This document shows positions 1-55,640 of a stretch of DNA of 55,640 nt, in pieces; position 1 is the first letter of the stretch, and each line of letters begins with the position of its first letter. The stretch is from Prevotella sp. (lineage in GTDB: Bacteria > Bacteroidota > Bacteroidia > Bacteroidales > Bacteroidaceae), in assembly GCA_017470345.1 (NCBI GenBank), contig JAFUEP010000032.1, positions 1-55,640 of the forward strand, given 5' to 3'. Below the pieces are notes generated by a model. The model did not search any database and had not been told where the DNA came from. It saw only the letters and a program-made list of their open reading frames with translations. A program made the translations under genes and the position numbers.

Positions 1-58
1 AGGCGACGTGTCTCACGTCGCATCAATCTGCTGGATTGCGACGTGAGACACGTCGCCT
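1..58. repeat. Dispersed nested palindrome, copy 1 (inverted)
   Basis: Positions 1-21 and 38-58 are perfect reverse complements (21-bp stem). Each arm is itself a palindrome around GACGTGTCTCACGTC. The loop contains TGCTGGATT. The reverse complement of this element is almost the same, loop included, as the element at 48763-48830, so these are copies of one mobile or spreading unit and not two independent hairpins. The window begins inside or at the edge of the element. Confidence 0.85.
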
Positions 59-116
59 CCTATTGCAAAGCGGCGTAATAAATATATAGAAGCACAATTG
101 CCAAAAACCAAAAACA

Positions 117-3100
117 ATGATAATGATGACAACGATGAAGAAATGCTTCGCCTTGGCAGCGCTGCTGCTCACCGCCGGACAGGCGGCGGGCCAGGAAGCG
201 GCTGACGTGTTCACACCCTATAAGCAGACAACGCTCAGGCTGCCGTCGGTGCCGCTGCTGACGAACGACCCCTACTTCTCGTTCTGGTCGCCCTTCGACC
301 GGTTGAACGACGGAAGCGTGCGCCACTGGACGGACGCCGAGAAGCCCATCGACGGCCTGCTGCGCGTCGACGGCACGTCGTATCGCTGGATGGGCGACGG
401 CCAGTCGTTTCTGCTGGACCCGATCGCGCCGATGAGCGACGCGGGCGACTCGTGGACGGGCCGCGTGAGCCATACCTACCAGCAGAACACGTCGTGGACG
501 CAGCGCTCGTTCGGCGGCGAGTCGTCGTGGGCTGAGGAGAAGGCTGCCTGGGGCACGCGTGGTGAATATCCCAACGTGCATAACGACTGGACGGCGACGA
601 ACAGCGACATCTACGTGCGGCGCCACGTCACGCTGACGGCTGAGGACCTGGAGAAAGACCTGTGGATCCAGTTCTCGCACGACGATGTCTTCGAGCTCTA
701 CGTCAACGGCATGCAGGTGGTCTCGACGGGCGAGACGTGGCTGCAGGGCGAGACGCACCAGCTGACGGCGCAGGAGAAGTCGAAGCTCGTCGTGGGCGAC
801 AACGTCCTGGCGGCCCACTGCCACAACACGTCGGGCGGTGCCTACATCGACTTCGGCCTGTTCGAGAATGTCTTCCAGAGCGGCGCCGACGTGAAGAAAG
901 CCCAGCAGAAGTCGGTCGACGTGATGGCCACCTCGACTTATTATACGTTCGCATGCGGGCCCGTGGAGCTCGACGTCGTCTTCACGGCGCCGATGATCAT
1001 CACCGACCTCGACCTGCTCTCGACGCCGATCAACTACGTCTCCTATCAGGTGCGCCCGACCGACGGCCGTCAGCACGACGTGCAGTTCTACGTCGCCACG
1101 ACGCCGCGCCTCTGCGTCAACGAGCCGGCACAGGCCGTCGACGCCGCCATTGTCAGCGACGGCGAGCTGACCTACGCCCGCGCCGGCTCGACGGCCCAGC
1201 CTGTGCTGAAGCGCGCCGGCGACCTGATCTGCATCGACTGGGGCTATCTCTATCTGCCCAACGTCAACGGCGAGGTCAGCGTGGCCCCGACGGCGACGAC
1301 TGAGAGCACGTTCACCACGACGGGCCGGCTGCCCGAATATGGGGGTGAGGTGAAGAACCAGTCGCCCTGCTACATGACCACGCTGGCCTACGTCCACGAC
1401 TTCGGCACGGTCAGCGACGCCGCCAGCAGCTATATGATGGTGGGCTACGACGAGGTGAAGGACATCCGCTATTTCCAGAAGGACTATCCCGGCTACTGGG
1501 CCCGCAACGGCAAGACCATCCAGCAGGCTTTCAAGGAGCTGCGCGATGGATATACAGACATCATGCAGCGCTGCCGCGAGCAGGACCAGACGATCTACGA
1601 CGACGGCCTGAAGTCGGGCAACGTGAAGTATGCCGAGCTGCTCGCCGCCAGCTATCGCCAGGTGCTCGCCGCCCACAAGCTGTTCGAGGACGACGGCGGC
1701 CGACTGCTCTACTTCTCGAAGGAGAACAACTCGAACGGATGTGTCAACACGGTCGACCTGACCTATCCCTCGGCCCCGCTCTTCCTGCTCTACAACACTG
1801 AGCTGCAGAAGGGCATGATGACCTCCATACTGGAATATCAGCGCACGGGCCGATGGAACAAGGACTGGGCTGCCCACGACCTGGGCACCTATCCCCACGC
1901 CAACGGTCAGGTCTACGGCGGCGACATGCCGCTGGAGGAGAGCGGCAACATCCTGACCCTGGCCGCGATGATCTCGAAGATTGAGGGCTCGACGGCGTGG
2001 GCCAACACCTACTGGAGCATCCTGACGCGATGGGTGAACTATCTGATCAGCAACGGTCAGGACCCCGCCGAGCAGCTCTGCACCGACGACTTCGCCGGCC
2101 ACTGGGCCCACAACGCCAACCTCTCGGTGAAGGCCATCATGGGCATCGCCGGCTATGCCGAGATGTGCCGGATGCGGGGCCGCGAGGACCAGTATGAGCG
2201 CTACATGAACGTCGCCCGCAAGATGGCGCAGATCTGGGAGATCGACGCCCGCGACGGCGACCACTATAAGCTGGCCTTCGACCGCGGCGGCTCGTGGAGC
2301 CTGAAGTATAACCTCGTCTGGGACAAGCTCTGGGGCTTGCAACTCTTCCCCCGCCAGGTCGTGGAGCGCGAGATGAAATACTACCTGACGAAGCAGAACA
2401 CCTACGGCGTGCCCCTGGACAACCGCGAGGGCTACACGAAGAGCGACTGGGTCATCTGGACCGCCGCGATGGCCGACGACGCGGAGACGTTCCTGAAGTT
2501 CAGCGACCCGCTGTGGCGCTACGTCAACGAGACCCGCACGCGGTGGCCGCTCTCCGACTGGTACTGGACCCAGAGCGGCGAGGCCCGGGGATTCCGCGCC
2601 CGCAGCGTCATCGGCGGCCACTGGATGCGCGTCCTCATGGACCGCTATGCCCCAAAGGCCGACAGCACCACGACGGCCTGGGCCCCGCAGGGCAGCAAGA
2701 TCAAGACGCGCTGGGCGGCCGACGTCGACCCGGAGCGGCCGCTGCCTGACTATCCGCGGCCGCAGCTCGTGCGCAGCGAATGGGAGAACCTGAACGGCCT
2801 GTGGCAGTATGCCATCACGCCGCAGACGCAGCGCCAGATTCCCACCGAGTGGGACGGCCAGATCCTGGTGCCCTTCGCCGTGGAGTCGAGTCTCTCGGGC
2901 GTCATGCGCATGCTCGACAAGAACAACTACCTCTGGTATCGCCGCACCTTTACCGTCCCCGAAGACTGGGCCGGTCGCCGCGTCATGCTCAACTTCGGCG
3001 CCGTCGACTATACGGCCCGCGTCTACCTGAACGGCTCGTCAGTGGGCTCGCACACCGGCGGATTCACCGCCTTCGCCCTCGACATCACCGACCGCCTCAC

Positions 3101-4628
3101 AGCGGGCGAGAACACGCTGGTCGTCATGGTGCAGGACAACACCGACGAGGCGACTCAGCCCCTGGGCAAGCAGCGCTATAACCCCGGCGGCGCCGGCAGC
3201 ATCTGGTACACACAGGTGTCGGGCATCTGGCAGACGGTATGGCTGGAGCCTGTCAGCGAGAACCATATCACCGATGTGCGCTCGACGCCCGACGTCGACC
3301 AGAGCCGCCTCAGCATCAACGTCGCCACGGCCACGGAGAGCACGACGGCCCGCGTGAAGCTGACGCTCAGCCTCAAGGGCAACGTCGTCGCCGAGGCCAC
3401 CGGACAGCCCGGCAGCGACATCGTCCTCAACGTGCCCAATGCACGGCTGTGGACGCCCACCAGCCCCACGCTCTACGATCTCAGCGTCGAGCTGACCGAC
3501 GGCGGCCAGACCCTCGACCAGGCCCGGAGCTACGCTGCCCTGCGCAAGATCTCCTACGCCAAGACGGCCGACGGCGAATGGCGCCTGCAGCTGAACAACC
3601 GCGACCTCTTCCACTTCGGACTGCTCGACCAGGGCTACTGGCCCGACGGACTCTACACCGCCCCCACGGACGAGGCCCTGCGCTTCGACATCGAGCAGAC
3701 GAAGGCACTGGGATTCAACATGATACGCAAGCACATGAAGGTGGAGCCGCAGCGATGGTACTACCTCTGCGACTCGCTGGGCGTCATGGTGTGGCAGGAC
3801 ATGCCCGCACTGGGACGCTCCGACGAGGGCTGGACGCCGCGCGACTGGAGCACGAAGAACGGTCGCCAGAGCACGGCCGTCGAGAATGCCTTCCGCTCGC
3901 AGTGGGCCGACATCATACGGCAGCATTACTCGTCGCCCTCGATCGTCGTCTGGACTCCTTTCAACGAGAGCTGGGGACAGTTTAAGACGGCCGACATCGT
4001 CAGCTTCACCCGCGAGCAGGACCCCACCCGACTCGTCAACCCCGCCAGCGGCGGCAACCACAATGAGGGCGTCGGCGACATGCTCGACCTGCACGACTAC
4101 GATCGCCCGCCCCACATCTATCTCTACGACCAGGAGCGGCCCGTCGTGCTCGGCGAGTTCGGCGGACTGGGTCGCAACATCGAGGGCCACCGCTGGTACG
4201 ACCGCGACGCCACCACCTACGTCAACTATCAGAGCGAGGGACAGCTCACCAATGCCTACGTCGAGACCGTCGAGGCCGTCATCGACATGGCCCAGGGCGC
4301 CGAGACCACCGACGGCCGACGCGCCGCCTTCTGCGCCGCCGTCTACACCCAGACGACCGACGTCGAGACGGAGGTCAACGGTCTCTACACCTACGACCGC
4401 TCGCTGCTCAAGATGACCGAGAAGCGCGTCCGCGAGGTCAACGAGCGCCTCAGCGGCCTCTACGGCAACGCCGAGCCTGACGCCATCCGCGACGCCTCGC
4501 TCTGCCCCACGTCCGGCCATCCCGCCCGCGTCTACTCGCTGATGGGCATGCTCGTCGACGAGCCCCAGCCAGGCGTCAACATCGTCGTCGGAGAGCACGG
4601 CGAGGTGCGCAAGGTCTACGTCAGGTAG
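117..4628 (+). CDS. DUF4965/DUF5127 glutaminase-like protein fused to a GH2 beta-glycosidase
   Basis: Secreted two-enzyme protein of 1503 residues. A signal peptide (MKKCFALAALLLTAGQAAG) begins at the internal ATG at 135, which is an equally good start. Residues about 35-870 resemble the DUF4964/DUF5127/DUF4965/DUF1793 'glutaminase A-like' proteins of Bacteroidota, with an alpha/alpha-barrel part (AHDLGTYPHANGQVYGG, PLEESGNILTLAA) and a jelly-roll insertion near 150-250 (DIYVRRHVTL, FELYVNG). From about 880 (SEWENLNGLWQYAITP) it is a GH2 enzyme: sugar-binding sandwich, Ig-like domain, then a TIM barrel with the acid/base Glu1284 in FNESWGQ and probable nucleophile Glu1347 in LGEFGG. It ends in a short sorting-like tail (VYSLMGMLVDE...). 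Families of either half usually occur as single proteins of about 600-850 residues, so the fusion is notable. The substrate is unknown. First gene of the PUL, 73 bp before the GH125 gene. Confidence 0.85.
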   Translation: MIMMTTMKKCFALAALLLTAGQAAGQEAADVFTPYKQTTLRLPSVPLLTNDPYFSFWSPFDRLNDGSVRHWTDAEKPIDGLLRVDGTSYRWMGDGQSFLLDPIAPMSDAGDSWTGRVSHTYQQNTSWTQRSFGGESSWAEEKAAWGTRGEYPNVHNDWTATNSDIYVRRHVTLTAEDLEKDLWIQFSHDDVFELYVNGMQVVSTGETWLQGETHQLTAQEKSKLVVGDNVLAAHCHNTSGGAYIDFGLFENVFQSGADVKKAQQKSVDVMATSTYYTFACGPVELDVVFTAPMIITDLDLLSTPINYVSYQVRPTDGRQHDVQFYVATTPRLCVNEPAQAVDAAIVSDGELTYARAGSTAQPVLKRAGDLICIDWGYLYLPNVNGEVSVAPTATTESTFTTTGRLPEYGGEVKNQSPCYMTTLAYVHDFGTVSDAASSYMMVGYDEVKDIRYFQKDYPGYWARNGKTIQQAFKELRDGYTDIMQRCREQDQTIYDDGLKSGNVKYAELLAASYRQVLAAHKLFEDDGGRLLYFSKENNSNGCVNTVDLTYPSAPLFLLYNTELQKGMMTSILEYQRTGRWNKDWAAHDLGTYPHANGQVYGGDMPLEESGNILTLAAMISKIEGSTAWANTYWSILTRWVNYLISNGQDPAEQLCTDDFAGHWAHNANLSVKAIMGIAGYAEMCRMRGREDQYERYMNVARKMAQIWEIDARDGDHYKLAFDRGGSWSLKYNLVWDKLWGLQLFPRQVVEREMKYYLTKQNTYGVPLDNREGYTKSDWVIWTAAMADDAETFLKFSDPLWRYVNETRTRWPLSDWYWTQSGEARGFRARSVIGGHWMRVLMDRYAPKADSTTTAWAPQGSKIKTRWAADVDPERPLPDYPRPQLVRSEWENLNGLWQYAITPQTQRQIPTEWDGQILVPFAVESSLSGVMRMLDKNNYLWYRRTFTVPEDWAGRRVMLNFGAVDYTARVYLNGSSVGSHTGGFTAFALDITDRLTAGENTLVVMVQDNTDEATQPLGKQRYNPGGAGSIWYTQVSGIWQTVWLEPVSENHITDVRSTPDVDQSRLSINVATATESTTARVKLTLSLKGNVVAEATGQPGSDIVLNVPNARLWTPTSPTLYDLSVELTDGGQTLDQARSYAALRKISYAKTADGEWRLQLNNRDLFHFGLLDQGYWPDGLYTAPTDEALRFDIEQTKALGFNMIRKHMKVEPQRWYYLCDSLGVMVWQDMPALGRSDEGWTPRDWSTKNGRQSTAVENAFRSQWADIIRQHYSSPSIVVWTPFNESWGQFKTADIVSFTREQDPTRLVNPASGGNHNEGVGDMLDLHDYDRPPHIYLYDQERPVVLGEFGGLGRNIEGHRWYDRDATTYVNYQSEGQLTNAYVETVEAVIDMAQGAETTDGRRAAFCAAVYTQTTDVETEVNGLYTYDRSLLKMTEKRVREVNERLSGLYGNAEPDAIRDASLCPTSGHPARVYSLMGMLVDEPQPGVNIVVGEHGEVRKVYVR

Positions 4629-4651
4629 CCGCAATTTCTTTGCGGAAAACG

Positions 4652-4680
4652 TTGAGATATAAAAGAAATCCGTATATTTG
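4652..4680 (+). promoter_or_regulatory. Bacteroidota-type promoter before the GH125 gene
   Basis: TATATTTG at 4673-4680 matches the -7 consensus TAnnTTTG. A TTG at 4652-4654 could serve as a weak -33. The start codon is 22 bases downstream, so the leader would be short. It may be an internal promoter of the PUL. Confidence 0.5.
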
Positions 4681-4701
4681 CACACAAATTAGTAAGTCAA
4701 T

Positions 4702-6219
4702 ATGATCAAGAAAACCATCCTCATCGCCACGCTGGCCGCACTGACGGCCTGCGGCACCAAGACCACCGGGCAGACAGCCAACGGCGACGGCGCCGGACAG
4801 AAGGCCTTCGGCCGCGAGTATATCCAGATGACGGCCGACACGACCATCGGCGTCGGCACGACGAAGCGCCCGCCGGTGGAGCAACGGCTGTTCCGCTCTG
4901 ACGCCATCGAACAGAAGATTCTCGAGGTGAAGGAGCTGCTCAGGGGCAACCCCTACCTCGCCTGGATGTTCGAGAACTGCTTCCCCAACACGCTGGAGAC
5001 CACCGTGCACTACCGCCAGCTCGCGAACGGCGACGACGACACGTTCGTCTACACGGGCGACATCGCAGCCATGTGGCTCCGCGACTCAGGCGCCCAGGTG
5101 TGGCCCTACGTCCAGTTCTGCAACGACGACCCGGCGCTGGCCCGCCTCATCCGCGGCGTCATCCTGCGCCAGCTGAAGTCGATCAACATCGACCCCTACG
5201 CCAACGCCTTCTATCAGGAGGCCGACCAGACGGGCGAGTGGCAGAGCGACCACACGCAGATGCAGCCCGGACTCCACGAGCGCAAGTATGAGATCGACTC
5301 GGAGTGCTACCCTGTCCGCCTGGCCTATGCCTACTGGCAGCAGACGGGCGACACGACCATCTTCGGACAGGTGTGGACCGAGGCCGTCGACAACATCCTC
5401 CGCACCTTCCGCGAGCAGCAGCGCAAGGACGGCACAGGGCCCTACACCTTCCGCCGCACCACCGACCGCCAGTTCGACACCGTAGGCTGGGACGGCAAGG
5501 GCCACCCCGTCAACCCCGTCGGGCTCATCGCCTCATCGTTCCGCCCGTCGGACGACGCCACCGTCTTCCCCTTCCTCATCCCCTCTAACTTCATGGCCGT
5601 CAGCTCCTTGCGCAAGATGGCCCAGATCCTGACCGACGTCAACCACGACCAGGACCGCGCCCAGCAGTGCCGCGCACTGGCCGACGAGGTGGAGCAGGCC
5701 CTGCGCCAGTATGCCGTCGTCGACCATCCCAAGTATGGCAAGATTTACGCCTTCGAGGTCGACGGCTTCGGCTCGCGCCTCCTCATGGACGACGCCAACG
5801 TGCCCTCGCTCCTCGGCATGGGCTACCTGGGCGACGTCGCCCTCGACGACCCCATCTATCAGAACACGCGCCGCTTCGTCTGGTCGGAGGACAACCCCGC
5901 CTTCTTCCACGGCCCCGCCGGCGAGGGCATCGGCGGTCCCCACGTGGGCTACGACATGCCCTGGCCCATGTCGATCATGATGCTCGCCTTCACCTCGCAG
6001 GACGACGCCGAGATCAAGCGCTGCATCGAGATGCTCATGTCGACCGACGCCGGCACCGGCTTCATCCACGAGTCGTTCTCCAAGGACGACGCCACCCACT
6101 ACACCCGCCCCTGGTTTGCATGGCAGAACACGCTCTTCGGCGAGCTCATCCTCAAGCTCATCGCCGACGGCAAGGCCCCGCTCCTCAACAGCTGCCAGCG
6201 CCGCGTCGGCACATTCTGA
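4702..6219 (+). CDS. GH125 exo-alpha-1,6-mannosidase (lipoprotein)
   Basis: A 505-residue protein of the metal-independent GH125 family, which releases non-reducing terminal alpha-1,6-linked mannose, for example from the core or the outer arm of N-glycans and from fungal mannan. Typical stretches are visible: MWLRDSGAQVWPYVQF near residue 120, INIDPYANAFYQE, HTQMQPGLHERKYEIDSECYP and PWPMSIMMLAF. The Asp of IDSECYP and the Glu of IHESF are good candidates for the catalytic pair by family comparison from memory. The N-terminus is a lipoprotein signal (LTAC, Cys17), so it probably sits on an outer or periplasmic membrane face. Length fits the family. It lies between the fusion enzyme and the GH18-like gene and shares their strand. 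A long palindromic repeat follows 10 bp after its stop codon. Confidence 0.88.
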   Translation: MIKKTILIATLAALTACGTKTTGQTANGDGAGQKAFGREYIQMTADTTIGVGTTKRPPVEQRLFRSDAIEQKILEVKELLRGNPYLAWMFENCFPNTLETTVHYRQLANGDDDTFVYTGDIAAMWLRDSGAQVWPYVQFCNDDPALARLIRGVILRQLKSINIDPYANAFYQEADQTGEWQSDHTQMQPGLHERKYEIDSECYPVRLAYAYWQQTGDTTIFGQVWTEAVDNILRTFREQQRKDGTGPYTFRRTTDRQFDTVGWDGKGHPVNPVGLIASSFRPSDDATVFPFLIPSNFMAVSSLRKMAQILTDVNHDQDRAQQCRALADEVEQALRQYAVVDHPKYGKIYAFEVDGFGSRLLMDDANVPSLLGMGYLGDVALDDPIYQNTRRFVWSEDNPAFFHGPAGEGIGGPHVGYDMPWPMSIMMLAFTSQDDAEIKRCIEMLMSTDAGTGFIHESFSKDDATHYTRPWFAWQNTLFGELILKLIADGKAPLLNSCQRRVGTF

Positions 6220-6228
6220 GACGATTTT

Positions 6229-6787
6229 CAGGACCACGAATTACGCGAATTAAACGAATTATTTCTAAAGACAACGAATTAAAACGAGGAGATTTTAAAA
6301 AAACAACGAATCAAAACGAGGAGATTTTAAAAAAACAACGAATCAAAACGAGGATATTTTTAAAAAACAACGAATTAAAACGAATTACACGAATTGACAC
6401 GAATTAAAACGTATTACACGAATTAAAACTCATTACACGAATTAATACCTATTGAACGAATTATTCGTGAAATTCGTCTTAATTCTTGTTTTAAAATGAA
6501 TTCGTGAAATAGAAAATAAATTCGTGACAATTCGTGAAATTCGTCTTAATTCGTTGTCTTAAAAACAATTCGTGAAATAAAAAATATTCGTGAAATAGAA
6601 AAGAAATTCGTGACAATTCGTGTAATTCGTCTTAATTCGTTGTCTTAAAAAAATTCGTGAAATAGAAAACAATTCGTGACAATTCGTGAAATTCGTCTTA
6701 ATTCGTTGTCTTAAAAACAATTCGTGATAATTCGTGGTCTTTAGAAAAATAATTCGTTTAATTCGGGTCATTCGTGGTCCTATAAAC
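6229..6787. repeat. Long ACGAATT / AATTCGT palindromic spacer, copy 1
   Basis: This fills the gene-free stretch 6220-6796. From 6229 to about 6460 the text is degenerate tandem ACGAATTA/ACGAATTAAAACGAATT units. From about 6462 to 6787 it is the reverse complement (AATTCGTGAAATTCGT, TTAATTCGTTGTC). The two ends pair best: GGACCACGAATTACGCGAAT at 6232-6251 matches, with few changes, the reverse complement of the last 50 bases (6735-6787). The RNA could fold into a very long irregular stem. I see no gene here. Copies at 21834-22246 and 37549-37912 use the same words. Confidence 0.9.
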
Positions 6788-6796
6788 ATAAAAACT

Positions 6797-8068
6797 ATGA
6801 AGAGATTTAAGATTTTGGTGTTATTAGCGGCGCTGTCCGTCGCGGAGTCATGGTCGCAGAGCGGCGTCTACGTCGGCGGCCACATCCGCCGCGAGCGGCC
6901 CGGAACGATAGAGAAGCTGCGGCAGTCGGGGTTCCGGTACGTCATCCTGTTCAACGTCAACGTCGAGGCCGACGGCACACTGACGACCGACGGCGAGACC
7001 ATCTGCCGCGACGGCCGCTACGTGTTCGATGAGACCCAGCCCCACTATGCCGACGACGTGCGGCTGCTGAAGACCGCCCCCACGGGCATCGAGCGCCTCG
7101 AGATCTGCATCGGCGGCTGGGGCAACACGTCGTATCAGAACATCCGCGCGCTCGTCAACAGCGATGGAACGGGCGAAAACAGCATCCTCCGCCGCAATTT
7201 CCGCGCCCTGAAGGAGGCGCTGCCCGACGTCGAGGCCGTCAACAACGACGACGAGCACGCCTACGACGCCGCGTCGGCCACGAAGTTCCACGTCATGATG
7301 TACGACCTGGGCTACCGCACCACCCTCGCTCCCTACATGAACAAGACCTACTGGCAGCAGCTCACGACGGCCCTCAACCGCCAGCGCCCCGGCGCCTGCG
7401 ACCGCATCATGATCCAGTGCTACGACGGCGGCGCCTATAACAACCCGAAGGACTGGCACCTCAGCGACGACATCCCCCTGCATGCCGGCCGCACCAACTA
7501 TCAGACGGACATGCAGACCTCCGTCAGACAGATGCAGACGTGGCGCGACGACTGCGAGGTCGAGGGCGGCTTCGTCTGGATATACAACGACGAGACGTGG
7601 TCGCTGCAGCAGTGGGCCGTGGAGATGAATCGCGTCTTCCCCAAGCACTCGGACGAGGGCGTCGTCACCTGCTATGCCGGCCGCGACTACACGGGCTTCA
7701 CCAACGTGCTGCCCGTCGGCCGCTACTGCGTCGGCGAGTTGGCCGCATGGGGCTTCGCGCCCCTCGGCATCGGCAACGTGCGCATCGCCGAGGGCTACGA
7801 GCTGACCCTCTTCACCGGCGACAACTTCACCGGCACGTCGCGCACCTACACCGACCCCGAGCCCGCCCTCGCAGCCTTCCGCAGCCGTGCCCGCTCGCTC
7901 ATCATCGCCCCGACGGGCCAGAGCGGCATCGTGACAATGAACAATGAACAATGTACAATGAACAATGAGGCATACGACCTGCAGGGCCGCCGCATCGACG
8001 CTACCCAACATCGCGGCATCATCATCACGCGCGACGCCCAGGGCCGCGTGCGCAAAGCCATCCGATAG
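6797..8068 (+). CDS. GH18-like TIM barrel with C-terminal beta/gamma-crystallin domain
   Basis: Secreted protein of 423 residues; the frame is open further upstream but that part is repeat sequence, and ATG 6797 gives a clean signal peptide (MKRFKILVLLAALSVAESWS). It has the two hallmark GH18 motifs: an SxGG-like strand (LEICIGGWGNTSY) and a DxxDxDxE-like motif read here as VEAVNNDDEH, with the likely acid Glu153 and one Asp kept but another Asp changed to Asn. QCYDGG may be the later YD motif. GH18 enzymes of PULs include endo-beta-N-acetylglucosaminidases, which would fit the neighbouring GH125, but specificity cannot be read from sequence. Residues about 290-370 look like a beta/gamma-crystallin domain (CYAGRDYTGF, LTLFTGDNFTGTSRTYTD). 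The C-terminus is a sorting-like tail (AYDLQGRRIDATQHRG). A low-complexity repeat is translated between these two parts. Confidence 0.7.
   Translation: MKRFKILVLLAALSVAESWSQSGVYVGGHIRRERPGTIEKLRQSGFRYVILFNVNVEADGTLTTDGETICRDGRYVFDETQPHYADDVRLLKTAPTGIERLEICIGGWGNTSYQNIRALVNSDGTGENSILRRNFRALKEALPDVEAVNNDDEHAYDAASATKFHVMMYDLGYRTTLAPYMNKTYWQQLTTALNRQRPGACDRIMIQCYDGGAYNNPKDWHLSDDIPLHAGRTNYQTDMQTSVRQMQTWRDDCEVEGGFVWIYNDETWSLQQWAVEMNRVFPKHSDEGVVTCYAGRDYTGFTNVLPVGRYCVGELAAWGFAPLGIGNVRIAEGYELTLFTGDNFTGTSRTYTDPEPALAAFRSRARSLIIAPTGQSGIVTMNNEQCTMNNEAYDLQGRRIDATQHRGIIITRDAQGRVRKAIR
7934..7968 (+). repeat. AACAATG phrase repeat inside the GH18-like gene
   Basis: Four close copies of ACAATGA/ACAATGT stand in a row and are translated as MNNEQCTMNNE, between the crystallin-like domain and the C-terminal tail. 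The repeat preserves the reading frame. The same style of low-complexity phrase otherwise occurs in spacers in this window. Confidence 0.85.
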
Positions 8069-8119
8069 CGCGACGGAGGATTGCGAAAAATCACGACAAA
8101 CACCTACCCCATTCCGCAG

Positions 8120-8199
8120 GAAGCGGTGCTTTTTCCTCCGAGAAGCGGTCCTTTTCACCCCGAAAAGCACCGCTTCTCTCATCGAAAAGCACCGCTTCT
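8120..8199. repeat. Four-unit 16-bp repeat element, copy 1
   Basis: Four 16-bp units lie at 8120-8135, 8141-8156, 8162-8177 and 8184-8199. The first two read (A)GAAGCGGTSCTTTTC and the last two are the reverse complement, GAAAAGCACCGCTTCT. Unit starts are 21, 21 and 22 bp apart, about two helical turns. It lies about 50 bp after the GH18-like gene stop. The halves can pair as a hairpin, so it could act as a terminator or a protein-binding array. Confidence 0.9.
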
Positions 8200-8368
8200 T
8201 TTTTAGCATTCCGTAAACATATTGATTTTCAACGAATTAGAAGACACTGCCAAATTATTCGGAAATTTTATTACAATTCCTCGTCCATTTATCTATATTC
8301 TTAAGCAGATGAACAATCATAGTTAGTAATATGCAAAAAAATAAATTGGTACAATTTGGCTGTCACTG

Positions 8369-8433
8369 TAGGAGGCGACGTGTCCCCACGTCGCACTTAA
8401 CGCAGGTGTCACGTGAGGACACGTGACCTCCTA
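8369..8433. repeat. Dispersed nested palindrome, copy 2 (diverged)
   Basis: GGAGGCGACGTGTCCCCACG at 8371-8390 begins the left arm, and the right arm (8408-8431) ends in ACGTGACCTCC. The outer stem is imperfect. It shares the left arm with the copy at 48763-48830 but has a different loop and a drifted right arm. It stands in the spacer between the GH18-like gene and the first susC; the rest of 8200-8368 and 8434-8560 holds no gene I can support. Confidence 0.8.
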
Positions 8434-8561
8434 AATCGTACCATGTTGTTTTTTTACGAACACACACGTCGCGTCAGCCCATCTTTTAAATCTTTTCAAT
8501 CTTTGTAAAAAATCATTGTGCACGATGAAACCGCGGTTTTTTGAACCTGCGAGCATGAAAA

Positions 8562-8596
8562 TTGACCCGATTGTTCTATCACTTTGACCCGATTGT
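8562..8596 (+). promoter_or_regulatory. Direct-repeat operator candidate upstream of susC 1
   Basis: TTGACCCGATTGT occurs exactly at 8562-8574 and again at 8584-8596, a 22-bp period (two helical turns). It ends 25 bp before the -7 box of the susC promoter. Direct repeats in this position are what an AraC-family domain, such as that of the hybrid regulator at 22390-26355, is expected to bind. The link to that regulator is inference. Confidence 0.65.
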
Positions 8597-8621
8597 GGCA
8601 GTCGTTGTGGGGGAAAAGGCG

Positions 8622-8629
8622 TATCTTTG
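8622..8629 (+). promoter_or_regulatory. -7 box of the susC 1 promoter
   Basis: TATCTTTG matches the Bacteroidota -7 consensus TAnnTTTG. No TTTG stands 19-21 bp upstream, so the -33 element is poor, which fits a promoter that needs the activator bound at the adjacent direct repeats. Confidence 0.7.
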
Positions 8630-8677
8630 CAGCCGAAAAAATTCCTAAAACTAACCAAACCATTCAAAATGTAAGAC

Positions 8678-11600
8678 ATGAAAGAAAAGAGAGTAACATG
8701 GAAACGCGTCGCGTTGCTCGTGCTGCTTGCGCTCCCGATGGCCTTGACTGTGTCGGCGCAGAGCGTGAAGGGCACCGTGACTGACGCACAGAACGGTGAG
8801 CCGCTCATCGGCGTCACCGTGAAGACCCTCGACGGGACGGGCATGGCCGTGACCGACTTCGACGGTCACTACGACGTGAAGGCCGACGGCCAGGCGCGCC
8901 TGCAGTTCAGCTACGTGGGCTATGAGAACGTCGTGGTGAGCGTCAACGGGCGTCGGACGATCGACGTGAAGATGTCGACCGACGTCAACACGCTCGAGGA
9001 CATCGTCGTCATCGGCTACGGTGTGCAGAAGAAGTCGGACCTGACGGGTGCCGTCGCCGTGGTCGACATGAAGGAGGCGAAGAAGACGGCCGCCACGAAT
9101 ATCTACGAGATGCTGCAGGGCCAACTGCCGGGCGTGACGGTCAACACGACGGGTGCGCCGGGCCAGATGAGCCAGGTGCAGATCCGCGGTGTGGGCTCGT
9201 TCAACACGGTCGGTCCGCTCTACGTGCTCGACGGCATGATTGTCAACGACGTGAACCACCTGAACCCCAACGAGATTGAGTCGATGCAGGTCCTGAAGGA
9301 CGCCTCGGCCGCCGCCATCTACGGTGCGCGCGGTGCCAACGGCGTGATCATCATCGAGACGAAGAAGGGCAAGAAGGGTGAGCCGACGCTCGACGTGTCG
9401 GCCACGTGGAGCGTGTCTGACATGCCCCGCAAGATCGACATGATGTCGGCCACCGACTTCATGCGCTATAACGAGCAGGCCTACCTGAACGCCGGCGAGA
9501 CATGGCCGGCCGCGCAGTATGCCGTCGACATGATCGGCCAGCCGATTCCGAACACCGACTGGCAGAAGGCGAAGTTCCAGACGGGCTTCACGCAGGACTA
9601 TAATGTAATGTACGCGCAGGGGTCCGACAACGTCAACATGTCGATCGGCGGCGGCTATATGGACCAGACGGGCGTCATCAGCGGCCCTGAGTATCAGCGC
9701 TTCACGGCCCGGCTGAACGCCGACGCCACGTATGGCATCCTGAAGATCGGGGCCAACTCGACGTTCCAGCACACCGTCCACCACGAGACGACGGGCGGCA
9801 GCTTCTGGAACGCCCTGTCGATGCCCAGCGTCATCCCCGTCTACGACCCTGAGGAGGGCTCGCAGCGCGGCGGCTACGGCTATGGCAACGGCAACTTCCT
9901 GACCTATACGAGCAACCCCATCGGCGAGCAGCAGCGCTATCAGGACCTGTCGGTCAACAACCGCGTCATCGCCAACGCCTATGCCGAGCTGAAGCTCCTG
10001 AAGCACTTCACGTATAAGATCAACTTCGGTGTCGACGCCTGGTTCGGTCGCCACAAGAACTTCGACCACGGCTACACCGTCCGCATGAACTCCATCGAGA
10101 CCCACTTCACCGACGCGCTCTACGACAACCGCGACCAGCGCGCCACGACCATCCTCGACAACACGCTGACCTACATGAACAGCTTCGGCAAGCACAACGT
10201 CACGGCCATGATCGGCCACACCGCCGAGGACGTCAACTGGCACTGGCTCGAGGCCGTCGGCTACGACCAGCAGGTCGACGGGCTGGTCGAGATCGACCTC
10301 TCGAACGACAAGCACAACATGTCGGGCTCGGAGCAGGAGCGCCGCCAGCTGAGCTACATCGGACGTATCGACTACAGCTACGCCGACCGCTACCTGGCAC
10401 AGTTCAACTTCCGCTCCGACGGCTCGTCGAAGTTCGGCCCCAGCAACCGCCGCGGCTACTTCCCCTCGCTGTCGCTCGGATGGCGCATCTCGGAGGAGAA
10501 GTTCTTCGAGCCCGCCCGCAAGGTGGTCGACAACCTGAAGCTGCGCGCATCGTGGGGTAAGGTCGGCGACATGCAGTCGCTCGGCAACTACAGCTATATC
10601 CCCACCATCGACCACTCGGGTCCCTACGAGGGCTTCTACGCCATCTTCGGCCCGTCGAAGAACGAGACGGTGCTCAGCGGCGCCACGCAGAGCGCCATGA
10701 CCAACGTTGACCTGGGATGGGAGACGAAGACGACGACCAACGTCGGACTGGACTTCAACATGCTGGGCAACCGCCTGTTCGGTACCATCGAGTGGTTCTA
10801 CGCCAAGTCGACCGACCTGCTGCTCAACAAGCCCGAGCCGTGGTCGACGGGCGTCGGCTCCGTATGGACCAACTACGGCGAGATGCGCAACCAGGGTCTG
10901 GAGCTCAACATCGGCTGGCGCGACCAGGTCGGCGAGCTGAGCTACAGCGTCGCTGCCAACCTGTCGACCATCAGCAACAAGGTGCTCCGCATGGGTGAGG
11001 CCTTCAACATGCAGTCGTACACCCGCACCGAGGTGGGCCGCAGCGTCAGCGACTTCTATCTCATCCCCTTCGACGGCATCTTCCAGTCGATGGACGAGGT
11101 CTATGCCCACACCGCAACGGTCGACGTCGACGGCAAGCAGACCGTCCGCATCATCCAGCCCGACGCCAAGCCCGGCGACGTGCGCTACGTCGACGTCAAC
11201 GGCGACGGACTCATCGACAGCAACGACCGCACGTGGTGCGGCTCGCCGCTGCCCAAGCTGGAGGTCGGACTGAACGCCTCGCTGCAGTGGCGCGACTTCG
11301 ACTTCAACATGTTCTGGGCCGGCAAGTTCGGACACAAGATCTACAACCAGCTGCGCAAGAACCTGCTCAACTTCAACGTCGACAACATCCCCGCCGACGT
11401 CGAGCCCTGGACCTGGGACAACCCCTCCACCGAGTATCCGCGCATGCTGGCCGGCACCACCTCGAACAACATCGAGTATTGCGACCGCTTCCTCGAGAAT
11501 GCATCCTACTTCCGCCTGAAGAACCTGCAGCTGGGCTACACCCTGCCCCAGGCCATCACGAAGAAGATCTACGTGCAGAAGCTGCGTGCCTACGTCAGCG

Positions 11601-11740
11601 CCACCAACCTGCTGACCATCACCGGCTATAAGGGCTACGACCCCGACATCATCAGCGGCAGCGTCTACGCCATGGGCATCGACAGCGGACAGTATCCCTC
11701 GTCGCGCCAGGTGAACTTCGGCCTCCAGGTGACGTTCTAA
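8678..11740 (+). CDS. susC: SusC-family TonB-dependent outer-membrane transporter 1
   Basis: Outer-membrane glycan importer of 1020 residues that works with the SusD lipoprotein encoded next to it. It has a signal peptide to about residue 28 (MALTVSAQ), a carboxypeptidase-regulatory-like domain (GTVTDAQNGEPLIGVTV, FSYVGYENVVV), a conserved segment NTLEDIVVIGYGVQKKSDLTG leading to the plug (LQGQLPGVTVNTTGAPGQ, IRGVGSFNTVGPLYVLDG, LKDASAAAIYGARGANGVI) and a long barrel ending in aromatic QVTF. Length is normal. The start ATG at 8678 is 49 bases after the -7 box. This is presumably the first gene of the main PUL transcript; a spacer of ATAACG repeats separates it from susD. Confidence 0.95.
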   Translation: MKEKRVTWKRVALLVLLALPMALTVSAQSVKGTVTDAQNGEPLIGVTVKTLDGTGMAVTDFDGHYDVKADGQARLQFSYVGYENVVVSVNGRRTIDVKMSTDVNTLEDIVVIGYGVQKKSDLTGAVAVVDMKEAKKTAATNIYEMLQGQLPGVTVNTTGAPGQMSQVQIRGVGSFNTVGPLYVLDGMIVNDVNHLNPNEIESMQVLKDASAAAIYGARGANGVIIIETKKGKKGEPTLDVSATWSVSDMPRKIDMMSATDFMRYNEQAYLNAGETWPAAQYAVDMIGQPIPNTDWQKAKFQTGFTQDYNVMYAQGSDNVNMSIGGGYMDQTGVISGPEYQRFTARLNADATYGILKIGANSTFQHTVHHETTGGSFWNALSMPSVIPVYDPEEGSQRGGYGYGNGNFLTYTSNPIGEQQRYQDLSVNNRVIANAYAELKLLKHFTYKINFGVDAWFGRHKNFDHGYTVRMNSIETHFTDALYDNRDQRATTILDNTLTYMNSFGKHNVTAMIGHTAEDVNWHWLEAVGYDQQVDGLVEIDLSNDKHNMSGSEQERRQLSYIGRIDYSYADRYLAQFNFRSDGSSKFGPSNRRGYFPSLSLGWRISEEKFFEPARKVVDNLKLRASWGKVGDMQSLGNYSYIPTIDHSGPYEGFYAIFGPSKNETVLSGATQSAMTNVDLGWETKTTTNVGLDFNMLGNRLFGTIEWFYAKSTDLLLNKPEPWSTGVGSVWTNYGEMRNQGLELNIGWRDQVGELSYSVAANLSTISNKVLRMGEAFNMQSYTRTEVGRSVSDFYLIPFDGIFQSMDEVYAHTATVDVDGKQTVRIIQPDAKPGDVRYVDVNGDGLIDSNDRTWCGSPLPKLEVGLNASLQWRDFDFNMFWAGKFGHKIYNQLRKNLLNFNVDNIPADVEPWTWDNPSTEYPRMLAGTTSNNIEYCDRFLENASYFRLKNLQLGYTLPQAITKKIYVQKLRAYVSATNLLTITGYKGYDPDIISGSVYAMGIDSGQYPSSRQVNFGLQVTF

Positions 11741-11742
11741 TG

Positions 11743-11880
11743 ATCGGAATAACGGAATCACGATATAACGATATAACGAAAACTTCGGAATAACGATATA
11801 ACGAAATAACGTCATAACGAGAAAATCGGAATAACGGAATAACGTCATAACGAAAAAATCGGAATAACGAAAAAAGAAAC
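11743..11880. repeat. ATAACG phrase repeat between susC 1 and susD 1
   Basis: Degenerate tandem copies of GGAATAACG, ATATAACG, AAATAACG and GTCATAACG fill the spacer from just after the susC stop to the susD start. Unlike many other repeats here the units all point the same way. A second stretch of the same words lies at 19735-19829. Confidence 0.85.
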
Positions 11881-11884
11881 AACA

Positions 11885-13525
11885 ATGAATAAGAAAAGAT
11901 TCAAGCATATCCTCGCCTCCTGTTCGGTGTGTTGCGGCATTGCCGCCACAGCCCCGCTGCTGACCTCGTGCGGCGACGACTGGCTCTCGCTGAGCGACCC
12001 CAACCTCGAGACGGCCGACACCTTCTGGAAGACGGCTGACCAGTTCAACGAGGGACTCACCGCCGCCTACTCCACCTGGCGCCGCCCCGGCTACTTCAGC
12101 CGCTGGTTCCAGGTGCTCACCATCCTGCGCAGCGACGAGGGATGGAGCAACAGCCCCAACCCCGAGTTCATCGGCGACGCCAACTTCGTCATGTCGTCCT
12201 ACAACTACGACAGCAACGAGGGTCTCAACCTGCCCTGGCAGGCCATGTACAACAGCCTCTACTACGTCAACCAGGTCATCGACAACATGAACGACCACGG
12301 CTACGAGCTCTTCTCGCAGGAGGAGGCCGACCGGCTCCTCGGTCAGGGCTACTTCATCCGCGGCGTCGCCTTCTGGGCCATCGCCGGCATCTACGGCCGC
12401 GGCCCGCTGCAGACCAGCAGCGTCGAGGTCAACGGCCCCATCGGCTCGCAGGAGGACCTCTATAAGCAGGCACTGGCCGACTTCACCCGCGCCGCTGAGC
12501 TGCTTCCCACGAAGTGGCCCGCCGCCGAGGCCGGACGCGCCACGAAGGGCGGCGCCCTGGGCATGATGGCCCGCATGAACATGCAGCTGGCCGGCATGAA
12601 GTGCCACCGCCCGTGGGACACGGCCAACCAGGACCCCGCCCAGGCCAAGGCCTACTGGGAGGCTGCCAAGAAGAACATCGAGGACATCTTCGCACTGGGC
12701 ATCTACGACCTCGTGCCCAACTGGCTCGACAACTTCACCGAGGCCAACGAGAACAACCAGGAGTCGCTCTTCGAGATCAACTTCAAGGAGGGCACCGTCA
12801 ACGGCAAGGAGGTGGGCAACCAGCGCCCCAAGTTCCTCGGGCTCTACGCCGGCTCTGGCTCCGGCCTGTCGTGGGACGACGGCTCGGCCCGCGAATGGCT
12901 GCTCGACGCCTTCAACGAGGAGCGCGACAAGGACGGCAACGTCGACATGCGCAAGTTCCACACCCTCTTCTACTACGATGAGAGCGAGCCCGAGACCACC
13001 ACGGCCGTCTACTACGGCAAGACGTGGACCGAGTGGAACTACGTCGAGCCCTTCCAGAAGAAGTGCTACTGGAAGAAGTACACCAGCGTCGAGAACGATC
13101 CCAACGCCACGGGCGAGGGCTACGTCACGGGTGTCAACATCCGCATCCTCCGCCTGGCCGACGTCTACCTGATGTATGCCGAGGTGCTCAACGAGCTGGG
13201 CGGCGACCGCGCCGTGGCCGTCGAGTATATCAACAAGGTGCGCCGCCGCGTCAACATGGCCGACCTCGACGCCGCCCGGTTCCAGAACTACGACGCCCTG
13301 CTCAACCAGATCAAGCACGAGCGCCTGCTGGAGCTCTGCGGCGAGTGCGAGCGATGGTTCGACCTCGACCGCTGGGGCGACATCCACGACCAGACGAAGA
13401 TCAACGAGCTGGCCGAGCGCGACGAGGACTTCAAGAACTATCGCCTGGGCATCAGCCACCTCTGGTGCATCCCCAACCACGAGATCAACCTGCGTCCCGA
13501 CCTGACCCAGAACCCGGGATATTGA
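11885..13525 (+). CDS. susD: SusD/RagB-family glycan-binding lipoprotein 1
   Basis: Surface glycan-binding lid of the SusC transporter, 546 residues. Lipoprotein signal with LTSC (Cys29), followed by the typical SusD start (GDDWLSLSDPNLETADTFWKTADQFNEGLTAAY). TPR-like segments and the conserved ends are visible: YLMYAEVLNELGG, AVEYINKVRRRVNM, LLNQIKHERLLELCGECERW and WCIPNHEINLRPDLTQNPGY. Length is typical. Its TGA stop lies inside the first unit of a GAAGATTGAAAATT repeat that fills the following spacer. Pairing with the upstream susC is certain from context. Confidence 0.95.
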   Translation: MNKKRFKHILASCSVCCGIAATAPLLTSCGDDWLSLSDPNLETADTFWKTADQFNEGLTAAYSTWRRPGYFSRWFQVLTILRSDEGWSNSPNPEFIGDANFVMSSYNYDSNEGLNLPWQAMYNSLYYVNQVIDNMNDHGYELFSQEEADRLLGQGYFIRGVAFWAIAGIYGRGPLQTSSVEVNGPIGSQEDLYKQALADFTRAAELLPTKWPAAEAGRATKGGALGMMARMNMQLAGMKCHRPWDTANQDPAQAKAYWEAAKKNIEDIFALGIYDLVPNWLDNFTEANENNQESLFEINFKEGTVNGKEVGNQRPKFLGLYAGSGSGLSWDDGSAREWLLDAFNEERDKDGNVDMRKFHTLFYYDESEPETTTAVYYGKTWTEWNYVEPFQKKCYWKKYTSVENDPNATGEGYVTGVNIRILRLADVYLMYAEVLNELGGDRAVAVEYINKVRRRVNMADLDAARFQNYDALLNQIKHERLLELCGECERWFDLDRWGDIHDQTKINELAERDEDFKNYRLGISHLWCIPNHEINLRPDLTQNPGY

Positions 13526-13588
13526 AGATTGAAAATTGAAGATTGAAAATTGAAGATTGAAGATTGAAAATTGAAAATTGAGAATCAG
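13522..13588. repeat. GAAGATTGAAAATT phrase repeat
   Basis: About eight tandem TTGAAGA/TTGAAAA units run from the susD stop codon to the next start codon. The units are directly repeated. The stop codon of susD is the TGA of the first unit. Confidence 0.9.
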
Positions 13589-13590
13589 AT

Positions 13591-14655
13591 ATGAAGAATA
13601 ACATCCTGAAACACATCACCGGCGCGCTCTGCCTGGCTGCCGTGGCAGCCACGATGAGCGGCTGCGCCGGCATGGACGGCGACGGCATCGACACCGTCGT
13701 CTGGGAAGGCTCGACCAATCCTGACAACACCGGATTCCACAACCCCGTGTGGGAGCCCTCGCTCGACGGCGGCACCATCTTCAAGGGAGCCAGCTCCTAC
13801 GTCGCCATCAGCAGCACCACCCAGTGGGCTGCCGGACTGACCTACTACTGCCCCGTGCTGACGTCGAACAACCTGACCACATGGAACAAGTCGACGGCCG
13901 ACGCCTTCACCGAGGCCAACGTGCCCACCGGCGCCGACGGCGCACGCCTCAGCTCGCTCACGGTCGACTTCGCCCGCACCTACAGCGGCAACAAGTACTG
14001 GCTCTTCTACACCATCGAGGGCCAGAACGCCATCTGCTGCGCCAGCTCGTCGTCGCCCCAGGGCGTCTACACCCCGCTGGGCACCGTCGAGCTGAAGAAC
14101 GACCCGCAGGGCCTCGCCCACCCCTTCTTCTTCGTCCAGTCGAAGAACTATTATCTCTGCTACACGACCTCTGACGGCGTCTATCTGCAGAAGGTGGGCC
14201 TCAGCAAGAACGGCGCCACCGTCGGCTCGGCCAACGACCCCGTCAAGATAGCCAGCAGCGCCTTCAAGGAGGTGGCCATTTACGTCAACTCGTCGGACGA
14301 CGTCTATCTCTTCGGCACCGTCGACGGCGAGATCCGCTATGCCCGCGCCGCCGCTGCCACAGGACCCTACCTCGACCGTCAGGGCGCCGACATCGCACAG
14401 TCGGGCCGCGGCGAGGCACTCATCAGCGCCAACGAGGCCTACAGCACCGTCTCGAACCCCATGCGCGCCTTCCTCAACTCCGAGGGCACCCACCTCTACC
14501 TCTGCTACAACGCCCAGAAGGCCGGTCAGCCCACGATGGCCAGCGGCTTCGCCCGCAAGCCCGTCTTCGTGCAGCCCTTCGCCATGGGCGAGGACGGCTG
14601 GCTCGAGGGCACGGCCACGCCCCGCGAGGGCTGGACCACCCCAACGTTCGAGTAG
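13591..14655 (+). CDS. GH43-like beta-propeller lipoprotein
   Basis: A 354-residue lipoprotein (MSGC, Cys25). The body has the repeated short-strand pattern of a five-bladed propeller of the GH43/GH117/DUF4975 kind: NPVWEPSLDGGTIFKG, YYCPVLTSNNLTTWNK, RTYSGNKYWLFYTIEGQNAICCASSSSPQGVYTPLG, HPFFFVQSKNYYLCYTT, YLFGTVDGEIRYARA. I cannot place a convincing set of GH43 catalytic acids, since the expected Asp-Pro start, the mid Asp and the Glu motif are not clearly present, so it may bind glycan at the surface instead of cutting it. Its place directly after susD is where surface glycan-binding proteins or surface enzymes usually sit. Family assignment is tentative. Confidence 0.6.
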   Translation: MKNNILKHITGALCLAAVAATMSGCAGMDGDGIDTVVWEGSTNPDNTGFHNPVWEPSLDGGTIFKGASSYVAISSTTQWAAGLTYYCPVLTSNNLTTWNKSTADAFTEANVPTGADGARLSSLTVDFARTYSGNKYWLFYTIEGQNAICCASSSSPQGVYTPLGTVELKNDPQGLAHPFFFVQSKNYYLCYTTSDGVYLQKVGLSKNGATVGSANDPVKIASSAFKEVAIYVNSSDDVYLFGTVDGEIRYARAAAATGPYLDRQGADIAQSGRGEALISANEAYSTVSNPMRAFLNSEGTHLYLCYNAQKAGQPTMASGFARKPVFVQPFAMGEDGWLEGTATPREGWTTPTFE

Positions 14656-14762
14656 GCCCGGAGGGCAAAGCGAGGAGCCACCTATTTGTAAAAGAAATTC
14701 TGAATCAATCGCCGACAATGCGTAATTATCTGACATACAACGACTTAGATTTTTGCACGAAG

Positions 14763-14843
14763 AGAAGTGCCGCTTTTCGATGCAAGAAGTGCCGCTTTTC
14801 CATCCGAAAAGGACCGCTTCTCGCTCAGAAAAGGGCCGCTTCT
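14763..14843. repeat. Four-unit 16-bp repeat element, copy 2
   Basis: Units at 14763-14778, 14785-14800 (both AGAAGTGCCGCTTTTC), 14806-14821 and 14828-14843 (GAAAAGGACCGCTTCT and GAAAAGGGCCGCTTCT). Starts are 22, 21 and 22 bp apart and the orientation is forward, forward, reverse, reverse, as in the copy at 8120. It lies in the 302-bp spacer 14656-14957. The rest of that spacer is an AT-rich leader (TTTTTTATTTAATTAAACC) in which I see no clear -7 box. Confidence 0.9.
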
Positions 14844-14957
14844 CTGCCGGCGGTCAGCGCGATGTAAGGATTTTTCGGAATCCGCACCCTCTCCAAAAGG
14901 AATAAACCGACAAACCAATCTTTACTGTTTTTTATTTAATTAAACCACTTATCAATT

Positions 14958-16904
14958 ATGAAGAAACTGTTTACTCTGATTGCTGCTTCAGCAATGACTC
15001 TGGGCCTCAGCGCACAGAGCATCACCATCTCCTCCGTCGACGAGGGGCTGGCTAACGACTATGCCTCGGGCTGCGAGATCGACCTCGACAACGACGGCAT
15101 CAAGGAGCTCATCGTCGGCGGTTCGCCCAACTGGCCCTTAGGCGCATCCATCGGACAGGTCATCATGGACGCCGAGGGCAACGAGGTGTTCATGGAGAGC
15201 CGCGCCTCGTGGATCCTGAAGTGGAACGGCACGGCCTACGAGAAGACCCAGCTGGCCGACGACGGCGTCATCGGCATCCGCTCCAGCGTCATCCCCGCCG
15301 ACTTCAACGGCGACGGCTACGTCGACGTCTACATCGCTTCCGGCGGCGACGCCAACACACTCAACGGCATCTTCCTCAACAACAAGCAGGGCCGGCTGGT
15401 CAAGGACAACACGTTCCGCGTCGTCGACGAGCAGGGCAACGCCATCGTCGACGAGGAGACCGGCACGCAGCTGCGCTGGCTGCCCCGCTCGGTCGACCTG
15501 GCCGACTTCAACAACGACGGCCTCGTCGACATCGTCTCCTGCGGATGGTGGCTCGGGGCCAACAGCGAGACGGCCATGACCGGCGTGCTCATCAACCAGG
15601 GCGACGGCACCTACAAGGTGACCAACCGCTTCCTCATCGGCGTCGAGGAGGAGGAGTACTCCTACCCGATGGCCCTCTGCACCATCAAGGCCTTCGACCT
15701 CAACAACGACGGCTATGCTGACTTCTTGGTGCAGGGCAACGTCGACGGCGACGGACTGAAGCCCGAGACGGCCGCCGGCCGCACCGTGGGCCGCACTTTC
15801 ATGGCCTTCCTCAACCTCGGCGCCGAGGGCCCCGGCGAGTTCTATGACCTCGGACTGGCCCAGGGCGTGAGCCACACCTTCGGCAACGGCAACTTCAACG
15901 TCGTCGACTTCAACAACGACGGCACGCCCGACATCTTCGTCACCGGCGAGTCGCCCGACGATGTTTATCCCGAAAAAAACTACTCATACTACGGCCAGCT
16001 GCTCTTCGGAAAGATCACCAAGAGCGGCGACGGCAACGAGGTGAGCTACACCGAGAACTCGCAGTTTGCTGCCAACCATAAGGACGTGCGTCCCCTCAAC
16101 TCGTCGAACAACGGCACGCGCGCCATCGACTACAACGCCGACGGCTACTACGACCTCTTCCTCCTCGGATGGACCGAGCAGATGCTCGACGGCACGGGCA
16201 ACACCCAGTCGGGCTGGCTGCTCCCCGGCTCGGCCAACGGACTGACCAGCTATCAGCGCATCCCCGGCGCCTCCGAGCAGGGCATCTTCTTCCTCGACTA
16301 CGGCGTGGAGGGCGCACTGAACTACACGTTCACCGGATACCACGGCGACGCCACCTACTTCGACGGCACCACCTTCCCCGGCGGCCGCTCGATGGTGTTC
16401 ACCAAGAACCCCTGGGCCGTCAGCGCCCGCCCCGACGCCCCCACAGCACCCAAGGCTGAGGTCGACGGCTACGACGTGAAGCTCTCCTGGACGCCCGCCT
16501 CGACGTCGATGAAGAACGTCACCTATGAGTATTACCTGAAGGAGAAGACCACGGGCAAGATTTACAACGCCTCGACCTCGTTCGTCGGCGGCGAGAAGGA
16601 CGGCGTGCGCAAGGTGCTCCGCGAGGGCAATGCCTACATGAACACCGAGATCTCGCTGACGCTGCCCGACGGCACCTACGAGTGGGGCGTGCAGACCGTC
16701 AACGCTGCCCTGCGCGGCTCGACCTTCGCCAAGGGCCAGGACCTCGTCGTCGGCTCCGGCCAGTTCAACAGCATCAGCACCGTCAGCACCGCTGTGGCTG
16801 AGCAGGCCGTCTTCACCCTCGACGGCAAGCGCGTGGCTGAGCCTCAGAATGGCGTCAACATCGTCCGCCTGACCGACGGCTCGGTGAAGAAGATCATGAA
16901 GTAA
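14958..16904 (+). CDS. Secreted FG-GAP/VCBS-repeat propeller protein with FN3-like domain
   Basis: A 648-residue secreted protein with a signal peptide (MKKLFTLIAASAMTLGLSAQ). It carries six calcium-loop motifs typical of VCBS/FG-GAP integrin-like propeller blades: DLDNDGIKEL (near residue 42), DFNGDGYVDV (115), DFNNDGLVDI (182), DLNNDGYADF (247), DFNNDGTPDI (317) and DYNADGYYDL (391). Residues about 490-600 look like a fibronectin-III domain (PDAPTAPKAEVDGYDVKLSWTP) and the C-terminus is a sorting-like tail (VFTLDGKRVAEPQNGVNIVR). Such proteins bind ligands or lectin targets at the cell surface; no catalytic site is visible. Same strand and PUL as its neighbours, with its own AT-rich leader. 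Confidence 0.8.
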   Translation: MKKLFTLIAASAMTLGLSAQSITISSVDEGLANDYASGCEIDLDNDGIKELIVGGSPNWPLGASIGQVIMDAEGNEVFMESRASWILKWNGTAYEKTQLADDGVIGIRSSVIPADFNGDGYVDVYIASGGDANTLNGIFLNNKQGRLVKDNTFRVVDEQGNAIVDEETGTQLRWLPRSVDLADFNNDGLVDIVSCGWWLGANSETAMTGVLINQGDGTYKVTNRFLIGVEEEEYSYPMALCTIKAFDLNNDGYADFLVQGNVDGDGLKPETAAGRTVGRTFMAFLNLGAEGPGEFYDLGLAQGVSHTFGNGNFNVVDFNNDGTPDIFVTGESPDDVYPEKNYSYYGQLLFGKITKSGDGNEVSYTENSQFAANHKDVRPLNSSNNGTRAIDYNADGYYDLFLLGWTEQMLDGTGNTQSGWLLPGSANGLTSYQRIPGASEQGIFFLDYGVEGALNYTFTGYHGDATYFDGTTFPGGRSMVFTKNPWAVSARPDAPTAPKAEVDGYDVKLSWTPASTSMKNVTYEYYLKEKTTGKIYNASTSFVGGEKDGVRKVLREGNAYMNTEISLTLPDGTYEWGVQTVNAALRGSTFAKGQDLVVGSGQFNSISTVSTAVAEQAVFTLDGKRVAEPQNGVNIVRLTDGSVKKIMK

Positions 16905-16987
16905 AAAAATCATCCTCAGTGAGGAGTTGGGAGGCTACGATTTCTTCCGGCTCCTCACTTCGCAAACCTGACGATTCAATATAATGT

Positions 16988-17150
16988 ATACAAGCTTCGC
17001 ATGTTTGGAGTGAAAAGAAGTGATAGGAAGTGAAGGGGAGTGAAAAGGACGTCACTCTATTCCTCGATGGTTGCGATAGAACTGACGTCCCCTTCACTCC
17101 CCATTCACTCCCCATTACCACCCCTTCACTCCATGCAAGCTAAGCTTGCG
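16988..17150. repeat. AGTGAAG palindromic spacer
   Basis: The left half has GGAGTGAAAAGAAGTGATAG and further AGTGAAG words, then GGACGTCACTC. The right half answers with GACGTCCCCTTCACTCC, CATTCACTCCC and CCTTCACTCC. The outer ends CAAGCTTCGCATG and CATGCAAGCTAAGCTTG also match in inverted orientation. It occupies the spacer between the FG-GAP gene and the small Ig-like gene. Confidence 0.85.
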
Positions 17151-17166
17151 AAAGCTGAATAGAATT

Positions 17167-17685
17167 ATGAAAAGAGTCCTACTATTCCTGCTGGCCATCG
17201 TGGCTACAGCCGCAGCCGGCGCACAGACGGTCATCGACGTCGCTTTCGAACAGTATCCGCCCCTGCGGGCCGTGGCTCAGACGGTCAGCGTAGAGGTGCC
17301 GGCCGAGGGCATCACCATCGGCAGCGACGTCAGCGTAGAGGGCGGCGACGGCTCTTACTCCTACCTCTGGACCAACGCCGCCTCCGAGACCCTCAGCACC
17401 CAGAAGACACTGACCATCACCGAGGCCGGCGACTACTACCTGCGCGTCAGCGACGGCCACCAGTGCCAGGTCAGCGTCCACTTCACGGCCACCGCCCCGG
17501 CCGCCGTCAGCAGCATCCCCGCCGAGGGGCTGCGCCAGGTCCGCATCTTCACCGCTGCGGGCACACTCATCGAGAAAACCAGCGCCACCACCGGCTATGC
17601 CGACCGTCTCCCGTCAGGCGTCTACGTGGTGTGCTTCATCTATAGCGACGGCCACGAGGCCATCCGCAAAATCCAAATCCCCTGA
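17167..17685 (+). CDS. Small secreted Ig-like protein with sorting-like tail
   Basis: A 172-residue secreted protein. ATG 17167 gives a signal peptide (MKRVLLFLLAIVATAAAGAQ); a TTG seven codons earlier is less likely because it lies in repeat sequence. Residues about 40-110 form a PKD/SprB-like Ig-fold (GGDGSYSYLWTNAASETLS, YYLRVSDGHQCQVSV), and the end (RIFTAAGTLIEKTSATTGYA, LPSGVYVVCFIYSDGHEAIR) is like a type IX secretion C-terminal domain. Only 6 bases separate it from the Asp-box gene, so the two are cotranscribed. I cannot assign a function; a short surface adaptor or binding module is plausible. Confidence 0.75.
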   Translation: MKRVLLFLLAIVATAAAGAQTVIDVAFEQYPPLRAVAQTVSVEVPAEGITIGSDVSVEGGDGSYSYLWTNAASETLSTQKTLTITEAGDYYLRVSDGHQCQVSVHFTATAPAAVSSIPAEGLRQVRIFTAAGTLIEKTSATTGYADRLPSGVYVVCFIYSDGHEAIRKIQIP

Positions 17686-17691
17686 ACTGAC

Positions 17692-19719
17692 ATGAGAAAG
17701 ATTTCATTCCTGTTGCTCCTCCTGCTGGCCATCGCCGCCGACGCCCAGCAGCGCACCGTCACCAACTACGTCAAGCAGGGGCTGCGCACCACGCTCCGCA
17801 TCGCATGGGACAGCCATAACTACGGCACCATCCAGTGGCAGCAGTCAGCCGACCAGGGCCGCACATGGACCGACATCAGCGGCGCCAACGGCCGCGAATA
17901 TGCCGTGACTCCCCAGCAGGACGCCTACCTGCGCGTCGTCGTCCGGGGCGACGAGGCCTGCGAGCCCTTCGTCGAGACCCACATCCTGCGCACCGTCAGC
18001 TTCACCGTCGACCTCGTCGGGGCGCTCAGCCGCGAGGCCACCTACGAGATCCGTGGCCTCAACGTGCCCCGTCAGGAGGTCGTCGACTATGGCTTCTGCT
18101 ACAGCCTGAGCGGCGTCAACCGCACCTACACCAGCATGCAGCGCCAGAGCCTCGGCTCCGAGCTGCCCGAGGGCGACGCCTTCGAGCTGACCTGCACCGC
18201 CCTCCAGCCCAACCGTCAATACAGCGTGCGCTTCTACTTCCGCACCAAGGACGGCTCCACCGTCTACGGCCCCGGCAAGCTCACCACGACGCTCGACGGA
18301 CTGGAGTGGAGCTCGGAGGACTGGACCATCACGAAGACCGCCGTCAAGGCCCGCTTCGCGCTGTCGGGCTTCACGGGCGCCAAGCCCCAGATGACCTTCT
18401 CGTTCGGCGAGGACGATGCCCACCTGCAGCAGTATCAGATCAACGCCGTCAACGCCCAGCAGCACCTCTACGAGTCGGAGCTCATCAGGAACCTGCAGCC
18501 CGGCCGGACCTACGTGGCCCGCGTCACGGCCGTCATCGACGGCGAGGAGCAGACCATCGAGAAGAACGTCCGCACGATGACCGACTATGCTGCCTACGAG
18601 GTCGACGAGTCGACCAAGCCGGTCGGCCACCGCATCCGATGGAATGCCATCAAGACGTCGATCCAGCTCAATCCCGACAACATCCAGGCCGAATATCCGC
18701 GCCTGCTGCGCATCTCGGCCGACACGCTGCTGCTGACCTACCACGGCGGCGACGGCACCAGCGGCCAGACCGACCACTGGCAGAACATCTACCTGCAGCG
18801 CTCCACCGACAACGGCCTGACATGGTCGGCGCCCGAGAAGATCCTCGACAAGACCCGCACGTGGCTCGCCCACGGATGGTATCGCTTCACCAATGCCGAC
18901 ATGACGCGCCTCCAGAACGGATGGGTCGTCATGACATGGGCGGGCAACGCCAACCCCGAGACCAACCAGAACTGCCAGGTCTTCGTCATGATCTCGAAGG
19001 ACGGCGGACAGACCTGGGGCGACCCCATCACCGTGCTGCGCGGCCGATGCTGGGAGCCGCAGATCGTGCAGCTGCCCGGCGGCGAGCTCGAGCTGCTCGT
19101 CTCGAGCGAGGCCTACTGGTGGGACAACCAGCGCTCGAACCTCCTGCAGGAGATTGTCTGCGCCCGCTCCACCGACAACGGACTGACGTGGACCGCCCAG
19201 CGCCGCGCCGCCTTCACCCCCGGCTGCCGCGACGGCATGCCCGTCCAGGTGGTCATGCAGGGCAACAAGGGCATCCTCTGCACCATCGAGAGCATCAACA
19301 GCGACAAGAACCCGTCGATCCTCTGGCGGCCCCTCAACGGCGAGTGGGACTCGGCCGACTGGGACCAGCAGGTCGACTCGCGCCGATGGGTCTGCGACAA
19401 CATCCGCGGCGGCTGCGCACCCTACTGCCTGCAGCTGACGACCGGCGAGATCGTCGTCATGGGCCATCTGAACCAGAACGGCGACGTATGGCAGACCAAC
19501 CGCGAGCAGATCTGCATCGGCGACAACACGGGCCACAACTTCGGCTATCGCACCATCCCCTTCTCCACCCTGCCGCACGGCGAGGGCGCCTACTACAGCT
19601 CACTCTTCCAGAAGGATGAGCGCACCATCTGGCTCCTCTGGACCCACTCGAAATACGACGGCTCCGTCTGCCAGAAGAACACCGTCGAGCTGCTCGAGGG
19701 GCAGATCGTAGAGCTATAA
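17692..19719 (+). CDS. Asp-box (BNR) propeller protein, sialidase/exo-glycosidase-like
   Basis: A 675-residue secreted protein with signal peptide MRKISFLLLLLLAIAADAQ. The N-terminal 300 residues look like Ig/FN3-type domains (one carries QSADQGRTW). Residues about 310-675 form a six-bladed-propeller-like region with Asp boxes STDNGLTW (near 370), SKDGGQTW (435) and STDNGLTW (493), and an Arg in EYPRLLRI near the start, where sialidases have their RIP motif. GH33 sialidases share these traits, but so do GH93 exo-arabinanases and other BNR enzymes; I do not see all three sialidase arginines with confidence. It follows the small Ig-like gene by 6 bp. An exo-enzyme for terminal residues of the PUL target is the likely role. 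Confidence 0.65.
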   Translation: MRKISFLLLLLLAIAADAQQRTVTNYVKQGLRTTLRIAWDSHNYGTIQWQQSADQGRTWTDISGANGREYAVTPQQDAYLRVVVRGDEACEPFVETHILRTVSFTVDLVGALSREATYEIRGLNVPRQEVVDYGFCYSLSGVNRTYTSMQRQSLGSELPEGDAFELTCTALQPNRQYSVRFYFRTKDGSTVYGPGKLTTTLDGLEWSSEDWTITKTAVKARFALSGFTGAKPQMTFSFGEDDAHLQQYQINAVNAQQHLYESELIRNLQPGRTYVARVTAVIDGEEQTIEKNVRTMTDYAAYEVDESTKPVGHRIRWNAIKTSIQLNPDNIQAEYPRLLRISADTLLLTYHGGDGTSGQTDHWQNIYLQRSTDNGLTWSAPEKILDKTRTWLAHGWYRFTNADMTRLQNGWVVMTWAGNANPETNQNCQVFVMISKDGGQTWGDPITVLRGRCWEPQIVQLPGGELELLVSSEAYWWDNQRSNLLQEIVCARSTDNGLTWTAQRRAAFTPGCRDGMPVQVVMQGNKGILCTIESINSDKNPSILWRPLNGEWDSADWDQQVDSRRWVCDNIRGGCAPYCLQLTTGEIVVMGHLNQNGDVWQTNREQICIGDNTGHNFGYRTIPFSTLPHGEGAYYSSLFQKDERTIWLLWTHSKYDGSVCQKNTVELLEGQIVEL

Positions 19720-19734
19720 CAATCCGAAGCGTCG

Positions 19735-19829
19735 AAATAACGATATAACGATATAACGAAAAGTCGAAATCACGAAATAACGTTATACCGAAATAACGAT
19801 ATCACGAAATAACGAAAATAAAAAGAACA
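19735..19829. repeat. ATAACG phrase repeat, second stretch
   Basis: AAATAACG, ATATAACG, GTTATACCG and ATATCACG units tile the spacer before the next start codon, in the same orientation as the stretch at 11743-11880. The start codon at 19830 comes directly after AAAATAAAAAGAACA, an AT-rich leader normal for this phylum. Confidence 0.85.
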
Positions 19830-21833
19830 ATGAACATCACGAAGAAAATCGCACTGAGCGCAGCCATGCTCCTCATGGCCGACGCCGCCGCGGCCCTCGA
19901 GCCCGTCTATCAGCTCAGCCTGAAGCAGCCCGGCAACGCCGCCACCACCCAGACCGTCAGACCGGGACAGCAGGGACTGCCCGTCAGCCTCACCCAGCAG
20001 ACGGCCGCCGACGGCGACGGCCAGCAGCTGCTCACCGTCACACTGACGGCCCGCGAGCGCGTCTACTTCAACCTCGGCATCTCGCTGCCCACCGGCATCC
20101 AGACCAGCGAGGCCGACTTCTATCTGCCCGGCTTCTGGTATCACAAGAACCTGCGCTCGCCCCGCGAGGCTCCCTCGTTCCACACCTCGAAGAGCTGGAA
20201 CGTGCGCGACGACCGCCTCTCGTCGCCCCTGACCGGCGTCATCGACCTCACGTCGGGCCACACCGTCAGCGTGCTGCGCTGCGTCGAGCAGCCCGGCTGC
20301 GACGCACTGACCACCCATCAGGAGGGCGAAGTCATCCTGGGCGGGCCTACGACCATCGGCTACGTGGGCTTCGACGGCGAGAGCGGCCGCGCCCTTCTCA
20401 CCTTCGGCTATCCCTACATCGAGACGCCCAAGCGCTACATCCGCAAGCTGACCCTCACGCCACCCATCACCGCCTTCGCCCGCCTGGACAAGGGCCAGAG
20501 CATCACCCTGCGCTGGATCGTCCGCGAGGCTGAGGCCAAGGACTACGGCCAGTTCGTCTCGCAGACATGGCAGCACTGCATGGACCAGCTGCGCCCCGAG
20601 CCCATCCGTCCGCTCTACTCGCCCGACGAGATGAAGGCCCAGCTGAGCAACTACTTCCGCCGCGGCTACGTCGACAAGTATGCCCTCAAGTTCCACTCCG
20701 GCCACGGACTGCGCTGCGACGACTGCGTGCCCGTCGACCACGTGCAGCTGGGCTTCTGCGGCCGCGTGCTGCTCAACGGATTCAACGCCCTCGAGTATGG
20801 CGAGCAGCACGGCGACCAGGAGCTCGTCGGCATGGGCCGCGCCATCTTCGACTCGTGGCTCGAGCACGGCTTCACCCAGCGCGGCTACTTCAAGGAGGAC
20901 ATGCATATCGCACAGGGCATCCCCGCCGACGACGACTGCATCCACAGCATCCGCCAGCAGTCGGAGGCCGTCTACGCCGTGCTCCACTATCTGCGCTACG
21001 AGAAGCTGCAGGGCCGCAAGCACAAGGCATGGGAGCAGAAGATGCGCCTGCTGCTCGACCGCATGGTAGAGCTGCTCAAGCCCGACGGCCACTACGCCCG
21101 CAAGTTCCGCGACGACGGCTCCGACGTCGACGCCTCGGGCGGCTCCACCCCCTCGGCCACGTCGACCCTCGTCATGGGCTACAAGTACTTCAAGGACCGT
21201 CGCTATCTCGAGGCCGCACGCCGCACCGTCGACTATCTTGAGAAGAACATCATCGCCCCGAGCGACTACTTCTCATCGACACTCGACGCCAACTGCGAGG
21301 ACAAGGAGGCCGCCATCAGCGCCGTCACCGCCACCTACTACATGGCCATGATGACCCGCGGCCAGGAGCGCCAGCACTACGTCGACCTCTGCCGACAGGC
21401 CGCCTACTTCGCCCTCTCGTGGTACTACCTCTGGGACGTGCCCTTCGCACAGGGACAGATGCTCGGCGACCTCGGATTCCAGAGCCGCGGATGGAGCAAC
21501 GTCTCGGTGGAGAACAACCACATCGACGTCTTCGTCTTCGAGCTGCCACACATCGTGGAGTGGCTCGCCCGCGAGACGGGCGAGGACCGGCTGCAGCGCA
21601 TCCACGACGTCATATTCTCGTCGCTCAACCAGCTCCTGCCCACGCCCGACCGCCTCTGCGGCATCGGCGTCCCGGGCTTCAACCCCGAGGTCGTCCAGCA
21701 CACCTGCTGGGACTACGGCCGCAACGGCAAGGGCTTCTACAACGACATCTTCGCCCCCGGCTGGACCGTCGCCTCCCTCTGGGAGCTCTACAGCCCCCAC
21801 CGCACCGCCGATTTCCTCACGGCCAAGAAATAG
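19830..21833 (+). CDS. Secreted alpha/alpha-barrel protein of unrecognised family
   Basis: A 667-residue secreted protein (signal MNITKKIALSAAMLLMADAAAA). The first 220 residues look like a beta-sandwich (ERVYFNLGISLPTGIQ, TVSVLRCVEQPG). From about 240 there is a run of helices with Gly/Asp/His-rich turns typical of (alpha/alpha) barrels: QTWQHCMDQLRPEP, HSGHGLRCDDCVPVDH, DDDCIHSIRQQSEAVYAVLHY, DDGSDVDASGGSTPSATS, WSNVSVENNHIDVFVFELPH, VVQHTCWDYGRNGKGFYND. Such barrels are used by GH88/GH105, GH127 and several lyase families. I cannot place it in one, and candidate acids such as those in CDDC or DDDC are only guesses. Its place inside the PUL supports a carbohydrate-active role. An ACGAATT palindrome follows directly after the stop. 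Confidence 0.6.
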   Translation: MNITKKIALSAAMLLMADAAAALEPVYQLSLKQPGNAATTQTVRPGQQGLPVSLTQQTAADGDGQQLLTVTLTARERVYFNLGISLPTGIQTSEADFYLPGFWYHKNLRSPREAPSFHTSKSWNVRDDRLSSPLTGVIDLTSGHTVSVLRCVEQPGCDALTTHQEGEVILGGPTTIGYVGFDGESGRALLTFGYPYIETPKRYIRKLTLTPPITAFARLDKGQSITLRWIVREAEAKDYGQFVSQTWQHCMDQLRPEPIRPLYSPDEMKAQLSNYFRRGYVDKYALKFHSGHGLRCDDCVPVDHVQLGFCGRVLLNGFNALEYGEQHGDQELVGMGRAIFDSWLEHGFTQRGYFKEDMHIAQGIPADDDCIHSIRQQSEAVYAVLHYLRYEKLQGRKHKAWEQKMRLLLDRMVELLKPDGHYARKFRDDGSDVDASGGSTPSATSTLVMGYKYFKDRRYLEAARRTVDYLEKNIIAPSDYFSSTLDANCEDKEAAISAVTATYYMAMMTRGQERQHYVDLCRQAAYFALSWYYLWDVPFAQGQMLGDLGFQSRGWSNVSVENNHIDVFVFELPHIVEWLARETGEDRLQRIHDVIFSSLNQLLPTPDRLCGIGVPGFNPEVVQHTCWDYGRNGKGFYNDIFAPGWTVASLWELYSPHRTADFLTAKK

Positions 21834-22246
21834 AATTACGCGAATATTTGTCGACCACGAATTACGCGGAGATTTGTCGACCACGAATTACGCGAATTAA
21901 ACGAATTATTTTTAAGACAACGAATTAAGACGAATTACAAGAATTATACGAATTAAAACGAATTGCACGAATTTATAAAGGATTTCACGAATTGGCTGCG
22001 CACAAACATTTTGCATAGCTCCTGTCGCAGACAAGAATAAATTAGTGAAATACAATATAATTCGTGCAATTCGTTTTAATTCGTGAAATTCGTTTTAATT
22101 CGTGAAATCAATTACAATTCGTGAAATCAATTTTAATTCGTACAATTCGTGCAATTCGTCTTAATTCGTTGTCTTAAAAAAATTCGTTTAATTCGAGTAA
22201 TTCGTGGTCAATAAAAAATCGTGTCATTCGTGGTCGACAAAGTTCG
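21834..22246. repeat. Long ACGAATT / AATTCGT palindromic spacer, copy 2
   Basis: The left half (21834-21985) has GTCGACCACGAATTACGCG twice, then AAGACAACGAATTAAGACG and related words. The right half (22030-22246) is their reverse complement, ending ATTCGTGGTCGACAAAG. The GTCGACCACGAAT ends are exact inverted repeats. It fills most of the 556-bp gap 21834-22389. No gene is visible. The first words are close to those in the copy at 6229-6787. Confidence 0.9.
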
Positions 22247-22257
22247 GGGGTTTGACA

Positions 22258-22320
22258 AGCGAAGCGGCGTATATTGAAGGTAATATACCCCTATATTACT
22301 TTCGAGAAGCGCCGCTTTTC
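22258..22320. repeat. Partial 16-bp repeat element before the regulator gene
   Basis: One full unit AGAAGCGCCGCTTTTC stands at 22305-22320, and a half unit GCGAAGCGGCG at 22258-22268 faces it, with an AT-rich core GGTAATATACCC between. It is an abbreviated form of the four-unit elements at 8120, 14763 and 28162, ending about 12 bp before the -33 region of the regulator promoter. Confidence 0.7.
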
Positions 22321-22332
22321 TGTGTGCGGAGC

Positions 22333-22363
22333 TTGGAGATATGGAATAAAGTTCGTAACTTTG
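22333..22363 (+). promoter_or_regulatory. Promoter of the hybrid two-component regulator
   Basis: TTG at 22333-22335, a 20-bp spacer and TAACTTTG at 22356-22363 fit the Bacteroidota -33/-7 pattern. The start codon follows 27 bases later. A separate promoter suits a regulator that must be present before induction. Confidence 0.7.
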
Positions 22364-22389
22364 CAGCGGGTTAAAAACAAACAATCGCC

Positions 22390-25300
22390 ATGACCATCGA
22401 CAGCATCCTACGACACGTCAGCCGGCTGACACTGCTGTGCGCCGCACTGTGCGCTATGGCCGCCCGGGCCCAGGGCGAGAACTACCTGTTCAGGCATATC
22501 GGCGTGAAGGACGGACTCTCGCAGACCACCGTCTACGCCCTGCTGCAGGACCAGACGGGATTCATCTGGATGGGCACCAAGGCCGGGCTGAACCGCTACG
22601 ACGGCACGGCCATCCGCACCTACAGCCACCACGCCGGCCAGAGCGGGCTGACGAGCGACTTCGTCAACACGCTCTACGAGGACCCCGAGGGCCGCATCTG
22701 GGTGGGCACCGACGAGGGCGTCAGCCTCTACTCGCCGCTGACCGACACCTTCGAGCCCTTCCTGCTGAAGACGTCGGAGGGGCGGTGCGTGACCAACAAC
22801 GTGACGGTCATCGAGGGCGACGGAAGCAACGTCTACATCGCCAGCAACGAGCAGGGGCTCTTCTGCTACGACGCCGTCCACCAGACGCTGACCAACTATC
22901 CGCTCGACGGCCATCCCAACATCGCCGGGCTGACCGTCGACGGCGGCGGACGCCTCTGGCTGGGATTCTTCGGCGGCGGCCTCTACTACTCCACCGACCA
23001 CCTCCGCACGCTCCATCCGCTCGTCGACAGCCAGGGCCGCGAGCCCTTCCTGGGCGACATCGTCTCGGCCATCATCGAGCACCAGACTGACCGCCTCATG
23101 GTGGGCACCGACCGCCACGGCCTGACGATGGTCGACATGACACAGCCGAGTGTCACGCCCATCGTCGCCACCGAGGGCGGCAAGCCCGTCTTCGTGCGCG
23201 ACGTGGCGATGAACGGCCAGCAGGTGTGGGCCGCCACGGAGCAGGGGCTCTACGTCTACGACCTGTCGACCCGCCACGTGGCCCACTATGCCCACGAGCC
23301 GTCGAACCCCTTCTCGCTGGCCGACAACTCGCTCTATGCCCTCTGCCGCGACCGCGACGGCGGCATGTGGCTCGGCAGCTACTTCGCCGGAGCCGCCTAC
23401 GTGCCACGCCAGCTGTCGGCCTTCGAGCGCTTCATGCCCCAGAGCGGCCACGCCGCGACGCTCCACGGCCGCCACGTCCGCGAGATGGTGCAGGACCGCC
23501 ACGGCCAGGTCTGGATAGGCACCGAGGACGGCGGCCTCAACATCTTCAACCCCACGACGCGCACGTTCGACTTCCTCGACGCCAGCGCCGACTTCCCCAA
23601 CGTCCACGGTCTCTGCATCGACGGCGACCGCCTCTGGGTGGGCACGTTCAGCTACGGGCTGAAGGTCGTCGACATCACCACGCGGCGCGTCGTCGCCAGC
23701 TACACCGTCGGCGACGGCCACGGACTGCGCGACAACACCATCTTCTGCATCCACCGCTCGCCACAGGGCGATCTCTGGCTGGGCACCATCCGCGGCCTGT
23801 GCCGATACGACCGCGCGACCGACGCGTTCGTCTACGACCCGCTGATGCCGGCCGTGCTCATCGACGACATCCTGACCGACACGCAGGGACGCCTGTGGGT
23901 GGCCACGCAGACCAACGGCATCTTCCGCCAGAAGCCCGACGGACAATGGCACAACTACTCGCACCACCGCCAGAACGACATGGCCTCCGACCGCGCCATC
24001 GACCTCGCCCTCGACGCCGAGGGCGGCATATGGGTGGCCACCGAGGGCGGCGGCATCCTGCGCTACGACGCCACCCAGGACCATATGCAGCCCGTCAGCC
24101 TGCCCCTGCAGCCGATGGTCAACACCGTCTTCCAGATCGTCGAGGATCACAGCCAGACGCTATGGATGAGCACCTACAACAGCATCATCAGCTATCACAT
24201 CCCCACGGGCGAGACGCGCCGCCACGAGCCGGCCGACGCCATCAGCGACAACATCTTCAACTACAGCTCGTCGCTGCTCGACCAGGACGGACGCATCTAT
24301 CTCGGCACACTCGACGGCTTCATCCGCTTCAGCCCCACCGCCTGGAGCCAGTCGGCAGCGAAGCAGCCCCTCATCGTCGCCAGCCAGCTCAGCATCGGCG
24401 GACAGCCCGTCGACGCCACGACGCCCGCCTCGCCCCTCACGCAGAACATCGTCAGCACCCGGCGGCTCCGACTCAGCCACCGCCAGAACTCCTTCCGGCT
24501 GCAGCTGTCGGCCCTCTGCTACGACCGCCCGCAGGAGGGGCTCATGGAGTATCGGCTCGACAACTACGACCAACAGTGGCAGCCGATGCGCGCCGACAAC
24601 GTCGTGGCCTACAGCAACCTGCCCGCCGGCCACTACCGGCTGCGCGTCCGTATGAAGGAGGCGGCAGCCGACGACGACGGCGAATATGCCCTCGACATCC
24701 GCGTCAGGCCCCATCCCCTGCTGTCATGGTGGGCGCAGGCCGTCTACGCCCTGTTGGCCCTCATCGTCGGCTATCTGCTGGTCAGGTTCTTCACCCTGCG
24801 CCAGCGCTACAAGCGGCAGAGCGCACTCGAGCGATTCGAGCACGAGAAGGAGCAGGAGCTCTACGAGAGCAAGATCAGCTTCTTCACCAACGTGGCCCAC
24901 GAGATACGCACGCCCCTGACACTCATCAAGGGCCCGCTGGAGCACATCATCGGCTCGGGACGCATCAGCGACCCCGCCGTCAGCGACGACCTCAACGTCA
25001 TGCAGCAGAACACCAACCGCCTGCACACGCTCATCAACCAGCTGCTCGACTTCCGCAAGACCGAGGTCAACGGACTGCGACTCAACTTCGAGCGATGCGA
25101 CACGGCACAGATCGTCGGCAGCATCGTCGACCGATTCCGACCCACCCTGCGCCAGCGCAGCATCGACCCGCGCATCAGCCTGCCACCACAGCCGCTCTAT
25201 GCCCACGTCGACCGCGAGGGCTTCACCAAGATCGTCAGCAACCTCGTCAACAATGCCACGAAGTACGGCGAGAGCCACGTCAGCGTCACACTCACCACCG

Positions 25301-26355
25301 AGGGCGACCACCTGCTGCTCACCGTGGCCAACGACGGCAACGTCATCCCTCAGGCCATGCGCGACGAGATCTTCACACCCTTCTTCCGCATCGCCGCCGA
25401 CGACCAGTCGTCGACCACCGGCACCGGCATCGGACTGGCCATGGCCCGCGCACTGACCGAGCTCCACGGCGGCACCATCCGCATGGACGACAGCCTCGAG
25501 GAGAACGTCTTCTGCCTCCGCATACCCCTCAGCCAGAAAGACAGCGTCGTGCTCGACACCATCGCCACGGCTGCCACACCGCAGACAGCGGCCGCCAGCA
25601 ACCCCGACGCACCCACGGTGCTCATCGTCGACGACAACGCCCAGATGCTCGCCTACGAACAGCAGCGGCTGCAGGCCGACTACAACGTCATCAGCGCCGC
25701 CAACGGCGAGGAGGCCCTCACCCGCCTGCGCCAGAGCGACGTCGACGTCATCGTCAGCGACGTCATGATGCATCCCGTCAGCGGCATGGAGCTATGCCGA
25801 CGCGTCAAGCACGACGTCGAGATGAGCCACATACCACTCATCCTGCTCACCGCACTGACCACCGAGCAGGCCAAGATGGAGGGCATGGAGAGCGGCGCCG
25901 ACGCCTACATCGAGAAGCCCTTCTCGATGGACCACCTGCTGACGACCATCGCCAGCCTGCTCCACGAGCGACAGAGCGTCAAGCGAGCCTACAGCGAGTC
26001 GCCATTCACACCCTCCGACAGCGTCTCCATCAGCGAGGCCGACCACGACTTCCTGCGCCGACTCGAACAGATCGTCGAGCGCGAGCTGACCAACAGCCAG
26101 CTCAACGTCGACATGCTGGCCAGCGGGATGAACATGAGCCGGTCGAGCCTGAACCGCAAGATACGCGGCACGCTCAACGTCTCGCCCAACGACTTCATTC
26201 GCATCGAGCGACTCAAGCGCGCCGCACAGCTCCTCAAGGCCGGCCGCACCCACGTCGCCGACGTCTGCTATCAGGTAGGATTCAGCACGCCCTCCTACTT
26301 CACCAAGTGCTTCTACCGACAGTTCGGCCTCCTGCCAAAGGACTTTATCAGATAA
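22390..26355 (+). CDS. Hybrid two-component system sensor/regulator (HTCS)
   Basis: All-in-one sensor and transcription factor of 1321 residues. After a signal peptide come two seven-bladed regulator-propeller sets (residues about 30-680, repeats such as DQTGFIWMGTKAGLNRYDG, DPEGRIWVGTDEGVSLY, DRHGQVWIGTEDGGLNIF), then a Y_Y_Y domain (700-765), one membrane helix (about 775-802, WWAQAVYALLALIVGYLLV), a histidine kinase with His837 in NVAHEIRTPL and ATP-binding NNATKYGE and GTGIGLAMA boxes, a receiver with Asp1124 in VIVSDVMMHP, and an AraC-type DNA-binding domain at the end (about 1225-1321, VADVCYQVGFSTPSYFTKCF). The periplasmic propeller binds an oligosaccharide of the target glycan. All catalytic boxes look intact. 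It is the likely activator of the PUL upstream, with the direct repeats at 8562-8596 as a possible site. Confidence 0.95.
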   Translation: MTIDSILRHVSRLTLLCAALCAMAARAQGENYLFRHIGVKDGLSQTTVYALLQDQTGFIWMGTKAGLNRYDGTAIRTYSHHAGQSGLTSDFVNTLYEDPEGRIWVGTDEGVSLYSPLTDTFEPFLLKTSEGRCVTNNVTVIEGDGSNVYIASNEQGLFCYDAVHQTLTNYPLDGHPNIAGLTVDGGGRLWLGFFGGGLYYSTDHLRTLHPLVDSQGREPFLGDIVSAIIEHQTDRLMVGTDRHGLTMVDMTQPSVTPIVATEGGKPVFVRDVAMNGQQVWAATEQGLYVYDLSTRHVAHYAHEPSNPFSLADNSLYALCRDRDGGMWLGSYFAGAAYVPRQLSAFERFMPQSGHAATLHGRHVREMVQDRHGQVWIGTEDGGLNIFNPTTRTFDFLDASADFPNVHGLCIDGDRLWVGTFSYGLKVVDITTRRVVASYTVGDGHGLRDNTIFCIHRSPQGDLWLGTIRGLCRYDRATDAFVYDPLMPAVLIDDILTDTQGRLWVATQTNGIFRQKPDGQWHNYSHHRQNDMASDRAIDLALDAEGGIWVATEGGGILRYDATQDHMQPVSLPLQPMVNTVFQIVEDHSQTLWMSTYNSIISYHIPTGETRRHEPADAISDNIFNYSSSLLDQDGRIYLGTLDGFIRFSPTAWSQSAAKQPLIVASQLSIGGQPVDATTPASPLTQNIVSTRRLRLSHRQNSFRLQLSALCYDRPQEGLMEYRLDNYDQQWQPMRADNVVAYSNLPAGHYRLRVRMKEAAADDDGEYALDIRVRPHPLLSWWAQAVYALLALIVGYLLVRFFTLRQRYKRQSALERFEHEKEQELYESKISFFTNVAHEIRTPLTLIKGPLEHIIGSGRISDPAVSDDLNVMQQNTNRLHTLINQLLDFRKTEVNGLRLNFERCDTAQIVGSIVDRFRPTLRQRSIDPRISLPPQPLYAHVDREGFTKIVSNLVNNATKYGESHVSVTLTTEGDHLLLTVANDGNVIPQAMRDEIFTPFFRIAADDQSSTTGTGIGLAMARALTELHGGTIRMDDSLEENVFCLRIPLSQKDSVVLDTIATAATPQTAAASNPDAPTVLIVDDNAQMLAYEQQRLQADYNVISAANGEEALTRLRQSDVDVIVSDVMMHPVSGMELCRRVKHDVEMSHIPLILLTALTTEQAKMEGMESGADAYIEKPFSMDHLLTTIASLLHERQSVKRAYSESPFTPSDSVSISEADHDFLRRLEQIVERELTNSQLNVDMLASGMNMSRSSLNRKIRGTLNVSPNDFIRIERLKRAAQLLKAGRTHVADVCYQVGFSTPSYFTKCFYRQFGLLPKDFIR

Positions 26356-26387
26356 GAGATAAATATAGAGATAAATGCCCGAGAGTT

Positions 26388-26533
26388 CAACGCCCCCCTG
26401 CCCCCCTCTAGTCTTAGAGGGGGAATTGGATACCACCGCAGGAGCAGATGAGCGCAGTGACACCAGCGGCTGTGGGCGGCATGCACGCTATCTGACTCCC
26501 CCTCTAAGATTAGAGGGGGGCAGGGGGGCGTTG
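26388..26533. repeat. 36-bp inverted repeats with GC-rich arms around a 74-bp core
   Basis: 26388-26423 and 26498-26533 are reverse complements with one mismatch in 36. Each arm contains CGCCCCCCTGCCCCCCTCTA followed by TTAGAGGGGG, so each is also partly self-complementary. The core (26424-26497) has no start codon with a sensible frame. It stands between the regulator and the flavoprotein gene; it could terminate the PUL transcript or be a small non-autonomous insertion. Confidence 0.85.
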
Positions 26534-26588
26534 AAATCTCGGAAGCTTATCACCACATTGAGAAAGATAATAGAAATTGCCCATTAAA

Positions 26589-27767
26589 ATGAAGATAGCC
26601 ATCGTTGGCGGAGGCGCCGCTGGATTCTTTGCCGCCATCAATATGAAGGAGATGCAGCCCGGACTGCAAGTCAGCATCCTCGAGCGGTCGCAGCGGCCAC
26701 TGGCCAAGGTCGAGATCTCAGGCGGCGGACGCTGCAACGTGACCAACTCGTTCCGGTCGGTAGGCACCGACCTGGCCGCCGTCTATCCCCGCGGCCACCG
26801 GCTGCTGGGCCGACTCTTCCGCTCCTTCGGGCCACGCGACGCCTACGAGTGGTTCGAGCGGCGCGGCGTCCGACTCGTCACCCAAGACGACGACTGCGTC
26901 TTCCCCCAGACGCAGGACGCCCGCACCATCTCGCACCTCTTCCTCAGCGAGGCCCGGCGCCTCGGCATCGACCTCCACACCGGACAGCGCATCACCGCCC
27001 TCGACGACCTCAGCGCCTACGACGCCGTCGTCATCGCCATCGGCGGACAGCCCCGACGCGACGCCCTCCTCTGGCTCCAGCAGCCCATCGTCGATCCCGT
27101 GCCGTCGCTCTTCACCCTCAGCATCGACGACCCTCGACTCCACGACCTCATGGGCACCGTCGTCCCCACGGCACAGGTCCTCCTGCCCGGCACAAAGCTG
27201 CGCGCCGCCGGCCCCCTGCTCATCACCCACTGGGGCATGAGCGGCCCCGCCATCCTCCGCCTGTCGTCCTACGGCGCACGCCTGCTCAGCGAGTGCGACT
27301 ATCGCCACGCACTGGCCGTCAACTGGCTCGGCACATCGGAGGCCGAGGCGCGACAGCTCATCAGCCGCCTCATCGCCCTCCACCCCCAGCGACAGATCGC
27401 CACCCAACGACCCGACGGCCTGCAGCAGCGACTCTGGCAGTACCTCACCGAGAAGAGCCTCGGCCCCGAGCGCGCCCGCGCCCCCTGGGCCTCGCTCAAC
27501 CAGAAGGAGCAGAACCGACTGCTCAACACGCTCACCAACGACACCTTCCAGACCACTGGCCGCGCCCCCCACCGCGACGAGTTCGTCACCTGTGGCGGCA
27601 TAGCCCTCACCGCCGTCAATGCCCAGACCCTCGAGAGCCGCACCCACACCGGCCTCTACTTCTGCGGCGAGGTCCTCGACATCGACGGCGTCACCGGCGG
27701 CTTCAACTTCCAGGCCGCCTGGACCACCGCCCACGCCGTGGCCCGCGCCCTCGCCGCCGAACAATAA
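26589..27767 (+). CDS. BaiN/HI0933-family FAD-dependent oxidoreductase
   Basis: Cytoplasmic flavoprotein of 392 residues. It opens with a dinucleotide-binding fold (MKIAIVGGGAAGFFAAINMK) and has the family signature GGGRCNVTNS near residue 50, IAIGGQPRRDALLW, the TTHWGMSGPAILRLS-like block (ITHWGMSGPAILRLS) and a closing TGGFNFQAAWTTAHAVA. Members are annotated as NAD(P)/FAD-dependent oxidoreductases; some reduce bile-acid intermediates, most have no known substrate. No signal peptide. ATG 26589 is preferred to an upstream TTG. Nothing ties it to the PULs on either side, so it is probably an ordinary backbone gene marking the boundary between them. Confidence 0.9.
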   Translation: MKIAIVGGGAAGFFAAINMKEMQPGLQVSILERSQRPLAKVEISGGGRCNVTNSFRSVGTDLAAVYPRGHRLLGRLFRSFGPRDAYEWFERRGVRLVTQDDDCVFPQTQDARTISHLFLSEARRLGIDLHTGQRITALDDLSAYDAVVIAIGGQPRRDALLWLQQPIVDPVPSLFTLSIDDPRLHDLMGTVVPTAQVLLPGTKLRAAGPLLITHWGMSGPAILRLSSYGARLLSECDYRHALAVNWLGTSEAEARQLISRLIALHPQRQIATQRPDGLQQRLWQYLTEKSLGPERARAPWASLNQKEQNRLLNTLTNDTFQTTGRAPHRDEFVTCGGIALTAVNAQTLESRTHTGLYFCGEVLDIDGVTGGFNFQAAWTTAHAVARALAAEQ

Positions 27768-27772
27768 TATTG

Positions 27773-28060
27773 GGAAACGAATGGGCACGAATGAAGGAAA
27801 ATTCATTTATGAAGCATTCATGGACCATTCATGATTATTACATGTAGCGCCGCAGGCAGAAAAAATTTCTTCTCTTGCCTGCGGCGCTACATATAATCCA
27901 CACAAATAATCCATGTAATTAATCATATAATTTCATCGTGAAGGTAATCATATAATTTCATCGTGAAGGGAAAACGAATGGGCACGAATGAAGGATAATT
28001 CATTTATGAAGCATTACATGGACCATTCATGATTATTATATGTAGCGCCGCAGGCAGAAT
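27773..28060. repeat. Duplicated GAATGGGCACGAATGAAGG spacer unit with TGTAGCGCCGCAGGCA hairpin
   Basis: 27773-27861 and 27969-28060 are near-identical direct copies, including CGAATGGGCACGAATGAAGG, CCATTCATGATTATTA and TGTAGCGCCGCAGGCAGA. Copy 1 ends in a perfect 17-bp hairpin (27842-27858 with 27876-27892, ATGTAGCGCCGCAGGCA). Between them, ATCATATAATTTCATCGTG is tandemly doubled (about 27922-27967). This makes up the first part of the 672-bp gene-free gap 27768-28439; I see no gene in it. Confidence 0.85.
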
Positions 28061-28161
28061 AGAGAGGGCTGAGACAGGCGCGTTTTGTAAAATAAATTCC
28101 GATTCACTCGCATAATTCCAGCAACCATCTAATTCTTAACAACATAGCTCCACACAGAAAA

Positions 28162-28243
28162 AGAAGCGGTGCTTTTCGATTCGAAAAGGACCGCTTCTCG
28201 ATGAGAAAAGCGGCACTTCTCTGAGCGAGAAGCACCGCTTTTC
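28162..28243. repeat. Four-unit 16-bp repeat element, copy 3
   Basis: Units at 28162-28177 (AGAAGCGGTGCTTTTC), 28183-28198 (GAAAAGGACCGCTTCT), 28205-28220 (GAAAAGCGGCACTTCT) and 28228-28243 (AGAAGCACCGCTTTTC). Starts are 21, 22 and 23 bp apart. Orientation is forward, reverse, reverse, forward, unlike the other two copies, but unit length and period are the same. Confidence 0.9.
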
Positions 28244-28353
28244 TGATTTTTGTGCTGTTGTTGTCAAGAAAAGTGACAATCGGAATGATGCCGGAGACGG
28301 TCCGTTTGGAGATTTTTTTGGGGAAAAATTTCGGTTATCACGGAAAAAATGCT

Positions 28354-28361
28354 TATATTTG
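28354..28361 (+). promoter_or_regulatory. -7 box for the secreted-protein cassette
   Basis: TATATTTG at 28354-28361 fits TAnnTTTG; a TTCGG at 28330-28334 is the best -33 candidate. The leader to the start codon at 28440 is 78 bases. It would drive the four-gene run to 34643. Confidence 0.6.
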
Positions 28362-28439
28362 CAACCATCTAAAGCTTAAAGCAACCTAAACAAAGCCACA
28401 GACCGCATTATTCAGACTCAACAGAAACACCTGATTAAT

Positions 28440-28910
28440 ATGAAGAAACTACTATTGTGCATGCTTGGAGCCGCCTGTGTCGTGACGTCCGCTGCCCAGT
28501 CGGAGGCGAACCTCGTCGTCTGGCATAAGGACGGCTCGCGCGTGCTGTTCAGCCTGTCCAAGGAGCCTCGCATCAGCTACGCCGGCGACATGGTGACGAT
28601 CCAGGCCGGGACGACGATTGAGTATCCCTTTCAGTCCATCCGGAAGATGACCTTCGAGGGCGAAGAGGCCGAAGGCATCAGCCAAGCTGAGACGACTCCC
28701 GCACGACCCTTCGCCAGCGACGGCGCGACGGTCAGTTTCCAGCCCTCCGACCGCGACCTGCGCGTCCGCCTGGTGGCCGCCAGCGGCACCGTGGTCCGGG
28801 AGTTCACGGTGCGTCGGGGCGAGCCGTCGCAGCACTCCCTCAGCGCCTTCCCTGCGGGTGTCTATCTGATGATCGTCAATGGTGTAACCTATAAAATCAT
28901 GACCCGATGA
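28440..28910 (+). CDS. Small secreted protein with sorting-like C-terminal domain
   Basis: A 156-residue secreted protein (signal MKKLLLCMLGAACVVTSAAQ). The mature N-terminal part reads LVVWHKDGSRVLFSLSKEP and YPFQSIRKMTFEGEE, a pattern seen at the start of many Bacteroidota surface proteins in which a short beta-domain precedes larger modules; the next gene starts with a similar block (LFLSDGQLLDFDADEVDSIT). The C-terminus (RVRLVAASGTVVREFTV, FPAGVYLMIVNGVTYKIM) resembles a type IX secretion tail. It overlaps the next gene by ATGA, so translation is coupled. Function unknown. Confidence 0.75.
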   Translation: MKKLLLCMLGAACVVTSAAQSEANLVVWHKDGSRVLFSLSKEPRISYAGDMVTIQAGTTIEYPFQSIRKMTFEGEEAEGISQAETTPARPFASDGATVSFQPSDRDLRVRLVAASGTVVREFTVRRGEPSQHSLSAFPAGVYLMIVNGVTYKIMTR

Positions 28911-31900
28911 GAACGATTCTGCTTGCGCTGACGCTCTTAGCCGGAATGCTCAGCGCCCCCACTGCCCTGTCGGCCGACGACGGACAGAAGAAGACCATCC
29001 GCCTGTTTCTCAGTGACGGCCAGCTGCTCGACTTCGATGCCGACGAGGTCGACAGCATCACCACCAGCGCCACCGTCCAGACCGTATGGTATGCCGACAC
29101 GTGCCGCACCGTCGACATCGCCACGATCGACAGCATCTGGTACATGTCGACGACGCTGCGGCTGTCAGCTGCCGCCGGTCTCAACTTCGGCAAGGTGGCC
29201 GTGGGCAACAGCAAGACCGTCACGACCACGCTGACCAACCTTAGCGACTATCCCGAGCACTACATGATGCTGACGGGCGGCGCCTTCAGCACAAAGGGCG
29301 CCGCGCGCGAGCTGCTGATCCTGCCGGGCGAGTCGGCCGACGTGGAGCTGACCTTTGTCCCTACTGACTCCATTGCCTACACAGGCCTGCTCAGCATCGC
29401 CTCCTCGGCCCTCGACGGCGGCATGCTGACGGCAGCGCTCAGCGGCGAGGGCGTGGCCAGCGAACTGGACGAGGACGACATGGTGCTGCCTCCCGTCGAG
29501 ACGACCTTCGACATCGTGCTCGACGAGGGCGACGCCATCGACGACTTCGAGGGCTTCAAGATCGTCAACTTCAACGGCGAGTATGCCCTCGACCCGACGG
29601 CGATGGCCCGAAGCCTGCGCAGGGTCAGGCGGGCCGACGGAGCGCATAACGTGTGCACGGCCAATGCCCGCATCTCGCAGAACGGCCTGCAGCTCCACTC
29701 GTTCACCGACGGCCAGGGCAATCCCTACATGTTCACCATCACGCTGCCAGGCGAGAAGCCCGAGATCTCATTCACCCAAACGGCCATCACCCTGCTGATG
29801 AGCAACCCCTATCTGATGCCGGCCGACGAGGCCGACTATCAGAACACGGTGGAGCTGCTGCGCGGGCTCAAGTCGTTCGGCGGGGTGGTCGAGGCCGTCA
29901 GGCAGGAGTACAACAGCGCCCGTAAGCAGAACCGTACGCCCGACTATGAGAACGTGAACCTCCAGCCCGTCTTCAACGAGCTCTACAACATGGTGCGCGA
30001 CAACAGCTGGCTCACCCTCAGCGGCGTGTCGATAAAGGACCTGGAGGTGACGCCGCTGACGGCCAAGCTCAAGCTCCACAACGACTACAAGCGCACCATC
30101 TCTGTCTATGCCAGCCGGGTGAAGATGAACGAGAGCAACCTCGTCGTGACCGACCGTGAAGAGATCTCCATGACCTACGCCGAGATGCTCAGCAAGATGA
30201 TCGACTGGCTTAACAAGTTGTCAGACAAAGAGGTAAAGAAAGAGAGCAAATACTTCAGAGAAGAAGACCTGCCTCTGCTTGCTGCCCTCGAAGAATTACT
30301 GATGGAGCTGACAGAACTTTGCAAGGAGGATCCCGACTACCAGCAAGAGGTGCCTCTCTGGGTGACCTACATCATGGAGTCGGGCAAGTCTGACTATTGG
30401 GACATTGTCTGGGATGCTCGCTGGCTCGACTACTACAAGGAGCGCTTCTTAGATATCATCGGTGTCGGCGATGAGGGCGACTATCGTCAGAACTACGACG
30501 AGTCAATCTTTGCCAAGGAGAGTGAAGAACTGTCGTACGACTTCAACGGATTCGACAAGATACAACTCGACATCTACGGACTGGGAACCTTTGGTGACCG
30601 AACCTGGGACTCATTCACCTCGACCGACAAGGCACGGATGCTTGCAATGCTACTCTATGGCGGCTACTTCGATGTGGTTGATCCATTGATAAAGCTCATC
30701 ACTGGCAGCAAGAAATTATATAAGGCATATACAGCCAAGGATTACAATTTCGACCTGCGCTATGGGAGCAAGTGGCCTGAGTTGGGCCTCGTCACAAAAC
30801 TATATCTTGAGTTCAGGAAAAAACCTAAGAACTTTCGCGAAGCCTATGAGAAAGCCAAGAAGGGTGACCTCAAGGGTTTCATGAAGCATCTGGGAAAGTT
30901 CGCCTGGGGCGAGATGTCGAAGATACCCTCAGAGCTCGAACAGCCCTATTCGGATGAAAACAAATGTACGTATGTCAACCTGCTCTACCACATCGGCAAG
31001 AACATGTTTGGCGTCAACAGCACTTCTGAGGCATTCCGGACAGGACTGAAATCCTGTGCTAACACTATTCTGAAAATAGCAAGTGTAGCCATGAAGACAA
31101 TTGATGTCAGCGAGGCCACCATGGACCTCATCGGCGGCATCTGGGCCGGGACTAACTCGGAGGTGAAGCAGACATTCATGATCGACCGGTTCAGCCAGCC
31201 CTTCATCAGCGTGACCCAGCCCGCCGAGGTCTACCTCACGCCCGACGTCACCGCTCACTTCGAATGGCAAGGCCACCGGGGCAACTCCTACGGCGAGATG
31301 GCCTGGGTCTACGACCTGGAGGTGCTGACCGAGACGCCCTACGCCGTCACGCAGACCGTCATGCTGCGCGACCTCGACGCCACGTCGTGCGACCTCAACC
31401 TGGCCACCATCCCCAACGCCAAGCTGGCCTCGAAGATCGCCTTCCGCCTCATCGCCCACAAGCCCGACGTGCCGTCGCACATCTACGTGATGACCGACTT
31501 CATCCCGCTGGTGCAAAACCTCAATGCGTCGCAGACCGCTCCGCCCGAGATGATCGACCTCGGACTGCCATCGGGCACGAAGTGGGCCTACGTCAACCTG
31601 GGTGCAACCATCAGCTCTGACTATGGCAACTACTACGCATGGGGCGAGCTCGACCCGAAGGACAGCTACACGTGGAAGACCTATAAGTACAGCGGCAACA
31701 CGGCCAACTCGCTGACCAAATACTGCACGAAGAGTTCTTACGGCCGCGTGGACAACAAGACGTCGCTGGAGCCGGCCGACGACCGCCCCAAGACGGACTA
31801 CGGCTACTACTACAGCATCCCAACGCGCCAGGACTGGCAGGAGCTGATCGACCACTGCCGATGGACCCGCTTCGGCAACGACGTCATGGTCAAGGGTCCC

Positions 31901-32140
31901 AATGGCAACATCATCATCCTGCCATCGGCTGGCTATCGCGACGGCCTCAACGTCTACGACACCACCACCGACGGCTGCTACTGGACGACGGACGTCGACA
32001 CGGACAGCCCCGACGACGCATGGTTCGTGCACATCAAGAACGGCAAGCCCGAGTTCTACAGCTACTACCGCTGTCAGGGCCGCAGCATACGCCCCGTCCA
32101 GCACAGGCCAAACTATGCCTCGCCCAGCACCGCTCAATAA
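28907..32140 (+). CDS. Large secreted multidomain protein with FISUMP-like C-terminal domain
   Basis: A 1077-residue secreted protein (signal to about residue 23). In order: a short beta-block, an ASH/choice-of-anchor-D-like Ig domain (LNFGKVAVGNSKTVTTTLTN, about 85-185), a long region without a family I recognise (about 200-760, helical and charged in places), an Ig/FN3-like domain (about 763-870, VTAHFEWQGHRGNSYGEM) and a FISUMP/formylglycine-like fold (about 880-1070): DLGLPSGTKWAYVNLGA, YYAWGELDPKDSYTW, YYSIPTRQDWQELIDHC and CQGRSIRPVQ. FISUMP domains are common in Bacteroidota surface proteins and have no established reaction. DNA of about 30200-31180 is clearly AT-richer with different codon use from both ends. 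Start overlaps the previous stop by ATGA. Confidence 0.75.
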   Translation: MRTILLALTLLAGMLSAPTALSADDGQKKTIRLFLSDGQLLDFDADEVDSITTSATVQTVWYADTCRTVDIATIDSIWYMSTTLRLSAAAGLNFGKVAVGNSKTVTTTLTNLSDYPEHYMMLTGGAFSTKGAARELLILPGESADVELTFVPTDSIAYTGLLSIASSALDGGMLTAALSGEGVASELDEDDMVLPPVETTFDIVLDEGDAIDDFEGFKIVNFNGEYALDPTAMARSLRRVRRADGAHNVCTANARISQNGLQLHSFTDGQGNPYMFTITLPGEKPEISFTQTAITLLMSNPYLMPADEADYQNTVELLRGLKSFGGVVEAVRQEYNSARKQNRTPDYENVNLQPVFNELYNMVRDNSWLTLSGVSIKDLEVTPLTAKLKLHNDYKRTISVYASRVKMNESNLVVTDREEISMTYAEMLSKMIDWLNKLSDKEVKKESKYFREEDLPLLAALEELLMELTELCKEDPDYQQEVPLWVTYIMESGKSDYWDIVWDARWLDYYKERFLDIIGVGDEGDYRQNYDESIFAKESEELSYDFNGFDKIQLDIYGLGTFGDRTWDSFTSTDKARMLAMLLYGGYFDVVDPLIKLITGSKKLYKAYTAKDYNFDLRYGSKWPELGLVTKLYLEFRKKPKNFREAYEKAKKGDLKGFMKHLGKFAWGEMSKIPSELEQPYSDENKCTYVNLLYHIGKNMFGVNSTSEAFRTGLKSCANTILKIASVAMKTIDVSEATMDLIGGIWAGTNSEVKQTFMIDRFSQPFISVTQPAEVYLTPDVTAHFEWQGHRGNSYGEMAWVYDLEVLTETPYAVTQTVMLRDLDATSCDLNLATIPNAKLASKIAFRLIAHKPDVPSHIYVMTDFIPLVQNLNASQTAPPEMIDLGLPSGTKWAYVNLGATISSDYGNYYAWGELDPKDSYTWKTYKYSGNTANSLTKYCTKSSYGRVDNKTSLEPADDRPKTDYGYYYSIPTRQDWQELIDHCRWTRFGNDVMVKGPNGNIIILPSAGYRDGLNVYDTTTDGCYWTTDVDTDSPDDAWFVHIKNGKPEFYSYYRCQGRSIRPVQHRPNYASPSTAQ

Positions 32141-32181
32141 AATAATCAACAGAAACAATAACAAAAAAAACAGATACCATT

Positions 32182-33162
32182 ATGAAACGAATCCTATCAT
32201 TCGCCGTTGCTCTCGCGGCAACCGCCACAGCCATGGCACAGAACATCGCCGTGGTCAGCCCCAGTAACGAAACCGACATTTACCAGACGCTCGATGAGGC
32301 CATCACCAATGCCACCGACGGCAGCGTGATCTACCTGCCAGGAGGAGGCTTCACGATTTCCGACAACACGAAGATCAACAAGCGCCTCACCATCATGGGT
32401 GTCAGCCATCGAGGCGACACCGACAATGCCGACGGCGCCTCCATCATCAGCGGCAAGCTGCAGTTCGACCGTGGTTCGTCGGGCAGCGCTGTCATTGGTG
32501 CTTACATCTCGGGGAATGTCGAGATTGACTCTGTGCAGAACATCACCGTCAGGAAATGCAACGCCTATTCCATTCAGGTAAAAAACAGTGGCGCCACAGG
32601 ACTGGTGGTTAACCAGTGCTATCTGCGAGAAGACTGCAACTTTGGTAACTGTAATGTCAGAATGGAAAACAACATTATCGATGCAATATATAGAGTTGTG
32701 GGTGGCATCATTAAGCACAATATAATTACAGGAGTTAGAGCAAAGGACAATGACGGCAGATCTCCATGGACACAGATACAGAGTGTAAGCGCTTCCGTTA
32801 TCGAAGATAATTTCTTTCTTAATTGGTCTAGTGGTGCTTATTATATCAACAACTGCGTCATATCCCACAACTGCATCGGTCAAGGCGAATGGGGAGATGA
32901 ACCCTATAAACTCGACGAGGGTGTATCATGGGATAATGTTTTCAATCAGCACAAGGGCTGCACCACCAGCTCCGACTACAGCTTGAAGGGCTCATGGGGC
33001 AAGGGCGAGGCCTCTGACGGGAGCGATATCGGCATTTTCGGTGGCTCCGGCTTCGATCCCTATGCCTTGGCTCCCATCCCCCGCATCGTGTCTAAGAAGG
33101 TCGACGAGCAGACCGACGGCACCGGCCGGCTGCATATTGAAGTGACGGTGAAGTCGAATTGA
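32182..33162 (+). CDS. Secreted right-handed beta-helix-like protein
   Basis: A 326-residue secreted protein (signal MKRILSFAVALAATATAMAQ). It opens like pectate-lyase-fold and DUF1565 proteins (DIYQTLDEAITNATDGSVIYLPGGGFTISDNTKINKRLTIMG) and continues with short repeated strands that fit helix coils (IISGKLQFDRGSSGSAVIGAYISGNVEIDSVQNITVRKCNAYSIQVKNS... in shorter runs). No lyase catalytic pattern is evident. The middle (about 32580-32900) is visibly AT-richer than the ends. It follows the FISUMP gene by 41 bp and precedes the YWFD gene by 14 bp. Likely a surface-exposed binding or structural protein; no sorting-like tail is seen. Confidence 0.7.
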   Translation: MKRILSFAVALAATATAMAQNIAVVSPSNETDIYQTLDEAITNATDGSVIYLPGGGFTISDNTKINKRLTIMGVSHRGDTDNADGASIISGKLQFDRGSSGSAVIGAYISGNVEIDSVQNITVRKCNAYSIQVKNSGATGLVVNQCYLREDCNFGNCNVRMENNIIDAIYRVVGGIIKHNIITGVRAKDNDGRSPWTQIQSVSASVIEDNFFLNWSSGAYYINNCVISHNCIGQGEWGDEPYKLDEGVSWDNVFNQHKGCTTSSDYSLKGSWGKGEASDGSDIGIFGGSGFDPYALAPIPRIVSKKVDEQTDGTGRLHIEVTVKSN

Positions 33163-33176
33163 TAATTGTAGTCAGT

Positions 33177-34643
33177 ATGAACATTCACGCTAAAGATTCA
33201 CCCCGCGGTGTGACCCTGCTTGTGGCTCTGCTCTGCTGCTTGGCGGTGCAGGCACAGCCAGGACTGGAATACTGGTTCGACGGCAACTACGGCGACAAGG
33301 TCAACATCGCTGCGCCCAGCGCCGCGGGGACGTACAAGAACAACGTCAACGTCACGAAGCTGTCGCAGGGCTTCCACACCATCTACATCCGTGCCAGGGG
33401 CCTCTCGCAAGACGCCCACAGCCCCGTCACGTCGGCAGCCTTCTTCAAGTACGACGCCACCGACAACACCGTCCTCGAATATTGGTTTGACGAGGGCGAG
33501 GCCCGCAGGCTGACCGTGCCCATCAGCATTGAGACCGGCGACGTGCAGGCGCTGAGCCTTGACCTCTCCGACATCGACCGATTCCCCCTGGGAGTGCATC
33601 GGCTCAACATCCGTGTGAGTGCACATGGCGGCAACTACAGCCCCGTCTACACCACCTACGTGCTGCGCATGCCCGAAGGCTCGGGTGACGCCGTGCTGGA
33701 ATACTGGTTCGACGACGACCTGGCCACCCGCGCCAACAAGCCCATCTGCATTGCCAGCAACGAGCCACAGGCGTTCGATCTCGACCTGTCGGCCTTCCCC
33801 ATTGGCTTCCACAAGCTGAGCATCCGCATTGCTGCGAGTTCGAGCCACAGCAGCCAGATCTACACCGCCCACATCCTGCGTCTGCCCATCGCCACTGAAT
33901 CGAACAGGCTGACCTATTGGCTCGACGACGATTATGCCAACCGCCGCTCAGTGCCTATCACGAGTGTTTCGGCATTTGGCAGCCAGATCATTGCCAACCT
34001 CCAATTACCGCCTGCATCGATGGGCATGCACCGTCTGCACTGGCGCGCCTCGCGAGGAGGGGTCGACGGACCGGTGGAGGAAGCCCCCGTGCTGATCACC
34101 AAGATGTACAACAGCCAAGCTTCGGTCCACATGGCCAATCAGTCCATCTGGCTTGACGACAACGAGCCATCCGTGGCGGGTCTGAATAGCCTGGAAAGGA
34201 CCATCGTGAAGAATTATTATCTCAGCCCCAACGACTATGCCGAAGGTCAGCATGAGTTCCACGTGATGTATCAGAACTCGGCCGGCGTGTGGAGCGCCGA
34301 GAACGTCACCTATTTCTATAAGGATGCCTCCAACCGCCTGCGCGTGGGACGACTGAACACGGGCGACGACGCCTCCGGCATCGCCGACGCCACGACAGCC
34401 GAGTCGTTGGTCTGCTACTATCGCGACGGACAGGTCGTCGTCGACTGCCAGTCGGCACGACTGGGATCGACGGGCTACGTCACCGTCAGCGACCTCACGG
34501 GCAAGCAGATTGCACAAGCTGAGGTCGACTGCTCGGAAGGGCTCTATGCCGAGCTGAATGTCGGCTCCGTCGGCCGTCAGCTGCTCATCGTCAAGGTCGT
34601 CAGTGGCCGTCTGGTCTTCACCCGCAAGCTGATGGCCAGATAG
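33177..34643 (+). CDS. Secreted YWFD-repeat protein with sorting-like tail
   Basis: A 488-residue secreted protein. ATG 33177 is preferred over an upstream TTG. After the signal peptide it has five repeats of about 70-75 residues, each starting with an aromatic-Asp motif: LEYWFDGNYGD (near residue 30), LEYWFDEGEARR (98), LEYWFDDDLATR (172), LTYWLDDDYANRR (243) and QSIWLDDNEPS (321). Each of the first four continues with a PI strand, a LDLS-type strand, FPxGxHxLxIR and SPVYT..LR. This looks like a beta-sandwich module that I cannot match to a named family. The last 80 residues (GYVTVSDLTGKQIAQAEVDC, LLIVKVVSGRLVFTRKLMAR) form a type IX-like tail. It is the last gene before the terminator at 34668-34702. 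Confidence 0.75.
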   Translation: MNIHAKDSPRGVTLLVALLCCLAVQAQPGLEYWFDGNYGDKVNIAAPSAAGTYKNNVNVTKLSQGFHTIYIRARGLSQDAHSPVTSAAFFKYDATDNTVLEYWFDEGEARRLTVPISIETGDVQALSLDLSDIDRFPLGVHRLNIRVSAHGGNYSPVYTTYVLRMPEGSGDAVLEYWFDDDLATRANKPICIASNEPQAFDLDLSAFPIGFHKLSIRIAASSSHSSQIYTAHILRLPIATESNRLTYWLDDDYANRRSVPITSVSAFGSQIIANLQLPPASMGMHRLHWRASRGGVDGPVEEAPVLITKMYNSQASVHMANQSIWLDDNEPSVAGLNSLERTIVKNYYLSPNDYAEGQHEFHVMYQNSAGVWSAENVTYFYKDASNRLRVGRLNTGDDASGIADATTAESLVCYYRDGQVVVDCQSARLGSTGYVTVSDLTGKQIAQAEVDCSEGLYAELNVGSVGRQLLIVKVVSGRLVFTRKLMAR

Positions 34644-34667
34644 GTCTGTCACTTCCTGCATACGACA

Positions 34668-34702
34668 AACCCCGAAAGCCTCACATTCCGGCTTTCGGGG
34701 TT
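34668..34702 (+). terminator. Intrinsic terminator of the secreted-protein cassette
   Basis: AACCCCGAAAGCC (34668-34680) pairs perfectly with GGCTTTCGGGGTT (34690-34702), a 13-bp stem with a 9-base loop, followed by CTTGTT. It starts 25 bases after the YWFD gene stop. Confidence 0.85.
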
Positions 34703-34749
34703 CTTGTTAGGAGGGCGGGTGTCTCACCCACCTCTATAGTGTCTCAGCA

Positions 34750-34784
34750 GCATCAGTCGCGGGTGAGACACCCGCGACTGATGC
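34750..34784. terminator. Hairpin between convergent genes, related to the dispersed palindrome
   Basis: A perfect 16-bp stem (34750-34765 with 34769-34784) with loop AGA and TTTT directly after it on the + strand. It stands 7 bp past the stop of the minus-strand DUF4859 gene, so it may end both transcripts. The GGTGAGACACCC core resembles the GTGAGACAC of the dispersed palindromes at 1-58 and 48763-48830; a GGTGTCTCACCC half lies at 34715-34729. Confidence 0.65.
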
Positions 34785-34791
34785 TTTTCGC

Positions 34792-36399
34792 TTAGAAGAT
34801 GACCTTGCGGCCGCCGACGATGTAGAGGCCCTTGGCGGCGTGGCGGAGCTTCTGGCCCTGGAGGTTGTAGACGTCGGCTGTGCGGCTGGCGGTCTCGGGA
34901 GCCTGGATGGCGTCGGTGATGCCGTCGGTGAAGGTGATGTTGACGTTCATGACGACGGCCTTCTCGTCGTCGTTGACGAAGCCCCACTTGGCGGTGTAGG
35001 TGCTGCCCTCGGCGTAGGAGGTGTCGATGGCGCCGAGGTAGTCGATGATGCCGCTGGCGGGGTCGCTGACCTTGACACAGACCATGGCGGCGGAGGTGTT
35101 CCACTTGGCGGCGTCGCCGTCGGCATTGCGCCATCCGTCGGTGAAGTTGTCGACGAAGTTGCCGTCAGTGACGTTGACGATGTAGGCGCGGGCGTCGGCC
35201 AGGGTGGTCAGTCCGAGGGCGTCGGCGATGGCTGCGGCGTCGAAGGTGGCCGTCGTGCCCTCATAGTCCTTGGCGGGCTTCATCGTGACGGGGACGTCGA
35301 CGGTGGCGATGATCTCGGGCTTATAGACGGGCAGCTGGAATTCGACGAAGGTGACGTTGACGACGAAGCGCACGGCCTTCTCGCCGTTGACGAGCTGCCA
35401 GCGTACGGTGTAGGTCTTGCCCACCTCGTCGGCGCCGTTCATGTCGCATACCTCGAAGGTCGATCCGTTCTCGACGGCCTGGAAGAACTTGACGCAGATG
35501 CCGGCCTTGTCGGCCTCAGCAGCCTCAGCGTTGAGGTCCTGCCACGTCTCGGCTTCGCCCTTGGTGTTGAACCATCCGTCGAAGGGGGCATAGTCGCTGA
35601 TGAGCTCTCCGTCGGGGTTCTCGATGCGGATCATGCTGGTGGTCAGCTTGTCGACGCCGAGGAAGGCCTTGGCTTCGGCGAAGTCGACGGTGGCGACGGA
35701 GGCGGTGTAGCCCTGCGTGGCCTGGCGCTCGTGGTCGATGACGACGTCCATGATGTTGGCGTCAGGAGCGTCGCCGATGCGTGTCAGCGTCCAGGGTCCG
35801 ATGACGGTGTAGTCGCCTGCCTCGGGCTGTGCGCTCTTGGCGATGCCGATGGTGACGTTGCCTTCGGCGGGCATGGTGAACTCAAGCTCGTTGCGATACT
35901 GTCCGGCCTGGAACCAAGCCTTGACGGCGTTCGACGAGTTGGGGACGTAGAGGTTGTTGACCTGCGTGGAGCCGCTGCCTTCAGCATAGTCGGTCTTGGA
36001 GGCGCCGTCGTAGCGGTTCATGACGGGTGTGGCGACGGTCTCTTCGCCGACGGTGGCGTAGAGCGTGGCCAGCTTCGTCTCGGTGCCGGCCTGGATGGCG
36101 TCGTATTCGGCCTGCTCGGAGCCACTGTAGCGATAGGCGGCGCTGGCGGTCAGGCGATACTGTCCAGCGGGCAGGGCGGTGATGGTCTGGCTGAAGTCGA
36201 ACTGTGCGTTGTTGCCGCACTTGACGATGCCGCTGCCGTCGATGCCCTTGGTGCCGTCGGCTTTCCATCCGCCGGTGGCGGTGAGGTCGGCGTTGACGAT
36301 GCGGCTGGTGTAGTCAGTCTCGTCCTGTGCGAAGGTGTTGGCACAGGTCATGGTGAGTGCTGCGGCGAGCACTGCGATGCGCGTAAAACTTTTTTTCAT
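34792..36399 (-). CDS. Secreted DUF4859-repeat protein with sorting-like tail
   Basis: A 535-residue secreted protein (signal MKKSFTRIAVLAAALTMTCANTFAQ). Residues about 30-210 look like a jelly-roll carbohydrate-binding type domain (SRIVNADLTATGGWKADGTKG, QTITALPAGQYRLTASAAYR, FTMPAEGNVTIGIAKS). Two related DUF4859-like units follow, about 225-345 (FDGWFNTKGEAETW, GKTYTVRWQLVNGEKAVRFV) and 365-490 (DGWRNADGDAAKW, GSTYTAKWGFVNDDEKAVVM). It ends VYNLQGQKLRHAAKGLYIVGG. DUF4859 occurs in Bacteroidota glycan-related proteins without a proven function. It has its own strong promoter (36458-36489). On the minus strand it follows the SusF-like gene by 369 bp of repeat. Confidence 0.75.
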   Translation of the reverse strand: MKKSFTRIAVLAAALTMTCANTFAQDETDYTSRIVNADLTATGGWKADGTKGIDGSGIVKCGNNAQFDFSQTITALPAGQYRLTASAAYRYSGSEQAEYDAIQAGTETKLATLYATVGEETVATPVMNRYDGASKTDYAEGSGSTQVNNLYVPNSSNAVKAWFQAGQYRNELEFTMPAEGNVTIGIAKSAQPEAGDYTVIGPWTLTRIGDAPDANIMDVVIDHERQATQGYTASVATVDFAEAKAFLGVDKLTTSMIRIENPDGELISDYAPFDGWFNTKGEAETWQDLNAEAAEADKAGICVKFFQAVENGSTFEVCDMNGADEVGKTYTVRWQLVNGEKAVRFVVNVTFVEFQLPVYKPEIIATVDVPVTMKPAKDYEGTTATFDAAAIADALGLTTLADARAYIVNVTDGNFVDNFTDGWRNADGDAAKWNTSAAMVCVKVSDPASGIIDYLGAIDTSYAEGSTYTAKWGFVNDDEKAVVMNVNITFTDGITDAIQAPETASRTADVYNLQGQKLRHAAKGLYIVGGRKVIF

Positions 36400-36457
36400 A
36401 GGTCTTTAATTGATTTGTGTTACTTTTAGGATGTAGTTGTTGAATGATTTACGGGGG

Positions 36458-36489
36458 CAAAAGTACTACAAATCTTTGAATTGCGCAAA
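36458..36489 (-). promoter_or_regulatory. Consensus promoter of the DUF4859 gene
   Basis: On the minus strand TTTG (36486-36489) and TACTTTTG (36458-36465) are separated by exactly 20 bp, a textbook Bacteroidota promoter. The start codon is 59 bases downstream. Confidence 0.8.
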
Positions 36490-36508
36490 TTTTCGTGGGC
36501 GTTTTTTT

Positions 36509-36765
36509 TGTTCTAGGGATTTAGGGGGGATAATTTTTATTCTAGGGATTCTGGGATTTAAGGAGAGGCTGTATGATTTTATTCTAAGGATTTTGGGATT
36601 TTGGGAGGGGCACTGCGTGCCATTACGTTTTTTTGGCTGTCCGTATTGGCTCAGCGTGCTTGCCCAAAAAATCCCAAAATCCTAAAATCCTTAGAATAAA
36701 ATATCCTTAGAAAAAATATCCCTAGAAAAAATATCCCTAGAATAATAATAAAAGATATCCTCAGA
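36509..36765. repeat. ATCCCAAAATCC palindromic spacer
   Basis: The left part (36509-36612) repeats CTAGGGATT, CTGGGATTTAAGG and AAGGATTTTGGGATTTTGGG. The right part (36661-36765) gives the reverse complement, AAATCCCAAAATCC, AATCCTTAGAATAAAATATCC and AATATCCCTAGAA. A short GC-rich core (about 36613-36660) separates them. This fills the 369-bp gap 36400-36768 apart from the promoter; I see no gene. Confidence 0.85.
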
Positions 36766-36768
36766 ATC

Positions 36769-37503
36769 CTACTCGAGGAGCTCGGCCTGGAAGGTCTCGT
36801 GGAAGAGGTCGACGCGGATGCGATAGAGGCCCTCGCGGGAGACGTGCCACTTGGTGTCGCTGCCGCCGGTGCGCATGCGGGTGGACTGGAGCAGGTCCTC
36901 GTCCTGCTGGTAGGGATGGAGCTCGCGGGGTCCCCAGGTCATCTGGCCCTCGAGTTTGAAGCGTCCGGGCTCGACGACGCCGTCGAAGACGCCCAGGCGG
37001 CCTGTCCAGGTGAAGACATAGGGGTCGTCGTGGTCGCGGCGGAAGGGCAGCATGTTGTCGCGATGCCACTCTACGTTGTCCGAGCCGCCCTCGAAGGCGC
37101 TGCCTGCGATGAGCACCTCGTTCCAGGGGAGGAAGAGCTCGCCGGTGAGGGTGCGGTCGGCGGTGTTGACGAGCAGGCGGTAGGTGTCCTCCTGGAAGGA
37201 GACGACCCATCCGGCGCGCGTGGAGTCGGTGGTGAGGACGTAGGTCAGGCCGTTGTTGACGAGGTAGGCGTCGGCCAGCTGGGGAGCGAGGAACTGCGTG
37301 GTGCCGGGCTGCAGGGTGGGCGTGGTCATGATCTTCAGTTCGCCGGCGTCGAGGGCACCTGCAAACCGGTACTGGCCGTCGGGGCGCTTCTCCAACTGTA
37401 CAGGTCCGTCAGGGACGGCCGTGCCCGTGGCCCAGAGGGCTGACTGTGCCCCACATTTCCCTGCGGCCATCAACAACATCAGACTTAACATTATTTTCTT
37501 CAT
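36769..37503 (-). CDS. SusF/SusE-type carbohydrate-binding protein
   Basis: A 244-residue secreted protein (signal MKKIMLSLMLLMAAGKCGAQ; a Cys in this stretch, GKCGAQ, could allow lipidation but the context is poor). It holds two SusF/SusE-like starch-binding-type modules: ALWATGTAVPDGPVQLEKRP with YRFAGALDAGELKIMT, and VLIAGSAFEGG with YVFTWTGRLGVFDGVVEPGRFKLEGQMTWGP in two runs, then GGSDTKWHVSREGLYRIRVDLFHETF, the usual closing strand set. Such proteins bind glycan at the cell surface. It lies between GH31 and DUF4859 genes on the same strand, in the minus arm of the second PUL. No separate promoter is clear; it may be read from the GH31 side through the repeat spacer. Confidence 0.8.
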   Translation of the reverse strand: MKKIMLSLMLLMAAGKCGAQSALWATGTAVPDGPVQLEKRPDGQYRFAGALDAGELKIMTTPTLQPGTTQFLAPQLADAYLVNNGLTYVLTTDSTRAGWVVSFQEDTYRLLVNTADRTLTGELFLPWNEVLIAGSAFEGGSDNVEWHRDNMLPFRRDHDDPYVFTWTGRLGVFDGVVEPGRFKLEGQMTWGPRELHPYQQDEDLLQSTRMRTGGSDTKWHVSREGLYRIRVDLFHETFQAELLE

Positions 37504-37548
37504 AACTCTTCTTGTTTTTATTCTACAATGATTTTTTCTATTATGTTT

Positions 37549-37912
37549 TTTAAAACAACGAATTAAGACGAATTACACGAATTGACACGAATTATATTTC
37601 ATTTCACGAATTGTTATTTATTTTACGAATTGCTATTTATTCCACGAATTTTTTTATTTCACGAATTGTTTCTGATTTCACAAATTGTTTCTGATTCCGC
37701 TTATTATTATTTATTTTATTTTCCTGCGATCAGTGGGATTTGCCGCTTGTGGATGAAAATTGTCATTTCGTTTAGATTCACATTCCGTTTTTAATTCGTT
37801 TCAATTTGTGTAATATATTTAATTCGTGACATAAATAACAATTCGTGAAATGAAATATAATTCGTATCAATTCGTGAAATTCGTTTTAATTCGTTGTTTA
37901 AAAAATTATTCG
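37549..37912. repeat. Long ACGAATT / AATTCGT palindromic spacer, copy 3
   Basis: AACAACGAATTAAGACG at 37553 onward, then CACGAATTATATTTCA... pairs over roughly 90 bases with the right end (37820-37905), which reads TATAATTCGTATCAATTCGT and TTAATTCGTTGTTT. This copy has the best matching arms. It fills the 402-bp gap 37504-37905 and runs into the GH31 gene: the last GH31 codons (AAC AAC GAA TAA on the minus strand) are the repeat word AACAACGAATAA. Confidence 0.9.
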
Positions 37913-40341
37913 TTGTTCACTGACTTGCGGGCGCGGCCGTCGGGGCCGACGGTGATGAGGAAGCGGGGACGGCGCGGGGCGTCGTTGTCGACGGCGCGGC
38001 CCATGAGGTCGTAAGTATGAACTATGATCTCTGGACTCTGGACGGTCTCGACGCCGTCGGTGGCCTCATCGACGCCGATGAAGAGGCGCTCGGAGCAGGG
38101 CGTGGCGGGGATGCTGACCGTGAGCGTACGGGCCGGGGCGTCGTAAGTCCATTGGTCGGTCGGCTGGCCGTTGACGGTGACGCGCTGGGGCTCGGCGTCG
38201 TGGCCGAGGAAGCGCACGGTCCAGGCGCGCTCCGTGGGCATGCCGTCGTAGGCGCCCTCGCGGGGCATGATGGTGAGCGAGCGGGCCTGCGTGCTCATGG
38301 CCGACTGCTCGATGCGCGTGGTGGCATAGAGTCCGCGGGTGTAGCCCTGCGTGTCGCCCTCGTCCTCGTAGAGCGTGGCGGCCCCGTTGGCGCCGGGCGC
38401 GGCGGTGACGACGAGCTCAGCGGGCGCCGACTTCAGGTTGTCGAGACCGTCGGGATTGCAGGGCACGACGGCGCCGGCCCGCAGGAAGTAGGGGATGTCG
38501 GTCAGGGCGTAGTTGTCGCTGAGGGTCTGCCCGCCGCTAACGAGGCGCTGGCGGCAGACGTCGTACCAGGCGGTGCCGGTGGGCAGCCATGTCTGATGGA
38601 AGGTCGAGAGGCCGTCGTCCGACTCGGTGACGATGGGCGAGACGAGGATGTCGTCGCCGAACATGTACTGCCCCTCGCGGCGGTAGGCCTCCTTCTCCTC
38701 GGGCCAGTCGTAGTAGAGCGGCCGGCAGATGGAGACGCCCGTGTCGTAGGCCTGGCGGGCGGCGGTGTAGATGTAGGGCATGAGCCGATAGCGCAGCTGG
38801 ACGGCCTGGAGCATGTCGTCGAAGTTAGGATACATCCAGATGCGGCGCTCATTGCCGGCCTGCGAGGCGCCGTGGGTGCGCATGATGGGCGAGAAGGCGC
38901 CGAACTGCAGCCATCGGAGCATCAGCTCGGGGTTCTTCTGGCCGATCTGCATGTGTCCGCCGAGGTCGTGGCCCCAGTAGCCGAAGCAGACGTTGGAGGC
39001 CGTGGCGGTGAAGTAGGGCTGGAAGGCCAGCGAGCCGTAGGTGCCGTAGGTGTCGCCCGAGAATCCTATCGGGTACCGATGCGATCCCATGCCGCCCCAG
39101 CGGTGGAAGATGAGGGGTCGGCGGTCGGGTCGCTGCAGGCGCATGTCGTTGAAGAAGACGTGGTTGCACCAGAACGTCTCGCCCAGTCCGCTGACGTAGG
39201 GCGACGTGAGGTTCTGCTGCCAGTCGAGCCACCAGAAGTCGACGCCCTGCTGCTCGCGCTCGCGGATGATGTGGCGGAAGAAGGAGTGGTAGAAATCGCC
39301 GTCCTCCAGGTTCCAGGGCACGCGGTCGGTGCCCCCGAGCCCGAGGTCGGAGCGGATGTCGCTGAAGTGGTCCTCATAGCTGGCGATGCCGTCGGCCGGG
39401 TGGAGGTTGAGGCTCACCTTGAGACCCTGCTGGTGCATCCATCGGATGAGCCCCTCGGGGTTGGGAATGAGCTGTCGGTTCCATGTCCATCCGGTCCAGC
39501 CGTCAAGGTGCCAGTCCATGTCCATGATCATCACGTCGATGGGGATCTCGTTCTTCTTGATCTCATTCGTCAGGTTGATGAAGTCCTGCTGCGAGTAGCG
39601 CTGATACTTCGAGTACCAGTAGCCGAGGGCGTAGAGCGGCGGCATGGGCTGGCGGCCGGCGATGCTGACATAGTCGGCCAGGGCGCGGCGATAGTCGTGG
39701 CCGTAGCCGAAGAAGTACCAGTCGATGGCGCGCTTGTCGACGGGCTCGGCCCACCACTGGATGCTGTCCTGCTGGCCGTCGAAGGCGAAGGTGGTGGAGC
39801 CGTCGCCGCGCGTCGTCTGGGGCGACTCGTCGAGCAGGGCCCATCCGGCCCGCGAGATGATGCCGGGCTCCATGTCGGGCCGCTGGTTGTCGCCGCTGGC
39901 CGTGTCGAGGGTGCGCTTCGTGCCCCGCAGGTTGAGGGCGTCGTCCTTGCCGGGATACCAGATGACGTCGCGGCCGCCGAGCCGGAAGGTGATCGAGAGG
40001 TAGTTGGGCGACTTCATCGCGGGGTTGATGCTCGAGCCGACGCGATAGCGCAGAAGGAGCGAGTCGGTCTGGATGTAGAGATAGCCGCCCTCCTCGCGCG
40101 TCGTGAACGAGGGCACGGGCAGGCGGCGGTTCAGGACGGCGAACGTGGCGCGGTCCTCAAACCGCTGGGTGGTGCTGAACTGGATGCGGATCATCTGGGG
40201 CGTGAGCACCGTGAAGCGGGCGCGGCCTGAGGTGACCACGGCCGACGGGTCGGCCACGGGGTCGGCCTCCGCCGGTGTCGGCTGGCTTTTCGCAACCAGG
40301 GCAAGGGTTGCAAGAGTAAGAAAGGTTAATAATCTTTTCAT
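37906..40341 (-). CDS. GH31 alpha-glucosidase/alpha-xylosidase
   Basis: Secreted GH31 enzyme of 811 residues (signal MKRLLTFLTLATLALVAKSQP). It cuts terminal alpha-linked glucose or xylose by a retaining mechanism. The N-terminal beta-sandwich, the TIM barrel (IPIDVMIMDMDWHLDGWTGW) and the catalytic residues are visible: nucleophile Asp373 in DFWWLDWQQN and acid/base Asp430 in GFSGDTYG, followed by GYWGHDLGGHMQ and RYRLMPYIY. A C-terminal beta-domain and a sorting-like tail (TYDLMGRAVDND) close it. Glucosidase and xylosidase activities cannot be separated from this. It is the first gene of the minus arm, divergent from susC 2. Its stop codon lies inside the adjoining repeat, so the last residues VNNE are repeat-encoded. 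Confidence 0.9.
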   Translation of the reverse strand: MKRLLTFLTLATLALVAKSQPTPAEADPVADPSAVVTSGRARFTVLTPQMIRIQFSTTQRFEDRATFAVLNRRLPVPSFTTREEGGYLYIQTDSLLLRYRVGSSINPAMKSPNYLSITFRLGGRDVIWYPGKDDALNLRGTKRTLDTASGDNQRPDMEPGIISRAGWALLDESPQTTRGDGSTTFAFDGQQDSIQWWAEPVDKRAIDWYFFGYGHDYRRALADYVSIAGRQPMPPLYALGYWYSKYQRYSQQDFINLTNEIKKNEIPIDVMIMDMDWHLDGWTGWTWNRQLIPNPEGLIRWMHQQGLKVSLNLHPADGIASYEDHFSDIRSDLGLGGTDRVPWNLEDGDFYHSFFRHIIREREQQGVDFWWLDWQQNLTSPYVSGLGETFWCNHVFFNDMRLQRPDRRPLIFHRWGGMGSHRYPIGFSGDTYGTYGSLAFQPYFTATASNVCFGYWGHDLGGHMQIGQKNPELMLRWLQFGAFSPIMRTHGASQAGNERRIWMYPNFDDMLQAVQLRYRLMPYIYTAARQAYDTGVSICRPLYYDWPEEKEAYRREGQYMFGDDILVSPIVTESDDGLSTFHQTWLPTGTAWYDVCRQRLVSGGQTLSDNYALTDIPYFLRAGAVVPCNPDGLDNLKSAPAELVVTAAPGANGAATLYEDEGDTQGYTRGLYATTRIEQSAMSTQARSLTIMPREGAYDGMPTERAWTVRFLGHDAEPQRVTVNGQPTDQWTYDAPARTLTVSIPATPCSERLFIGVDEATDGVETVQSPEIIVHTYDLMGRAVDNDAPRRPRFLITVGPDGRARKSVNNE

Positions 40342-40384
40342 TTATTTATAGCGTTTATGATTCTGCCGTCCGAATTCTTTGCTG

Positions 40385-40392
40385 CAAAAGTA
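40385..40392 (-). promoter_or_regulatory. -7 box of the GH31 gene
   Basis: TACTTTTG on the minus strand fits TAnnTTTG and lies 44 bases before the start codon. No good -33 TTTG is found 19-21 bp upstream, so an activator may be needed. Confidence 0.6.
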
Positions 40393-40603
40393 AGCATTTT
40401 TCTGCATACGCACGCGTATTAAAGTAAATGTATAAACGTAGGCCGAGGGCGGCTTCGGGCGGAAACGCCGACGTGCAAAGGGTTCCGGGCGACGGGCCGC
40501 CGCGGCGTTGTATGACGCGAGTAAAATGGGCGGAATGCTTAAATTTCCTTTATACAAACCGAGGGGACGAAAAACGTAAGCGGCTGATTATCAGCGTAGG
40601 TCC

Positions 40604-40636
40604 GGATTGTATATGGCGGAAACGATTATACAATCC
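40604..40636 (+). promoter_or_regulatory. Inverted-repeat operator candidate upstream of susC 2
   Basis: GGATTGTATA (40604-40613) and TATACAATCC (40627-40636) are perfect 10-bp inverted repeats with a 13-base spacer, ending just before the T-rich -33 region. CTGATTATCAG at 40584-40594 is another small palindrome. In the 363-bp divergent spacer 40342-40704 I see no gene; the part 40430-40545 is GC-rich without visible structure. Confidence 0.6.
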
Positions 40637-40641
40637 TTTTT

Positions 40642-40676
40642 TTTGCGCCCGCGAGGCGGGAATATGCTTAACTTTG
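40642..40676 (+). promoter_or_regulatory. Promoter of susC 2
   Basis: TTTG (40642-40645), 23 bp, TAACTTTG (40669-40676). The spacer is slightly long against the usual 19-21 bp. The start codon is 28 bases further on. Confidence 0.7.
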
Positions 40677-40704
40677 CCGTCGGAAACTAAAAACTTTTAG
40701 CTAT

Positions 40705-43824
<3,120 letters not shown>

Positions 43825-43826
43825 AG

Positions 43827-43861
43827 AGGCCTCCCCCGACCCCTCCGAAGGAGGGGAGAAA
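43827..43861. repeat. CCCCTCC..GGAGGGG hairpin after susC 2
   Basis: CCCCTCCGAAGGAGGGG forms a short strong hairpin right after the susC stop (43824). The same CCCCTC style occurs in the coding start of the next gene and in the arms at 26388-26533. It could attenuate transcription between susC and susD. Confidence 0.65.
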
Positions 43862-43910
43862 GGAAAGAACCTGCAATTATAATTATATAAGGAATCAAAG
43901 AATCATAGTT

Positions 43911-45923
43911 ATGAAAACGATATATAGAATTAAGAAGACAATGAAATCTTCACTCGTGTGGCTCAGTGCTATCCTGGCCCTCCCCCTCGGGGGAGTCGGA
44001 GGGGCGCTCCTCACCTCCTGCTCTGACTATCTGGACAAGGAGCCCGACACCGAGCTGACCACAGAGATGGTGTTCGACAACCGCGACAAGGTCTACTCCT
44101 GGCTCAGCTACGTCTACAACATCATCCACAACCCCGACAAGTGGGCCCTCACGGCCGACGGCTACGAGGTGTTCGCCGACGACATCACCGCCTCGGAGCG
44201 CTGGCAGCAGTGGGACTGGGGCGGCGTCATCCCCAAGATCCACGGCCAGTGGACCATCAACTCGACCTGGGGCGGCAACCTCTGGCACATGATGCCGCGT
44301 TACATCCGCCATGCCTACATCTTCCGCGACATGGTGAAGCCGATGCCCGACCACGACCTGCCGCAGTCGGAGATCGACAACATGAAGAACGAGATCAAGT
44401 TCCTCACGGCCTACGGCTGGTGGCAGATGGCCGAGAACTACGGCGGCATCCCCTTCAAGCCTGACTATATCGCCCCGACCGACTTCACCCTGTCGGAGCT
44501 GATGGTCGGCCAGTCGAAGTTCGACGACGTCGTCAGCTATTGCGACAAGGAGATGTACGACGCCGCCATGGCCCTGCCCGCCGTCTACGATGACCCGTCG
44601 AAGTACGGCCGCATCAACCGCATCATGGCTCTGACCGTCCGCTCGCGCATGCTGCTCTTCGCCGCCAGCCCCCTGGTCAACGGCAACCAGAAGTTTGCGG
44701 CCGAGTATGCCAAGTATGTCAACGACAAGGGTGAGCAGATCTTCAACCCCGTCTATGACCACCAGAAGTGGATCAAGGCCGCCGAGGCTTGCAAGCTCGT
44801 CATCGACGAGGCCGAGGGCGCCGGCTATGCCCTCTACACCGAGGCTGGCCCCAACGGCAAGATCGACCCCTTCATGTCGACCTACAACGTCCACATCAAG
44901 CGCTGGAGCGAGGGCAACAAGGAGATCACGTTCCCCGTCACCAAGGGCAACTCCTATCACGACACGTTCCTCCGCACCGCCTCCGTCCGCGAGTATGGCG
45001 GCGGCAACGGCCTGGGCGTCTACCAGGGACTCGTCGACGCCTTCTTCACCCGCAACGGCCTGCCCATCGGCGACGACAACTCGGGCTACGTTGAGGAGGG
45101 ATTCTCCACCACCGTCGACAACCGCAGCGACGAGACCGTCTGGCCCTACGGCACGGGCAATGCCGGCGAGGTGACCGCCCGCGGCACCTACAACATGTAC
45201 TGCAACCGCGAGCCGCGATTCTACAACGCCGTCTCCTTCCACGGCGCATGGCTGGCCGTCGGCAACCGCAAGTATAACTTCTTCATGAACGGACGCGACA
45301 ACGTCCAGTCGTCGTCGCCTCACGACGCCCCGCAGAACGGCTACCTCGTGCGCAAGTCGCTCAACGTGCTCGACAACTACCTCACGGGCGCCGTCACCGG
45401 CCGGCAGGGATTCACCTATCGTCTGGCCTTCACCTACCTCGACTATGCCGAGGCCGTCAATGAGGCTTACGACGACGCCACCCACCGCCTCGACGCACTG
45501 AAATACCTCAACCGCATCCGCGAACGGGCCGGCGTCCGCCAATACACCTTCGACGCCGTCGCCGCCGACGACCCCGACTTCATCCAGATTCAGAATACGC
45601 AGGCCGACGTGCGCCGCGTCGTCCGCATGGAGCGCCGCGTCGAGCTCTGCTGCGAGAACAACCGCTGGTTCGACATCCGCCGCTGGATGGAGGCCGAGAA
45701 CCTGCCCGAGATGACCGGCGACTGCTACGGCATGAACTTCCAGGGCCGCAACCAGAACGAGTTCTTCCATCGCACCGTCTTCGACACCCGCGTCTGGAAG
45801 CCTCAGTACTACTGGATGCCCATCTACATCGACGAGTACGAGAAGAATCCCAACCTGCGCGAGGCACCCTTCTGGCCCGACCCCAAACAGGCCGGCAGCG
45901 AGGACAGCGAGACTGGGGAGTAA
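43911..45923 (+). CDS. susD: SusD/RagB-family glycan-binding lipoprotein 2
   Basis: Surface glycan-binding partner of SusC 2, 670 residues from ATG 43911 (an internal ATG at 43941 also fits). The lipobox is LTSC (Cys37), followed by SDYLDKEPDTELTTEMVF. Typical SusD parts: FLTAYGWWQMAENYGGIPF, RLAFTYLDYAEAVNEAY, ALKYLNRIRERAGV, RRVVRMERRVELCCENNRWFDIRRW and YWMPIYIDEYEKNPNL. Residues 23-34 of the signal peptide (ALPLGGVGGALL) are encoded by a CCCTCCCCCTCGGGGGAG-type repeat. The N-terminus is therefore longer than usual, yet still hydrophobic and in frame. Confidence 0.93.
   Translation: MKTIYRIKKTMKSSLVWLSAILALPLGGVGGALLTSCSDYLDKEPDTELTTEMVFDNRDKVYSWLSYVYNIIHNPDKWALTADGYEVFADDITASERWQQWDWGGVIPKIHGQWTINSTWGGNLWHMMPRYIRHAYIFRDMVKPMPDHDLPQSEIDNMKNEIKFLTAYGWWQMAENYGGIPFKPDYIAPTDFTLSELMVGQSKFDDVVSYCDKEMYDAAMALPAVYDDPSKYGRINRIMALTVRSRMLLFAASPLVNGNQKFAAEYAKYVNDKGEQIFNPVYDHQKWIKAAEACKLVIDEAEGAGYALYTEAGPNGKIDPFMSTYNVHIKRWSEGNKEITFPVTKGNSYHDTFLRTASVREYGGGNGLGVYQGLVDAFFTRNGLPIGDDNSGYVEEGFSTTVDNRSDETVWPYGTGNAGEVTARGTYNMYCNREPRFYNAVSFHGAWLAVGNRKYNFFMNGRDNVQSSSPHDAPQNGYLVRKSLNVLDNYLTGAVTGRQGFTYRLAFTYLDYAEAVNEAYDDATHRLDALKYLNRIRERAGVRQYTFDAVAADDPDFIQIQNTQADVRRVVRMERRVELCCENNRWFDIRRWMEAENLPEMTGDCYGMNFQGRNQNEFFHRTVFDTRVWKPQYYWMPIYIDEYEKNPNLREAPFWPDPKQAGSEDSETGE
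43977..44012 (+). repeat. CCCCTC/GAGGGG repeat inside the susD 2 signal peptide
   Basis: CTCCCCCTCGGGGGAG is a perfect hairpin sequence inside the coding region of the signal peptide, followed by TCGGAGGGGCGCTCCTC. It is of the same kind as the spacer repeat 43827-43861 about 150 bp upstream. It is translated as a glycine-rich hydrophobic stretch. Confidence 0.75.
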
Positions 45924-45929
45924 ATTAAC

Positions 45930-46045
45930 AAAATGAAAGGTGAAAAGTGAAAAATATGAATAGACTTTTCCCATAATATCAAGCGCCAAAGCTAATCATA
46001 TCTTTCATCTGTCATCTTTCATCTGTCATTTAACCAATTAAACGA
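45930..46045. repeat. GTGAAAAGTGAAA / TTTCATCTGTCAT phrase spacer
   Basis: ATGAAAGGTGAAAAGTGAAA at 45934 onward, followed after a short core by ATCTTTCATCTGTCATCTTT and CATCTGTCATT in opposite sense. The halves are loosely complementary. It fills the spacer between susD 2 and the SusE-like gene. Confidence 0.65.
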
Positions 46046-46054
46046 TTTAGCAAT

Positions 46055-47200
46055 ATGTATAGGAATATCAGTCATTCACTCCTGGCAGCACTGACCCTCG
46101 GCGCCATGGCCACCGCGTTCAGCGCCTGCAACGAGGACCCCGAATACTTCGAGCTGCCCACGTATCCCGACGAGATGCACATCCGCAGCTCCGTCAGCGA
46201 CATCGTCCTCAACAAGGGCATCGCCGACCAGGCCGCCGTCACCTTCACCTGGGACCGCGCCACCAGCCCCCTGTCCAGCGCCGACAAGGTGAGCTATAAG
46301 CTCTGCCTCTACCCCTCGGCCACGAAGGACCAGAAGTCGGAATACATCGCCACCGACGAGACACAACTCACGCTGACCCACGACCAGCTCAACTCGATGG
46401 TGGCCCGCTGGGCCATGCCCGGCGAGCAGGTGCGGCTGACGGCCCAGGTGCTCAGCATCGTCGAGAACGAGACGCGCTACGTGCGCCCCGAGGTGTCGAC
46501 CGTCGAGCTCACCGTCACCGGCTACGAGAAGTATCCGCCCTACCTCTACATGACCATGACCGACGCCTCGGGACTCGTCACCACCCAGCGCCTCGAGCAG
46601 CGACAGCTCGGCACCGGCATCTATGAGGCCACGCTCAACCTGACGCCCTGCTCCTTCCACTTCACCACCTCCGAGGAGCCCTACCCCGCCTACGGCATGG
46701 GCGACGGTCCCGAGAAGATGGCATACGTCACCGAGGGCCCCGTCACCGACTTCACCTGCGACGTCACCGGCCAGCGCACCGTCATCGTCGACACCAACAC
46801 GCCCTACGTCGACTGCCGCCTGCTCGACATCGTCCAGCTGCCCGTCGCCGGACAGATCTGGATCTGCGGCAACGGATGCTCCGTAGGATGGAACACGAAC
46901 ACGGCCGAGGGACGCATGACCATGACCGGCACGGCCCGCGAGCCCTACTACTACTCGTGGACGGGCGACTTCACCGCCGGCGGCGAGCTGAAGATCGGCC
47001 TGGGCAACGGCTGGGGCGACCAGTTCTTCTATGCCCCCGTGGAGAATGCCGACCCCCTGACCGACCATCGCCTGCTGATGTATCGCCTGCAGGATGCCGG
47101 CGGCGACCTCAAGTGGGTGCCCACGGTCAGCGGCCGCTACACGTTCACCCTCTGCCTGCTCGCCACCGACATGCACACCTCGTTCGAGCCGGCGAACTAA
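46055..47200 (+). CDS. SusE-like surface glycan-binding lipoprotein
   Basis: A 381-residue lipoprotein (FSAC, Cys25). The N-terminal domain follows the SusE pattern (SSVSDIVLNKGIADQAAVTFTWDRAT, then TLTHDQLNSMVARWAMPGE), then an Ig-like strand set (TVELTVTGYEKYPPYLYM). Residues about 265-381 form a SusE/F-type binding module: GQIWICGNGCSVGWN, YSWTGDFTAGGELKIGLGNGW, GGDLKWVPTVSGRYTFTLCL. It binds the glycan at the cell surface alongside SusD. It follows susD 2 directly and is separated from the GH43 gene by a TAGAGTG repeat. Length and domain order fit SusE-positioned proteins. Confidence 0.85.
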   Translation: MYRNISHSLLAALTLGAMATAFSACNEDPEYFELPTYPDEMHIRSSVSDIVLNKGIADQAAVTFTWDRATSPLSSADKVSYKLCLYPSATKDQKSEYIATDETQLTLTHDQLNSMVARWAMPGEQVRLTAQVLSIVENETRYVRPEVSTVELTVTGYEKYPPYLYMTMTDASGLVTTQRLEQRQLGTGIYEATLNLTPCSFHFTTSEEPYPAYGMGDGPEKMAYVTEGPVTDFTCDVTGQRTVIVDTNTPYVDCRLLDIVQLPVAGQIWICGNGCSVGWNTNTAEGRMTMTGTAREPYYYSWTGDFTAGGELKIGLGNGWGDQFFYAPVENADPLTDHRLLMYRLQDAGGDLKWVPTVSGRYTFTLCLLATDMHTSFEPAN

Positions 47201-47212
47201 GTGAAAAGTTCT

Positions 47213-47388
47213 TCTAAGTATAGAATGTAGAGTGTAGAATGTAGAGTGTAGAGTGTAGAGTTTGCTACCGCTCTACAAAACAATGCAGAATGGCGGTAGC
47301 AAACTCTACACTCTACATTCTACCCTCTACACTAAAGAAAGAATGGCGGTAGCAAACTCTACACTCTACATTCTACCCTCTACACTGA
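47213..47388. repeat. TAGAGTGTAGAATG palindromic spacer with a 47-bp direct repeat
   Basis: The left half repeats TAGAATGTAGAGTG and ends GTTTGCTACCG. The right half holds two exact 47-bp copies (47287-47333 and 47340-47386) that begin AGAATGGCGGTAGCAAACTC and are its reverse complement. One left arm thus faces two alternative right arms. It fills the spacer between the SusE-like and GH43 genes. Confidence 0.9.
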
Positions 47389-47438
47389 ACAAGCTCTACG
47401 ATATTAAATACAAAAGAGACTAAAAAATGAGATTGATT

Positions 47439-48695
47439 ATGAAGTCATTCCTCTCGCTGGCCATGGCCATGGTCGCCGTCATGACAGCCTGCGCTGACGG
47501 CGACGTGGGAACCTATCAGAACCCCGTCATCAAGTATAGTCTGCCCGACCCCACCGTCCTGCGAGCACAGGACGGCAACTACTACCTCTATGCCACCGAG
47601 GACACCCACAACGTGCCCGTCTACCGCTCGAAGGACCTCGTCACCTGGCGCTACGTCGGCACGGCCTTCACCGACCAGACGCGGCCCATGGACATGGTGC
47701 CCGACGGAGGCATCTGGGCCCCCGACATCAACTACTTCGACGGCCACTACGTCCTCTACTACTCGAAGTCGACCTGGGGCGGCTCATGGCAGGCCGGCAT
47801 CGGCGTGGCCGTCAGCGACCGCCCCGACCGCGGCTTCCACGACGCCCACAAGCTCTTCACCAGCGAGGAGATCGGCATCGAGAACTGCATCGACCCCTTC
47901 TTCATCGAGGACGACGGCCGCAAGTACCTCTTCTTCGGCTCCTTCCACGACATCTACGGCGTCGAGCTCTCTGACGACGGACTGTCGCTCCGCGAAGGCG
48001 CCAAGCCGCAGAAGATAGCCGGCGGACTCATCGAGGCCACCACCATCATGAAGCACCAGGGCTACTACTACCTCATCGGCTCGGCAGGCTCATGCTGCGA
48101 GGGCGCCAAGAGCACCTACCGCCTCGTCATGACACGCTCGCGCAACCTCTTCGGACCCTACGTCGACCGCAACGGACGCACCGCCGTCGGCGACAACTTC
48201 TCGCCCCTGCTCAACAAGAGCCCCCAGGTCTACGGACCCGGCCACTGCTCGCGCTTCGTCGAGGACGACGCCGGCCAGACCTGGATCATCTACCACGGCT
48301 ATCAGGCCGACAACGTCGACGCCGGACGCGTCACCTATCTCGACCGCATCAACTGGGACGCCCAGGGATGGCCCACCATCCAGGGCATGCGACCCTCCAC
48401 CGAGGCCCCCGCGCCCCTCTTCGGCGACGCCGCCGGCATCACCGACGCCCCGACCACCGCATCGGCCGACGACTTCAGCATCATCCCCGCCGGACGCGAC
48501 GGCATGTTCCGCATCGAGGGCCCCGCCGAGGCCTCCTTCAGCTGGCAGCTCATCTCCGCCGGCGGCCAGCAGATGCTCAGCGGCCGCGCCCGCCAGACGG
48601 CTATCATCGACGCCTCGCGCCTCATGCGCGGCATCTACGTCGTCCGCATCCTCGGCCCCCGCGGCTGGCAGTCCGAGAAGCTGCTGAAGCGCTGA
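47439..48695 (+). CDS. GH43 arabinanase-like glycosidase (lipoprotein)
   Basis: GH43 enzyme of 418 residues from ATG 47439 (ATG 47427 is an alternative). Lipoprotein signal MTAC (Cys18). The catalytic triad is present: base Asp37 in SLPDPTV, pKa-modulating Asp152 in NCIDPFF and acid Glu199 in GLIEATT. GIWAPDINYFDG and the segment AGSCCEGAKSTYRLVMTRS are like endo-1,5-alpha-L-arabinanases, as is the YGPGHCS His motif. Residues about 345-418 are a small beta-domain ending in a sorting-like tail (MRGIYVVRILGPRG). Having both a lipobox and such a tail is odd. It is the last gene of the plus arm, so arabinan or an arabinose-substituted glycan is a possible target of this PUL. Confidence 0.88.
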   Translation: MKSFLSLAMAMVAVMTACADGDVGTYQNPVIKYSLPDPTVLRAQDGNYYLYATEDTHNVPVYRSKDLVTWRYVGTAFTDQTRPMDMVPDGGIWAPDINYFDGHYVLYYSKSTWGGSWQAGIGVAVSDRPDRGFHDAHKLFTSEEIGIENCIDPFFIEDDGRKYLFFGSFHDIYGVELSDDGLSLREGAKPQKIAGGLIEATTIMKHQGYYYLIGSAGSCCEGAKSTYRLVMTRSRNLFGPYVDRNGRTAVGDNFSPLLNKSPQVYGPGHCSRFVEDDAGQTWIIYHGYQADNVDAGRVTYLDRINWDAQGWPTIQGMRPSTEAPAPLFGDAAGITDAPTTASADDFSIIPAGRDGMFRIEGPAEASFSWQLISAGGQQMLSGRARQTAIIDASRLMRGIYVVRILGPRGWQSEKLLKR

Positions 48696-48762
48696 TCATA
48701 TCTTTCACTTTTCCTTTTTTCTGCACCTTCTATATAATTACTGGTTATTCCACCGCTTTGCA

Positions 48763-48830
48763 GTAGGAGGCGACGTGTCCCACGTCGCAATCCAGCAGCT
48801 TGTTGCGACGTGAGACACGTCGCCTCCTAC
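48763..48830. repeat. Dispersed nested palindrome, copy 3
   Basis: 48763-48790 and 48803-48830 are reverse complements over 28 bases with one mismatch, with loop TCCAGCAGCTTG. The arm contains GGAGGCGACGTGTCCCACG. The loop AATCCAGCA is the reverse complement of that in copy 1 (1-58). It lies about 70 bp after the GH43 gene and may act as its terminator. Confidence 0.9.
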
Positions 48831-48943
48831 TAGTGCGCTGCAAAGATACAACATTTCTCAGCCCTTTGCAAGCCCCGACGAGCGAAACATGGGGTGAGAC
48901 CCGCTCATGCCCCCTCCGCTTCGCAGTTTTTCCTTGCAAAAGA

Positions 48944-48975
48944 TTTGGCCGAATGAATAATAATCCGTATCTTTG
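48944..48975 (+). promoter_or_regulatory. Consensus promoter without an obvious large gene
   Basis: TTTG (48944-48947), exactly 20 bp, TATCTTTG (48968-48975). This is among the best promoter matches in the window, yet the only frame it serves is the 44-codon one at 49062. The rest of 48976-49477 holds the inverted GC-rich repeat and the next promoter. Confidence 0.75.
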
Positions 48976-49061
48976 CCATCGGAAGAGATAGGATCGGGGC
49001 TGTTCCACCGCATGACTGGTGTCAGCTCCGGCATCATAAAACGAATAAACAGAAAAAAGAA

Positions 49062-49196
49062 ATGAATATGGAAACTATTACCATCATCAAAAAACGGATC
49101 AGGAGCGCTCGAGCTCCGCTCGCTTTGCTTCGGCAAAGAACCGCCCCCCCCCGATCCCCTCTGTATTCCTGCCTGTCTCGAAAAGAAGGGAGATAA
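49062..49196 (+). pseudogene. Possible 44-codon gene remnant disrupted by a repeat
   Basis: A frame begins ATG 49062 (MNMETITIIKKRIRSARAPL) behind the consensus promoter at 48944-48975. After about ten codons it enters the GC-rich repeat 49096-49155 and soon stops. Either a small real peptide or the start of a gene truncated by repeat insertion. No family is recognisable. Confidence 0.25.
49096..49160. repeat. GC-rich repeat flanking the BspA-like gene, left copy (inverted)
   Basis: CGGATCAGGAGCGCTCGAGC, GCTTTGCTTCGGCAAAGAAC and CCGCCCCCCCCCGATCCCC run in order. Its reverse complement matches 54630-54690, on the far side of the BspA-like gene, with about five transitions in the 48 best bases. 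A shorter relative lies at 55374-55457. Confidence 0.8.
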
Positions 49197-49392
49197 AAAT
49201 GTTTTACGTCTTGTAAGAACGATGAACCAACGACAGGCATTCCTTGGACTCTGGAGAACAACTGAAAACTTTGATATCACCCAAACTAATTGGGCCTAAC
49301 GACCGATTTGGGTTAATAATTCGGTAATTACGAAAAAACAATGTTAGGTCTCGTGAAAAATGCCTCGAATCTTCTTTTTCCGCATTAATTCA

Positions 49393-49432
49393 CTAAATCT
49401 TTTGGCGATTTAGATTATTTTTCCTATCTTTG
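49393..49432 (+). promoter_or_regulatory. Promoter of the BspA-like gene with overlapping inverted repeat
   Basis: TTTG (49401-49404), exactly 20 bp, TATCTTTG (49425-49432). CTAAATC (49393-49399) and GATTTAG (49407-49413) form a perfect inverted repeat around the -33 box, where a repressor could block the promoter. The start codon follows 45 bases after the -7 box. Confidence 0.75.
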
Positions 49433-49477
49433 CAGAAAATAGTGATTTTACCTAACACAAAAAAAACCAGAAGCAAT

Positions 49478-52400
49478 ATGAAGACAAACAATCTATTACA
49501 ACGAAGCCTAATGGCGCTGGTGGCACTGTTGGGAAGTATGACTGCTTCGGCCTATAGCTTCTATGCGGACAACGAGCAGGGACAGACCATCTATTACAAC
49601 ATCACGGATGCTACGAACCACACCGTTTCGGTGACATATAAGCTGGTACCCAACTATGGCGATGTGTATGACAAATGTACCGATCTGGTGATTCCCAGCA
49701 CCGTGGTGAGGAGCAATACGACCTATACCGTTACGGGTATTGGAGAATATGCGTTCTATGGTGCAGATTGCGCCACCATCACCCTTCCCAATACGATTGT
49801 CTCTATAGGAAACTATGCTTTTTATGCCTGTAGTCAACTGACTACTCTGACCATTCCGGAAAATGTGACATCTATCGGGTATAATGACCTCCATTTCGGC
49901 AGAAAGCTGGATACGCTGTACTATAATGCCATAAATGCCGAAGCTACCTTTCATGATAGTTCTTACGGAATGTTTATTTGTTCTGCCAATTGCGAAGTGA
50001 TTATAGGCCCCAATGTAGAACATATCCCAAATTATTTCCTCAACCGCTCCTCCATAGAGTCCATTGTTATACCCTCGAACGTGACAAGCATCGGCCAAAA
50101 TGCTTTTTCCTACTGTACGGGCCTGACATCCATCGTCATTCCTGCCAATGTGACATCAATAGGCTCTATGGCGTTTTCGGGCTGTTCGAGCCTCACCACT
50201 GTGTTTACAGAGGCTACCGTTCCACCGACAATCGAAAGCAACACTTTCCCTAACCGTTCCAGCCAGATTCTTATCGTACCCGCAGGCTGCGGGGGAACCT
50301 ATGGTGCGGCCGAATATTGGAGCGGGTTCAAGGAGATTATCGAACCTACGCGCATCATCTTTGCCGATGCCAATGTGGAAGCTGTCTGCGTGGCCAACTG
50401 GGACAAGAATGTAGACGGCTATCTGGACCGTGCCGAGGCCTTGCAGATTAACGACTTGGGAACGGCCTTCCAGTCGAACACCCAAATCTCGACCTTCGCC
50501 GAGCTGGTCCTTTTCTCTGGTCTGAAAGCCATAGCCGACAATGCCTTCTCGGGGTGCAGCGGCCTGGCGGCCATCGCCTTTCCCGAGAATGTGAAGACCA
50601 TCGGCAGCAACGCCTTCTCGGGATGCACGGGCCTAACCTCCATCACGCTGCCCGAGAAAGTGACCCTCGGCAGCTATGCCTTCGAGGGATGCAGCAACCT
50701 CTTCGCCATCACCAACCTCAACAAGGCCACGGCACTGGGCGATGGCGTCTTCAAGAACTGCACAAGCCTGAACACCGTAACCCTGCCCACTACACTGACG
50801 TCGGTCAGCGGCTTTTTTGAGGGCTGCACTGCCCTTTCGTCCATCACCCTGCCCTCGAGCGTCAAGTACATCACCAACTCGTCCTTCAAGGGCTGTTCGG
50901 CCCTGACTTCGATTCAGCTGCCCAGCGCGTTGCTGAACATCGGAGAGAGCGCTTTCGAGGGCAGTGCCATCAGCAGCATCAGCATCCCTGCCACGGTGAC
51001 CGCCATCGGCGAAAATGCCTTTGCCAACTGCGCGAGTCTGCTCTCGGTAACGGTCAACTGGACGACACCCCTCACGTTGCCCGCCAGCGCCTTCCCCAAC
51101 CGTACGAACCAGACCCTCTACGTGCCCGAAGGCACCCGAATTCAGTATGCGACGGCTACCGTGTGGAAGGACTTTAAGTGGCTCGTAGCCCCGAACCTCC
51201 AGACGATAGTCTTTGCCGATGCCCGTGTGAAAGCCCTCTGCGTGGCCAACTGGGACGTTGATGGCGACGGAGAGCTGCAAACCGACGAAGCCGCGTCCGT
51301 CACCACGCTGGGAGAGGTGTTCAAGGGCAATGCCCAGATTCAGACCTTCAACGAACTGCAGTACTTCAAGAAACTGACAGCCATTACCGGCAGCGCATTC
51401 CAGAATTGTACTGATCTGACGGCATTCACCCTGCCTACCACCGTAACCACCATCAGCTCGTCGGCCTTTGCCGGATGCACGGGGCTGACCTCCATCACTC
51501 TGCCAGCCACGGTGACCATCCTGGGTGAGGGCGTTTTTGCCGGATGTACGGGGCTGACCTCGGTGAGCATGCTGGGCAACATAACCCAAATCAACCGTGC
51601 CTTCGAGGGCTGCACGGCCCTGGCATCGGTTACGCTGAAGCAGAGCACTACCCAAATCATCAACTCGGCCTTCAAGGGCTGTACGGCCTTGACCTCGATA
51701 CAGCTGCCGAGCACCTTGCAGGTGATTGGCGAGAGCGCCTTCGAGGGCAGCGGCCTGACCGAAATCGACCTTCCCTCCTCGCTAAATTCTATCCAGAGCA
51801 ATGCCTTCGCCGACTGCGCCAGCCTGACGACGGTGACTGCCAACTGGACACTGCCCATCAACATCGATGAAAGTGTCTTCCCCAACCGGGCCAGCCAGCT
51901 CCTCTACGTGCCAGAGGGCACCGGAAGCACCTATCGCGGTGCGGATGTATGGAAGGAGTTCAAGTGGATTATCTCCGGCAACTACCCGTATGCCGTATAT
52001 GAAGCAGCGGACAGTACGCTGACATTCTACTGTGACCAATATCCCTTGAGCCACCCATGCACGAAGTACTACGAGCTGAACGAGGGAAGCATTAATCCCG
52101 ATTGGTATGCCGATGGGAATTATGCAAATATCACCAAGGTGGTGTTCGACGAGTCGTTCACCAATGCCCGTCCTACGAGCACTTATGCCTGGTTCTTCAG
52201 AATGACCAACTTGACAGAGATTGTCGACATTGAAAATCTGAACACAAGTGAGGTGACGACCATGAGAAGTATGTTCAACAGCTGCTCTAATCTGGCGAAT
52301 ATTGACCTGAGCCACTTCATTACGGCGAACGTGACCAGCATGGCCAAACTGTTCAGCGGGTGCAGCAGTCTGACGAGTCTCAACGTGAGTGGCCTCAATA

Positions 52401-54592
52401 CAGCGAATGTGATCGACATGAACAGTATGTTCAGCGGTTGCAGCAGTTTGACGAGTCTTGACGTGAGTGGCTTCAATACATCAAAAGTGACCGACATGAG
52501 CTATATGTTCGATAGATGTAGTAATCTGACAAGCCTCGATTTGAAGAACTTCAACACGCAGCATGTTACCAATATGAGCTTTATGTTCTACCACCTCTTC
52601 AACCTGACGAGCCTTGACGTGAGCAGCTTCATTACGGAGAACGTGACCGACATGGCATACATGTTCGCTTGCAGCAGCACCAGCAGCAATAACTTGACCA
52701 GCTTGGACCTGAGTAGCTTCAATACGGCTAAGGTAACGGACATGCAGCGGATGTTCATATATTGCGGCAATCTGACCAACATCTATGCCAGCAGCGAATG
52801 GAGTACGGAGTCCATTAATAGCTCAGATTATATGTTCTACGGCTGCACCAACCTGAAGGGCCACAAAGGCACGGTCTATGATGCAAATCATGTGGATGCT
52901 GCATACGCACATATCGACGGCGGCACTGACAATCCTGGCTACTTCGTGGATCTCAGTTACAATGACACTCCCTATGCCCTGCTCTCCACCGACGGCACGC
53001 TGACATTCTACAAGGACGGCCAGCGCCTGACGCGCACGGAGAATACTTACGACCTGAACGAGGGAAGCAATAATCCTGGTTGGTACAGCAGCAGTATGAG
53101 TGTCAGAAAGGTAGTTTTCGATGAGTCGTTCGACGATGTCCGCCCGACGAGTACTTATAATTGGTTCGCTACTATGACCTATCTGAACAGCATCTCAAAC
53201 ATTGAGTACCTCCACACGGACGACGTGACGACGATGCGCGCGATGTTCAGCGGTTGCCGGAATCTGGGTAGCATCGATGTCAGTCACTTCATCACTAGCA
53301 GTGTGACAAGCATGGCGTATATGTTCAGTAATTGCAAGTTAATCACTCAGCTCGACCTCTCAAACTTCAATACGGGGTGTGTGAACGACATGTCTTACAT
53401 GTTCAACCAGTGTACCAATCTGGACAATCTCAACGTGAAGAATTTCTACACTTATAATGTGACAACTATGGAGGCGATGTTCACTAACTGTAGCAGTCTG
53501 ACAAGTCTTGACCTGCGAAGCTTCAATACTAATAATGTCACCACGATTCAAGGCATGTTCAGTAACTGTAGCAGTCTGACGAGTCTTGACCTGAGAAGTT
53601 TCAATACGGCGAAGGTGACGAATTTCCAAAATATCTTCAACGGTTGTAGCAACCTGGTCACGATCTATGCCGGAAACTGGAGCAATGCCGCATTAAAGTA
53701 TGACAGCAACATGTTCACCGGCTGCACCAGCATCAAGGGCGGCCAAGGCACGGTCTATGATTCCGGTCATGTGAATTTTGCCTATGCCCACATCGACGGC
53801 GGCCCGAGCAACCCAGGTTACTTCTCGATTAGAGAGGCATACGCCTGCTACACGCCGGGGAACACGACGCTGACGTTCTACTTCGACAACCAGCGCAGCA
53901 GCCGCGCGGGCACGACCTACGATCTAAACCAAAACAATTATGAGCCAGATTGGTTCGCTGAAGGACATTCTGTCTCAATCAGCAAGGTGGTCTTTGATCC
54001 CTCTTTTGTCGCTGCACGGCCCGACAACACATATTATTGGTTCGGCGAGATGAGTGAGCTGAAAACAATCGAGGGCATAGAATACCTGAACACGAGCGAG
54101 GTGACCAGCATGAACAGCATGTTTATCTATTGTGGCATGGAGTCTGTCGACCTGAGCACCTTCGATACGAGTAAGGTGGAGGATATGGGAGATATGTTCA
54201 ATGGCTGCTTCGACCTGCGGACCATCTATGTGGGCATTGGCTGGAGCACCGCTAACGTTACGAATTCCTCCAGTATGTTCCAGGATTGCGAGAGTCTTGT
54301 GGGCGGTAGGGGCACGACGTATGATGCTAACCATATCGATGGCGAATATGCCTGCATCGACGACGCCCCAAGAAAGCTTGGCTACTTCTCGGGGAAGGGC
54401 GCCTTCCTGCTTGGCGACGTGAACGGCGACGGACAGATCACGATCGCCGACGTGACGGCGTTAGTGAATATCATCCTCGGTAAGGACACGACAGGTCAGT
54501 ATAACCACGCTGCAGCCGATGTGAACCAGGACAACCAGATAACCATCGCCGACGTCACGGCGTTGGTGAATATCATCCTGGGCAAAAACTAA
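49478..54592 (+). CDS. Giant BspA-like LRR/DUF285 surface protein with dockerin-like end
   Basis: A 1704-residue secreted protein. ATG 49478 is chosen because the open frame upstream overlaps the promoter. After the signal peptide come LRR_5/BspA leucine-rich repeats (about 50-280, 290-570, 590-830: SIGNYAFYACSQLTTLTIPE, ITGSAFQNCTDLTAFTLP). Two calcium-loop segments (WDKNVDGYLDRAEA, WDVDGDGELQTDEA) start the second and third LRR sets. Three DUF285 arrays follow from about 835, 1164 and 1454 (FNTSKVTDMSYMFDRCSNLT), each opened by a related head (STLTFY...YDLNEGS, KVVFDESF..ARPTSTY). The end (from about 1645) is a dockerin-like pair, DVNGDGQITIADVTALVNII and DVNQDNQITIADVTALVNII. BspA-like proteins bind host matrix, other bacteria or fibre. 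The gene is AT-richer than its neighbours and is flanked by inverted repeats, which suggests transfer. Confidence 0.9.
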   Translation: MKTNNLLQRSLMALVALLGSMTASAYSFYADNEQGQTIYYNITDATNHTVSVTYKLVPNYGDVYDKCTDLVIPSTVVRSNTTYTVTGIGEYAFYGADCATITLPNTIVSIGNYAFYACSQLTTLTIPENVTSIGYNDLHFGRKLDTLYYNAINAEATFHDSSYGMFICSANCEVIIGPNVEHIPNYFLNRSSIESIVIPSNVTSIGQNAFSYCTGLTSIVIPANVTSIGSMAFSGCSSLTTVFTEATVPPTIESNTFPNRSSQILIVPAGCGGTYGAAEYWSGFKEIIEPTRIIFADANVEAVCVANWDKNVDGYLDRAEALQINDLGTAFQSNTQISTFAELVLFSGLKAIADNAFSGCSGLAAIAFPENVKTIGSNAFSGCTGLTSITLPEKVTLGSYAFEGCSNLFAITNLNKATALGDGVFKNCTSLNTVTLPTTLTSVSGFFEGCTALSSITLPSSVKYITNSSFKGCSALTSIQLPSALLNIGESAFEGSAISSISIPATVTAIGENAFANCASLLSVTVNWTTPLTLPASAFPNRTNQTLYVPEGTRIQYATATVWKDFKWLVAPNLQTIVFADARVKALCVANWDVDGDGELQTDEAASVTTLGEVFKGNAQIQTFNELQYFKKLTAITGSAFQNCTDLTAFTLPTTVTTISSSAFAGCTGLTSITLPATVTILGEGVFAGCTGLTSVSMLGNITQINRAFEGCTALASVTLKQSTTQIINSAFKGCTALTSIQLPSTLQVIGESAFEGSGLTEIDLPSSLNSIQSNAFADCASLTTVTANWTLPINIDESVFPNRASQLLYVPEGTGSTYRGADVWKEFKWIISGNYPYAVYEAADSTLTFYCDQYPLSHPCTKYYELNEGSINPDWYADGNYANITKVVFDESFTNARPTSTYAWFFRMTNLTEIVDIENLNTSEVTTMRSMFNSCSNLANIDLSHFITANVTSMAKLFSGCSSLTSLNVSGLNTANVIDMNSMFSGCSSLTSLDVSGFNTSKVTDMSYMFDRCSNLTSLDLKNFNTQHVTNMSFMFYHLFNLTSLDVSSFITENVTDMAYMFACSSTSSNNLTSLDLSSFNTAKVTDMQRMFIYCGNLTNIYASSEWSTESINSSDYMFYGCTNLKGHKGTVYDANHVDAAYAHIDGGTDNPGYFVDLSYNDTPYALLSTDGTLTFYKDGQRLTRTENTYDLNEGSNNPGWYSSSMSVRKVVFDESFDDVRPTSTYNWFATMTYLNSISNIEYLHTDDVTTMRAMFSGCRNLGSIDVSHFITSSVTSMAYMFSNCKLITQLDLSNFNTGCVNDMSYMFNQCTNLDNLNVKNFYTYNVTTMEAMFTNCSSLTSLDLRSFNTNNVTTIQGMFSNCSSLTSLDLRSFNTAKVTNFQNIFNGCSNLVTIYAGNWSNAALKYDSNMFTGCTSIKGGQGTVYDSGHVNFAYAHIDGGPSNPGYFSIREAYACYTPGNTTLTFYFDNQRSSRAGTTYDLNQNNYEPDWFAEGHSVSISKVVFDPSFVAARPDNTYYWFGEMSELKTIEGIEYLNTSEVTSMNSMFIYCGMESVDLSTFDTSKVEDMGDMFNGCFDLRTIYVGIGWSTANVTNSSSMFQDCESLVGGRGTTYDANHIDGEYACIDDAPRKLGYFSGKGAFLLGDVNGDGQITIADVTALVNIILGKDTTGQYNHAAADVNQDNQITIADVTALVNIILGKN

Positions 54593-54596
54593 GCCC

Positions 54597-54722
54597 CACC
54601 CCCGCTCCCGCCCCTTTGGGAGGGGAAAGGGATCAGGGGGGCGGTTCTTTGCTGAAGCAAAGCGAGCAAAGCTCGAGCGCTTTTGATCCGCTTCGGCAAA
54701 GCGCCGCCCCCCCCGTTCCACC
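54597..54722. repeat. GC-rich repeat flanking the BspA-like gene, right copy
   Basis: GGGATCAGGGGGGCGGTTCT at 54630 onward, then GCTGAAGCAAAGCGAGCAAA, GCTCGAGCGCTTTTGATCCG and, after it, an inverted echo CTTCGGCAAAGCGCCGCCCC. The first 60 bases are an inverted copy of 49096-49160. The internal halves can also pair (GGGGGGCGG...CCGCCCCCC), so it may terminate the BspA transcript. Confidence 0.8.
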
Positions 54723-54815
54723 TTTGCAGGCGTAGTTGCGTTTTTGGAGTCCGGCCTGGCGATAAAAAAATGGAAATATAAGGAGCAAAGTGATGATATA
54801 ATCAAAAAGATTTTG

Positions 54816-54823
54816 TATCTTTG
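54816..54823 (+). promoter_or_regulatory. -7 box of the toxin-antitoxin operon
   Basis: TATCTTTG matches TAnnTTTG. No clear -33 is seen. The leader to the antitoxin start is 62 bases. Confidence 0.6.
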
Positions 54824-54885
54824 TGGCCGATAAGCAATAAGAAGCAGGCTCTAATTGGAATTACAAACATTAAGCAAGGAAGAAA

Positions 54886-55089
54886 ATGACTCAACTGACA
54901 GTTTCCGTAGAAGATATTTCGATGCTTGACCAGATACGTCAGGCCATCAGTATGCTGCGAGGGGTAGCCTCCGTGACGCTGAAGCGACAGACAAAGACGG
55001 GTATGGACCGAGCCATTGACGACATCAAGAATGGCCGTGTCTATGAAGCCGACAGCGTGGAAGACCTTATCAAGCAGTGCAAAGCATGA
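54886..55089 (+). CDS. Antitoxin of a YafQ-type toxin-antitoxin pair
   Basis: A 67-residue cytoplasmic protein (MTQLTVSVEDISMLDQIRQA...). It has a short strand then a helix, a basic middle (TLKRQTKTGMDRAID) and an acidic helical end (VYEADSVEDLIKQC), a pattern of Bacteroidota RelB-like antitoxins, shorter than E. coli DinJ. Its stop overlaps the toxin start by ATGA, so they are translationally coupled. Such antitoxins bind and neutralise the toxin and repress their own promoter. Called mostly from the position before a recognisable toxin. Confidence 0.8.
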   Translation: MTQLTVSVEDISMLDQIRQAISMLRGVASVTLKRQTKTGMDRAIDDIKNGRVYEADSVEDLIKQCKA

Positions 55090-55376
55090 AATACAACCTT
55101 CGCTATACCGGCGAATTCAAACGCTCACTCAAACGTTGCCTCAAGCGAGGCTACGATGAGCAGTTGTTGACTGATGTGCTCAAAATCCTTGCCGCTGAGG
55201 GCCGTCTGCCTGAGAAATATAATCCTCACATCCTTCACGGCCAGTACGAAGGCTATTGGGAGTGTCACATCACTTCCAACTGGCTTCTTGTATGGGACCA
55301 AAACGACAGGGATTTAGTGTTGTTGATGACGAACACCGGCACTCATTCTGACCTATTCGGAAAGAATAGGAGGTAG
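55086..55376 (+). CDS. YafQ-family mRNA interferase toxin
   Basis: A 96-residue RelE-superfamily toxin that cuts mRNA on the ribosome. The YafQ signature is clear: KYNLRYTGEFKRSLKRCLKRG at the start (in two parts: KYNLRYTGEF, FKRSLKRCLKRG), then HILHGQYEGYWECHI and TNTGTHSDLF. The expected catalytic residues are present at His48, His61, His87 and Phe91. ATG 55086 overlaps the antitoxin stop; a GTG three codons earlier is less likely. Length matches the family, and the toxin looks intact. Confidence 0.9.
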   Translation: MKYNLRYTGEFKRSLKRCLKRGYDEQLLTDVLKILAAEGRLPEKYNPHILHGQYEGYWECHITSNWLLVWDQNDRDLVLLMTNTGTHSDLFGKNRR

Positions 55377-55457
55377 GGATCAGGGGGACTTTTGATCCGC
55401 TTAGCGGAAATCACAGGGGCGCTCGGGACTCCGCTCGCTTGGGATCAGGGGGACTCT
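55374..55457. repeat. Short relative of the GC-rich flanking repeat
   Basis: GGGATCAGGGGGACT occurs at about 55377 and again at about 55441, with TTTTGATCCGCTTAGCGGAA and GCGCTCGGGACTCCGCTCGC between. These words are shared with the copies around the BspA-like gene, but the order is scrambled. It abuts the toxin stop codon. Confidence 0.65.
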
Positions 55458-55500
55458 AATTTTGCGCTCTGATAGAATATATCAGAGCGCAAAATTAGAG
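55454..55500. terminator. Perfect 21-bp hairpin, likely bidirectional terminator
   Basis: 55454-55474 and 55480-55500 are exact reverse complements (the arm contains TAATTTTGCGCTCTGATA) with loop GAATA. It lies between the + strand toxin gene and a possible minus-strand gene ending at 55539, so a shared terminator is the simplest reading, though there is no T-run outside the stem. Confidence 0.65.
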
Positions 55501-55538
55501 CATTCTATGCTAAATTCCAAATATTGATTGATATTTAA

Positions 55539-55640
55539 CTATATATTTAACACTTGAGGAGCTAAGCTCACCTCATTACTCTTTCTATACACGTTATCGG
55601 GGTTGTATTTTACTCGATCTCTAACCATTGCCACGAGGAT
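55539..55640 (-). CDS. Possible 3' end of a minus-strand gene cut by the window edge
   Basis: On the minus strand one frame is open from the window edge for 33 codons and ends in TAG at 55539-55541; it reads ILVAMVRDRVKYNPDNVYRK and then SNEVSLAPQVLNI. The other two minus frames close early. The composition looks protein-like and the hairpin at 55454-55500 would end it. I do not recognise the family. Confidence 0.4.
   Translation of the reverse strand: MLVAMVRDRVKYNPDNVYRKSNEVSLAPQVLNI

What the first reader, a model, noticed from the sequence alone, without database searches (positions are those of the whole stretch)
6229..47388. About twelve spacers carry different low-complexity phrases with the same design
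Phrases at 6229, 7934, 11743, 13522, 16988, 19735, 21834, 27773, 36509, 37549, 45930 and 47213 have different words but share traits: 6-20 bp degenerate units, a place directly after a stop codon, and often a mirrored second half. That looks like one process (template-switching, a dedicated polymerase or REP-type transposase) writing different texts, or a regulatory layer tuning mRNA stability between PUL genes.
Basis: partly seen in the sequence, partly recalled or inferred. Interest (0 to 1): 0.8.

Follow-up and report, generated by a model that had tools for sequence, protein, structure and literature searches.

The report
In-frame hairpin elements in Prevotella
Several of the odd repetitive 'phrases' between genes belong to families of short hairpin-shaped DNA elements, and more than a third of the examined copies of the best-defined family, found mostly in rumen Prevotella genomes, lie in frame inside genes, where they would add a loop of about 35 residues to a protein.

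Summary
The phrases are real: 11 of 12 lie in spacers, one (7934) in a gene, most begin just after a stop codon, and 8 of 11 spacers are mirrored beyond shuffles. They are not one text but several families. The 47213 phrase is a copy of a dispersed palindromic element, here called H2: four heptamers (ARTGNAR), head TTTGCTRCCGC, a loop of commonly 22 nt, then the mirror image; about 104 bp with sharp edges. Its head pair occurs in 66 of 396 genus genomes, 24 times in this one. Of 162 copies examined, 60 are open-frame through element and flanks; 59 of 60 use one phase and have loop length 1 mod 3, against 36 of 102 other copies for the loop. ArgC here carries 35 extra residues that a 95%-identical sister lacks. 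In the spacer at 47201 the sister keeps the head but uses another heptamer word. Fibrella, of another class, has the same head with heptamer arms. It works like Rickettsia palindromic elements; ten full-text searches listed no such element in Prevotella. How it moves is unknown; Y1 transposases do not track it. Translation and regulation were not tested.

The parts
47231..47333 (.).
47346..47386 (.). second copy of mirrored head and arm (half element) right behind it
45930..46029 (.). H1-type hairpin: heptamers of the AAARRTG kind, head like ATATGATTAGACTT, mirrored arm; the sister lacks the left half
7934..7968 (+). heptamer array ACAATGA inside gene 6818-8068, in frame as MNNEQCTMNNE
13521..13585 (+). 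unmirrored heptamer array ATTGAAA/ATTGAAG; overlaps the stop codon of the SusD-like gene and fills the spacer
16988..17132 (.). mirrored AGTGAAAAG-type element; this spacer holds a different palindrome (CCCCAACCCC type) in the sister
11743..11875 (+). unmirrored octamer array ATAACGNN filling the spacer between TonB-dependent-receptor (SusC-like) and SusD-like genes
19731..19817 (+). unmirrored octamer array ATAACGNN filling a co-directional spacer
6229..6790 (.). family A hairpin (ACGAATTA ... TAATTCGT); spacer 598 nt here, 457 nt in the sister
21833..22231 (.). family A hairpin with CTGCGCAC core; spacer 622 nt here, 661 nt in the sister
37549..37895 (.). family A hairpin
36509..36742 (.). 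mirrored octamer-type hairpin (GGGATTT ... AAATCCC)
27773..28032 (.). hairpin element with TGTAGCGCCGCAGGCA stem and a direct second copy of its first part
26356..26588 (.). spacer with a palindrome with CCCCCCTG arms; the sister has a second, partial copy

Best explanation
The mirrored phrases are copies of several dispersed palindromic element families. The best defined, H2 (window 47231-47333), is a small element without a gene of its own: four 7-nt units, an 11-nt head, a loop and the mirror image, about 104 bp. Shown here: sharp edges; dispersed copies in many genomes; exchange of word or element at one site between sister species; and copies open in frame inside conserved genes, nearly always in one phase. 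Inferred: it spreads by an unknown copying process; copies survive where they do little harm, mainly just behind stop codons and in convergent spacers, or in frame in variable protein loops, where they are translated into about 35 residues (consensus S-x-E-C/L-R-V-K/E-S-x-E-F-A-T/A-A ... A-N-S ... T-L-H-S); the arms then change by slippage and arm-to-arm copying, so that the heptamers of a copy share a word. The unmirrored octamer phrases are more likely plain tandem arrays that grow and shrink by slippage.
For: Edges: information content over 80 arms (40 copies) is 1.17 bits at -30 and at most 0.27 from -31 outward. Distribution: head pair in 66 of 396 genus genomes; the reversed control pattern in 4, once each. 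In-gene copies: 38 of 78 and 22 of 84 in a second set are open through the element plus 165 nt on each side; phase the same in 37 of 38 and 22 of 22; loop 1 mod 3 in 37 of 38 and 22 of 22, against 18 of 40 and 18 of 62 other copies. Dinucleotide-shuffled windows are open in 2 of 162. In-frame stops, read inward: 1 of 60 translated 5' arms, 41 of 60 mirrored 3' arms, 166 of 204 arms of other copies. 20 of the 59 in-gene reading frames were scanned and all 20 match Pfam families. ArgC: 356 residues here, 321 in the sister; 16 of 20 relatives with a match are short at that loop. Site turnover: 21 of 27 array spacers differ by 10 bp or more from the sister, 7 of 29 others, p 1.3e-4. Word coherence. 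A copy of H2 in a sister stretch is 85.6% identical to one here.
Against: No target-site duplication: identical flanks of 4 bp or more in at most 2 of 78 copies at any boundary from 27 to 37, 0 at 30; no carrier enzyme; mobility is inferred. In-gene copies were chosen as open windows, so the low stop count in 5' arms follows partly from the choice. Several in-gene copies are at what looks like one site in related species, so the 60 are not independent. Of 58 copy-and-strand cases with both 300-nt flanks open in the same frame, 35 are open through and 23 are blocked; in 15 more the flanks are in different frames. In the predicted ArgC model residues 104-139 are below pLDDT 50, but so are 197-221 and 353-356. 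Nearly all carriers are metagenome-assembled. No protein evidence.
Confidence: 0.8

Rival explanations
1. Each phrase arises on the spot by replication slippage and template switching, with no dispersed element; likeness between sites is convergence on low-complexity words.
For: The metA octamer spacer differs from the sister mainly in copy number (261 against 220 nt, aligned identity 0.99); the octamer arrays are unmirrored; words are uniform within a copy.
Against: Shared head and sharp edge at -31, copies in many genomes, presence of one element and absence in the sister. It remains likely for the unmirrored octamers.
Confidence: 0.2
2. The hairpins are selected RNA devices at gene ends (bidirectional terminators, mRNA 3' stabilisers or RNase III sites) whose text is free as long as the fold stays.
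For: Arrays lie after stops and make up 25.4% of convergent, 14.4% of co-directional and 5.9% of divergent spacer bases; ten spacer copies fold at -33 to -69 kcal/mol; an A5 run before the head, giving T5 after the hairpin, is in 25 of 80 arms of other copies and 7 of 76 arms of in-gene copies (within the GAA words 25 of 50 against 7 of 29, p 0.03).
Against: 60 of 162 copies are in frame in genes; turnover between sisters; divergent spacers may be closed by promoters. No expression data.
Confidence: 0.3
3. They are REP/BIME sequences moved by a RAYT or other IS200-type Y1 transposase.
For: Small palindromes after stops and in convergent spacers, sometimes in genes, as described for REPs (passages of PMC3733652).
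Against: PF01797 matches in 21 of 31 carriers with 3 or more copies and 15 of 30 non-carriers; none in the sister, which has 17 copies (carriers were on the whole less complete genomes).
Confidence: 0.08

Closest known systems
Rickettsia palindromic elements (RPE)
   Same: Palindromic elements of about 150 bp, many of them in frame in unrelated genes, each with a conserved peptide (passages of the review PMC10969869; the original papers of Ogata and others were not read).
   Different: Other phylum; arms made of tandem heptamers whose word varies between copies; sequence homology to RPE families not established.
Intragenic REPs (GTAG and CGTC superfamilies)
   Same: Small palindromes, mostly after stops, some inside genes (passages of PMC3733652).
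   Different: H2 has heptamer arms and one coding phase; no link to Y1 transposases here.
BrickBuilt MITE of Porphyromonas gingivalis
   Same: Bacteroidales element that joins tandem repeats with inverted-repeat ends (passages of PMC4596501).
   Different: 23-nt repeats and always intergenic; H2 is a full palindrome of about 104 bp and often in genes.
TAACTGA heptamer repeats (Beggiatoaceae, Cyanobacteria, five Bacteroidetes)
   Same: Heptamer arrays in spacers that put stops in all three frames (passages and outline of PMC4679880).
   Different: One fixed word, rarely inverted, mostly just before start codons.

Membership tests
Protein-coding palindromic elements (RPE kind) | palindromic element dispersed in many copies | tested here: met
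Protein-coding palindromic elements (RPE kind) | in frame in unrelated conserved genes, one phase | tested here: met
   60 of 162 open through, 59 of 60 in one phase; 20 of 59 frames scanned, 20 of 20 with Pfam families
Protein-coding palindromic elements (RPE kind) | orthologous gene without the insert in a close relative | tested here: met
   ArgC, (one gene)
Protein-coding palindromic elements (RPE kind) | protein made with the insert | not testable with these tools
   no proteome at hand
Rickettsia RPE families proper | sequence homology to known RPE families | tested here: inconclusive
   two typed consensus peptides gave no NCBIfam match at E up to 1; whether that library holds RPE models was not checked
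MITE | terminal inverted repeats | tested here: met
   both arms keep the same register to position -30
MITE | target-site duplication | tested here: not met
   at boundary 30, identical flanks of 2 bp in 6, 3 bp in 3 and 4 bp or more in 0 of 78
REP with RAYT | cognate Y1 transposase tracks the element | tested here: not met
   21 of 31 carriers, 15 of 30 non-carriers, none in the sister
REP with RAYT | GTAG or CGTC tag at the foot of the hairpin | not tested
   not examined as such

The most novel reading that the evidence does not exclude
Rumen Prevotella, and in spacers also Fibrella of another class, carry a guild of selfish palindromes, some of which are built to be readable: H2 and at least three further kinds (APSNLPPLGEASSAE..., GAPLSPPEG...EAPSGAVGGA, SEKWEVRSEK...SHLSPLTSHL) sit in frame in genes, so that dozens of proteins per genome wear loops made from selfish DNA, and one ArgC loop has been hit by different kinds in different species. 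Each H2 copy rewrites its eight heptamers in one word by self-templated copying across the hairpin, which keeps the mirror while the text drifts.
Probability: 0.4. Interest if true: 0.85.

Novelty: new variant of a known kind. Interest (0 to 1): 0.75.

Why it matters
Protein-coding palindromes were called a unique feature of Rickettsia (title in the reference list seen; paper not read). A second lineage, with sister species that differ at the same sites, makes old questions testable: how such elements move, why one reading phase is used, and what an added loop of 35 residues does to an enzyme. Cultured carriers exist: Prevotella communis E15-14 (four copies seen, none open-frame) and Fibrella. 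It also matters for gene annotation and protein modelling in rumen genomes.

Tried and rejected
Rfam on the window: nothing at the gathering threshold. Plasmid collection, distant blastn with the 21834 spacer: no match. Orthologues of the window's SusD gene in 60 genus genomes: 22 with a match including this one, best other 35% identity, so no spacer comparison there. Stop codons in all three frames as the purpose of the words: noticed, not properly tested. Family A and H1 as coding elements: 0 of 17 and 0 of 8 places open through in 852 kb. Y1 transposase: no association (my notebook entry gives 20 and 16 instead of 21 and 15, which is wrong). Density survey: arrays cover 10.1% of spacer bases here, 9.9% in the sister, 0-9.0% in 16 other genus members and 0-7.0% in 20 members of the order, one stretch of at most 20 kb each: too little for a ranking.

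Rows left out: in the second set 13 duplicates, 11 copies with short flanks and 7 with non-heptamer arms were dropped before counting; 3 of the 7 (Oscillospiraceae, Chloroflexi, Sphingobium) are open in the same phase and look like chance pattern matches in genes. The 84 counted are 79 from records titled as Bacteroidales members or uncultured bacterium, 4 from Fibrella and 1 viral. The ArgC alignment used 13 relatives; one search lists the junction in all 20 relatives with a match, of 23 searched. Part of the sister's stretches were picked because they held repeat matches, which may favour array-rich spacers. Paper searches; none of the listings showed a protein-coding palindrome in Prevotella or Bacteroidales; supplements and subscription journals were not searched.
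Full report
What was checked first. All twelve phrases are in the sequence. With a gene call made by script, eleven lie in spacers and one, 7934, lies inside a gene and is read in frame. Eight begin between 3 nt before and 16 nt after the end of the upstream stop codon. In the 345.9-kb sample of this genome (the window plus 19 stretches) tandem arrays of period 5-30 number 104 in 178 spacers, against 4 to 9 in ten dinucleotide shuffles; of 113 arrays in genes most have periods divisible by three, but 14 have period 7. Inverted repeats exceed all ten shuffles in 41 of 58 array spacers and in 34 of 97 other spacers. In the window 8 of 11 phrase spacers are mirrored; those of 11743, 13522 and 19735 are not.

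Several families, not one. Reading the spacers (its output was cut in the middle) shows: family A (ACGAATTA outside-in, mirrored, often with a CTGCGCAC core); octamers ATAACGNN, on the coding strand in the spacers seen and not mirrored; 21-22-mer arrays of small palindromes; CCCCAACCCC and CCCCCCTG palindromes; and heptamer-armed hairpins with constant heads, H1 (ATATGATTAG) and H2 (TTTGCTRCCGC). Family A and H1 were not found open-frame (0 of 17 and 0 of 8 places).

A sister species shows turnover. G296 is 97% identical at metA and 95-96% over window 11000-20000 where it aligns. Its contigs C3 and C5 have the lengths of CACZBS010000003.1 and CACZBS010000005.1, isolate RUG12472, titled uncultured Prevotellaceae bacterium, so I take the window's genus to be Prevotella or near it. 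Of the spacers that could be paired, 21 of 27 with arrays and 7 of 29 without differ in length by 10 bp or more (Fisher p 1.3e-4). In the spacer 47201-47438 the sister has the same head but AGTGAAA-type heptamers instead of GTAGAGT. At L014:2527 the sister has head H2 where this genome has H1. At 16905-17166 it has a CCCCAACCCC palindrome in place of the AGTGAAAAG element; that palindrome is also in the sister, and missing here, at 4629-4701 and 14656-14993.

H2 is a defined element. Aligned on the head, 80 arms keep the heptamer register to position -30 and lose information at -31, so that the unit is 30 + 11 + loop + 11 + 30 nt, 104 for the commonest loop of 22. Its head pair occurs in 66 of 396 genus genomes, 24 times here and 17 times in the sister; the reversed pattern occurs in 4 genomes, once each. 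Single heads: 16 in 346 kb here, 29 in 507 kb of the sister, 1 in 412 kb of other genus loci, 0 in 385 kb from the order. The titles shown are mostly Prevotella, Prevotellaceae and Bacteroidaceae genomes, many with rumen, reticulum, omasum or abomasum in the title, plus the isolate P. communis E15-14. Fibrella aquatilis and F. rubiginis (Cytophagia) have the same head between arms in the same register with other words, AGTGATG and AGTGGTA (4 copies counted, none open-frame). One viral contig has a copy. Within a copy heptamer position 5 is the same in 0.72 of unit pairs of an arm and 0.70 across arms, against 0.41 between copies; position 7 gives 0.64, 0.62 and 0.43; the other positions show little excess.

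H2 sits in genes, in frame. In this genome it lies, without breaking the frame, in an argC gene (L025), an ABC transporter ATPase (L021) and a GH106 gene (L013), and in three further stretches fetched for their copies (L218, L219, L220). Over 78 distinct copies with enough flank, 38 are open for 165 nt beyond both edges; 37 of 38 read the head as F-A-T/A-A, and 37 of 38 have a loop of 1 mod 3, against 18 of 40 other copies. The second set gives 22 of 84 open, 22 of 22 in that phase and with that loop length, against 18 of 62. Read inward in that phase, the translated 5' arm holds a stop in 1 of 60, the mirrored 3' arm in 41 of 60, arms of other copies in 166 of 204. The 5' figure follows partly from the choice of open windows; the single phase and the loop rule do not. 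Shuffled windows are open in 2 of 162; windows 650 nt away are open in 206 of 305, so that the surroundings are mostly coding. Pfam matched all 20 of the frames scanned, of 59: RNB nuclease, RsmB/F methyltransferase (two insertions in one gene), GMP synthase, carbamoyl-phosphate synthase, GH2 beta-galactosidase type, GH43, fucosidase, M24 peptidase, MenC-like, and others.

The insertion is visible against relatives. ArgC has 356 residues here and 321 in the sister, which is 95% identical; the difference is one block between DFR and VYGLPE. Of 20 relatives with a match, 16 are short there. The other four hold other inserts: a heptamer-like remnant SEELRVKD (G141), HPQPLPKGG, which fits a CCCCAACCCC palindrome (G080), APSNSPERGGE...PSGGQRGA, which resembles the APSNLPPLGE family (G384), and one unclassed (G299). 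In the predicted structure residues 104-139 are below pLDDT 50, as are 197-221 and 353-356 (alignment of 14 sequences). In the ABC ATPase the sister has another heptamer-like text in the same loop, 51 nt shorter, and another genome, G023, has H2 there.

Other coding palindromes. In 283.8 kb of genes there are 11 inverted repeats of score 15 or more, against 1 in codon-shuffled genes: three H2, two APSNLPPLGEASSAE-type, two GAPLSPPEG-type, one SEKWEVRSEK-type, three not classed.

How it probably works. The element is short, has no gene, and Y1 transposases do not track it (21 of 31 carriers, 15 of 30 non-carriers). No target duplication was found. Its movement is therefore open. Spread by copying, survival behind stops or in tolerant protein loops, and later concerted change of the arms is the reading that fits best; the first and third steps, and translation, are inferred.

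Limits. The assembly is 61.6% complete and only part was read; genes were called with a script of my own and start codons are approximate; copies at one site in related species are not independent; 23 of 58 copy-and-strand cases whose flanks are open in one frame are blocked.

Noticed in passing
window 8120-8168, 14765-14841; L096, L100, L116, L109: Arrays of period 21-22 (about two helical turns) whose unit often holds a small palindrome; the word differs from locus to locus and genome to genome.
   Followed up: no
L021:8132-8225, L021:15422-15509, L019:12608-12710, L026:14375-14549, L026:13712-13822: Further palindromes in frame in genes, of at least three other kinds; L021:15422 has copies at 80-89% identity elsewhere in the sister.
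   Followed up: partly
L259, L273, L298, L338, L340: Fibrella (Cytophagia) spacer copies with the H2 head and heptamer arms in other words: transfer between classes or an old family.
   Followed up: partly
L151:82-3045: In G172 an H2 element lies between CarA-type and CarB-type domains in one open frame, as if it had joined two genes.
   Followed up: partly
L019:10037-10297 (metA spacer): The octamer array lies inside an inverted repeat TGTTATGGCGGTAT/ATACCGCCATAACA and is about 40 nt shorter in the sister.
   Followed up: partly
L343:3673-3705: One H2 copy in a viral contig, IMGVR_UViG_3300028886_000526, between two frames: a possible vehicle.
   Followed up: no
L198, L207, L336; L162, L163; L193, L274: H2 at what looks like the same site of the same gene in different genomes: old insertions or preferred sites.
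   Followed up: no
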